DNA from: Antedon mediterranea
Taxonomy: Eukaryota > Echinodermata > Crinoidea > Comatulida > Antedonidae
Assembly: GCF_964355755.1 (NCBI RefSeq)
Contig: NC_092676.1
Coordinates: 28,502,288-28,566,287, forward strand
Reading direction: 5' to 3'
DNA: 64,000 nucleotides
The position numbers were made by a program, and so were the translations under genes. Shown here in pieces: positions 1 to 64,000 of the stretch (positions are counted from its first letter, which is position 1; the number at the start of each line of letters is the position of its first letter). The notes below the pieces were generated by a model that did not search any database, was not told where the DNA came from, and saw nothing but the letters and a program-made list of their open reading frames with translations.

Positions 1-1
1 T

Positions 2-325
2 GTAGCACATACGTCGAGTAATAACAGTCCAGAGGATCAGTCAAGCTCACGACAAGGTACACCAATTCCACTAGGAACACCCGATCCTAAAAATCAGGAG
101 ATACTTCATAAACCATTAGATTGCATTGAGCCTAAAGAATGCCGGACACCTAAAGGCAACACCAGTAATACACCGGAAGCAGGCAACAGCACTCCATCAA
201 ACAGCGTTCACGAAACGCCTGTTAGTAGTGTCCTAGAGACATCTACGCCAACCCCACCTACAACAACGAAAAAGGTCAACCGGAAAAGGAAAGTGTCGAC
301 GAAGGGAGCCAATAAATTATTGCAA

Positions 326-357
<32 letters not shown>

Positions 358-3300
358 ACAACATCATTATGGTCCACACGTTAACCCGCCCTTTCAAGGA
401 CACTTCCCACCGCAATACAACCCGATGTCGAACCCGTTCCATACCGATATGCAGATGCCGTTCCCGTCTAATCAAAGGATATCACCCGTTGGCGTACCGC
501 AACCAAGCACCACGGAAACGGAAGATCTTAGTCCAAGTGCATTATGGGAAAATCCACCGTCTAAGAAAATCCCTGGTCCCGGTCCTTGGAAACCACATGC
601 GCCGGACATGATGCCAAACATGCAGAACTCAATGATGGGTCATCCAAGGATGAACACAGCTAGTAAAATGCTGCAGCGACCTCTAATGCGCCCTCAACAG
701 TTTCATCAACCTCCACACGGACCTATGGCAGTCAACTTGCCATTTGGACCTACGATGACAAATAGCGACGAAAATTTAACTCCGGATCAGTTGCGTCAGA
801 GGCAGGAAAAACTTAGGAAACTTACGGACATAAAACGATTATTTAATTTACAAGAGCCAGGTAACCAAATGATGCCACAAAGAATGATGTCACCGGGGCC
901 TATGCCGACACCGGATATGATGATGATGCCAGATAATCCAATGATGGGAATGATGAGACCAACCGGTCCTGGTATGATGGAACCACCTCAGCGTATTATG
1001 ATGTCTCCGACGGCAGGAATGGGTATGAGTCCGCAGCACATGCCCATGATGCCGCAAGAGGAAATGATGTCACCAGAGCAACGGATGATGATGCAGCCTC
1101 CGATGAACAATGACTGGGAAAATGCCACGCCTGCACAAAAAGCTTGGGTGAAATTACAACACGAGTTCTATCAAGAAAAACAACAAACTAAAATAATAAC
1201 TAAACAACCAAATCTTGTGAACTTAGGTGGTCCTAATATGCCTATGGACTCGCACGATCCAATGGCAGATTTTGGATTGAACCAACCAGGCATGCCGGGG
1301 CCAGGTAATGTTCCACCTCCTCCACCTTATCACGGACCACAAACTCAATTTGGACAGCGACAAAATATGTCTGGATCTTTTCCAATGTCTGGCGGAATGC
1401 CATCAAATAATATGCCACTATCGCCAAATCGTTTAATTATGCCTGGCAGTAGGACTAATCGTAGCGGATCAATGCCAAATGTTCCGTCTCAAATGCCTTT
1501 CCCACGTTCGCAAGGCAATATGGGCATGCCAATGTCACCCACACCTACGTTACAAAGTAATAATAGTGGAATTGATTCAAACATGACCGGTAGCATGATG
1601 GAACAATCTCCAAGACCGGGACATTCTGGAACTCCAGGTCTTGAAAACTTCAACACGACAAGAAGTAATAATACTAACAATATAAATCAAATGTCACAGC
1701 CAAATGTTCCTAGTCCACAGATGTCAAAACCGAACACCAGCACGACGACGACTGGGATACCGACGCCGTTATCGAATACACCGGAAGCGAGTATGCCAAA
1801 AACAACAGCAGAATCAAACCAGCAAATGACAAAAACGTCGGATGCGCAAATGGGACAACCTCAAAGACTTGTCAATTTTCCACCTAGCCAATTAAATCGC
1901 GACAAAGCTCCAAACTTCCCTCCACGAGGAGAGGAACAATTTGCATCAAATTTTTATCAGAAAGCTTTGGAGAAAAAACAATCTGGACGATTACAGCATT
2001 TTAATCAAAGTAATATAGGTGGTGGGCCGGATATGATGCCCTCACCACAACCAGGTATGATGTCAACACATGGAAATATGATGTCACCACAACCTGGTAT
2101 GATGTCATCAAAAAGCGGTATGATTGCATTGGCCTCACCAGCTGGACAGACAATGGGAGGTCAAGGTGGCATGATGCCACAGCAAAGAATGAACCCTGCA
2201 CAAGGACAAATGCGCATGATGCAACAGGATTTAATGCCTCCACATCACTTACAAACATCTCAGTCAAATATGATGTCATCTCAGTCAAATATGATGTCAT
2301 CACAATCAAATATGATGCCATCACAGTCTGGAACAATGAACTCACAATCAGACATGATGACATCATCACAAGGAATGATGTCACCGATGGGCATGATGCA
2401 ACCGCAACCAGGTTTTATGGGTAATCAAAGGAATATGGTTAGCCCTGGAAATAACATGTCGTCTGCAATGAATATGCCCAATATGGGAAACCATGGACTT
2501 ATGGGTAATCATGGCAATATGCCTGGTGGTATGGGCATGCCGGATATGGGCATGCCAAATATGGGCATGCCGAACGACGGAAATATGGGGCATGGAATAA
2601 TGCCTGATCATTCTATGGCTAACAGCTCATTACCGAATGATGTAATGAACATGCAGCAACAAGGTAACGCTATTATGAGAAATCCTAATCGACCTATGAA
2701 CTCTAGTAATAATCAAGTACCTTTACCGGCAAGTTTACCTATAGATGCTTCTTCGCGTACAACGCCTAATATGCCAGGGCAGAAAATGAACAGTGCTGCC
2801 CCAAGCACACCTTCCTCCGGTGATGGACAAAATCCTTTAGCTATTTTACAAAATCGCTTTGAACCACCCCTTTTACCTGACGGTAAGGGGCCGAAACAGA
2901 CTTTGCAATATTTTCCAACACCAGATGCGCAAGCACAGTCAGGGAATCCGCACTTAAATCCTGGTTTGAATCCAGGACCAGTATCTCAAGCACCTTCTCA
3001 GGGACCAAAACAAATTCAGATGCCGTTTCCCATGGACATGGTCCGACCTGGAATACAAGGTATGAATCAAGGTTACGTGACTCAGAGAATGTCCGGGCCT
3101 AGGATGAGCCACGCGGACAGCATGTTTCAACAACAGATGGGAGGTATGCCCAGAGGTCAAATGCCTGGAATGTACAACATGCCACGACAAATGCAGCCTG
3201 ATATGTTCGGACCCGGCCCGCGACATCGAATGATGAACCCTAATATGATGGGGCAACAACCGATGGGTATGTTTAGCGACCCCATGATGGGAGGCCCTCA

Positions 3301-3367
3301 GGGTCCTGGCGGAATGATGCCGATGAACAATCCCATGATGCAATATCAAAACATGCCTAATATGTGA
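2..3367 (+). CDS. BCL9: BCL9/BCL9L (legless)-like Wnt co-activator, last exon, 5' partial
   Basis: BCL9/legless proteins bridge beta-catenin and Pygopus in nuclear Wnt transcription complexes. The frame is open from base 2 to the TGA at 3365-3367, at least 1,121 residues; an AG at 4-5 could be a splice acceptor. Seen: a basic NLS-like KKVNRKRK just before a poly-Gln tract (about 318-363), then a helical block at nt 768-857 (LTPDQLRQRQEKLRKLTDIK...) that matches the beta-catenin-binding HD2 helix, a second conserved block near 1120-1190 (TPAQKAWVKLQHEFYQEK), and a conserved NPLAILQNRFEPPL block at 2831 near the C-terminus. Between them the protein is Met/Pro/Gln/Asn-rich and low complexity, as is usual for the family. 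The Pygopus-binding HD1 is expected upstream, off the window. The family call is strong; BCL9 versus BCL9L cannot be decided in an invertebrate. Confidence 0.88.
315..366 (+). repeat. CAG/CAA tract coding poly-Gln in BCL9
   Basis: Mixed CAG and CAA codons give about 16 consecutive Gln followed by two His. Mixed codons make the tract more stable than a pure CAG run. Confidence 0.85.
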
Positions 3368-5470
3368 AGATTGTTAATATTGTATTACATGGATTCAACA
3401 AGAATGCTGCAAATAGTGAAGTCGCGTAAACGTGCGGTCTCCCGACGCCATCATATAAAGAGATGCATCCATGATGCATCCTGCTGAAGAAGACGGTTCC
3501 ATCCGAGATGGATGGTTCAAGAGTCGTGAAGTCGAAGATGATTTAGCAAGTATATTTATTTGTGAATAGAAAATAGTCAATATTGTAAATGTTGACAGAT
3601 TTGGCAGGTCAGGGGTTGAAGGTCATTTATTTCCGTTCACCTGAATGTCAAGTCAGTGGCATATGTCACATAATTTGTTTGTAATTTTTGGTTATACTGT
3701 ATAAAACTGTTGAAAGGGTCCTCAGTAGAGTGCCTTCTATTACAACATAATCCTCGGACATATTTTGTTGAAAATATTGAATGTTGTTGACCACAAAGAG
3801 ACTTGTTTTGTAAAATTGTGACCAACACCCATTATGAATATCAAATGTGTTTTTTTTCTGCTGTGCCAATTTCATATCATTTTTTTTATTTAAATGAAAA
3901 AAAAAACTTACAATAGAATAGTTTATACCAGTTAGTTTTATTAGCATACATTTAGACAATGTTTGCATACAATTCTAAGATTTATAAAATAGAGACGATT
4001 TTTATTATCAGTCAAAATGTATGTACTATTTAAATGCAGAGATGTGTACAATGAACCAGTATGGACAGAACAGTGTGATAATTAAAAAATAGAGTAAAAT
4101 ACAATTGATACAATTATATATTTTATTTCTATATGGATACGCCTGTATCTTTTAGGCTTTAAATTGCCCACAATCAAAAGTATTTTTGTCCATTAAAACA
4201 AAAATTACATGATTCAAAATATTACACACGTAATTCATAGTTTCATATTGATATTCTTGTTTTTTTCAAACCTCCTCCTCTAATTTATTTTGTTACTATT
4301 TACGTAGCAATTACCAACCTATTTCTCTACCTAGGGGAATTTTACAATTTATTTAAAAATAAATGTTAAATATAATAATAATTTAAATTGTTTATTTAAA
4401 TCTTAATTGTTCCAGATTGCTTTTTCATTTTCTTTTTAAACGCTCTCGGTTTACCTTTCTTTGTTCACTTAGTAATTCTGATGATTTAAAATGAATATTT
4501 TTATCATCTTATTGATGGATTATCTAGAAAAATTATGAACATAAACATTGTTAATATACACAATCATAGCAATATTATTCTTGCTGAACAATCCGCATAT
4601 TTGCATTCAAAATGATCATGGACATTTTTTTAAAATATTAATCACATTTGAATCTGCTGTCTCAGCTCTGCCTTCTTAACCTGTCGCGCATCAGCGATTT
4701 CTGCATCAAGACCAATCATGCTCAGTGAATTGATAATGTGCTTTAGTGGTGTAAGAATAGTAAGATAGCAACATGTTCACAATATTGATATACAAATTAA
4801 TTCTACACGTTATTGTAAATACCTTTTTGTAAGGTCAACTCTAATCACAATTTTATACAAATATTTTTACAAAAATTTAATTAACGGGAACAATTTATTC
4901 CGTACTCAATCATTTTAAAGTTAATGAATATTGAATGAGTTGACATTTGAATCATCGTAATATTTTGAGAATGTGAACTAAATTTTATGACAATACTGTT
5001 GTTGAAAATAAATTTAGCAATATTATAAATGATAATAATGACAATGATGTTCAGTAATGCAATAATGTTTAGCTAATAATTTAGCAATTATAAAATAAAA
5101 TTATTAAATTAACGAAAATAATTAGGTCTAAAAATAATGATGATTAATAATTAAAATTGCTGTGTTGATATTTCATTTATTTTACTAATATGCCTCAATA
5201 AAAACAATACAAAATTTTCTCCAAAATAATAACATGTACAATATAGGACCAAAACAATTGTTCAACAGCATTAACTTCTATGAAATTTATTTACTTTCAA
5301 TTATTTTAAAAAAAATACATTTTTATTTTTAAGTCAATTTACTATAAACTCTTGACACCAACAGCTTTGTCTAATAAAACATGCATCCTATTCTTTCCCT
5401 CCTCCCTTGTTTTACATTAACCTTATGCCAAATGGTTTGTTATTGGTTACATGTATTTATTAATATAATC

Positions 5471-5603
5471 ACAGTAGAATCCCTATTAAGGGGGGTGGGG
5501 GGGGGGACACCTTCAGCACCCAAAAAAGTGTTCCTGTATCAGTGTTGACTGTAGTGTTAAAACATGGAAGCGTCCACTTAATAGGCAAGATTTCTCTACT
5601 GTA
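5471..5603. mobile_element. Inverted-repeat element, CTATTAAGG family
   Basis: The ends ACAGTAGAAT..CCTATTAAGG and CTTAATAGG..CTCTACTGT are inverted copies of each other, about 130 bp apart. A G-rich run follows the left end. Relatives lie at 5862-6012, and the same ends flank minisatellites near 37270, 39961-40319 and 51265. Confidence 0.55.
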
Positions 5604-5861
5604 TTATTTTGTGCAAATTAGATAATCAACGAGTTGCTACTTCGTCTTGACTGACGACATAAGGGCAACTGTTTATTTTTCATTTGACAATGATAATGTT
5701 CAATTTATAATACAATGTTAAACTACTTGCTTCTGTCACTGTCTGTCCATCTTGGTTTCATTAAAAATATTATTTTTGTGCAAAATGTATCCAACATTTT
5801 CATATGAATAAATCAAAGAGTATACTGTTATGCTAATTTAAAATGTTATTTCTCAAATATG

Positions 5862-6012
5862 TAGAACCTCTATTAAGGGGACAACTTTGGGGTGTTTCCT
5901 TAATAGTATTGTCCCATGAATAAGGGTTGGCTATTGTGTTAAAATATATATTTCCCCTCATTTATTTTGTGGTGTCCCCTAAATAGAGGTGTCCTAAAGA
6001 GATGTTCAACTA
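5862..6012. mobile_element. Inverted-repeat element, CTATTAAGG family
   Basis: It starts GTAGAACCTCTATTAAGGGG and ends CCCCTAAATAGAGGTGTCC, so the two ends are inverted copies. Non-coding. Confidence 0.5.
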
Positions 6013-6756
6013 ATCATTTATTATCACCAAAAGATGAATTTTTTATAATTATTTCTTGTTCATGTACCAGAAATACACCGATTTTTGCTGATTTTTTTTT
6101 TTGATTATCAATGAATTTGACTTTATGCTAATTGAGAATTTGGCAGAACCTATCAAACGCATCGAATATGAATACATCAAACAATAGGATAATGTATTAC
6201 TACTTATGTAGAAGTTGACAAATGCATAGGTTATGAATAAATCATACAGTATGCTAATTTATGCTAATTTAAGGCATCATTTTTGTGAGTGATGTTGACA
6301 TTCTAGGTACAAATCAGCATTATTTTAACGACGGCATGTGACTTTCTGTCGGGATTAAGACAACTTACACAACATGTATACATTGTACATACATTTTAGA
6401 TATTCAGATACTGTGTAAGCGTGTTCATATAAAACGATAATTTAAATATGGTGGCGCAGTCCATGCATACTGCCAATGTTTTCGTTAAAAAAACATCTTT
6501 TTAGTTACAAATATTTTTTATTTGTAAGTGAATTATACAGATATATAAATTGTACTACAATGTTTTGAGGTGAAAATATCAAATCCAGTTTACAAATATT
6601 GGTACAACTCAACGTTGCTTTCTTTCCTTGGCACAGCACTTCCTGTGTTATTGTATATTACATGCAGGGCAGGATGTAATTGTTTGGGAAGAAGGGGATG
6701 TTATTTTTACGGGAAGAAGGGGATGTTATTTTTACGGGAAGCTGAAGCAACAAACA

Positions 6757-6881
6757 TAAAGCTATGTCAAAAAGTATGTGATGTGCCCATATATGAACAT
6801 AATGATGTCATATCACTACCATATTTGGGCATATCACACTCTTTTTTTCAAAGTAGCTTGATAGTGTGGACAGAGCTTAAA
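6757..6881. mobile_element. MITE-A copy 1 (CArG-bearing MITE)
   Basis: Body matches the family (GTGATGTGCCCATATATG, ACTACCATATTTGGGCA) and the right end GATAGTGTGGACAGAGCTTA is present. The left inverted repeat has lost its middle. Confidence 0.8.
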
Positions 6882-7780
6882 GCTTGTAAATGTTTTCAAC
6901 TCTTAGTATTTGTTCACACATAAAAAAAAGTGTGGAAGAAAAATATATAAATTTCGCAGCAACTTGATTCTATATTTCACATGTTTTTTGTGTGCATATA
7001 TTATGCTGTGTGAAATATACAATCTTTAATAATGCTGTTTTTGCGTTTAAGTTTCTTATATTAAACATTTTTACTTTTTACCTCTGAATGTTTCAGTATT
7101 TTCTTTGTGAGATACCAAACCTCTGCCCGTATTCCTAAATTCTACAGCAGGGGTGGGAATTGGGGGGTCACACTGAGGTAAAGATGAACAACTGTACTAG
7201 AAAATATTTGTATTTTGTTTTTAGAAAATTGGTATTACTCAAAATGTAAAAAGAGGGGTAATTGTTATATATTGTTGATAAGCATGTAGTAGATAGGTAT
7301 TGTAGACTGTGCGAATTTACCTGTAAGATAAATGGAATCTTCTGAATGTAGTTATCGATAGGCTGTATAATATAATGTTAAAAATACCTATCAAATCATC
7401 ACGTGATAATGTGTGGTTAAATTGTACAAAATCCTTTGTGCATCACAGAAATTGACGAGTAAAATTAGTTTTTTTTTTACATAAGTGCAAAAATTCTGTC
7501 GTAGTTTTTGTGTAGAAGGAAATGATTCCCTAACTTATTGTTGTCAGCAGTGAAGCTGTTGATATGTTTTGTACTTATACCATTTGGAAATCATGTACAT
7601 AATATTTTAATTTTGAAACATATGAGATGACTTGCGTGTGATTTGGTGTTTGCTCTGATACAGTAACACATAATAATATATCATGACATACAATAGAACG
7701 ACACAAAGAATGATTTAAACTTGTCGTCATTTACAGACAGTAGAACAGCATTTGGTGGCAGCTTTACAACACAAAACCCT

Positions 7781-7921
7781 TAAGCTCTGTCTACACTATC
7801 ACACTTTTTGTGACAAAAAATGTGATGTGCCCATATATGGACATGATGTCATTTCACTACCATATTTGGAAACACACGCGTCACATTTTTTTTGTCAAAC
7901 TAGTTTGATAGACAGAGCTTT
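7781..7921. mobile_element. MITE-A copy 2
   Basis: Left end TAAGCTCTGTCTACACTATC, right end TTTGATAGACAGAGCTTTA. Contains a perfect CCATATATGG at 7831-7840. Confidence 0.9.
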
Positions 7922-8807
7922 AGAGCAGATATGAAAGTCGTCCATGTTGTACACACCTGTGCTTCTACATTTACTTACATCAATTTCTACATATAAATAG
8001 ATAAAGATGAGAACAAAATTGCTCCACAGTCTTGGAATCACCTTTTTTCACAATATGCAGATGAGACAAGTGGGATTTTATAGTATGGCCAAGTCTGATC
8101 TTTTCACATGCATGGTATAACATTCACTTCCTTTATTTTGAATACATTAGTACATTCATATACAAAAAAAAAAAGAAACAATTGGTAAAAAAACAATAGT
8201 TCGTTCCAGATTATATATAAAATCTTATTCCAAAAATTGTACAGAGACAGTGATAGGGGTCGTTTTTGTGCATCATATTAATATTTTAATAAAATATATT
8301 AAAATTAAAATATATTAATATTTTAATAATAATAATATTATCTTCATTTAAATTTATAAATTAAAACTATAATGGTCCCAGAACCTCTTAATGTGCAAGA
8401 TACGCTAATTATCGCATTTTGATTGGGAGATGCGTATAGGCCTACAGATTAGTTTTAACATACAATATCAATAGTTTTTTCACAAATGGAAATTATGGAG
8501 TAACGTGGTTTGCGTGTGTGTGTTCTATGAATTATAATTATACAAACTTATGGCAGAAATTAGAGCAGACATTTAAAGGAAGTTGTAGGAGCAACAAGAA
8601 GCAATGGTAAAATGGTTCACTTTTGGATCGAATCTATTTTGATAAGAATTACACAATTGAATGCGATTTGTGGATGAAACTTAACTTAATCTTAGTGTCG
8701 CAGAAGCGTTACAAGATTATCAAACATCGCAATTTGCTAGTTAACTTGTTCATCCATGTTATTTCATTACAAACATGTTTTTTTTATTATCTAACATTAA
8801 ATTATTA

Positions 8808-9048
8808 TTAAAGATGTGTTGTCCCCCAAAAACATGAAAAATAAATATTAACATCAGACTTTAAATAGATAATTTGTAGTAAAAACCTGAAAAAATCAAT
8901 GTTTTCACTTATAAAAAGACCAAGCAAACTGTTAAATTCAACTAAAAACCCATTGTTTTTTAGGTAAATACATTTTTTTTTCGATCCAATTAGCATATTA
9001 AAAAAAAAATTTTACAGAATTATTTTTTCGGGGACAATACATCTTTAA
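8808..9048. mobile_element. MITE-B copy (TTAAAGATGTATTGTCCC ends)
   Basis: Left end TTAAAGATGTGTTGTCCC and right end GGGACAATACATCTTTAA are inverted copies, 241 bp in all. Non-coding. Confidence 0.75.
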
Positions 9049-9526
9049 ACACGGTCAAACAAATCAATCAATTTTTAAAAACACAATACTATTACTTATA
9101 GGATATTGTAAGGTGACCTGCAAGTATGTTGGATGAAGTATAGAAACAATTTTAAGGGGCATGTATGAAGCTGCATTAGCACCAATGCGATAACCAATTG
9201 CTGTATAGGATTCTCAAGACGTGGGATGAAAACAAAACCGTCCATACAGAGATCATCTACCTCATCTTGTCTACCAGCTTTGATATTTTCAATTTTAACG
9301 GCCACTTTAAGAAATATTGGTTACCTATAGTAACAGAATACAAATTAATATATCTGGTTGATTGCTGTAACCTAAGGTGGATAGGCAATTATTATAATGG
9401 TGTTTTTTTTTGTATTGTATACAAAGGAGAGAGAATATATTGGATAATTTGTGTTTCCTAAATTGATCATTGATATAAAGAGATTTATATTGCTTCTATA
9501 GGTCTGGTATAACAGGGCTGCTAATA

Positions 9527-9720
9527 TACCGTATTTATTTTAATAAATACCCCGGCAATTAATATCGAGAAGTGATAAAATAGAGTAAAAATTGTATCAA
9601 AATGCTTGGTAAATTGTAGATCATGTCAATCAATGATTTCTACTACAAATAGAAATGTGTTAAAATACAATAATGCGGAGGTGCATTCGAAGCGTGGCGT
9701 TTATTCAAATAAATACGGTA
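9527..9720. mobile_element. MITE with TACCGTATTTATT inverted ends
   Basis: It begins TACCGTATTTATTTTAATAA and ends TTATTCAAATAAATACGGTA; the ends are inverted copies and each is itself partly palindromic. About 194 bp, no coding capacity. Confidence 0.7.
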
Positions 9721-9795
9721 AATGAATTTAATTTGACGTCTCAAACAATTGCACAAATTATACACACATTTCAAGAAATAATGATACATAAAATA

Positions 9796-9801
9796 TTTAT
9801 T
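9796..9801 (-). terminator. PINX1 poly(A) signal AATAAA
   Basis: AATAAA on the minus strand 27 bases after the PINX1 stop codon. Confidence 0.7.
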
Positions 9802-9827
9802 CAATTCTGATTTCAGATTAAAACTCT

Positions 9828-12800
9828 TTATTCTATAGAATGTTTAGCTTTCTTTGATTTTTTCTTTTTTTGCTTTGGAATGTCTTCATTCATTTTTTCT
9901 TTCATTTCCTTTTCTTTCCTTTTCTTTTTCAAATTTTTCTTAGCAATTTTTTCCTCCTCTTTGTTTATCTCTCGTTCATTTTCAGACATATCATTCGTTT
10001 CGTTATCTAAATGTTTTCGCTTCTTCGATTTCTTTTTCTTCTTTTTTACTACATTAACATCTGCAGAATCCTCATCTGATTGGCTAATTTTAAACGATGC
10101 TGTTTGTATTGCATCATCTGATTGGTCACTTTCATTCTTGTCATTTGACACTGTACTTCTTGCTTTTTGCATTAACATCATTTTTCTCTGAAAGTATTCT
10201 TGTACACTCTCTGTACGAGTGATGGTGGTTACTCCATAGTCTGGACAAGATGTCACACTCTCTGCATCATCATCATCATCCTCTGAGTTTTGTATCTAAA
10301 AATATAAAATACAACATTACACATTCAACTGTGAATTTAATGTTTAATTACAGGATAGAATTTAACTATCTTGAGGAGCAGCTAGCATTCGAACCATTGA
10401 AGCTACGGCAGTAGTGCCACAAGAAGTTAATGTTATACTTACAGACTGAGATTGAGGAGTTGCTGGTTCTGATTTGCTGACCCGCCTTCCCATAATGCAA
10501 TCCATATCCTTTGAACTATAACCTGTAAGGTCTTTTCCTTTTGTAAACTTCATGTAACTGTGGGGAAAAATACAGTATATCCATAACACAATTTTATACC
10601 ATGCATGAAATGCTAAGATTACTTTTTGGTCAAATGTCATAAATCTAATTGTCAACCTCTTTAACAAACCTGCTGAATAAATGATAAAATGTTAATTTTC
10701 TTTTGCATCTACAGCTTTTTTATACAATAAACACACATTCACAAGTAATACAAACATTTCCTTTCAATAGTAAATAACATTCCTTAACTTAACTCATGGG
10801 GGGGGGGGGGAATGAAACAAACTAAAAATCACACAATGTGATGAATAAAAAATGATATTTTGGTATGTTATGTCATTAATTTGAATATACTGAATATCAT
10901 ACTCTAATAAATGTACTTTATTGTTGCTGAATTGGGTTATGACAGAGAAATGTTATTTTAGCTTGCAGAAATATTATTAAATTTTAAAAGGATAGAAGTA
11001 GTGAGATACCAATCTAATTACAATGTTTTTATTATGCCTCATTGTTCTAATTATAGAATGTCACAGTACTTTAAAAATAAAAAATATCAATGTGGTTTAG
11101 CTTTTGGTCGATGGTGTTTTTAAAATGAATTTTAATGGGATTTAATTGGAGCAGAATAAATTCACAATCTAAATTTTCCTTTCTACCTTTCCCAGTCCAT
11201 AACAGAATTCAAAGGTTTACATCCTAACTCACCCTAGGCATTTAGAAGTGAAACTAACATGTTCACGTTAGCTATTGCGAGTGATTCATAGTTCATCATT
11301 TCCCCACATTATTCATGTTTGATTACGATCTCTACCCCATTGGTGGCTGCTGTATCTTAGCAGGTCATCAAGGGGTCACACAGGGAATGTACCACCCACA
11401 AGTTTGTCTGCCGCTTCCTGACCTTTTACCTGCCCGACATTTATCTATCCTTTCAACTTTAATGACATTGTTTTGGTTGTTGCCTAGGAACAAGGTGACT
11501 GGATGCTTTTAATGTAGGCTAGTGTGCCACTTGTTGTCAACAATATCCAGGGTGCTTCCAGGGTAACGGTATAAGTCTGCCTAAAGGAATGTTAAATGAA
11601 ACAGTGCCCTCTATAATGTATTTTTCTTTATATTACTTTTTATTTTTACTTAGTCCACTTAAATAATAACACACTTAAGAATATGTTTCCTATTTTGTCT
11701 TTGAATTCATCATCATCATCATCTCGCTTTACTGTGAAGAACCTTTTTCATAAGATTATTATAATTATGGAAAGATGATATTTTTATAAAGATTTCTTTG
11801 ATTCTACGAACACAATAATGTATGTATATGTACAAATAATTTCATGATGTGAAACAGGAGAAAAATATTCAGCCTCTTGTTGTGTATGTGATTGCTCACT
11901 ATGTAACATAATGAACGCGCAAAAACCGAATTGCAGTACTTGGCTATATATAATTACATCACACTCTCGAGAGTGCTATTAATAATAGTACATTTATTTA
12001 ATATATGACCCACAACCGTCCAATCAAATGACAAGAATCTGTGTTAACTGTTATAAATAAACTTACTGCACTCTTTTCTTAGATTTCTTAGACTTTTTTT
12101 CAAGACTTGTAATAGATGTTTGTTTGGGCGTAGTATCTCCGCTTGCGTGGCTTTCATTAAGATTAGCTAGAAGGCTATTGAAGTCATCCTGGTGAGCTAT
12201 CCACTTGTCTTCATGTGAAGTGCTGCAACCCAGACCTACAATTAAAAATAAAGATTTCATTTAAAATATAAACATTTCCTTCAGTTTTTGGTTACATTGC
12301 CATTACCCACTTAATTATCATTCTAACTCCCCAATTGCTGCTGCTGTGTCAACAGTTTTTTTTTATAGAAAATAGTACTGCAAAAGTACTATACAGTATA
12401 AAGATTCGTTAAAAATCTTGTCTATTTATATATTGGTTGCTATTTGACCTGTTGTCTTGTGTAAAGCTAAAGCTGTCTACACTATCAAATTTTATGTGAT
12501 AAAAAATGTAATGTGCCCATGTTTATGGACATGATGATGTCATATCACTACCATATTCGGGCACATCACACATTTTTTGTCAAACTAGTTTTAAGGTGTA
12601 CACTGCACTGCACTTGCCACGAGTATCATTTTTCAGAGTAACTTTGATGTGATCCTGGCAACCATCTTCATTTGCACCTAGTCCTTTTCCATCGGTCCAG
12701 CCCATTTTAACCATCATCCGCTTACCAAATTTGTCCGAATCTGAAGAAAATATTTTTTTTGTATAAAATTCTATATTAAATTTTGTAATTCTTATCTTCA

Positions 12801-13206
12801 CTAAAAATAAGGTAACCAAACAAAATATATGACAATAAAATAAACCATTACTCACTGCTAAGCAATACATTTTTAATTTAAGGTTTTGGCCTTTCTACTA
12901 CTGGTGGTAGGGATTGAGTGAGACGCTACTACACTAGGCAACTGGTCTCCCTGCTGTAGGCTTACTACTACTAGTTTAGTTAAGCCTAGGCCTAGCTGTG
13001 TGGGTTAGATCCATCCATCTCGGCCGCCTACTACTAACTACTAGAGAGTAGAAGCTGCTAGCTAGCCTTAGCTAGGATAGGATAGGCCTAGCTTATTTAT
13101 TAATTAATAAATGACGAGGTTTTTGCATCATACCATTTTTCCATGCTGTGTTCCTAGGATCAGATGAAAGTTTTTGACGACGACGGGGTTCAGCAAGCAT
13201 AGCCAT
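9828..13206 (-). CDS. PINX1: PIN2/TERF1-interacting telomerase inhibitor 1 (PinX1)
   Basis: PINX1 is a nucleolar G-patch protein that binds TERF1 and telomerase RNP and also acts in rRNA/snoRNA maturation. Coding exons: 13206-13134, 12740-12618, 12235-12067, 10557-10443, 10295-9828; 948 nt, 315 residues (human about 328). Start ATG at 13206 gives MAMLAEPRRRQKLSSDPR, close to the vertebrate N-terminus. The G-patch follows (FGKRMMVKMGWTDGKGLG, then the conserved DHIKV), then WIAHQDDFNSLLANLN and YMKFTKGKDL, both family signatures. Later come a run of Asp, the VQEYFQRKM motif, and a Lys-rich tail (KKKKKKSKKRK, KKKSKKAK) typical of nucleolar targeting. Exon 2 ends CGT G followed by a GCAAGT donor; no GT alternative keeps the frame open. 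Head-to-head with PLK1, 542 bp between start codons. Confidence 0.95.
12469..12592. mobile_element. MITE-A copy 3, in PINX1 intron 2
   Basis: Left end AAAGCTGTCTACACTATCAA is clear. The right end stops at CAAACTAGTTTTAAGG, about 25 bases from the GC donor of PINX1 exon 2. The CArG-like core is mutated. Confidence 0.8.
12616..12617 (-). other. Non-canonical GC splice donor of PINX1 exon 2
   Basis: The junction reads ACTCGTG then GCAAGT; the acceptor TTGTAG at 12236 opens GTCTGGGTTGC. Joining G to GT restores R-G-L-G-C, the conserved G-patch exit. The rest of the donor matches the consensus expected of GC-AG introns. Confidence 0.85.
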
Positions 13207-13748
13207 TTTGGGGAAAATCTACACAAAAAATAATAAAACTTCTAAACTAAAACTTCTCAACACGTTGACATTACACACATGGCTGACTTACAGCCTTGTA
13301 GATACAGACGTGTATTTGAACAACCACCACCAAAAGACGACTGGTGATTGTGGTTATAATTATCAATCGTTTTTTGTTAATAATTTAAACGTAAAAAGGT
13401 ATTTTTGGTTAATTAGCATTAAATGCTATTCATTTACATATATTTTGGAATTATACTTTACCAAAACATGTAATATAATGCTGTTTTTTATATATTTTGC
13501 GCTAACAGTAAAATATTTAAAGGCCAGTCAAGGCCAAAGGTTATTTAAAATACAATCATTCAACCAATGAAAACAAACCTGAGCAATCACGATTAACCAA
13601 TCAGGCAACGTACTCCTCTGGAAACCGCCGGTTTCAAAACAAGTGCTCTGCATAATGATCTTGGTTGCCTGCGAGAGAGTGAGGCTGTGAAGGAAGTTTG
13701 TTTTAAAATTATATTATTTCTATATTTTAGTTTAAAAACTACAACATA
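13207..13748. promoter_or_regulatory. Shared head-to-head promoter of PINX1 and PLK1
   Basis: The interval between the two start codons must hold both 5' UTRs and promoters. CCAAT boxes lie at 13564-13568 and 13597-13601, 33 bp apart. A CHR-like TTTGAA lies on the minus strand at 13633-13638, a further 36 bp on, beside a near-palindrome GAAACCGCCGGTTTC (13621-13635). In vertebrates, NF-Y boxes at about 31-33 bp spacing next to a CHR mark G2/M genes such as PLK1. Transcription starts are not known. Confidence 0.6.
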
Positions 13749-18757
<5,009 letters not shown>

Positions 18758-18988
18758 ATTATTGAAAGAGAGAGACATAAGCATTGTTGTACATAGAGAT
18801 TATACAATATCGCCTTTCTAATAGTAATACAGTATATGTAATTGCTCAATCAATTACATTATAGTAATAATATGAATACGAAGTGTTCGGTCCTTTACAT
18901 TGTTCTCTGGCAAAACATACTGTAACTAATTAGCAAAAAATTATGGTTAACAGTTGATTGTCGGTAGGCCTATGGTACGCTTTATATG

Positions 18989-18994
18989 AATAAA
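18989..18994 (+). terminator. Candidate PLK1 poly(A) signal
   Basis: AATAAA 232 bases after the PLK1 stop. A second hexamer at 19518-19523 would give a longer 3' UTR that includes the 78-bp duplication. Confidence 0.5.
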
Positions 18995-19215
18995 TCATGC
19001 ATGTACTCTTACTGCTCTTAAATTAACGGATGCGCAAATTTATATTACGCAAACTAAATGTTTGTACAGTATACATGAAATTGGCAAATAATAATTTTTA
19101 ATAGATGTTTTATTTGCCCACCTTATAAATTATTATTATACTTGAGTGAGTTGCCACTATTTTTATCTAGCATTTTGTATTTTACATTTTTTATGATTTT
19201 TTTTACTGTAGGGGC

Positions 19216-19371
19216 CACATTGATTATTACAAGGAATGGCTCTAAGCCTACAGTTGTTGTTTTGTATGGGGTATGGGATGGGCTGCTGCGTTCCACATTC
19301 ATTATTAGAAGGAATGGCTCTAAGCCTACAGTTGTTGTTTTGTATGGGGTATGGGATGGGCTGCTGCGTTC
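19216..19371. repeat. 78-bp tandem duplication in PLK1 3' region
   Basis: Two nearly identical units, 19216-19293 and 19294-19371 (CACATT.ATTATTA.AAGGAATGG ... GCTGCTGCGTTC), differing at only a few bases near their start. Confidence 0.9.
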
Positions 19372-19581
19372 TCAAAACAACAGTAGTAGTTCATTATTAC
19401 TGTTGATCGAGAAATTTGTATCATTTTTGTATATAAACTATGTTAAATGTCAATGTTACAATGTACAGATCACTGTTTTTGAAATCTTATGTGTTATGAT
19501 TATATTGATGTATTTAGAATAAATTGTAGATACTGAAGTAAATGTGAGTTTTTTTATTATTTAAAATGCAAACATTGTATT

Positions 19582-19714
19582 GTAAAGCTTTGTCTACACT
19601 ATCAAACTAGTTTCACAAAAAAAGTGTGATATGGCCAAATATAGTGGTGATATGTCCAAATATGGTACAGTAGTTATATGACATCAAATTTGTTGTCGCA
19701 TTAATGGAGCTTTA
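19582..19714. mobile_element. MITE-A copy 6 (degenerate right end)
   Basis: Left end TAAAGCTTTGTCTACACTAT and the body CCAAATATAGTGGTGATATG are recognisable; the right end has decayed to ATTAATGGAGCTTTA. Confidence 0.7.
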
Positions 19715-19847
19715 GCAGTGCATTGAATGTAAACTAAAGCTCTTCTTTCTTTACTTGCACAATTCAGCTTATGTCATTCATCAGTAATGTAATCTGGTGC
19801 TAGGCTTAAGGATATTTACACAGATACCTTTGTTTTTAAAAGTAAAG

Positions 19848-19853
19848 TTTATT
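19848..19853 (-). terminator. PIGV poly(A) signal AATAAA
   Basis: AATAAA on the minus strand about 62 bases after the PIGV stop codon. Confidence 0.6.
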
Positions 19854-19914
19854 TAAGTCTGTAATAGTTAATACTGTACTGTATATCATTTTTTGGTAGT
19901 AAGTAGAATATCGG

Positions 19915-21707
19915 TTAGGTCCATGGAAGAAAATTGCAATGCAATAACACACCAACAACACAATAACTTAGAAAATAAAATAAGATGAGTTTAGTGTTGA
20001 AATCATCTATAGCAAAATGTTTATAGAAAGTAGAAATGGTATTGTGGTCATCTTTAGCAAGAGCTTTCCTTTTTAGATGTCCTTTTGATTTTATAACCGA
20101 AGCAACGTACCAATAGAACGCTGGACAACAGGAGCAAATTAATCTTGTTGTAACCTGAAAGAAAATTTTGAACATTTATGAAATGTTTTTATGAGCCAAA
20201 GGTGAACAATACAGCAAATTTAAAATGTTGCATATACCCTACCTCAATATTAATACAAGTTGTTGCAAAAACAACTAAAGTACACAGATGAACAATGTAA
20301 ACAAAGACGGCCTCTGACATGTAACCAATGGTTACTGACGTCCTCTTGCGAAATTCAAGAAACTTAACTGTATTCCAATTCTTCCAGCTGTATATCCAAA
20401 CAGCGCAGATGCATATTACTACCATCGGAAAAGCGAGAATAAAATTCGGAATCTTTTTAAGTTGATAGTACTTCAGAAAACCAACGTCCCAGTAATGGTT
20501 TTGGATGTACGAGTAAAGTAAAGGCGGTCGGTCATCACACCACGATGGCGCCCTTGTCCTGATTGCTATATTCTTGCCAGAAATGTAGTCCGTTAAAAAT
20601 TTAAGAATATTGTCATAATCTGTACAAAAGTTTAAAAAACCATAACATTGATAAACAAAAAATGGCAATACAATTGCGGCTATGCTCAATAGTATAATGA
20701 ATCCATTTTTACAACAAGTTAAAATTAATTTAAATATTGAAAAATGATGTTTTATGCTTATGTAATGAATAGTTTGCCAAGTCATTTTATACAAGACGAA
20801 ACCACACGATACCATTCCATTCGACCTGGTTAGAGTTGAAAGTGCGAAGGTCAAAGCTGAAGTAGCATACCATCCTTGTTCTATAAGTATCATTCCGTAG
20901 AATGTCAGTGCCGCGAATAAAGTTTCCGTGTAGGTCGAAGAAAAGAACACAGAGGCTGGATTTATGCAGAATAGTAATGCGGAGTTATAAGCTAATTTAG
21001 CATCATTTAAAACAAGTTCACTCAGAATGTATATCCCATATGCCGCGAGTGTGAATGATATGACATTAATTACTAAAGCAGCGAGAAGTAGACGACTATA
21101 CACCGAGAGAATCCATTGCAATGGAAGTAGAACTGTGTTGGCAACCATCGACATCATCATTGGTAGTAATGGAAAGAAGGCGTATTGTCTTTCTTTTATG
21201 TAGCCATTTTCGGCAATTGATAGAAAGTGAGCACCATCCCATTTCCCAAATCCTCCGAAAAAAAAATTGACAATTTTGTCACCGAAGGATGATTTCTGGG
21301 CTGATTTGTAGTGGAATGCATCCGCATCATGATCTGGTATTAGGTTATTGAAGACAATCTATCAAAAAATAACAATTTAGAAATAAAAATTATCGAAAAT
21401 AAATATTTAATTTAACAGAAAGGCCTCACATATTATGTATTTATGCAATTTAGGCTTGCATGGCGTTCCATACACAGTCACTCCATACTTCAACAACAAC
21501 AAAAAAACACTCGCCTAGAGTAGTATAAACCTTGCTATCTGATAATTTAGACAGATTGCAATCAAATTATAATAACAAATATTATCATTATAATATATAT
21601 AGACAATTTAAAATAATTTAAATTAATAATCGTACTTGTAACACAATAATAAGGACCCTTGACACAAGAGCGGTTTTGATAACTTTACGTTTCATGGAGG
21701 CCGCCAT
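19915..21707 (-). CDS. PIGV: GPI mannosyltransferase 2 (PIG-V)
   Basis: PIG-V adds the second mannose to the GPI-anchor precursor in the ER lumen. Exons 21707-21636, 21358-20243, 20154-19915; 475 residues (human 493), all junctions phase 0. Seen: IPDHDADAF and GKWDGAHFLSIAENGY near residues 31-77, the lumenal catalytic region of this family; SVFFSSTYTETLFAALTFYG and LTRSNG in the middle; many hydrophobic segments consistent with a multipass ER protein; and a C-terminus GVLLHCNFLPWT that is essentially the family signature. The intron 2 donor (GAG then GTAGGG) is supported because reading through gives a frame that ends soon after without the conserved tail. The start ATG lies in a perfect TISU motif and is head-to-head with TADA3. 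Confidence 0.95.
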
Positions 21708-21711
21708 GTTG
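21700..21711 (-). promoter_or_regulatory. TISU/YY1 motif over the PIGV start codon
   Basis: Minus-strand CAACATGGCGGC matches the TISU consensus SAASATGGCGGC at every position. TISU directs initiation on mRNAs with very short 5' UTRs and doubles as a YY1 site in vertebrates. Activity here is inferred. Confidence 0.7.
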
Positions 21712-21971
21712 AAGCAATTCCAATAATTTGATATTTATTTAAACGAAAAATACATTTCATCTAAAATTTATAGAAATTAACGTAATATTTTAATATATAT
21801 GACAAAACTCATTATTATTTAATTAAAATATATATTTAAGACGCCGAAATGTAACCAACTTTCTCAAGTCCGTACATATTTATGGAACAGGTTAAAGGTT
21901 ATTAAAGAGCTTGGGTTTGTTGTGTTTTTGGTCGGAACCTTTGTTTATGTACCTTTATAATTTTGCAAATT
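21708..21971. promoter_or_regulatory. Shared head-to-head promoter of PIGV and TADA3
   Basis: Only 264 bp separate the two start codons, so both promoters must lie here or inside the first exons. The stretch is AT-rich with no obvious TATA box or CpG island. Confidence 0.6.
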
Positions 21972-24900
21972 ATGGCTGATCAAAAAGATTGTCCTCTCCA
22001 ATTTTCTGAATTTAAAGAAATAGATCATTGTAAAACATGTCCAAGATATTCCTCTGGTAATTAGGTTGCTATGAACAATTATAAATAGCTTTATCTAGAC
22101 TGCATTGAGAGTGAGAGTTAGGCTCTGCCTCGCCCTTTGCGAGCGGGGTGTTACACGTACACAGAACGTATTGATTCTACTCTCTGTGGTACACGTAATA
22201 CGATTTTATAGGCCTAGCCCACAATCATACAATGATATTTTTTAAATAGTACGCTAATACAAATATTTTCTTTCTGCAAGACTTTGGTTGGTGTATCTTT
22301 TGTTTGGTATTACACCTATTTTGTATTGAATTTATTTCTGCAAAATTTTGAAAGACATTTTTTGGGGAACAAATTTTTTTTTTTAGTTCTTGGGAGACCG
22401 GATGAGGAAGGCATTGCAGTGGAGGAGATCGACACATTGCAGCTAGAACTGGAGACACTGTTGGCAGCTGTGAGCCTACGGATGCAACAACTCCACACAG
22501 AGACGCAGGTTTTGCAAGACTGGCAAGATAAAAAAGATGGCAAGAAGACTGGAAAACCGTTTGGTGTATGATTATTATCTTTTTTAATGTCATTGATATT
22601 GTTGCCATGTTTTGAGAGGAGAACTGTAGATGTATCACACTTTATGTATGTATATTTAGTATATTTTTACTGTATTTTTTACAGAAAGAAGAATCCAGCC
22701 CTGGGAAGCGTGGTCGCGTTGATGAAAAGTTAGAAAAACCCATGAAAAAAGTGAAAGAATCTGGCAAACTTGGTGTTCCTATGCCTTCTGGTCCTGGCAG
22801 ACCCAAAGCCAAAAATATTCAGGTTAGTCTCGTTCCTATTAAATATTTTACATTCACATTATAGCTCTAGCTTCAGATTATTTGAATGAATTAAATGAAC
22901 ATTTTTTCTTCTAAAATTTCAACTTATTTATTCTTCACAGCAAAAACTACAAGAATATGAATTTATAGATGAACCTCTAGAAATTCCACGAGTGCCACGG
23001 AATGACGTTCCCGACAGATTCTGGACGTCTGTGGAACCGTATTGTGGAGATATCACCACTGAACATATGAAAACGTTACATGAGTTAATACAGGCACACG
23101 AAAACGACGCAGAATACTTCAAAGTTCCCCCTCTAGGTAGACATTATTCAACACGGTGGGCGCAAGAAGATCTTCTAGAGGAACAGAAAGAAGGTACAGT
23201 AGTATTCAATTTTTTCTAATTTGTGTTTGAATACTGATTGCGAGATTTGTTTGGTGAATCATACATTTGTGGTTTTAATTAAAGGTGGACGTATTGCAGA
23301 AAAAAAGAAAAGTTTATCTGGTAACACGACTCCTTCACAGGGCAGAGAAGTAAAAGGCATGTTGAAAAGGGTGGAAGCATTGTAAGTACACAACAATAAC
23401 ATTCATGAACAAAGAGCCATTAGAAATAAGTTAACTTGATTATTCATCCTTTAAGCTCTGTCTACACTATCAAACTTGCTGGATAAAAAAAATGTGATGT
23501 GCCCAAATATGGTAGTGATATGACATTATTATGTCCATATATGGGCACATCACATTTTTTTGTCACATTAAGTTTGATAGTGTAGACAGAGCTGCTCTTG
23601 AGAGATGAGGGTTGTCTTTTTTGCTGCATTATACCCATGTCAACACTTTCCTATGCCCATGTACACACAGAGGTAGAAAAAAAATGAGTATCCCATTTTC
23701 CAACAAGACACCACCCCAAGAAAGTCTGCTCGAATTTTCAATCAAGTCATTGATGATTCCTTTGACAAATAATATTGTAATTAATATAATACATATTCCA
23801 AAATCTTTGAGAAATCAAATGATTATAGTAAGAGGGAAGTCATGATTTGACGTTTCAATCTTTATTGATTCCTGGTGATGATCAAATTATTTTAAATCAA
23901 ACATTTTATTTCATTTGAAGACGTGAAAGGGAATCTGACGTGTGTCCGTTTGGCCCACTAACTCAAAGGTTGATATCAGCACTTGTAGATGAAAATATTA
24001 TGATGCCAATTGAAGATATTATTATGGAAACAAACAAGGTGAGTATTCACTGTGCAAAGAGATTATATCATTGACTAGAGAGTGAACTAGCTGACAGTAA
24101 ACTGACTCCTTATAAGGACTGCCATATATATATATCTGTTAAAACATATTATTTATAAAAATAATAATCTAAATTGAATAATAGTAGGGGGCGGGATTTC
24201 AAACTAGCGTATCTGGTTGGCCAATTGGTGCAGCCCACTTTTTTTGTTGTGATTACATTAAATGAACAGACTGTAGTCCAGACTCGCTAAAATCCACACT
24301 TACCTCAAAAGCAGAATTTCATTCATTTTATACAGACAGATTAACCAAACCTTTGTTGCTGATTTTATTTCTAACTTAATTTTTGCTGGTTTTTTTCTTT
24401 TTATTTCAGGTTGAGACACCAGTTGAAGCCAAAGAGTCACCAAAGCAGAATAACAGGCCGTTCTCAGTACCACACACGAGGGCGCTAGAAGCTAGGATTA
24501 GAGAGGAACTCTTCAACCAAGGTTAGTCATAATATACTATATGATAGCAATATTCTAGATTGTAAACTTTCTAAAGTTCAAACTTTATGTGACCAAAAAA
24601 TGTGATGTGCACATATTTAGACATCATGATGTCATCTCACTACCATATTTAAGCATATCACTACCATATTTGGTCACATATTTTTTGTTAAACTAGTTTG
24701 ATAGTGTAAAAAAATGTGATGTGCACATATTTAGACATCATGATGTCATCTCACTACCATATTTAAGCATATCACTACCATATTTTGTCACATTTTTCAA
24801 ACTAGTTTGATAGTGTAAACAGAGCTTAAAAGGTTTGGTAATTTAAAATGTAAATATAAGTGTTATTGATAATGATTCTGTTATATATAGGATTGTTAGA

Positions 24901-25237
24901 TTTTGATGACAAAGCATCGGAAGGTGAAGAAGATGAGGTATTAGGAGAACTGCAAAAACGTCAAGCAGAGTTGCGCGCCCTCTGTGATCGAAACCAAAGT
25001 CAGAAACAACGTCTTTACAAACTCGCTAAGGATCAAATGAAACGACAGGAACTACGACAGAAAATGCGAGGAGCCGACAATGAGGTGTTGGAGTGCTTCA
25101 GAAGACTGATGGCTGCCAGACAGAAAAAAAGATCACCGACTAAAAAAGAACGCGACCAAGCTGCTCGAGCATTACGAGATAGAGATGCTGCAGTGCGCCA
25201 ACTAGAGGCCATGGGACCTGAATTCTATTCCTGTTAA
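21972..25237 (+). CDS. TADA3: Transcriptional adaptor 3 (ADA3)
   Basis: ADA3 links TADA2 and GCN5/PCAF in the SAGA and ATAC histone acetyltransferase modules. Eight exons: 21972-22056, 22387-22565, 22685-22822, 22941-23193, 23285-23381, 23921-24038, 24410-24521, 24891-25237; 442 residues (human 432). Family blocks seen in order: KDCPLQFSEF and CPRYSS at the N-terminus, EEIDTLQLELETLL, a Gly/Pro-rich basic linker (GPGRPKAKNIQ), PDRFWTSVEPYCGDIT, YSTRWAQEDLLEEQK, CPFGPLTQRLISALVDENI, and RPFSVPHTRALEARI. A C-terminal coiled-coil-like region (QKRQAELRAL ... ARQKKRSPTKKERDQA) follows. Every splice phase closes. Exons are interleaved with MITE-A copies in introns 5 and 7 and the 3' UTR. Confidence 0.95.
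23452..23594. mobile_element. MITE-A copy 7, TADA3 intron 5
   Basis: Near-complete copy with both ends (TAAGCTCTGTCTACACTATC, GATAGTGTAGACAGAGCT). CCAAATATGG and CCATATATGG (23535-23544) are both perfect. Confidence 0.92.
24565..24829. mobile_element. MITE-A copy 8, tandem dimer in TADA3 intron 7
   Basis: Two bodies in direct orientation: the first runs to TTTGATAGTGTAA near 24709, then AAAATGTGATGTGCACATAT starts again and ends at GTAAACAGAGCTTAA. The two halves share private variants (GCACATATTTAGACATCATG), so the second arose by local duplication. Confidence 0.8.
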
Positions 25238-25321
25238 CACGCTGTTGTTGTAAACAAACTTCAGGTGTGCTAACTATTTACAGCAATAGTGATACTTAAC
25301 TGATTTTACAAAAAATGTATA

Positions 25322-25327
25322 AATAAA
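25322..25327 (+). terminator. TADA3 proximal poly(A) signal
   Basis: AATAAA 84 bases after the TADA3 stop, just before the MITE-A fragment. Confidence 0.5.
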
Positions 25328-25481
25328 ATATGGACATGATGATGACATATCACTAACATATTTGGGTATATCAGTACCATATTTGGTTATATTAGTACCA
25401 TATTTGGTTATATCAGTACCATATTTGGGCACGTCACACTTTTTTTGTCAAACTAGTTTGATAGTGTAGACAGAGTTTAAG
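25328..25481. mobile_element. MITE-A copy 9, in TADA3 3' UTR region
   Basis: Right half of the family with four TACCATATTTGG-like repeats and the end TTTGATAGTGTAGACAGAG. Left end absent. Confidence 0.8.
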
Positions 25482-25507
25482 AATATTGTCATTGTATTGT
25501 ATTCTGT

Positions 25508-25513
25508 AATAAA
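25508..25513 (+). terminator. TADA3 distal poly(A) signal
   Basis: AATAAA after the MITE-A fragment; its use would put the MITE inside the mature mRNA. Confidence 0.5.
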
Positions 25514-25844
25514 AGTAAGAGAAATCCCCTAATTTCATATTGCCATTGATTAAAAAGATGTTATATTAAATTAATAATACAATGACCTTATTTGGTCTTG
25601 AATTGTGTATATTGTATAAAAAAACCTGAAAGATTATGGCAATGAATTAAAATACTTTTACTTTTATTTCCGTAAACTTTACAACAATACTAAATAGTTG
25701 CACGCAGTGTCAACAAAAACAGTAACAATGAATTCAGATTATTTCAATGCTTTTGTAAATATTTGTATATAATTAAATTGTAGTATTTACTAGAAATATC
25801 CTACTTTGTCATAATGTGTTGTGTGCATGTTATATTTGGCCATT

Positions 25845-26545
25845 TTTCGAAACAATCCCTGTACTATGGCCAAAAAAACTGGTTACTATGACTATAAAAT
25901 GATGATAATGCAATATATACGCATATGACAAAATTATTGCATAAAAATTGAATTAATATTTTGGGCATTTTAAAAAATAGCACAGGGAAATTTTCGAAAA
26001 ATGACCAAATTTCGACCTTTTTATTTATTGATAAAAGTGGTTACTATGACTCTATAAGATGATGATAACGCAATATATGACAATATTATTGCATAGTACA
26101 GGAAAATTTTTGAAAAATGACCAATTTTCGACCTTTTTATTTTTCGATATAACTGGTTACTATAGCATAATTGACATGCGCAGAACCCATTATTCGACTC
26201 TGCACATGTTTATTATGCTATAGTAACCATTTATGTCTAAAAATAATTTTCGACCATTTTATTTTTTGACATAACTGGTTGCAATAGCATAAATGACATG
26301 CGCAGAACCCATTATTCGACTCTGCGCATGTTTATTATGCTATAGTAACCATTTATGTCTAAAAATAAAAGGGTCGAAAATTGGTTATTTTTCGAAAATT
26401 TCCCTGTACTATAGTACAGGGAAATTTTCGAAAAATGACCAAATTTTGACCTTTTTATTTATTGATAAAACTGGTTACTATGACTCTATAAGATGATGAT
26501 AACGCAATATATACGCATATATGACAATATTATTGCATACAAATT
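25845..26545. repeat. Cluster of nested palindromes and inverted repeats
   Basis: A block GGGAAATTTTCGAAAAATGACC recurs several times in both orientations with GATGATGATAACGCAATATA. Two about 74-bp hairpin units (26155-26228, 26277-26350) have arms GGTTACTATAGCATAA. The centre 26387-26436 is a perfect 50-bp palindrome, extended by a one-mismatch arm to 26381-26442. Confidence 0.85.
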
Positions 26546-28511
26546 GAATTTTAAAAAGTCGATTTATACAAATGAAATGAAATAAGAACATTATGCCAAG
26601 ACATATTTATATTTTATATTTATTGCGTTCACTCGGTTATATATACACGGCAAGAATATAAGGGAAAGAACAACCCTTGTTTATAAAGTAATATACACAC
26701 TGAGGAGGAGGATTTAAACAACCTCACAATGGATGTTACAAAAACAAACACTATATTTGATAGCAGCTTGCACTTTCACAACTTTCAAAACCTACCAACA
26801 AGTTTATTAATATAGTATTTTAACACTTTATGGCGCCATATGAAAATATATGTTTTTTTATTAGAGGCTTAACGATGGAGGAAGGCCCTTTACTACAATG
26901 TTGAACTGAGAATAATCAAAGAATATTCTTTAATATCTGCTGATACTGACCATTCTGATTATTAAGGACTAGCTGCCTGAAGTTGATGGTGCAGCATTCA
27001 GATATGATGCTCACAGACAACCATTAATAGGAAACTTCTGATTTGTGACCAACCTACGACCTAAGACGAAGTTACATCATGTTAAGTCATGGTGCCATGT
27101 AGGGATCACATTAGGATCACTGGATTCTAAGTCTAGGTGACAACAAAAGTCACAATTATGTAGTCCAAGTCGTCACAAATCTAGAAGTATTTCCTAATTG
27201 TACAAATTAAGAACAATCAATGACTCTACTATGTGCATTAGAGTGATGACTAGAAGTACAAGCAATCCAAACTGCTTATATCATATAATATGCTTTTTAC
27301 AATGTTCTTAAAAACTTTAAGTCAGTTCATCACAATCACTATCCACTTGCTTCACATTAATATACAAAAATTCACAATTTAAAAAATGCATAGATCAACA
27401 TAGTTGGGTGGTTAAATTTACAAGTAGCGCATTGTGTAGGTATCAGATACCTTGCTTAACCTCTCTATGTACAGAAATGTTGCTAAAATGATCATCTTTT
27501 AAACTCAAGAAAAGCTGGTGTTAGAGGGTTTAAGGAGGACCAGGTGAGGGGTGGGGCAGCTTTCTTGCTGGCCACAGCCTCACATTAGACCATCTTTTCA
27601 CGTAAGTATCTCTCACTAACAAATTTAGTATTGATTTTGTTTATTATTTTAGCAAAATTAAGTACAATATAACAAATCTTTAATTTATTATACAATAAAT
27701 GAAATATCTACTATAAATCTTTTATAGGACAGAGTTAGAACGAAACTCCTTCGCATACAAATCTAAGCATGTAGCCGTAGGCCTACAAATGTGGTAACAT
27801 TTTGTACATGTTATGAATAAACTTCAATTGAATAAAACATTATTTATTCATCCACCTACACCTGAATACATACAATCATGTTTCAAAATATTACTATTTT
27901 AATCGTTATTAAAAATATTTAACAATCATTGACTTTTTCCACATATATTAAATGACCATACTGTACAAGCTTTCAGTACATAAAATCGATTTTTTACAAC
28001 CTTCCAAAGATGTTTTAATTCAAACATATTTGGTAATTTTGAGTTCAATATTAAACACAATTGTTTAAAAGGAAGTATTTAAATAAGAGATACAGATTGC
28101 GTTTATGTATACTGTTAAAAAATATTGCTATTTTTGAAAAAATAATTTAAGTTACAGATCACTGGTTTCAATTTTTGTAAACATCATTTCAGTGGTGTTT
28201 AAAAACATCCAGCATAGTAATATTGCAATCCAAAACATTTCAATCAAAAAATATTTATAAACACTATTTTAAATATAAAACAACTATAGTCAGAATACTT
28301 ATCAATCAATCTTTAAAAACAGTTATATAATATTTCTATTTATGAATAAATTATAAATTTGTTTAACTTAAATTATATAGCGATATATAAATATGCCGCA
28401 AGCACTGAATTATAAAATACTGTACAAAAAAGTGTTGCGAAGGTTCAGTGTTTAACTCTGTCCTTTTATTGTAAAAGACATTTGAACCAGTCAGTCTCAA
28501 TTAGATCATAC

Positions 28512-28609
28512 ATCCCCATATAAGGAAAAAGCAATCCATATAAGGAAACAAGCAATCCATATAAGGAAAATGCAATCCATATTAGCAAACAAGCAACCCA
28601 TATAAGGCA
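28512..28609. repeat. Tandem repeat, about 21-bp unit
   Basis: About five units of AATCCATATAAGGAAACAAG with point differences. Confidence 0.8.
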
Positions 28610-29395
28610 AAGACAACTTTCAGGATAATATATCAAGAAAATAAGTCTCATCAATTCTGATGATAAAAGAAAAATGAGAAATCCAAATTCATTTGGATGC
28701 CATTTATGGAATGTTCAAAATTGTTTTGAAAGTGTGATAACATACTAAAAGTCCAGTTGATTTTTTCAATCATTATGACCAGAACTATTTCAAATACATA
28801 TTTTGCTAAATATAGGTCAAAGTATGTCATATGATCTTTAAAATGAGTTGATATTATTAAATCCTGAGTCGAAACATTCCAAAGAATAAATTAAATATAA
28901 TATTTGTGCATCTCTATGAGACAACAGAATATATATTTTTCAATAAATATTTAAAATGTATTTACATACTGCTCCTGCAGTGCTTCACAAATTTTTACTT
29001 AAAATATATTTTTGATAAAATTGTTTTATCAGAAAATTGGTCGATCAACAACCATCTGATATTGTTACTACTCAATTTCTACCATGAAAATTTACAGTTT
29101 TCAATATAACTATTGTAAAATACTTTAGAAAATAATCGCTACGAAAAAATATGAATATTTCCTTGTAGTGCCACGAAAATAGCGATTAAGAATGATGCCT
29201 TCTAGATGTTGTAGCGTCATCATTCAAATTATGTAATGCAATAATCACTGGAAAACATTGCCACAGGAGGCATAGTAGAAAAACCGTCACAGAAAATATT
29301 AAATTCCAAAATGAGTAGTCGTGTAGTATGTGTGAGCGGGAACAGCTTTGTTTGTGCTACGCTGGTGCTACATTTACTCTCTGAACACTATGCTA

Positions 29396-29735
29396 CAACC
29401 ATATGTGGCTGGCAGCACTCTGTACACTATGCTGCACCCATGTGTGGTGCTATTCTACACCCATGTGTGGCGTTATGCCACACCCATGTTTGGTGGTATG
29501 CTACACCCATGTGTGGCACTATGCTACACCCATGTATGGTGCTATGCTACAACCAAGTGTGGTACTATGCTACATCCTTGTGTGGCACTATGCTACACCC
29601 ATGTGTGGTGCTATGCTACACCCATGTGTGGCGCTATGCTACACCCATGTGTGGTGCTACGCTACAACCATGTGTGGTGCTATGCTACAACTTTGTGTGG
29701 TACTATGCTACACCCATGTGTGGTGCTATGCCACA
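29396..29735. repeat. Minisatellite, 23-bp unit
   Basis: About 14-15 units of GTGGTGCTATGCTACACCCA(TGT). The unit length is not a multiple of three and has no stop in any forward frame, which creates three overlapping long open frames that are not genes. Confidence 0.92.
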
Positions 29736-29827
29736 AAGCAGTTCATTCAACAAAATGCAAATTGTAAAATTGCATCACATTCCATTCCTGTATCTCAAAC
29801 ATCCTTTTTAAAAAATGGCAAAATACT

Positions 29828-29833
29828 TTATTG
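29828..29833 (-). terminator. Candidate poly(A) signal of the STAC-like gene
   Basis: AATAAA on the minus strand about 190 bases after the TGA at 30021-30019. Confidence 0.5.
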
Positions 29834-30018
29834 ACTTGTAGCCAGACTGGACCATATTTATTACAGGTATGGACATGCACTTAACCTCTGACCTAAGCAC
29901 CTTTCCATCAATAAAGACCTGTCCTCTTATAAATCATTCCCACTTCCAAAAGTTTTGCCAACTTTCTAAGGAACAGCTTATAGCACCGAAATATGCATAA
30001 AATGATATAAAAGCAGCT

Positions 30019-31704
30019 TCATTTGTATATCTCATCACCCCACTGAAAATATTTGTGATGGATAGGAGCAAGGTAACAGTAGGGGTAGGAGCCTCGTTGA
30101 CCCTTAGCCATACGAACTGTCACCCAGCCAGCTTCCACGTTTGACATTTGAATTGCAATCTGAATCAAAAAGAAAGTTTTACTACTTTATTAAAATAATC
30201 AATATCTACGAAATAGGACCAATAATGAGTCGCTGAGTGGTTGGGCAGGGGGGCGGCACACTGTAGCCATACAATCGGCACATGTTCAAGGCTTCCTTCA
30301 ACCAAGTCTAAAATTGCACTTTAAACTGGAGGTCTACTGTACATATCTGGTTTATCTTCTTTTTAATAGTGAAGGCTGGTACAACGTAACAGTACTTTTG
30401 AATGCATCTGTACCAGTGTAAGGTATTTGAAGCAAATGTACATTATTCTAATATGCCTCAATGAATATTAATGCTCTTAGGATCTGTATCTCTTTCTAGT
30501 TTGTGCTTAAGTGCTACTGTACACCTACCTGATCACGTCGTAAGTTTAAGCCATCTGGTCTTTCAAGATTTCCTTTGTGAGATCTCGTCACCCTCAGAGC
30601 TCGTTCCCAGCGCTGGATGGGCTCGACACAGAATGCTGGGAAAAATCCAACTTTATTATCCAATTCACCCTGATAACAATAATATTTAAAAAAAATGTTA
30701 TTATCTGTAATAGTTATGTAGCAAAACACAGTTTTTATTGCAAGTTTGGTGGTGTACCAGTATGAATGCTACAGTAGGCTACTGATCTAGAAACAATATA
30801 CTGAGTATTTGGTACAATTACGGCAGAATTGGGTATAACTAACTCCTTATTTGCTAATCTTTCTGCAATAGTACGCAAGTGTGTCTATGGTTTTAGAATA
30901 AGAGTTTTGAATAGTGAAAATGATCTTGTTAGGTTCACTACAAACTATCTGTTACATTAATTTTCTGTTTTGTATTGTTTGTTGTATATAATTATGGAAT
31001 TTTTATTCTGAAATAAAGTGATCAATCAATCATAAATGTCAATATTGCAGTACCTTCCACCATTCTGAACTTGAAGAGTCCAATAAATACACCTTATCTC
31101 CAGCCCTGAAAATAATAATAATAATAATATAAACATGAAAATATTAAACCAGTGTTTATATAAATGTATAATTGTTAATGTAATCAAACTGGTTCGTAAA
31201 ATAGAAAAAAAAAAGTCCTTTGCTTGTTTGATTGTTATTTATTTGGTGTTGTAAGACGATTAAAACTTTTTTTTTTATCTGTGACTATTTTAATTGCTAT
31301 ATTATTTATTCACTCATAAGCCAGAATTGGCTAGTCTTACGTTGTAAACAAGAACGTGATTAAATAAATAAATACAAATACAACACAAGACAAAAGAACA
31401 TCGACAAAGTCCACGATTACAAACATTTCTTAATTTTGGATTTAAATAAAGATAAACAATTAAAGAATTAAGGCAAAAATAATGGGGAAAAGAGATTGTT
31501 TATAATATTATTATATTATTAAGGATGCTTTCTAACCACATGGAAACACAATTTAGCCTAACAAGTAATCAAATCACATGATGAAAAGGTCAAGTACATC
31601 GGAGTTAAAACTTACGAGAATGTCAGGTCCTCGGGAACCGATCCTTCAAAGTTATACAAAGCAATACATTCTGTTGCTAACGGCTGATTTGAAGACATTA
31701 TATC
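30019..31704 (-). other. SH3 exons of the STAC-like gene
   Basis: Exon 31704-31616 starts the SH3 (ECIALYNFEGSVPEDLTF, the ALYDF motif as ALYNF), 31105-31054 gives AGDKVYLLDSSSSEWWK with the WW of the peptide groove, and 30669-30529 gives VGFFPAFCVEPI (the FPxxY position is FPAFC) and then VTRSHKGNL. The last exon, IAIQMSNVEAGWVTVR ... GSYPYCYLAPI, ends the second SH3-like region as in STAC. A short extra tail follows (HHKYFQWGDEIYK). Confidence 0.85.
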
Positions 31705-34700
31705 CTATAAATAAATAAAGAAATAAAGCAATACATTCTGTTGCTAACGGCTGATTTGAAGACATTATATCCTATGAATAAAGTAATGAAACATACAGAA
31801 ATTAAATAGAGAAATTACAAGTATTGTAGTAGTAGCAACAGATATTATAGGCTCAACATTTCTCTCAATTTAAAGGTATCAATCTAAAGCCTTGTCTACA
31901 CTATCAAACCTGAAAATGTGATTTGATGTATGGACATGATGATGTGATATCACTACCATATTTGGTCATATCACTACCATATTTGCAAACATCACATTTT
32001 TTTTTCAAACTAGTTTCATATTGTAGACAGAGCTTTAAAGCACTATAACATTGTATTAGGCGCTATATAAGACTACCATTACTATTATTATTTATATATA
32101 TTTTACCTTGGAAGACGCATTAAGGGAATTACTTGGTGACCTGCTAAGTGTCCTGTTTGACCCGTACCCATCGTAGCGACTTGCCGACAGGCTTGTACTT
32201 GCCCCTTGTTCTCCCTAGACAAAAACAACAATAATCAAATGGATCAAAACAATGCTATAGTATACTGGATCAATAACGCAGATGGTAACAATTGGTTTGA
32301 AAGAAATAAATTAATTTAATATAGTATACTTTTATTATACATAATTGTTATTTGTTTATGCTACAATTATTTTATGCTTATTATTTCAAAATAATATTGT
32401 ATATTTTTTAATATTATATTTAGGTTGTTAAAAATAAAATAGAAACAGTAAACTAAAATAATTGATTGTGATTCTAAATTTGTTTAGTTAAATAGAGTTT
32501 TACAAATTCAAATTATTCTCAGTGTGTGAGTTTAATTTATTATATTATTACCGTATATTTATATTAAATTTGAATGGAGTTCATAGACAAATATAATCTA
32601 TAATCAACGGCTCACTTAAATCATTTTTTATCGGCTAACTAGAACTGATTGACTTTCTAATGGTCATATAAAATTCCAGGAGCCACCAATGGACAGTTGA
32701 CCAATGTGATGTTTGAAGCCGTGTGTTACATGAAAGCTTAGTTCCCACGTGAATCCAAAGATGTAGTCGCAACCCGAGTGAGTTGGCCAATGACAAGTGA
32801 CAGTTTGATTGATCCATTGCATTCTGATTGGTCAAATCACTTACCAAGTAGAAACTAAGCTTAAAATAGTAGACTTTTATAATGCAAACTGATGTATTCA
32901 TCACATTGGAGAAATTAGTTAAATTCACCAACAGTTTGATTGAGATGGTCAGTTTGATTGAGATGGTCAGTTTGATTGAGATGGTCAGTTTGATTGAGAT
33001 GGTCAGTTAATTTTACAGCCATTATGACCACTACACCAGAAATAAACTAAATAATGTTCTCCAGTGAAAAGTACAATTATTTCCAATGAGTAGAAACTTA
33101 AATATACATAAGCCTATCAAATTACATTTTAGTGTATTGGCTGAAGTTTCTATGTAATATATAAACGTCTGTAAAGTGACAGGTAAAAGTGTTTTATTTG
33201 TTCACCGACAGATGTGCAAGATCTTTAAATGTCAAACGCTGAAATTAGATCTTTATTTTGTTGATTGGTATAGTTTCCTTAACCCCTATGATGCTACATA
33301 CTAAACATAAACAAGTCATTGTATTATACAGCTAAATGCTTCATGTCAAGACAGAAATGTTTAAAATATCCTATTTATTTTGCCTACAGAGAAAGCTACA
33401 GAGATGGTTAGTTTTATCTTCATCTTCTCAGACTCCTGCTTCTGTTTTGTTTTACCATATTTAAATGTATTGTAATTTTCAAAGACTAACTAAATAAAGA
33501 ATTATTAAATGAATGTATTTTAAAATGAGAGCGAATAAAGCACATAGTTTAAAGCCTGAAATGTTATTACATCATATTTTAAAGCTGCAGTAGCACACAA
33601 ATACAATTAATAATTCTAGAATTGCAAAATAAATAAAAAATGATACTCATAGTTGGGAAGCAGAGTACAATTAAAAAGTAAATCCTTAATAAAAATTACA
33701 TACAACATTGTAATTTTGGTTTATATTTTGTTTAAAAATTTTTATTTTTTATCAAATTTTACACTAATTTGTAAGAGATGTCGTGAAGCGTAACAAATCC
33801 CTATTGGAGCAGGATTATCAATTGTGACACAAAATGTCTAAAATCGGAAAGATAATCTGTAAATAAGCCAAATAAATATATATACCTTAGGGTCACGGGA
33901 CAAAACAACGTGACCAATAGGAGAACCTCTAAACATATACGCTTCGGAATCATCAGCTTGATCAATTTCCGATTGTTGTCTACGAGGCTACAGAGACAAC
34001 AAGAATACATGCAAAGAATGAAACAAGAGCGCAAGAAGCAAGATAATACAGAATTAAAGATTATTGGAAACAATGCAGATACTATGGCAATATAACATAT
34101 ACAGTACTTGACTCATGGAGGTATTCTATTTTTACACCTCCATGCTTGACTTAAGCTCTGTCTACACTATCAAACTTTATGTGACAAAAAATGTGATGTG
34201 ACCATATATGGACATGATGATGTCATATCACTACAATATTTTAGGTATATCACTACAGTACCATATTTAGGTATATCACTACCATGCAGTATTTGTACAC
34301 ATCACACATTTTTTGTCAAACGTCTAGTTTGATAGTGTAGACAGAGCTTTAGTTTAAGGACATGGGGCTGATGCAATGTTTGTATTGTGTCTAAAACTCT
34401 GTCTACACTATCAAACTTTATGTGAAAACAAAATGTGATGTGCCCATATATGGACATGATGATGTCAATCACCATATTTGGGCACATGACACTTGTTTTG
34501 CAAAACTAGTTTGATAGTGTAGACAGAGCTTAAGAATTAAAACATGCATCTGAAAGTTGGGCTAAATTTATATAATGAATATAAAATAATAATTATACTA
34601 GATGTTAATTATAACACCTTTTAGAGAGAGATTTATTTTTGATATTAGCATAGTATGGCTATGTTGGATCATATCAGAACTGGGGTCATTCCGTCAAATA

Positions 34701-37700
34701 CAGTATTAAAGATAAGCACAAGATCTATCATACAAACATTATTGACAAAGCTAAAATATTGCAAAATATAATTTCATGCACATATTATGAATAATAATTC
34801 ATTAAAAATAAAACTCCAAAGATGTATTTGCGTCATATACAAGGCTACACAAACATCATTAGCACGAGTACATTTATCATGCAACATTGAATGATTTCAA
34901 AAATACATAATCCTCCGCACTCACTCTGTAACCATAGCAACCGCCTCCTCTTGCCGTAGCCTCTGAAAACAGAAACAAGTATTATAATATTTCATGTGTA
35001 TTTTGTAACAAATTATGCTATAATCAAAAGGAAATTGAAGGTGATTTATCAAATAATGTATCTAGAAAATTGTTTTAGCTTCGCAAACAGCTGCTCTGTT
35101 TCATTTTGAGTGATCATTGAGCAGACGCAACTTGGAATACAATATACACATTCAATTCATTGCTTAAAAGGTGGAATAAATTCTAAGAAAAAAAACTATC
35201 TGACAATTAAAGGTGAGAAACCTATCTATTATAAACAATTACTGCAATTAGTTTGCGAGAGTTTAAGTTGATACAAACAAAAAAAGAATCAAAGAAATTT
35301 AAAGCTGTTATAAAAAACTATGAATAATAAAGATGAATAAAATCTAACTTTGAATAGGCTATTTTGTAAATATTATTACTTTGTCCAACAAAAATTAACA
35401 AAAATAATGATTTGTATATGAAAAAAAATTAAATAAATAGGTAAATGTAACTAGGAACTCATTGACTTCTGTTCAACTAATTTTTCTTTAAAATTAATTT
35501 TTTTTCTGACCCAATTTTTGGTCAACATAAATAACTATTATGTATAAATGGCTGATTTGAAAATAATTTATAAGTACTCACGAGGTTCAGCATCCAATGA
35601 CATACTTTTCCCGTAATTTTTCAACATCTTGCGTCGAGAAGAGGCCGGACTATCAACATTAGGAGAAACAAAATAAAAGTCAGACTCACCTTTGTTATAC
35701 GTTTTCCATCTTTTAAATGTAACTGGTCTAAAAACCAGGGTTGATAATTATATTAGTTTATTAAATGATACAATATTAAGAATTAATATATTAAAAATTG
35801 TAAATAGAATGTTAGAATGAGAGGTCAGAGGTCATGCAAAGAATGAAGGGAAGGTGTTGAAAACAGAAGATGGATAAAGTTGCAAACAGATAAGTTCAAG
35901 ATAAAGGAAAGAAGTTTTTACAGATGGTTCCCAAGTTCCATGAGCAATTTAAGTGGAAGATAAAAGAAAGAAAAGATGGTTTTCTCATTAGAATAGGATC
36001 AACTGTAATGCTGAAAAGATGAATATTTATCAATGTAATAGTTTTTATTAAAAATAATTAAAAGTGTTGATGGTTTTGATCAATTTATGATAATTAAAGA
36101 TGACAATCTTTATTATGATAGTGTAGAAGGCGTCCTTTGAAACTCTTCTATACATACAGTTATGCGGTGTGACATCACAACGATAGATGGCACTGCGTGA
36201 TTGCTACGCAACCAAAAATGCATTCAACGCTACTATGCTGATAAACTATAGATATCTGTATTTCTATCAAATTATGTATCTTAGCTTGACTTTTTTAAAC
36301 TTAAACTGTAGTTGAAGAATAAATAGATTATTAAAATCAAATATTTAGTGATCTTTTGAAATTTTATTTTGTTTTTATTGAAAATGATTAAGTTTTAAAA
36401 TGATTACTTCAATAAGCCTATTCCAAACATTGGTGACCTTGGAGTCACTCGGGCAGGTTGCAAGTTTTCTAGCTACGAAACAGCGCCATCTACAGTTGTG
36501 ACGTCAGCACTGCAGAACTCTATACACCTCTATTTACACAGACGAGCGGTAAGGGTAAGCGGAGAACCGCGTAGCCTGTCCCACATAGAATCTGTATCTA
36601 TCCTGAGTATAAACTACTCATGCACTCAACATTTTGTGTAAATGGTCCTAAGAAATAACATAGATTCTATATTTCACCATTATTAGTTGGGTCCCCGGCA
36701 GGGGGGCCACTTTAAGGGGACACTTAGTTGGGTCCCAGGGGGCCACTTTAAGGGGACACTTAGTTGGGTCCCAGGGGGGCCACTTTAAGGGGACACTTAG
36801 TTGGGTCCCAGGGGGGCCACTTTAAGGGGGGACACTTAGTTGGGTCCCAGGGGGCCACTTTAAGGGGACACTTAGTTGGGTCCCAGGGGGGCCACTTTAA
36901 GGGGACACTTAGTTGGGTCCCAGGGGGGCCACTTTAAGGGGGACACTTAGTTGGGTCCCAGGGGGTCCACTTTAAGGGGACACTTAGTTGGGTCCCAGGG
37001 GTCCACTTTAAGGGGACACTTAGTTGGGTCCCAGGGGGGCACTTTAAGGGGACACTTAGTTGGGTCCCAGGGGGGCCACTTTAAGGGGAAACTTAGTTGG
37101 GTCCCAGGGGGGAGGGGCACTTTAAGGGGACACTTAGTTGGGTCTTTAAGGGGACACTTAGTTGGGTCCCAGGGGGCCCACTTTAAGGGGGACACTTAGT
37201 TGGGTCCCAGGGGGGGCCACTTTAAGGGGGACACTTAGTTGGGTCCCAGGGGGGCCACTTTAATAGAGGTTCTACTGTATGTATATATATATATTATGTT
37301 TTTTTTTCTTTGATATGAACATATGTTCACCAACACACAACACTCCTGTACTTTTGCTGTGATAACATCAGGGACATATCAAATATATTCCTCACTCAAT
37401 CAACCCAACAACCTTAAGTGTTTGCTTTTAACATTTACCATACTTTAATCACAATCTAATTAATGCATATACAAGTGTACACAATTATAGTGTAATCAAA
37501 ACCTATATGTAGGCTATAGTTTAAATATTTTGGTTAATCATCAACTTGTATAACAGCGGTGATAGAAAGCCTGGAAAAATATGTATGAAAAATATGCTGA
37601 GACAAAACTGTGCTGAATTCTTGCTAGGCCAGTGCATGTGATGGGTAAATGTACTTTTAGCAGCCAAAGACATACAGCACTATAAATAGAACATTATGTT

Positions 37701-40700
37701 GAAGAACCTTCAACAAAATTACTATAATGACATTATCACATTTGTATATATTCTTAATTGAGATAATCAATATATTTGGATTTACATTTTCTGTAAAATT
37801 AGTTGAATATAATTGATTAAACAAATTGTATTTGTATTTAAAAAACTTTAAATTGTTTAAAATATGTATTTTAGTATATGAATCATGGAAAGGCAAATTA
37901 CTGAAAATTGACAATGCTGTGGGTATCAGTGGCTGGATCTCAATTGAGTTACAAAATATAATAAGCATTGAAAATGACAATGCTGTGGGTATCACTGGCT
38001 CTCAATGGAGATACAAAATAAAATAAGCAAAAAGCTAAATCAAAACGATAAAGTAAAGCAGCCCGAAAAATTAGCAGAGCTTTCAGGCAACACTAGCTCT
38101 TCATCGGTGCAAGTACAGCTTGTAGTATGTACTTGTATTATATGTATACAATTGCATATGTATTGTATAAAATAAACAGTAATGATTTACGATAGATACA
38201 AACTGTTTACAGTACAATATTTATTTTCAAACATTTAATTGTAATGGTATCACTTAAAATCTCCATTATATAATATGATAGCCAACGGAATATACATGTT
38301 TCTAAATCTATTTAATTGTTTAAAATGTATTTGTGTATTTGTGCTATTATTACTGATAAAATGATTTTGATGACTGTATTATGTTGAGCGCTGATGTCAT
38401 TGGTAATATTTCACATATAGAACACTAAATTGTTACTTTTCACATATAATTTATCTATGAAAAAATAGCAAAAAATAAATAACAAAATACAGAATATAGC
38501 TTAGGTTTACAGCAAGCTGTTTTTTTTTATAAATAAAGGTAATTTTCAAGCTTATTCTTGTTTATTTAGCTGTTCTCGATTGAAAACTTCTGGCCGTCAT
38601 TGACTGAAGTTAACATATGCATTGTGGTTAATTTAATAAAAAGATAACACAATATATTACCTATGAGGAGCCGACTTAGGAGTTGCGCCGGTACTGGAGC
38701 GTCCAGGACTTAACGAGTCACGGCTACTGCTATCAGTGACTGTAGAGTAGTCAATGAGTTCACCAGGTGAGCTTGTAGTATGCCGATGGTTAGGACTGGT
38801 CGGGCTGGGTGACGATTTACGACGGCTACTACCGCTACTAAATGTATCTGATGGATGGTTACGTACGGACATCCGCGAGGCGGACTTTATGGCTTCATAC
38901 ACAGGATCAATTTCTAGACAAATAAACGAAAAACTAATTTAAATATAACTATTCTATGTTTCCTAAAAAGTATCACCTACAGACAATGGGGTGACGGACA
39001 GGGCACTCAGTGAGTGAGTGGCCGAGTGGTTAAGACAGTGGAACCGTAATCACGTAGCCATAACATCGGCAGGGGTTCGAGGCTCACTCACTCCATGGTT
39101 CTGGTGGTAGAACGAGTCTTCTCGGATAAGGACTATAAACCGTAGGTCCAGTGTGCACAACTTGCTCGTGTGCACTTTAAAGAACCTAGTACATCTTTCG
39201 AGATGAGTAGGGGGTTACCCCGGTGTATTAGTACATCACAGCCACTGATCACCAACTGGGCCCTCTGGGAGATCAGTCTTTGACTGAAGAGGTTACCCAG
39301 TATAAAGATAAAACAAACAAGGCCCCTGGTTTAGCAGTACTAAGGACCCTCCAGTGGGGCGACGGACAGGGCAAAGGCCCCTGGTTTAGCAGTACTAAGG
39401 ACCCTCCAGTGGGGTGACGGACAGGGCAAAGGCCCCTGGTTTAGCACTACTAAGGGCCCTCCAGTGGGGCGACGGACAGGGCAAAGGCCCCTGGTTTAGC
39501 ACTACTAAGGGCCCTCCAAAGCTGGGCAGTTGCATTAGGCTGCTAATGCTCTGGGGCTCATTGAGCTCTGGGGTCTCTGGGTTTAGCCATTGAGCAACTA
39601 TACCATATTAAACATAACAGCAAAGATGGAACACATTAAAGAGATAAATGCAGAAGAATGTTTTTACCAATACGTGGTGTTTCATCCCGTGGTCCTTCTA
39701 CTTCTGATGAACTTTTCTGTCTTCTCAACAGTTTTCGTTTTTCAGACTAAAGAACAACAAGATTTATTTAATTTCATTTCAGTGTCAGATGCTCATTGTT
39801 TGTTCTGTGCACAAATAAGTTTAGGAACAATTTAAAAAATTGTAGAAAAATTGAGATTTAGACACAAGAATTTACTTTGCTGCTTGCAGACTGTTCCATG
39901 GCTGTAGAGTATACAGAAATAAGAATGCCAAATATTATCAAAGAAAGTACATATTGAAATACAGTAGAAATTTGTTTTCGAACACCCTTATTAAGGGAAC
40001 ACCCTTATTAAGGGAACACCCTTATTAAGGGAACACCCTTATTAAGGGAACACCCTTATTAAGGGAACACCCTTATTAAGGGAACACCCTTATTAAGGGA
40101 ACACCCTTATTAAGGGAACACCCTTATTAAGGGAACACCCTTATTAAGGGAACACCCTTATTAAGGGAACACCCTTATTAAGGGAACACCTTTTCCATGA
40201 CGAAACGATTGAGAGGGACAATTTTATATGCTTTAGGACTACAGTCAACACTTATTCAGGGGACACCTTCATTAAAGGGACAATTTGTCTTGTCACCACT
40301 TAATTGAGTTCTAATGTAAATACAACTGACTAGTGACCCCTCTCATGATCTGGGTTCACCTCAGTGTAGCTACAGTACTCATTCCATTATAATAAACCTG
40401 AAAATCTTCCTAAACCTAACGGCAACGATAGAACACAATAATCTGCGCTTTATAGTCCCACGCATTCTGTGTATGACTTGGTTGCAACGTGCCTTATCTA
40501 AAGCTTGTAATGATGCTGCGTGAGACCACATGCTATTACAGGCTTTAAAGGACATCATTTCTTCTACAAAAGCCAATTAAATTTGAAGGCGTTATAGAAG
40601 CACACATACATTTCTTATATTTTAAATGTGTGATTAGTGAGTAGTATGTATGCAGTCGAGTGCATACCTTTCAAAGAAATGAAAATATTAACATTTTTTT

Positions 40701-43700
40701 AGGAAATAATTTTAAATTTCTAAAACCAAAATTTCTAATTTGAGTTGTGTACCTTACAACATATTAGCTTGTTTTGTAGCACATTTAACAAAGTGACCTT
40801 TAAGTGACCTGGATGACCTATGGGCCATGATCCATAGATTAAAGTTAAAAAATATAGTTTTGAATCAATACAAAGTTCTTCTAAAACCACAACTGTAGTT
40901 CTGCAGAATTTGTTATCTACCTTTTAAAATATAAAACAAATTATTCGGGAAGAAGGTGTAATATAATATATTTCAGAATATTTTGTGTATTTTATCACAA
41001 AATGGTGGTTTTGAATTTCAACAACTGTTGACCTAGGATATATACATTGATATGTCATCGGTCGTAATCTAGGCCTAGAAAATGAGTAGATAACCTAACT
41101 TATTCCTACATTGTCATGAATCGAAGCTCTCTAATGATATAAATAAATAATAATATAAATAAAGGAACTGAATGATGTATTGTATGAACAAGTTAGAATC
41201 AGAGCCTGCAACGTGGTAATCTAAACAACACGCACATGCAACTTGTACACGTCTTTTTAAACTTTTAACCTAAACACATCGTTTCCGGACACAGACAATC
41301 AATTATGCATGTCGTATTGTCTGGAACAACATGTTTGATTCTCGTATTTTCTTGTATTTGATTTGAAATTATTTATTTAGGTACTCGAATTGTCAAAAGT
41401 AACCACCTTATGGTTTATCACAGATTAAACTGGTTTGTATATAAAGCAATGCAAGTAATTGTGTTAGAATAATATTATTATTTTTAGAATATTTCTGAGC
41501 AATATCCATAAAACAGATTTGTAGATGGATCAATTTTCAGGCACCAACTGAGAGTTAGAGAGCTATATTGAAAATGTTTTGGTTACATAAGAATATGGTG
41601 AAAACAATCAACGGGAGATTTATAATGAAAAAAACGGACGAATCATCGTGAAAGCAAACAACAAAATGATTTATGGTGAAAATAGCCGGGAGATTTCTAC
41701 ACGTGGCTACGACACAAACAGAGCATACTGATTAAGCAAACAAACCCGCTAAGCACGAATACAGTGCTGAAATAAAAAACAAAGAAAATTAATGTTCTGG
41801 AATTAAAAATTGTTTTTTTTTATTTATTGTTCAAAATATTTATCAGCTTATAAAACTAAGGTGTTCATTTGAGAATGAATTTGGTAGTCAGTAAAATTTG
41901 GTAGTCAATAAAAAAAGCTTTTAAACCTAATGAATTTGGTAGTCAGTAAAATAAGCTTATAAAACTAATGAATTTGGTAGTCAGTAAAATTCGAAGCCAA
42001 ACATGGACATTTTATGCAAATGAGTTTGTCACAGAATCTGTAAACTCAAAATGCCGTGTTACCATCAGGTAAAAGTTACGCATTTCTTTGTGATTACACA
42101 AATGTATTATATTTTATTTGTGTCTATTTTTTTTTAAACACCCATAACTTGCATGTGTATGTAATTTGTACACATCCAAAAAGTCATCATCTATCAATCT
42201 TACGAGTACATTCCAGAAGATTAATTCCCTGCATGCAACGAATCTTAATGGATGAATAACGAGACGTATAAAATAGGATGTTAGACATATAATTGAACGC
42301 TACCCAGGATTTCTTTTCTCCATCGGTTTCCACTTCCGAGAGACTAGAGTGTTTGCGAAACAGCTTAAATTTCTGCCGATGCTCTTGCTAAATTTATAGG
42401 AAATGAAAAAATGATTAATGAAAAAGGAAAAAGGGTTAAAATGATACATGAACGATAATACTAATAAATTATAAATATCTATAAATCTAAAGTCTACAAC
42501 AAAATATTGAAGTTTGTAACCACAAAAGGGAGATATTAATATTAGGGGAACGTGTACAACAAACATCAAGCTGAAGCTACAATGAGAAATACGTCTTCTA
42601 AATGGAGTTAGTATTACATATATAATCAGTGGCTACACCCATATACTGCAAGACAAATTACTGGGTGGGCCCATTTATGAAATGGTATTAATGGGCAAAA
42701 AAAATTAGGAACAGCACCCTCTATCCAACAAAATCGGATGAAGGTCCCAAAAAAATTAATGCACTTCCAAACAACCTAAAAATTATATTTATAATAATTA
42801 TTATATAAATAATATACTTTAAAAGTTTTAAGTTCAAATACACGAATACCTTGTGTCTGCCATTATTAATAAGTTAAATGTTTTTAATTTGGTAAACTAT
42901 TTCATTTCACTGAATATAATAACTCTCTTTCTCCCTTTCCAACACCATCTGTCTACCTACACACCACATAACAATGGTGCATTCTCGAATTGATATCATT
43001 TTTCTCAATCAATGTGATGACAGTGACCTACCGGTGGCGCTCCACGGCACGCAGGCACTATTTGTTGGCATTTGTGATGAATAGAAACTTTACACAGTTT
43101 GCACCTCAGCCCTTGCTTGATCAACCCTGTAAAACAAATAGTTCATTACTAATTAGGAGAAAATGACAAAATCAGCACTGGTCATTAAAGCTATCATGTT
43201 TTACAGTAGGCAAAACAATATAGAGTATCTTGTATTAATGGCCCATTGGGACCACTAAAGAATTTCCATCTGATAAAACCACATAAAACTCCTAGAAAGT
43301 AGGCAGCCTTTTGCCATTTCCCAATCCACCCCTTGCCTGTTATCAATATACTGTTCTTTTTTTTATATTAAATTCATAGCATCACTATTACATACAGTAC
43401 GTTTATTTCATTTATATCGTCTCCATAAAATGTTTCAAACAAATCGTGTTACCTCTCAAAAGCCCACGGCACTGATCACAAAACGTTGGCTTCTTAAAGT
43501 TATAATCTTGGAAAATGTGCTGTCTGCCACCTTTTTCGAGTAACTCGGCAACTGAATCTTTCGATTCCGCTAGAGCACGCTCAAAAGAGCTTCTTTTCAA
43601 TTTCAGATCGTCTGTTTCTACATCTTTCTTCATCCCATCTTCCTTCTTTCGAATTTCAACATCTTTATCAGTTTTTTTCACATCGTTTTCTTTTTTCTCC

Positions 43701-46700
43701 ATATCTCTTTTTACGCTAAAACTGCTACGTCTTTCTGATTCCTTTTTCATGCCGATGCTTCCCCGTCTTACGCCGTAATCAATTTGTCCATTCACATCTT
43801 TTCTTCCTTCATCAACTTCATTGCGTGATTTCTCTGTGTCTCGTGTACTGCGCCCTCCATTCTCCCTCTTGACGTGTTGATAATCGTCTTGTAGGTCGCG
43901 ATTTGTAAAGTCCTCAACTTCTTTGCACGTCACCTCAAATTCTTTTCGTATGAGGTCATCCTGCATCTTACTTATATGGTTGGAGCTTTTGCGAACGTAG
44001 TCATTTTTTGGGAACCCATTTATTGTCTTCACTCCATTTCCATCAGAAAACAGTTCCAACTGTGAAAGTAAATACATTTATTAAAACCTATATAGCGCTG
44101 TTGGTTTTGATTAAATAAAATTTAAAAAAATAAAATATTTAGTTCTTTCTAAAACTCTATCTACTATCAAACTAGTTTGACAAACGTCTGATGTGCCCAA
44201 ATATGGTAGTGATATGCCCAAATATGGTAGTGATATGCCCAAATATGGTAGTGATATTACATAATTATGCATCCATATATGGGCACATCACATTTTTTTT
44301 GTCACATGAAGTTTGATAGTGTTTTCTCAAATTAGTCTTGATTACTTTGCAGGCTGTACCACTGCCTACAAACTAATGTATCAATGACAGGATTTTAACT
44401 ACAGACCCTGGGATTTGAAGTAGTAGTAAAAACAACCCAACCACAGGGGCACGTACTCACCTATATTTCAATAATTGAATCATATAATATTCATAGTAAA
44501 AATGTTGTTAAGAAAAAAATCTTATTTTAGTTATAAAATATAATTAATAATAATTCAAGAAAAATATGGTAGTATGACAAGACTTTAACCATCTTGTTAA
44601 CAACCTACATACAGTACCATGATGCCACTACTTAATGTAAATTATATTCAATTCTAATAACATTAAAGATGTATTGTCCCCCAACAATGAATGAAAAATG
44701 AAGATTAATTACACTAAAAACTATTGTCTGACATACAGTTACAGCATGTACATACATACAGTATGTTTTGATTAAAATTACATTTTTTTCAGGAAAATAA
44801 TTTGTTTTTTTCGATCCAGTTTTTGGTCAAAGCGAATAACTCTTATGTGACATTAAAATGGCAAATTAAAAAAAAAAATTAAATTTTACATGAATAAAAT
44901 GGCATGTTTCCTTTATGCAATAATTCAAGACAGCATTAATTCTGCATAACAGAAAGCCTTGGGCTAAAGCAATTCTGTCTCGTTTAATCTATCCTTACCC
45001 TGTATTAAAACTGAATATGGACCGACCATATAATTGCACATAGGGAATTAATTTATAGTAAATTAAGATGTAAGGATAGCTATCGTACGTAGCGTTCAAT
45101 TTGCGATTGGAGTTTGTCGAGATTGTTGAACACTTCTAATGAGGTGATTAAAGAAGTTGCACAAACTCAGAGTGTGTTAACGACGCTCTGCATACTATCA
45201 GATATTTGGACCTACTGTAGGGTTAACCTAAAGTTTCCCTCTCCCTAGAATCAATCAACAGTGCAGAAAAAAATCTCTATGTAACAAATATATAACAATT
45301 ACAGATAACAAAGAAACAATAAGCAAAGCCTCTTGAATCAACCTTATTTTGCAGGTGACGTAGATTTTTTCATCTATACCTACTAATATTTTTATTTTTA
45401 AAAGCATTTGTTTCTCTAGTTGTATAAAAAGTCATATATGATTAATTTATACATTATTATATACCTCTCACTTGCATAAGCCTGTGGCATTTACCAATCT
45501 AATTGTTCTATTTGATAATTAATAAAAGATTTAACGTGAGCGAGAAAGATAAAGACAACGTATGCATTAATAAAATTGAGAAAACCAATGACAGCAATGA
45601 CGAAAGCACATAACAGGTGACAGAATGCTTGAATAAGCTACCGGTAATTACGTAAATAATGCGTCAACGTAAATGCATTGTCTAGTACTTCTGCTAAAAT
45701 TAGCTGGCGACATTTGACATTTAAATGTATTATACTGTTTGGTTGTTGTGAGTGCTTGCATCCTGTGAAATCACAGTGCAGTATTTATGAGTGGTTATTG
45801 CTATTATAGCCACACTTATCACCCAATTCTCTGTACTGTATCTCAACATATTGCATGATGCACCCAGTATCATGGCAAATTCTATAACACATTGTCACAT
45901 GCATCATAAATTGGTCATTGTAATATGTTAATTTATCACTCACCTAATTCTGTGTACTGTATCTCCCCATGCATTACATGTGATGCCTGTATTTAATGTT
46001 AAGGTTGGGATAGGCTTATGGCCTATGATACAGGCATCACATGTGATATTATGTGACACTGTATTACACAGTATGCTTATGATACTGGAGAAATTATAGA
46101 TACAGATACCTACTGAATCACCTTGGAAATAAATGCTTGCACTGAAAGCGTCATTCAGTATAAAGACAGAATAAATAAATACATGATGACTTATGTCATT
46201 TTTAAAGAAAGTATTCTTAAACATACCTGAGTCTGTTTTGTCTTGATGATCATTTGAATTTTACGCATTTCATGTCGGACTTTATAGATATCCGTCTGAT
46301 ACTCACTGCTTCGTTTGATTATATTTGATCCTCTTCTGGTATTGCTGGTTTAAAAACGAAAGAAATAGCAATTACATTCAAATTGAAGATTTTTGGACCT
46401 TAACAAATATTTTTTATTATGAATCGTCAAAGACTTATAATATATTAAAGATATTGAGACAACTGTATTTCCAGAAGGTGTACAAAACGGCCACTGAAGT
46501 GGAGAGAATAAGTCAAAGAAGAGTAGGATTAAACAGTAGAAGGAGATTTAAATCATACGGTTATTGACTTTGAATGTAGCTAGAAAAAGTACAAAGATAA
46601 TGTAAAGCTCTGTCTACACTGTCAAACTTTATGTGACAAAAAAATGTGATGTATCATATCACTACCATATTTGGGAATATCACTACCATATTTGGGAATA

Positions 46701-49700
46701 TCACTACCATATTTGGGAATATCACACTTTTTTTTGTCAAACTAGTTTGATAGAGTAGACAGAGCTTAAAGGTTTATAAGGACATTGATGCTATGCATTA
46801 TTATATAATAAAGCTTTTTTTTAATATTCAAACTTAACCGCAAACTTAAAAAAAGAAATTTCTCTTAACCTTCCAGAGTAATTATAATGATGTCGCTGAT
46901 TTACAATTATACTCTAAGAACATTGAGAAATCTCAGTTTTACAAAACTGAATTAAATACAAAAAGCTATTTAATAGTATAATGATGCTTTAGATGTTACA
47001 AGTCCCCAGTACATTACTCTGATCATACTAGCAATACTGTAATTGCTTAAAACTCTTTTAATCTAGCCTTAATGTTTGCTAATGAATACAGTCATTAAAG
47101 TGTTTTTATTTTTAAAAAAACCAATTTTATTTTTGAATAAATCAATTTGATAAATTGATAAAATATGAAAAAAAGTAACAAGTACAGTAGTACGTCAGAA
47201 TTCTAGAATCTTAAGATCTTGCTCTCCACGCAACAACTTGATCACAACAAAATAAAAATATAATTTATTAATATAAATTAATTATTCAGAATATATTACC
47301 AGGTTGTTCAGAGTTTTCTATGGTTACATTTACAGTAATAATTTATTAAATTATGAACCGATTTTTCAAATCACATTTTTTCTGGTCCTTACTTAAAAAT
47401 AATAAGCTTATACTTAGACCAAAGACGAGAATAGAGGTCTTTAATTGGAGGGATGCTGCACAGAACTATTTTACATGGTCCCTGAAAAGCGAGTAACACT
47501 TTCATGAAAGTGTGAAAACTACCCATGTATATCTAATTACATATACCAAACAAGGATATTCAATGATGCGAAACACATATTACTTTTCAAAATGCTGTTA
47601 TAACTGGATTTGTTTATTTCGCAAATAAAAAAAATAAAATAATGATATAATATATTCATAGAATCAACTTAAAAAATAATTTTTTCCAACAAAGGTTTAC
47701 GTAAATGTTGTGTTTTAAAAACGGAGAAACTTACACACTCTCTAATAGTATAGATATATTATTTGTTACCTCCAACAAATTGTATGTTAATGTACTTTAA
47801 AAACATTAATGTGATAATCAAACTGAAATATATGACTACAAATTGACAAACAGTAGTACATCTAAAGGGCAACAAACACAGCGAGTCATCTCGTCGGGAG
47901 AAAATAAAACATTTTTAATGTTCTCCCGACGACCTAAAAACTACGGTGGACGCTATCTTAAGGCGACTCGTCTAGTCGGGATTCAACTTAGACAGCACCG
48001 ACAAGTCTGTTTCATCGGGCCTTTTCGTTTGATGCTGTCTGAGTTGGCCTTTATATTATATAATTCAATGAAGAGTACAATTTATATAAGCTTCTTGTAC
48101 ACTATATTAGATGTTTAATAAGATTTAATATACAATTTCTGAGAAATTTGATACCACTACTCATAATTTCTGTGCTAATTATGATTAATATCAAAATTAC
48201 AATGCTGAAATTTTTTGTTATGTAAATATTTCATTATTTGTATATATACTTTTTTTATTAAGCTCTGTCTACACTATCAAACTAGTTGGACAAAAAAAGT
48301 GTGATGTGCCCAAATATGATAGAGATATACCCAAATATGGTATGGATATGACATCACCATGTCCATATATGGGTACATCACATTTGTTTGTCACATAAAG
48401 TTTGATAGTGTAGTTAGAGCTTTAGATTTTTAATAACCAAATTTATCACAAATACATTTAGACTTTTCAAATAATTTAAACCTAAATATGTTATAATAAA
48501 TTAAATTTTGAAAATCGAACTATATTAAATATCAATGTGCGTGCAAGCCATTTATTTTTTTATATTAGATATAAAATTTATTTAAAATCCCTAATGTCTT
48601 TGCCTTTACCAATTATGCTAAATTTACATTGTGATGTCGTTTGTTAAACTTTGTAATTGTAATGACAATGTTTCAATTTGAAATTGTATAATTAAACAGT
48701 AAATTCATACTCTATAGTATTTATGCCTTGATGGGTTTTACTCCCATCTGAGTGCGTCTGAAATGCTTATTATAACAAGCTGCAGTAAACAATTATAATA
48801 CTAAAGTATGATGAACGCTTAGTTTTAAGCATCTAGTAACAAACACTATCAGTGTGTTGGAAAGATGGTTTAACTTGACAACAATTATAAACAAAATCTA
48901 ATGAACAATTATAAATATGATTATTGTTAAAGATGTATTGTCCCTTGAAACACAAAAAAATATTCTAAATTTTAAGTGGCCATATCAAAGTAATATTAAA
49001 GTTATTCACTTTAAGTCGAAAACTTGAGCCAAAAACAACAAGTTTACGTAATTAACAGGTAAATTAGTTTGATTACATTTCATCTGGAAAATCGTCACGA
49101 GCGAAAGTAAACAAAGATTTCAAACCATGAGTACGCATTATGCATATGCTAAATTAGGATTGTTTACAACTCGTCACGGTTAAGAAGGTATTTTGACACA
49201 GATCATGAGGAAGTTTTATGACTATGCATACAGAGTAGCCAAACAAGCGCGTTTGGGATATGTTTTGATTGAAAACTTTGACTTAAACATCTGTATTTCA
49301 GTTAAATTATTTTGTTCTCGAAAAATTGTTGGTGATAGTTAATAACTATTATGATACTTCAAAATGACCCACCTTTTTTCGAAATCTTTTATTTTTTATT
49401 TTTTTGGAATTAGTCAAAGGGACAATACATCTTTAAGCTCTGTCTACACTATCAAATGTTATGTGACAACAAAATGTGATGTGCCATATAGACATGATGA
49501 TGTCATATAACTACCCTATTTATGCACACTTTTTTTGTCAAACTAGTTTGATAGTGTAGACAGAGCTTTAGATTAAATAAAGCAATTCTTACCTGTCACA
49601 ATAACGTTTCTGTTTGTTTAACTTATCATTTAATTCACTTAGTTCATTTTCAAGATCATCAATCTAATATAGAAAGGAAAAAAACACCATATTATTATTT

Positions 49701-52700
49701 TAATTTTTATTGTTTTTGTTGATCATTTCATCATTTGATTTGAATATTATTTTTATCAAAGACAGCTTAAATGATTATCCTATAGTTCTTATAACGAAAT
49801 TTTTCTAATTTATTTTGTTTTATGCAAGAAAAATTCATGCTTATATATTTATCATCGATCATTATCATCCTAGTGTAAATGGGCCTTTAAGGTGAGAAGA
49901 GGTCATCAAATATTAAGCATCTGTTTTTGGTCACAAAAGATATTACCCTTTCTATACAATATCATTTATATTAATTTTTAGTAATCACTAATAAATAATA
50001 ACTCGAATTTTAAAATCATTTCCAGCATATTGACCTTTTAAATTCAGTTTATTGTAAATGTCAGTGCATAATAATACAATATTTGAAATTAAATATTAAG
50101 GCACACAATTACTGTAATGATTATATTTAAAGGTCAGCAGTGAGTAAATGTCACAGCATACATGTTTATTATGACAACAAACACATTTTAAAATAATATC
50201 AACTGACGACGTTTGTATTTAAAGCTCTGTCTACACTATCAAACTAGTTTGACAAACAAAGTGTGATGTGCTATGACATCATCATGTCCATATATGGGCA
50301 CATCACATTTTTTTGTCACATAAAGTTTGATAGTGTAGACAGAGCTTTATAATGTACACACTTTAAGCTCTGTCTACACTATCAAACTAGTTTTAAAAAG
50401 TATGACCAAATATGGCAGTGATATACCCAAATATGGTAGTGATATGACATCATCATGTCCATATATGGGTACATCACATACTTTTTTGTCACATCAAGTT
50501 TGATAGTGTGACCTTTAGATACCCATGTTTCCCAGGGTAGGCTGAGAAGGCAGGAAAGATAAATTAAGTAGAAAAGGATAGGAAATAAGTGGAAGAAAAA
50601 TGAAGAAATAGAGAGCGAAGGAATACAAAGTAAATGAGAAAGATATAAAAAAGTAAAAATAGAAGGAATGGATGGCCAAACAAAACCTAAATATAAAGGT
50701 CTCTATAAAGCCATATTGTTACAGAAGATTACTGTAAATATTACATTATAAATGAAGGAGACTAAGCTGCCATGACGATGATAGGATTTAAAATCAAGAG
50801 ATGATACAATCTACTGTTATTATAATAAAGTACAACCACTCCTTTGCCCTCCCCCCACCCTATTTGTAATAAATGAGGGGCCAATCCATATTAAAGAGAC
50901 ACTCTGTTGGGTTGCCCTCCCCCCACCCTATTTGTAATAAAATGAGGGGCCAATCCATATTAAAGGGACACTCTGTTGGGTCCTGAAGGGCCAATCCATA
51001 TTAAAGGGACACTCTGTTGGGTCCTGAAGGGCCAATCCATATTAAAGGGACACTCTGTTGGGTCCTGAAGGGCCAATCCATATTAAAGGGACACTCTGTT
51101 GGGTCCTGAAGGACCAATCCATATTAAAGGGACACTCTGTTGGGTCCTGAAGGACCAATCCATATTAAAGAGACACTCTGTTGGGTCCTGAAGGGCCAAT
51201 CCATATTAAAGGGACACTCTGTTGGGTCCTGAAGGATGGTGTCCTCTAAATACATGTTCTACTGTATAAATTGTCTTGGCACATCTAAAGCTCTGTTTAC
51301 ACTATCAAACTTTATGTGACAAAAAATGTGATATGCCCATATATGGACATAATGTCATATCACTACAATATTTGGGAATATCACTACAATATTTAGGCAC
51401 ATCACACTTTTTGTCAAACTAGTTTGATAGTGTAGACAGAGCATTAAATGCACTACTGTACCATACCTCTTTTATTAAATCACCTTGCGTTTCTTGCAAA
51501 CTCTGTTCTGTGGATGGATGGTGGATTAATTTACCTTGCGAAAAATCCTGAAAGCAAGAGAAGAATTATGACATTTTAATCACTAAAAAACACAATAGAA
51601 AGAGACCTTGAAACATAGGATGCAAGATTACGATGTATATATCATTATATATGTATGTATACTGGTATAAAGATTGATTGAGAATAAATGAATATAATTA
51701 AAGAAAAAAAACAAGAAAAATTAAGATTAATAAAATCAGACTTTAAATACGCCATTTTGCAATTTTAATAAAATTATTCACTTCTGGAAAAAATACAACA
51801 AAAATAATCCGATTCAGTTTTTGGTCAAAGTGAATGGCATATTAAAAAAAAAATATATTTTTTAGGGGGGACAATAGTACATCTATAATCAATAAAATAG
51901 ATAATGATGATGATATTGATGATGATATTGATGATGATATTGACAATGATGATGATTTTGATTACAATCAATGGTGATGAAGATAGCAATAAATATGATG
52001 ATGACAAATTTGGTGATAACAACAACAATAACACTATGATGAAAATATAGTGCTGTGGATGATAGTACCAGGATGAATCTGAATTTTAAGACTATTAGGA
52101 AAAAATAATTTTTATTTACTTATAAAAAAAACAGATACATTTAATGTATGTATACTGCGCTTTGCCATACACAAGCAGACATTGTCATTTATACAAATGG
52201 TTCTATATGATTTAAATACAATGTATCTAGTACTTTAGGAATACCAGAAAAAAAACCAATAGTTGTATTACTTACACCTGTTACACTGGCCTCAGGTTTG
52301 GTAAACATATACTGGGCTATCTTAGGTTTATTGGCGGGGAACTGCATGTCCCCTATGTTCTCTTTGGCATCAACCGCTCTTGTTAAAGTTACTATAGCGT
52401 CCATTCTTCTTCCTTGATCACATAACTGTCAATAGGAAATATATAATTTGAAATAAACTATCAAATATTAATATAATCGACTCCTTTATTTAGCAAGTGA
52501 ACTATCAGTTAATTGGTACAATTCAGCCAATTTATGTCACGTGACAAACAAACATGTTTAATTGCAACGCAGAATGTATTAAATAAATAATGATAAAGTA
52601 TAGTAATATTTAAGCAAATATAATACTTTATTTGTTTAAATGTAACATTTTGTCAAAATTGGGGTGAATAGGCTCGGTTTTACGAAAGGTATATTCGTAC

Positions 52701-55700
52701 AGTAGACATAGACATAGACTCCCGTTGGACACCCTACAAAGGGGTCAAGTCGGGTTCAAGTTCATGAAAAATGCAACACTAAGGTGTCTGTTTAACTAAG
52801 GTTTTACTGAATTTAATACAAAAATGGCTAAAGCTCTGTCTACAAAAAAAGTGTGATGTGCCCAAATATGGTAGTGATATCACATCATTATGTCCGTATA
52901 TAGGCACATCATATTTTTTTGTCACATTAAGTTTGATAGTGTAGACAGAGCTTAAGAAATTAATTAATGCATGTATAGTATGTATAAAATTTGATATTAT
53001 AGATATATGAGAGAATAAATATAGAAATTATTGAATGAATGAGCGAGTGATTAAATGAACGAAACAATGAATGAAAAGATGGCCACAACATTTGCACATA
53101 ATAATAATAGATAGATTTATATAGCGCAAATAAACGATGTCTCTTGTGCTCGACAATAAAGAGAGGAAAACAAAAGGAACATGAATAAAAAGCAAACTAA
53201 CATATGAAATATGAATGTTAAGTTGTTTTATTTGTATTATAACACTGAGTCTATTCAACATGACAATAGTTGTCTATCGATTGTCTCAATATACAATTAT
53301 TCTTATTCTAATCAAAAATATTGTAAAAATTGATCTGTAAAAAAAGTGCAAATGAACAATATTGCATTTGTCAGCGTTCTACTAAGATGATGGATAATCA
53401 TATTATAATATATGTTTGAGAAGAAAAGATTAATCGCTAAGCATTGTGAATGATCTGTTACCTTACCCAGACTGATACCCACCATACTCTACTCAATCAA
53501 ATACTAAAATATTGTGGATGTACATTTCTATCTCATTCTAAAACCTTAAAAATCCAACAAATTATAGGGAAGTCAAAGCAAGTTTGTCAACTTACATATT
53601 TTTGCATTGTAAAAACTTCAAATTATTAAACAACAAACACATCATACTAATGCTGTCAGCAATTGTAATATTATACTCCAAAATACGAAACTTGAATGAA
53701 TATATTAAATTTAAAATGCGTACATTTAGTAGCGGTTTACAGATCTTATACTAGTGTTTCTTGTACTGTGAACCTAGGCCTAGATGCCGCACACAGCCTG
53801 TAACTTATTAAACTTCATTAAAGATCATGTTATTAAATTGCATTTGAAAACATGAACTAAAGGTATGTAGGTCATGCATCTTTCAGGGCTTTTACTTCGT
53901 TATTTTTTTTTACGTTTTTAGATTTGAGTAGTAACATCTGCATGCCAAGAGACAGTAATTTGTAATGTTTTATTTTTTCATTTGGTATAAAAATGTTTCT
54001 AAAAATAAAAAGGTGAGGAGTATTACACTTATATATGTTATAATAACAAAAATAAGGATTAAATGGTCAACAATCATATTTGTGTTCCTATTATTTACAA
54101 CAGGAATCCACCTCTGTGTCACTGACTATACTCAACTAGAGCTGCATAAAACAAATAATGTTTTATTTCATTGCTATAGAATAATTGAAACTCACGAAAT
54201 ACACTTATAAACGTAAAGGTCAGGCTTGATTTATTAGTCAGCAATTTCAATTTATCTCTTGCAATTGTTTTATATAAATTGTTAGCTTATTGACTTATCA
54301 ATTGAGTTCAGCAAACCTTTGACTGCTATTCACACATAATGGTAATGTGCTATTTAATAGTGTGCTGTCCACACTGTGCGCCGCCTACACTGTGCGCTGT
54401 CCACACTGTGCGCTGCCTACACTGTGCGCTGCCTACACTGTGTGCTGTCCACACTGTGTACCCTACACTGTGCCCCTCCACATGGTGCGCTGTCCACACG
54501 GTGCACTGCCTACACTGTACGCTGTCCACACTGTGCGCTGCCTACACTGTGCGCCGCCTAGTCCACATAGTGTATTTGACTAGTATGCCATCAATACAAT
54601 GTGCCCTCCTTGCATCATGCCCTTCACACAGTATGCCGTTTAATAACTGGGGGATTGCACCAGCAGTCATGTTTACATTTAATATACAATATTTAAAAAT
54701 CAGATTTATATTTACCAAACAGCTCAGTAGTCATTAAAAAAAAATTAAATCATAATCAAATTACTTAACTGTAGAAAATATATCGTACCCTAGCTACAAA
54801 ATAATCTGTCATTAATTTAGTGAAACATATCAGAGAAGATTAGAGCTGTAAATATCAGCAGATTTGCAAAACTAAAAATAACACAGTTAATTACACGGGC
54901 TATTTAACAATATAATGATGGGATAGTAATCTACTGTATCAAAACCTTGTGGAGTTGACTTACTTATAATCTCAGAAAACTTAACAAATTGGAGAATCGA
55001 GAAGCTAGCGATTATCGGATGGTCAAAACAAAGGCTAAAAGAAACTTGAGCGATGTGATGTGACATGAGGGTGGATGTGTGATGTGACATGTGGGTGGAT
55101 GTGTGATGTGACATGTGAATGGGTGTGTGATGTGAAATGAGGGTGGATGTGTGATGTGACATGTGGGTGGATGTGTGATGTGACTTGTTGGTGGATGTGT
55201 GATGTGACATGTGGGTGGATGTGTGATGTGACATGAGGGTGGATGTGTGATGTGACATGTGGATGGATGTGTGATGTGACATGTGGATGGATGTGTGATA
55301 TGACATGAGGGTGGATGTGTGATGTGACATGAGGGTGGATGTGTGATGTGACATGAGGGTGGATGTGTGATGTGACACATGGGTGGGTGGGTGTGTGATC
55401 GGACATGTGGGTGGATGTGTAATGTTAGGATTACCACCCATCTGATACAGTAGGACAGTGATTTATTTACTATTGGTAATCCTTGGCCACATGTGCCTTA
55501 AAGACAAAAAATGTGACGTGTGGGTGTCTTTGGGGGTTATTTACACAAGGTAACGTTCACCTATGTTCAAGGATTCTTCTTTATTGATGTCTCAAAAATA
55601 TATTGCTTGAATTTTGCATTTTGTTCTCAGATCTATCCAAAGGCATGAATTATAAATAGATTTAATAGAAAACAAAATGATTCATCGTAGAGGATAACCA

Positions 55701-58700
55701 TTTATACTGTCTTTGAACAAACAAATGAAATGATGTCATGATCAATAAAGTCCAATTTACAGACGAGTGGTAATAATAATATAGAATATATGCATTCCTT
55801 ATACACACACCGCGGACGGGCAGTTTCCGCTTAAGATAGATACAAGATTCTATGTGGGATAAACTATGTGGTTTTACGCTTACCGTTACCATTCGTCTGT
55901 GTAAATTGGCCTTAAGAAAAATAAAATTCATACGCTTCATTTTCATCAGGCCTACTACTTAAACACTACAACAATTGTAATTATTAATGTTACTTGTCTG
56001 TCATCATGCAATATATAAACAAATTAATTTCTTTAAAATATTATTCTGATATTATTATTTTATTCAATGTTGAACATGGAGGATGAACTTAATAGACCAC
56101 AAACATAAAGACAATTTCAAATTGCCATTTTAAGAAATTCATTTTGAATTCATTGACTAACAAACCTCATGGGATTTCTGCATTTACTTGAGAGACTTAT
56201 TATAGAATTTATAAACCAACCAACATGGTTGAAAATGAATATCATGTTCATATTACAAAGAAAGTCATTTTCAAAACTTTAATTTTAAAAAACCAATTAT
56301 AGTTATAGAAGATGGTAGATATTTGTTGCTATAATTTACTTGTCTATTGTATGACCCACTAGTCTATACGATCCCCGGGAGAGGTGCGTCATGGATGCGT
56401 CATTTAGAAACAAATAATTATTGATGCAGAGGTGCGTCCAGAAACCCAGATGTTATGTCACATCAATGAACAATGGTGTGTCAATGTCCGCCATTTTACC
56501 ACCTACCATATCATGAACAACATGATCATAGTGCATCAAAATGGGTGTGCCGTGGTCATCTAAAGGTAAGTCATATTTTTTAGGCACAGGTGCGTCATGG
56601 TATTCATAAGGTATGACGCACATCGGACAAATGACGCACCTCTCATAGGGGTCATATTGTGGGTCATAGAATTGACAAGTTGAGCCCAGAATAGTTTATC
56701 CTGTACTTGATGCTTATCATGCTCTGCCTTCAATGACAATATTAGAACTATTTACTCCTACGTTCCCTATATCCACTATTTACTGCCTGCTCCTACGTGC
56801 CCTATATCAATTACTTACTGCCTGCTCCTACGTGCCCTATATTAACTCGCAACCTATTTACTCCTATGTGCCCTATATCAACTCGCAACCTATTTACTCC
56901 TATGTGCCCTATATCAACTCGCAACCTATTTACTCCTACGTGCCCTATATCAACTATTTACTGCCTGCTCCTACGTGCCCTATATCAACTATTTACTGCC
57001 TGCTCCTACGTTCCCTATATCAACTATTTACTGCCTGCTCCTACGTTCCCTATATCAACTATTTACTGCCTGCTCCTACGTTCCCTATATCAACTATTTA
57101 CTCCTACGTTCCCTATATCAACTATTTACTGCCTGCTCCTACGTTCCCTATATCAACTATTTACTGCCTCCTCCTACGTTCCCTATATCAACTATTTACT
57201 GCCTCCTCCTACGTGCCCTATATCAACTATTTACTGCCTGCTCCTACGTTCCCTATATCAACTATTTACTGCCTGCTCCTACGTTCCCTATATCAACTAT
57301 TTACTGCCTCCTCCTACGTTCCCTATATCAACTATTTACTGCCTCCTCCTACGTGCCCTATATCAACTATTTACTGCCTCCTCCTACGTGCCCTATATCA
57401 ACTATTTACTGCCTCCTCCTACGTTCCCTATATCAACTATTTACTGCCTCCTCCTACGTGCCCTATATCAACTCGCAACCAATGGCTCATCATTTGGTTG
57501 TGCATTGCTCATTCATTCTCTCGGGTTTTATTATAGACAATTGTATCAAATAACTGCTTTTCTTTCTTCTGTCGATACAATGTAATTAGACAATTTGTAT
57601 CCAATTGTCATTTGTTATCATAGTCGTCTTTCAGGCTTTTCCAATGCACCCTACAGACACACTTGAACGCTTAATCACCATATCAGTATAGGCACATAGC
57701 ACATCTGTGATTTATATATTAACAACATACAGCAGACTACTGCAGTGACAACATGTATTGAAGCCTTTAGGGTAGGTGGTCTAATGGTATGACGTTATCA
57801 GGTTTGCAATCGTTGTAATGTTGCCCAGGATAGTTAAATAAACAATAACTGTCTGAAACCATAATTAGTTTAATTTGATATCCATTAGATGTAGCTCATG
57901 AAGAAAAAACAAACTATCTGTACAGTATGTAACAAATATAACAGACAGGTTTGGCGATATAACGGACAGGTTTGGCGATATAACGGACAGGTTTGGCGAT
58001 ATAACGGACAGGTTTGGCGATATAACGTACAGGTTTGGCGATATAACGTACAGGTTTGGCGATATAACGGACAGGTTTGGCGATATAACGGACAGGTTTG
58101 GCGATATAACGTACAAGTTTGGCGATATAACGGACAGGTTTGGCGATATAACGGACAGGTTTGGCGATATAACGGACAGGTTTGGCGATATAACGTACAG
58201 GTTTGGCGATATAACGGACAGGTTTGGCGATATAACGTACAGGTTTGGCGATATAACGGACAGGTTTGGCGATATAACGGACAGGTTTGGCTATATAACG
58301 GACAGGTTTGGCGATATAACGGACAGGTTTGGCGATATAACGGACAGGTTTGGCGATATACAGTAACGTACAGGTTTGGCGATATAACGGACAGGTTTGG
58401 CGATATAACGGACAGGTTTGGCGATATAACGTACAGGTTTGGCGATATAACGGACAGGTTTGGCGATATAACGGACAGGTTTGGAGATATAACGTACAGG
58501 TTTGGCGATATAATGGACAGGTTTGGCGATATAACGGACAGGTTTGGCGATATAACGGACAGGTTTGGCGATATAACGGACAGGTTTGGCGATATAACGG
58601 ACAGGTTTGGCGATATAACGGACAGGTTTGGCGATATAACGGACAGGTTTGGTGATAGCGAATAATTTTGGCCGTGTAGAATAGTAAATGATAGCTAAAC

Positions 58701-61700
58701 AATAGTATAGCAAAATAAATATACAAAACTATGTTTATTTATTCAAAATTCAGTTTGATTAACAATATTACTAAACAGATTATAGATTTAGTTTGAATTG
58801 ACTCTCATCGTACGTTAGAGTATTGTCATATAACACATAAAAACACAAAACAAAAACAAAATTTAAAAATGAAATTTTCCCTGAATTATAACGTGTTTCA
58901 AAAGAAAGTATTAAGTAACGTCGTAAAATGGCTTCACTCCAGATAAATAAGAAAATAAAATAAAAAATGTAACATACCCTCGTTTGAATAATCTTGGCGT
59001 GCTTGATAATGGCATGTGCTGTGGAATCTACTACACTGGCTTGAATATTCTGCAAGTCCTGTCAAATACAAAACCATACACAATATAATACCCACTTACG
59101 TATATTCTGTCCGATAACACAAATCTACATTGTCAAAATAATTACATTAATAATCCGACTTGAGTCAAATCTTTTAGTTACGACAACGAGGACAAATTTA
59201 AGATGATTCGTCAGCTGAAGCAAGTTGCATAAATCTCACCGAAGAGTACATAATCATGTATGGTATTAAAGAGTAACCAAAAATGACATTACAGTTTAAT
59301 ATCAAATACGAAAAATAATGAATTTACAAAATATCTCTACAAGAAATTGCAATAGTTTTCCATCCACATCAATGATTTTATCTGATATTATGAGAATTTA
59401 GTTACCAAATGAAAACAACCAATAAAATACGACACTGTATATGGAGTGTACAATACAGCTAATAATGATAATACATAATAAAATCGACATGGTATAAATA
59501 ATCGCTCCATATTGAGAAAAATAATGGTTGAAGGTTGGTATTAAAATTTGTAATTGTTGTTTGGTAAAAACGAACAATTGATTATGATATAAACAACAAG
59601 AGGGACGGCTTTTGTTATACAAAATAAAAATATTTACAAAATATTTACAAAATAAAAATATTTACAGAATATATAGATAGGAATATTGGAAGTAGAGTTG
59701 AAATTAATTTTAATTATTAACAAACATATTATTTGATTTTATTTAATTAAAATAATATTTTTCTTTATTATCATACAGGTATACATTTTTAAATAACAAT
59801 TTATTTCATTTACTGTTTTAATAATCAAAATAAACAAAAAGAGGCTTTTAACTTTTTGTTTAAGTAGAGTAGAGCTCTGTTTACACTATCAAACTTAATG
59901 TGACAAAAAAAGTGATGTGTATATGGACATAATGATGTCATAGCACTACCATATTTAAGCTGTTATGCGCGATTTGAACGATTTGCGCAATTTGAAATTG
60001 CGCAAAAAAAATCAATTTGAATTGAAACATGTGTTTCAAATTGCGCAAGCAACGTATTAAATTGCGCAAGTAATCTGCAAACTGCGCAAGGTTTTTCGAC
60101 AGATTTTGAAATCATGCACACCCATATTTATATAGTAATTTCTAAGAATGATTCAAAATTAAAGATAAATATTGCATTTCCTTATTTTAGTAGTGCAAAT
60201 ATTGTTATAAGTTAGCATACCGTCGAAGAACCCACGAAGGAAAACGAAGCGGTGGTGTTCCACCAGGCGGGCGCGGCGCGGGCGGCCGGCTATACTACTC
60301 TAGCCTAGCTAGGGTCTGGACTACTGATACTGACTAGGTTACATGGCCTAGCTTAAACTAATATTAAAAACTTAATTTTTACATTTATTTTGATTTATTT
60401 CAAGTTACAGTGATAATATTATTTAATTGTCATAATAAATGTTATGTATTTATTATACACATGTTATCTTCGCATTTATTATGTTTTATTTTGAGTTATT
60501 TAGTTTCCAATAAATTATTATAATACCGATTGTCTGGTAGAATTTTGTTGCGCAATTTGAAAATTTACAGTTCGTTTTCAAATTGCGCAAAGGTGTCATA
60601 TTGCGCAAGAACTATCTTGCGCAATTTACAAATTGTGCAGCGCAATTTAAAATTGCGCAAAGTTGATTGCGCAATTTGAAATTGCGCAAAAAAATCCTTG
60701 CGCAATTTTAAATTGCGCAAGAATTCTTTGCGCAATTTTAAATTGCGCTGCACCATACTTGAGCCCATCACACTTTTTTAAGTCAAACTAGTTTGATAGT
60801 GTAGACAGACCTTTATAGGTAAATCTATAAATTAAAAAAAATAATATACTCAGTAATCTCAAGATCTTGCAGCCACAGTTTTTAAATTGAATTGATATTT
60901 TGGGTCATCTTGAATGGGAAAAAAAGGTATTATAAGCCTATACTCATGTCAGTAAAAAAATAAATAATAAAACTTACCTGAACTATATGAGGTAATGCTA
61001 AGTCCTGTAGACTACTGTTGTACTCGTTGACGAGTGAAAGTTGTAAGACGTACGAATTATGTTTCTTATAACAGTCAAATAAGAATGGGTTCTGCTAGGA
61101 GAAGAAAATATGTATTAATGTGCAGTCTAAGTGCATTTATGAACTATGACAAGTACAAGGTGATAAATGGCATTATACTCAGGTATGTGGTAAAGTACAG
61201 TATAAAGTTATAGACTAATTAGCATGCAGGTGGATACTTGTAGTTAAGCAACCCCTACAATATTCATCCAGGTGAGCATATAGAATGCCAACAGCTCTTA
61301 CATTTTTTTGAAATTTTATAAATTAAAAATTTGCTTTGAATTTGTAATTTAAGGATTTTGTTCCAATGAAAAATTATCTTTTTTATGATTCACTGTCTTC
61401 TTCTGTTGTTTTCGACTTCTCATTAAAATTATTACTCTTGTGTCTCTCCTGCCATTATTAATAAAGGAGTGTTTACTTAAAGAGGTCTAATCACATTTTC
61501 ATATTTATTTTATGATTATTGCCCATAATCTACTTATTTATTTGTCAACGTTTTGAAAGGGTTGACAATAATGTACAATCTAAAGCATTCCGAGGACCGT
61601 GCTTAAGATTCCAACAATTCATCGTAATGTGTCGGTGTCGTTAATTCCTCTGCGACCGTGTGTACACTAGCCTCATTGGAAGCACTAAATGATTCACGTA

Positions 61701-62627
61701 TGTGCTTTAAGTTTGCTTACGTGAGCAAACAGAGGTTAAAACCAATGGCAGGTGCTCTGACCGACAACACACATATTTACATGCCAGCGTGTACGTCAAT
61801 CGCTACATCTTATGTAATAGTTATAAATTAATAATATGTTTATATATCGTGGCACTTGTGCATTTTATGATTTATTAAAGAGAATGTAATATAGGTTTTG
61901 AGTTGAAGGTCTTATATACTAGAGTGTTTGGTAAAAATAATGACACATAGGTTTCCTATCAAATGCAGAGTACCCATGATTGAAGGTCTTGTATACTAGA
62001 GTGTTTGGTAAAAATAATGACACATAGGTTTCCTATCAAATACAGAGTACCCATGATTGAAGGTCTTACAGTAGAGTGTTTGGTATTAAAAATAATGACA
62101 CATAGATTTCCTATCATAATACAGAGTACCTATGATTTAGGACAGTTTGAAGTATTATTTTTATTATTTGAAAAAGATTAATGTCTCCAATAGCCATGTT
62201 AAGTGATGAATAATAACATTGGCAGGCATGGGTTTAAATCCCTACCACATACCATTCTAAAGAGGTGGAAAAAAGTTGCCAATAATACTTAATAATAATC
62301 AGGAGTGAAAATGAGAAGATTCTGCACATCTGCATCGTACACAAAACACTAAAGTACAACAGAATAACTATAGATAATATCATTTAAGTTTTTTCTTTTT
62401 TAAGACTGTTTAGGCATTTTGAATTATTGTAAACTCTTAATTATTTTATACCAGTTAAATAAAAAAATTAATAAATACCATAAATAAAAAAATATACTTT
62501 TATTTATTGTAATTATTTGGTTTATATTAAAATTTATTTAATTATTTATCAAATGTTAATTCTTCACCTTAGTAGAACCTTGAGATTTTGTCATTCTCGT
62601 CCACGTTTCTGCATAATTTCTTTGACT
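30019..62627 (-). CDS. STAC: F-BAR, C1 and SH3 domain protein, STAC-like (5' partial)
   Basis: Twenty phase-consistent exons: 62627-62568, 61094-60978, 59058-58978, 52425-52276, 51547-51467, 49663-49593, 46344-46227, 44059-43453, 43126-43032, 42387-42304, 39746-39668, 38913-38661, 35727-35582, 34962-34925, 33987-33886, 32214-32107, 31704-31616, 31105-31054, 30669-30529, 30159-30019; about 870 residues. The first exons (YKKHNSYVLQLSLVNEY) look like the C-terminal half of an F-BAR domain; then a coiled coil (IDDLENELSELNDKLNKQKR), a long charged region, a C1 zinc finger, a Ser-rich linker, an SH3 domain and a second SH3-like region. From C1 onward it resembles STAC1-3, which bind CaV1 channels in muscle and neurons; DPVYEAIKSA, VGFFPAF and LRVTRSHKGN are the closest points. 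Vertebrate STACs lack F-BAR. That one transcript joins all exons is inferred. The N-terminus is off the right edge. Confidence 0.8.
30225..30345. mobile_element. Degenerate tRNA-derived SINE
   Basis: Box-A-like TCGCTGAGTGG (30230-30240) and box-B-like TGTTCAAGGCT (30283-30293) with TGTAGCCATACAATCGGCA between, resembling the better SINE at 39010-39318 on the same strand. Confidence 0.45.
31658..31776. repeat. 67-bp duplication spanning a splice acceptor of the STAC-like gene
   Basis: The block GCAATACATTCTGTTGCTAA ... ATATCCTATAAATAAA occurs at 31661 and again at 31728, almost identical. It copies the 5' part of the SH3 exon together with its acceptor. Confidence 0.9.
31882..32038. mobile_element. 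MITE-A copy 10, STAC-like intron
   Basis: Ends TAAAGCCTTGTCTACACTAT and TTGTAGACAGAGCTTTA; two CCATATTTGG-type boxes. Confidence 0.85.
32932..33007. repeat. Tandem repeat, 18-bp unit
   Basis: Four exact units of CAGTTTGATTGAGATGGT. Confidence 0.92.
34151..34352. mobile_element. MITE-A copy 11, STAC-like intron
   Basis: Both ends present; CCATATATGG at 34202-34211; three ATATCACTAC-type internal repeats lengthen it to about 200 bp. Confidence 0.9.
34391..34533. mobile_element. MITE-A copy 12, STAC-like intron
   Basis: Both ends present; CCATATATGG at 34444-34453. Only 38 bp from copy 11, same orientation. Confidence 0.9.
36125..36540. mobile_element. Possible inverted-repeat element, about 415 bp
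   Basis: GTGACATCACAACGATAGATGGC (left, 36169-36191) resembles the reverse complement of the right part near 36490-36515 (GCGCCATCTACAGTTGTGAC). The arms are only moderately similar. Confidence 0.45.
36535..36655. repeat. Interspersed repeat, copy 1 of 2
   Basis: ATTTACACAGACGAGCGGTA ... CCCACATAGAATCTGTATCT matches, in reverse orientation, 55805-55915. Confidence 0.65.
36685..37266. repeat. Minisatellite, about 37-bp unit, G-rich
   Basis: About 16 units of ACTTAGTTGGGTCCCAGGGG + GGCCACTTTAAGGGGAC, with slippage in the G runs. It ends TTTAATAGAGGTTCTACTGTA, an end of the CTATTAAGG element family. Confidence 0.92.
38984..39520. repeat. 55-bp tandem repeat interrupted by a SINE
   Basis: Units of AAGGCCCCTGGTTTAGCAGT ... 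GGGGCGACGGACAGGGCA run 39319-39520 (about 3.6 units). A left half-unit ATGGGGTGACGGACAGGGCA sits at 38985-39004, on the other side of the SINE. Confidence 0.85.
39010..39318 (+). mobile_element. tRNA-derived SINE
   Basis: A perfect box A TGGCCGAGTGG (39019-39029) and a box B GGTTCGAGGCT (39074-39084), 55 bp apart, suit a Leu/Ser-type tRNA head. A body follows (GCACTTTAAAGAACCTAGTA, GAGTAGGGGGTTACCCCGGT) and an A-rich ATAAAGATAAAACAAACAA tail. The tRNA head does not fold into a canonical tRNA gene and is not called as one. Confidence 0.85.
39961..40319. repeat. 17-bp minisatellite inside a CTATTAAGG-family element
   Basis: About 12-13 exact units of AACACCCTTATTAAGGG (39980-40191). The array is bracketed by ACAGTAGAAATTTG on the left and TTAATTGAGTTCTAATGTA on the right, which look like decayed ends of the element. 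Confidence 0.85.
41874..41993. repeat. Short direct repeats, about 38 bp
   Basis: AATGAATTTGGTAGTCAGTA occurs three times and a fourth partial copy is present. Confidence 0.8.
43032..44059 (-). other. C1 (cysteine-rich) domain exons of the STAC-like gene
   Basis: Exons 44059-43453 and 43126-43032 join in phase 1 within the domain. Spacing is H-x12-C-x2-C-x13-C-x2-C-x4-H-x2-C-x6-C (HIFQDYNFKKPTFCDQC ... GLRCKLC ... IHHKC ... PAC), so all zinc ligands are present. Upstream in the same exon is a long, highly charged K/E/D/R-rich stretch of about 150 residues with no recognised fold. Confidence 0.85.
44149..44322. mobile_element. MITE-A copy 13, STAC-like intron
   Basis: Left end ACTCTATCTACTATCAAACT, right end AAGTTTGATAGTGTT. 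Four perfect CC(A/T)6GG boxes at 44197, 44218, 44239 and 44273; the first three are spaced exactly 21 bp. Confidence 0.88.
44663..44885. mobile_element. MITE-B copy, right end lost
   Basis: Starts TTAAAGATGTATTGTCCC and shares the internal TTTTTGGTCAAAGCGAATAA with the copies at 48927 and 51715. The right inverted repeat is not seen. Confidence 0.6.
46602..46769. mobile_element. MITE-A copy 14, STAC-like intron
   Basis: Both ends present. Three perfect CCATATTTGG boxes at 46665, 46686 and 46707, 21 bp apart. Confidence 0.9.
47891..47932. repeat. Perfect 12-bp hairpin
   Basis: TCGTCGGGAGAA (47891-47902) and TTCTCCCGACGA (47921-47932) are exact inverted copies around an 18-base AT loop. Confidence 0.85.
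48259..48424. mobile_element. MITE-A copy 15, STAC-like intron
   Basis: Both ends present; CCATATATGG at 48363-48372; opposite orientation to copy 14. Confidence 0.9.
48927..49436. mobile_element. MITE-B copy, 510 bp
   Basis: Ends TTAAAGATGTATTGTCCC and GGGACAATACATCTTTAA are intact; longer than the 241-bp copy at 8808. Its right end shares the TTAA with the next MITE-A. Confidence 0.75.
49432..49571. mobile_element. MITE-A copy 16, STAC-like intron
   Basis: Both ends present; the CArG core is mutated to GCCATATAGACA. It ends 22 bp before the donor side of exon 49663-49593. Confidence 0.9.
50220..50349. mobile_element. MITE-A copy 17, STAC-like intron
   Basis: Both ends intact; CCATATATGG at 50288-50297. 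Confidence 0.92.
50362..50518. mobile_element. MITE-A copy 18, STAC-like intron
   Basis: Same orientation as copy 17, 12 bp away; CCATATATGG at 50459-50468; right end decayed to TTTGATAGTGTGACCTTTAG. Confidence 0.88.
50845..51265. repeat. Minisatellite, 41-bp unit, with a 68-bp duplication at its left
   Basis: Two 68-bp units (GCCCTCCCCCCACCCTATTT ...) are followed by about seven units of GGGCCAATCCATATTAAAGG + GACACTCTGTTGGGTCCTGAA. The array ends GTGTCCTCTAAATACATGTTCTACTGTA, again an end of the CTATTAAGG family. Confidence 0.9.
51286..51447. mobile_element. MITE-A copy 19, STAC-like intron
   Basis: Both ends present; CCATATATGG at 51337-51346. It ends 20 bp from exon 51547-51467. Confidence 0.9.
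51715..51888. mobile_element. MITE-B fragment
   Basis: Right end GGGACAATAGTACATCTATAA and internal CAGTTTTTGGTCAAAGTGAA match the family; left end missing. Confidence 0.5.
51893..52030. repeat. GAT-rich microsatellite
   Basis: Imperfect GATGATATT and GATGATGAT repeats. Confidence 0.85.
52829..52954. mobile_element. MITE-A copy 20, STAC-like intron
   Basis: Ends TAAAGCTCTGTCTAC and TTTGATAGTGTAGACAGAGC; part of the left inverted repeat is deleted; CCAAATATGG present. Confidence 0.85.
54361..54562. repeat. Minisatellite, 15-bp-type unit
   Basis: Alternating GCTGTCCACACTGTGC and GCTGCCTACACTGTGC units, about 13. Confidence 0.9.
55054..55428. repeat. Minisatellite, 24-bp unit
   Basis: About 15 units of GTGATGTGACATGTGGGTGG(ATGT), with ATGAGGG, ATGTGGG and ATGTGGA variants intermixed. 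Confidence 0.92.
55805..55915. repeat. Interspersed repeat, copy 2 of 2
   Basis: Inverted relative of 36535-36655 (AGATTCTATGTGGGATAAAC, CGTCTGTGTAAATTGGCC). Confidence 0.65.
56350..56669. mobile_element. Inverted-repeat element, about 320 bp
   Basis: Left TATGACCCAC ... GAGAGGTGCGTCA and right TGACGCACCTCTCATAGGGG ... GTGGGTCATA are inverted copies. Several more GTGCGTCA motifs lie inside. Confidence 0.7.
56744..57474. repeat. Minisatellite, 35-bp unit
   Basis: About 20 units of CTCCTACGTTCCCTATATCA + ACTATTTACTGCCTG, with TTC/TGC and CTG/CTC variants and an ACTCGCAACC variant at both ends. Open in all three forward frames but not coding. Confidence 0.93.
57937..58660. repeat. Minisatellite, 21-bp unit
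   Basis: About 34 units of ACAGGTTTGGCGATATAACG(G/T). The G/T position varies along the array. A 4-base insertion CAGT near 58361 shifts the frame. Open on both strands because the unit is 21 bp with no stop. Confidence 0.94.
59872..60814. mobile_element. MITE-A copy 21, split by a nested insertion
   Basis: The left half (GAGCTCTGTTTACACTATCA ... ACTACCATATTTAAGC) ends at 59960 and the right half (CACCATACTTGAGCCCATCA ... TTTGATAGTGTAGACAGACC) resumes near 60751, so about 790 bp is inserted. Confidence 0.85.
59961..60750. mobile_element. Nested element with clustered TTGCGCAA palindromes at both ends
   Basis: Both ends carry many GCGCAATTT / AAATTGCGC blocks that form palindromes such as TTGCGCAATTTGAAATTGCG; about 6 motifs on the left and 12 or more on the right. 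The middle is AT-rich apart from a GC-rich patch at 60260-60290. No coding frame. Confidence 0.75.
61095..62567. other. STAC-like intron with a three-unit repeat
   Basis: AT-rich intron; the only clear structure is the 77-bp repeat at 61903-62134. Confidence 0.5.
61903..62134. repeat. Tandem repeat, about 77-bp unit, three copies
   Basis: TTGAAGGTCTTGTATACTAG ... GAGTACCCATGA starts at 61903, 61980 and 62055; the third copy has small indels. Confidence 0.9.
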
Positions 62628-63585
62628 CTAGAGATAAAATAAAAATACATATTTTTTTTTAAAGCCTGGATCATATTCTATTATCGCAGAGGTCCCAACT
62701 AATAAATAAAATATTATGATTTATGAAAGCATTTCCAAACACAATTTAAAATATATATAAAACATTTTTTATTCTTTTATTTATTTATTCTGATGATCAA
62801 CTTGATAAATCAAGGATAAGCAGACAAGCAAACAATATACCCATATAAAATTGGGAAAATTCCTGAAATTAACTGAAGAGTTGGGAGGCATATTATCATT
62901 GTGAAAAAACGTCAGAAATAATAATTTACAATGTAATGAAAATATAGTAGATCAATTATTAAAATTATATTCAAAATATAATACTAATATTCATTCATTC
63001 ATATTTATTTAGTCATTGTTTATAATTACAATTACAATATATAATTGATGGCAAGGATTCTGCATAAAGAAGTTTACAGTTCTGTATTTGCAGGACCCTT
63101 TTACATAAAACATGAAAATAAAACACAACATATATAAAATAAAAATTTCATAAAAAAATTGTAAATTAACGCATTAAAATTGAATAAGTATTTACTATTT
63201 TCTAAATTAAAAAAATGTAGTTCAAAATAAAAGAGAAGTAACGTAGTGTTTGACATTTAATATCCGTCCCCAACCCACGTGCAACATTGATTACTAGATG
63301 ATAATCAGTGTCTTACTAAACAACAACATCCATCAGTCTTTGTCCAACCTAAAAAGCATGCAACCATTTCAGGTTATAATAGTAATACTTCAAAGTACAA
63401 CTGACATTATCAGATTGGTATTGAGCCATGTACAAAATATACAATAGAAATTAGAAGATTGATGGCAATTCAACTTGGTTTTACAAGACAATAGGACTTA
63501 AAATATCACAATTCTTTATTTAAGCACAGAGGACCAGATCAACTCATTGCTGTTTACTATAATTGAATCTTCCAACCTAGATTTC
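62628..63585. other. Upstream intron of the STAC-like gene
   Basis: AT-rich; nothing recognised with confidence. The 5' exons of the gene are expected beyond the right edge. Confidence 0.5.
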
Positions 63586-64000
63586 AGGATTACATCTTGT
63601 TAACCACCCCCTTCCCTCTTTTCTACCAAATTAACCCAGTAATATTTCAGGGTTACATCTTCTCAACCACCCCCTTCCCTCTTTCCTACCAAATTCACCC
63701 AGTAATATTTCAGGGTTACATCTTCTCAACCACCCCCTTCCCTCTTTCCTACCAAATTCACCCAGTAATATTTCAGGGTTACATCTTCTCAACCACCCCC
63801 TTCCCTCTTTTCTACAAAATTCACCCAGTAATATTTCAGGGTAAAATCTTCTCAACCACCCCCTTCCCTCTTTCCTACCAAATTCACCCAGTAATATGTC
63901 AGGGTTACATCTTCTCAACCACCCCCTTCCCTCTTTTCTACAAAATTCACCCAGTAATATTTCAGGGTAAAATCTTCTCAACCACCCTCTTCCCTCTTTC
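63586..64000. repeat. Minisatellite, 63-bp unit, runs off the right edge
   Basis: At least six units of GGGTTACATCTTCTCAACCA + CCCCCTTCCCTCTTTCCTAC + CAAATTCACCCAGTAATATTTCA. On the minus strand it is open with a 21-residue period; the frame ends at a TAA in the leftmost unit (near 63633). Confidence 0.92.

Follow-up and report, generated by a model that had tools for sequence, protein, structure and literature searches.

A STAC-type gene in the crinoid Antedon mediterranea with an F-BAR-like N-terminal part

A STAC-type gene with an F-BAR-like front was located on the minus strand of the analysed DNA, where its 22 exons run from 87821 down to 30019 on the window scale. The window is the whole 64,000-nucleotide stretch that was analysed (contig positions 28502288-28566287); the next 40 kb to its right was added and numbered 64001-104000, and the assembly searched comprised 354 Mb in 18 contigs. 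In the assembled gene model, the exon chain forms one reading frame of 930 residues with its sole stop codon at the end, and the domain order is F-BAR-like, coiled coil, charged stretch, C1, linker, SH3, SH3. Eighteen of the exons lie inside the window and four in the next 24 kb past its right end (contig positions 28569036-28590108), the latter encoding the first half of the F-BAR-like domain. We consider it highly probable that this, the only STAC gene detected, is the long invertebrate form, whose product would be dimeric, held at the membrane and able to act on CaV1 channels through a U-domain and an SH3 pair.

An earlier sequence-only reading had placed an F-BAR-like segment and a STAC-type C1 and SH3 pair in one phase-matched chain at 30019-62627, and the collinear 22-exon model and the domain searches bear out that central claim. 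Both end points fell on true boundaries of the model: an exon begins at 62627, and the stop codon ends at 30019. The span was right at its stop end and too short at the other, where the gene continues past 62627 for another three or four exons; the stretch at 62627 belongs to the middle of the F-BAR-like domain and not to its start, with the first half beyond the window. The two junctions singled out by that reading, 58978/52425 and 46227/44059, are phase-0 splice pairs of adjoining model exons. Two exons between 52276 and 46344 (51547-51467 and 49663-49593) were missing from it, as was the U-domain core DPVYE.

Exons were drawn from open frames, an automatic exon scan, Pfam C1 matches in the genome and a tblastn search with a STAC3 fragment, and candidate splice sites were inspected. 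Phase served as a filter for exons 10, 16b and 17 and partly for exon 1, and the frames were in view when boundaries were set, so no probability is attached to the 21 of 21 junctions that are in phase in the gene model. Ranked against all AG sites in the 104 kb, 19 of the 21 acceptors (exons 2-22) reached at least the 90th percentile, the exceptions being exon 11 (86.6) and exon 16b (77.3). Ranked likewise against all GT sites, 20 of the 21 donors (exons 1-21) did so, the exception being exon 14 (81.5). Codon statistics were taken from long open frames at 10 of 12 kinase loci, at least one of these frames being a simple repeat. The resulting scores favoured exons 12, 15, 19, 20 and 21. The F-BAR exons had no support from the codon scores: exon 5 scored -2.0 (still the best of its three frames) and exon 7 scored better in another frame. 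Coiled-coil exon 11 scored -1.0.

Exon 1 (87821-87707, minus strand, as are all exons of the model) was placed by inspection of splice sites and rated probable; it is the least certain exon of the model and is followed by a 12.4 kb intron. An in-frame stop lies two codons upstream of its ATG, and beyond it on the same strand are exons of KRR1 (93868-93030; Pfam KH_KRR1_2nd, 1.6e-18), so the 5' end of the gene is probably near exon 1. Between the two, exons at about 89110-91299 on the plus strand resemble NDUFA9, with no Pfam match, and they apparently stand head-to-head with the STAC gene. Exons 2 (75296-75191), 3 (74518-74449) and 4 (66901-66749), likewise outside the window, complete the first half of the F-BAR-like domain. 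Exon 5 (62568-62627, SQRNYAETWTRMTKSQGSTK) has phases 0/0, was set by splice sites and frame, and joins exon 4 in phase, LLK being followed by SQRNYAET. Exon 6 (60978-61094, ending in YKKHNSYVLQLSLVNEYNSSLQDLALPHIVQ) came from the exon scan, whose start was 61091, from alignments and from the model, and it pairs with HHNRYVLGV...LLLPGLLRSLQ of FES in the alignment. Exon 7 (58978-59058, DLQNIQASVVDSTAHAIIKHAKIIQTR) carries the end of the domain and was supported by splice sites, model and alignments; the automatic scan chose another frame (LAEYSSQCSRF...), and the frame in the model was adopted for its junction phase and its similarity to F-BARs. Exon 8 (52276-52425; splice sites, model) holds the last of the F-BAR-like domain and the segment that follows.

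The identity of this N-terminal part was the most difficult to establish. The Pfam FCH model scored 15.5 bits on the gene model, under its cut-off of 27.8, and the sub-threshold match spans residues 30-94 (exons 1-3), where an FCH belongs. A genome-wide Pfam FCH search listed eight places, none of them in the STAC gene, a comparison of the F-BAR part with PDB gave no match at E<=10, and the F-BAR pieces of the sequence-only reading, when joined, matched no Pfam family. When human FES F-BAR was itself compared with PDB at E<=1, the seven distinct sequences found were two of FES and five unrelated, with no other F-BAR; a single-sequence search is thus nearly blind for these domains. A profile was built from FES, FER, FCHSD2, PACSIN1, FNBP1 and NOSTRIN, the FES sequence being confirmed through the PDB search and the other five unverified. 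With this profile, the F-BAR-like part scored 27.1 bits (E 3.7e-6 at Z=25,000) and ranked first against 2000 shuffles and one reversed copy (1949 of the 2002 sequences reported), the best shuffle reaching 8.7 bits and the reversed copy -2.1. The BAR of AMPH scored 5.5 bits, the model's own coil 2.4, and TPM1 and vimentin were negative.

Smaller profiles gave weaker results. FES and FER together gave 16.0 bits (E 0.0083; best shuffle 11.1), and FES, FER and FCHSD2 gave 15.3 bits (E 0.014; best shuffle 9.8), with a best single stretch of 8.7 that was below at least two shuffles (9.1 and 9.3). In leave-one-out profiles, the F-BAR-like part obtained E-values from 5.1e-7 to 3.2e-3 and stood above AMPH BAR, TPM1 and vimentin in six of six; the left-out F-BARs themselves scored 2.1e-17 or better, which makes the part more divergent than any of the six. 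Local alignment scores were 79 with FES, 80 with FER and 90 with FCHSD2, and none of 300 shuffles reached the score in any of these three, as compared to 2 of 300 for PACSIN1, 7 of 300 for FNBP1 and 149 of 300 for NOSTRIN. Identity was 39 of 167 aligned residues with FCHSD2 and 39 of 159 with FES. Among the six F-BARs compared, FCHSD2, FER and FES are the nearest. The net charge of the part is 0 (29 K/R, 29 D/E), the six known F-BARs ranging from -4 to +12. Since Pfam FCH stayed under its cut-off, a detection limit, and the six-F-BAR profile nevertheless matched, we use the label F-BAR-like; the F-BAR assignment of the sequence-only reading stood by the one profile and fell short by the other. 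All 11 places in the genome that the F-BAR part matched lie inside the STAC gene. A classical BAR was also considered and set aside, since the Pfam listing for the full-length model (12 families at E<=10) contained no BAR model.

The coiled coil follows by way of exon 9 (51467-51547), which links to it and was given by the exon scan and the model. Exon 10 (49593-49663, IDDLENELSELNDKLNKQKRYCD) was selected by the phase filter as one of three listed candidates, the only one like a coiled coil, and exon 11 (46227-46344, NTRRGSNIIKRSSEYQTDIYKVRHEMRKIQMIIKTKQTQ) by splice sites and model. Against Pfam, the coiled-coil piece matched DUF7862 only, under its cut-off.

The STAC identity of the C1 and SH3 half is firm on comparison with known domains and structures, and the complete C1 and the SH3 pair that had been read from the letters both exceeded their Pfam cut-offs. 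Exon 12 (43453-44059), with the charged region and the first half of the C1, had the top exon-scan score (61.0); its C1 half gave E 0.058 in the genome search with Pfam C1. Exon 13 (43032-43126), with the second half, was found by Pfam C1_1 in both the genome search and the model. On the model, C1_1 scored 54.2 bits (cut-off 26.5, E 1.3e-14). Against PDB, the C1 had 32 matches, led by PKC chains, with the STAC3 C1 sixteenth. In the alignment with PKC delta C1b, P11, T12, L20, L21, G23, L24 and Q27 are kept and W22 is replaced by R; the position numbers and their role in lipid contact are those we assume for PKC delta C1b. At the positions of L20, L21, G23 and Q27, STAC3 has instead M, I, L and F (loop CARMIVLNNKFGLRC). 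Because it keeps the PKC delta C1b contact residues that STAC3 lacks, the C1 described here looks able to bind diacylglycerol, unlike that of STAC3. PMC8258685 describes the STAC3 C1 groove as filled by side chains at 111 and 115 (L115 in the text, K115 in a legend) and argues that lipid binding is unlikely, though unverified.

Directly after the C1, exon 14 (39668-39746; inspection, model) carries a basic/serine motif (RRQKSSSEVE). A possible cassette exon, 13b (42304-42387, QEHRQKFKLFRKHSSLSEVETDGEKKSW), resembles it and is not part of the 930-residue model; its splice sites are weak (68.7th and 88.2th percentile). The similarity of the basic/serine motifs in exons 13b (QKFKLFRKHSSLSEVE) and 14 (EKRKLLRRQKSSSEVE) was reached by none of 2000 shuffles, and the pair is likely to be an exon duplication. 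Exon 15 (38661-38913), supported by the model, encodes the U-domain core EIDPVYEAIK (residues 635-644), in frame between the C1 and the SH3 domains, together with a serine-rich linker. DPVYE is coded by 38894-38908; DNA encoding it was found once in the window and in none of 100 shuffles, and when the protein was shuffled 1000 times the alignment score of the core was attained once. The match to KVD PVY ETL of stac2 is partial, with D, P, V, Y and E identical, KVD replaced by EID and ETL by EAI. According to PMC6156082, a 22-residue U-domain of stac2 is enough by itself to suppress the calcium-dependent inactivation of CaV1, an effect that is abolished when KVD, PVY or ETL is changed to alanines. 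We regard the U-domain core as the most direct sign of a probable STAC function.

The linker continues through exon 16b (35582-35649), which is uncertain and used in the model, exon 17 (34925-34962), chosen partly by phase, and exon 18 (32107-32214; splice sites, model), which is serine-rich. An alternative to 16b with equal phases, possible exon 16a (35690-35727, PVTFKRWKTYNK), has a strong donor (12.4) and an acceptor at the 85.4th percentile and was left outside the model. The SH3 pair is encoded by exon 19 (31616-31704; SH3-1 start; tblastn, exon scan, model, Pfam), exon 20 (31054-31105; SH3-1 with EWW; tblastn, model, PDB alignment), exon 21 (30529-30669; SH3-1 end and SH3-2 start; tblastn, exon scan, model, PDB alignment) and exon 22 (30019-30159; SH3-2 end and stop; splice sites, model, PDB alignment). 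AATAAA or ATTAAA occurs at +157 and +187 past the stop. Pfam SH3_1 scored 60.9 bits on the model (cut-off 22.9, E 9e-17) in two stretches. The top 5 of 329 PDB matches to the pair were STAC3 (three), STAC1 and STAC2, with both domains covered and E-values from 2.4e-20 to 1.3e-15; GRB2 and others ranked behind the STAC structures among the best 60 of the 329. A W284-type tryptophan is frequent across SH3 domains in general. In the SH3-pair alignment, with positions by our own count, W284 (the first W of EWW) and F295 of STAC3 are identical, K329 is replaced by R and H311 by L. These four positions are named in PMC8258685, and STAC3 W284 is reported to bind the CaV1 II-III loop.

When the genome was searched for a second STAC locus, none was found among 45 candidates scored; matches elsewhere covered the C1 or the SH3 region, never both, and within the limits of this search STAC thus appears to be single-copy.

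Several side observations concern the surrounding DNA. A 67-base tandem duplication at 31658-31791 (2.0 copies, 95% matches) overlaps the start of exon 19; it repeats the acceptor and first codons of that exon, and its upstream copy enters intron-like sequence. Many minisatellites, mostly intronic, occur at 29000-64000 (17 entries scoring at least 200, some overlapping), for example 21 bases x 34.1 copies at 57936-58657 and 35 bases x 20.7 copies at 56755-57473. An interspersed repeat, probably a short transposon family, was found on both strands in the right half of the window (e.g., 46622-46741, 48269-48421 and 50339-50503). The plus-strand frames 22401-22562 and about 13707-13865 are short pieces with no Pfam match that resemble TADA3 and the N-terminus of a polo-like kinase, respectively.

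That the F-BAR-like exons and the STAC exons share one mRNA is inferred from the model. An F-BAR/coiled-coil gene could instead lie upstream of a short, vertebrate-like STAC on the same strand that starts near exon 12, where an in-frame ATG is present just upstream (frame from 44077, MYLLSQLELF). Against two such neighbours, the junction of exon 11 with exon 12 keeps the phase, with the exon 11 donor at the 99.5th and the exon 12 acceptor at the 95.9th percentile, and other invertebrates are reported in PMC7573238 to have the same domains in one protein; we regard separate genes as very improbable. The same ATG would also serve an internal start within a single gene, giving a short STAC form beside a long one from the upstream start, which is compatible with the long-form gene preferred here. 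Spare exons 13b and 16a of fitting phase point the same way, as does the alternative splicing of Dstac, for which 13 BAR-containing transcripts are described in PMC7573238, while the weak splice sites of 13b speak against it. We hold two forms to be quite possible, leaning slightly against them; only some channel complexes would then carry the F-BAR.

An ordinary coiled-coil rod in place of the F-BAR would account for the sub-threshold FCH score, the lack of a PDB match, the net charge of 0 and the low scores with the two smaller profiles. It fits poorly with the 27.1 bits on the six-F-BAR profile versus at most 8.7 in 2000 shuffles, with the scores there of AMPH BAR (5.5), the model's own coil (2.4) and TPM1 and vimentin (negative), and with FES, FER and FCHSD2 alignments that 0 of 300 shuffles equalled, and we give a rod even less credence than two separate genes. 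The long STAC with an F-BAR-like front remains our preferred reading. Its product would probably dimerise through the N-terminal F-BAR-like domain and the coiled coil, the F-BAR-like domain and the C1 with its diacylglycerol-contact residues would hold it at the plasma membrane, and the linker U-domain and SH3 pair would act on L-type (CaV1) channels, as in vertebrate STACs. The protein is most likely a dimeric membrane scaffold holding CaV1 channels.

FES and FER, which with FCHSD (nervous wreck) showed the best F-BAR similarity of the six compared, end in an SH2 domain and a kinase, and FCHSD has two SH3 domains and no C1. NOSTRIN has an F-BAR, a coiled coil and one SH3, also without a C1. 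The likeness to NOSTRIN drawn by the sequence-only reading was abandoned: the layout of F-BAR, coiled coil and SH3 is shared, but the F-BAR alignment is at the level of shuffles (149 of 300) and no better than chance. With NOSTRIN in tblastn, the F-BAR exons were unmatched, the best E (0.12) lying elsewhere. Fungal Bzz1-like proteins such as ArF-BAR have the same order of F-BAR, C1, SH3 and SH3, as described in PMC8158962, a comparison of order alone and not of sequence.

With vertebrate STAC1-3, the gene shares the C1, the U-domain core and the tandem SH3 pair. The closest published architecture is that of invertebrate Stac, likened here by its description in PMC7573238, where Dstac and its counterparts in other invertebrates combine a C1 (cysteine-rich domain) and SH3 with a putative BAR domain that is absent in vertebrates. 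The architecture is therefore already in print for invertebrates, and the statement of the sequence-only reading that vertebrate STACs have no F-BAR agrees with that source, in contrast to the gene described here with its F-BAR-like domain. A lineage-specific origin, which had been offered as one option, is unlikely given the putative BAR in Dstac and the others; loss of a BAR-type domain in vertebrates would be a simpler inference than gain in one lineage. In the same paper, Dstac supports the L-type (CaV1) channel of fly muscle as well as calcium transients and locomotion. The sequence-only reading further proposed that the long STAC could couple membrane curvature to channel traffic, which stays a conjecture; in that paper Dstac RNAi produced no obvious T-tubule defect, with only 3 of the 13 BAR-containing transcripts targeted. 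Parts of STAC, namely the U-domain and the SH3 pair, act on CaV1 according to PMC6156082, PMC8258685 and PMC9019556.

The lipid-contact residues in the C1 hint at an ancestral STAC that may have been doubly linked to membranes. A wider scheme is possible but doubtful, in which the ancestral animal STAC would have been a membrane scaffold with an F-BAR and a diacylglycerol-responsive C1 and would have linked the gating of CaV1 to the shape of the membrane and to signalling through phospholipase C; the F-BAR would have been lost in vertebrates, with the C1 groove closed, and the domain order in common with fungal Bzz1-like proteins would go back to an actin/endocytosis adaptor that predates the Metazoa.

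For the STAC family, another animal genome now supports the report of a BAR-type domain in a non-vertebrate STAC. The type, given as a putative BAR for Dstac in PMC7573238, is narrowed here to an F-BAR-like domain nearest FCHSD2, FER and FES among the six compared, and the channel-modulating U-domain core was found within the same gene. A STAC of this kind would respond to lipids if its C1 does bind diacylglycerol, in contrast to STAC3 as PMC8258685 argues.
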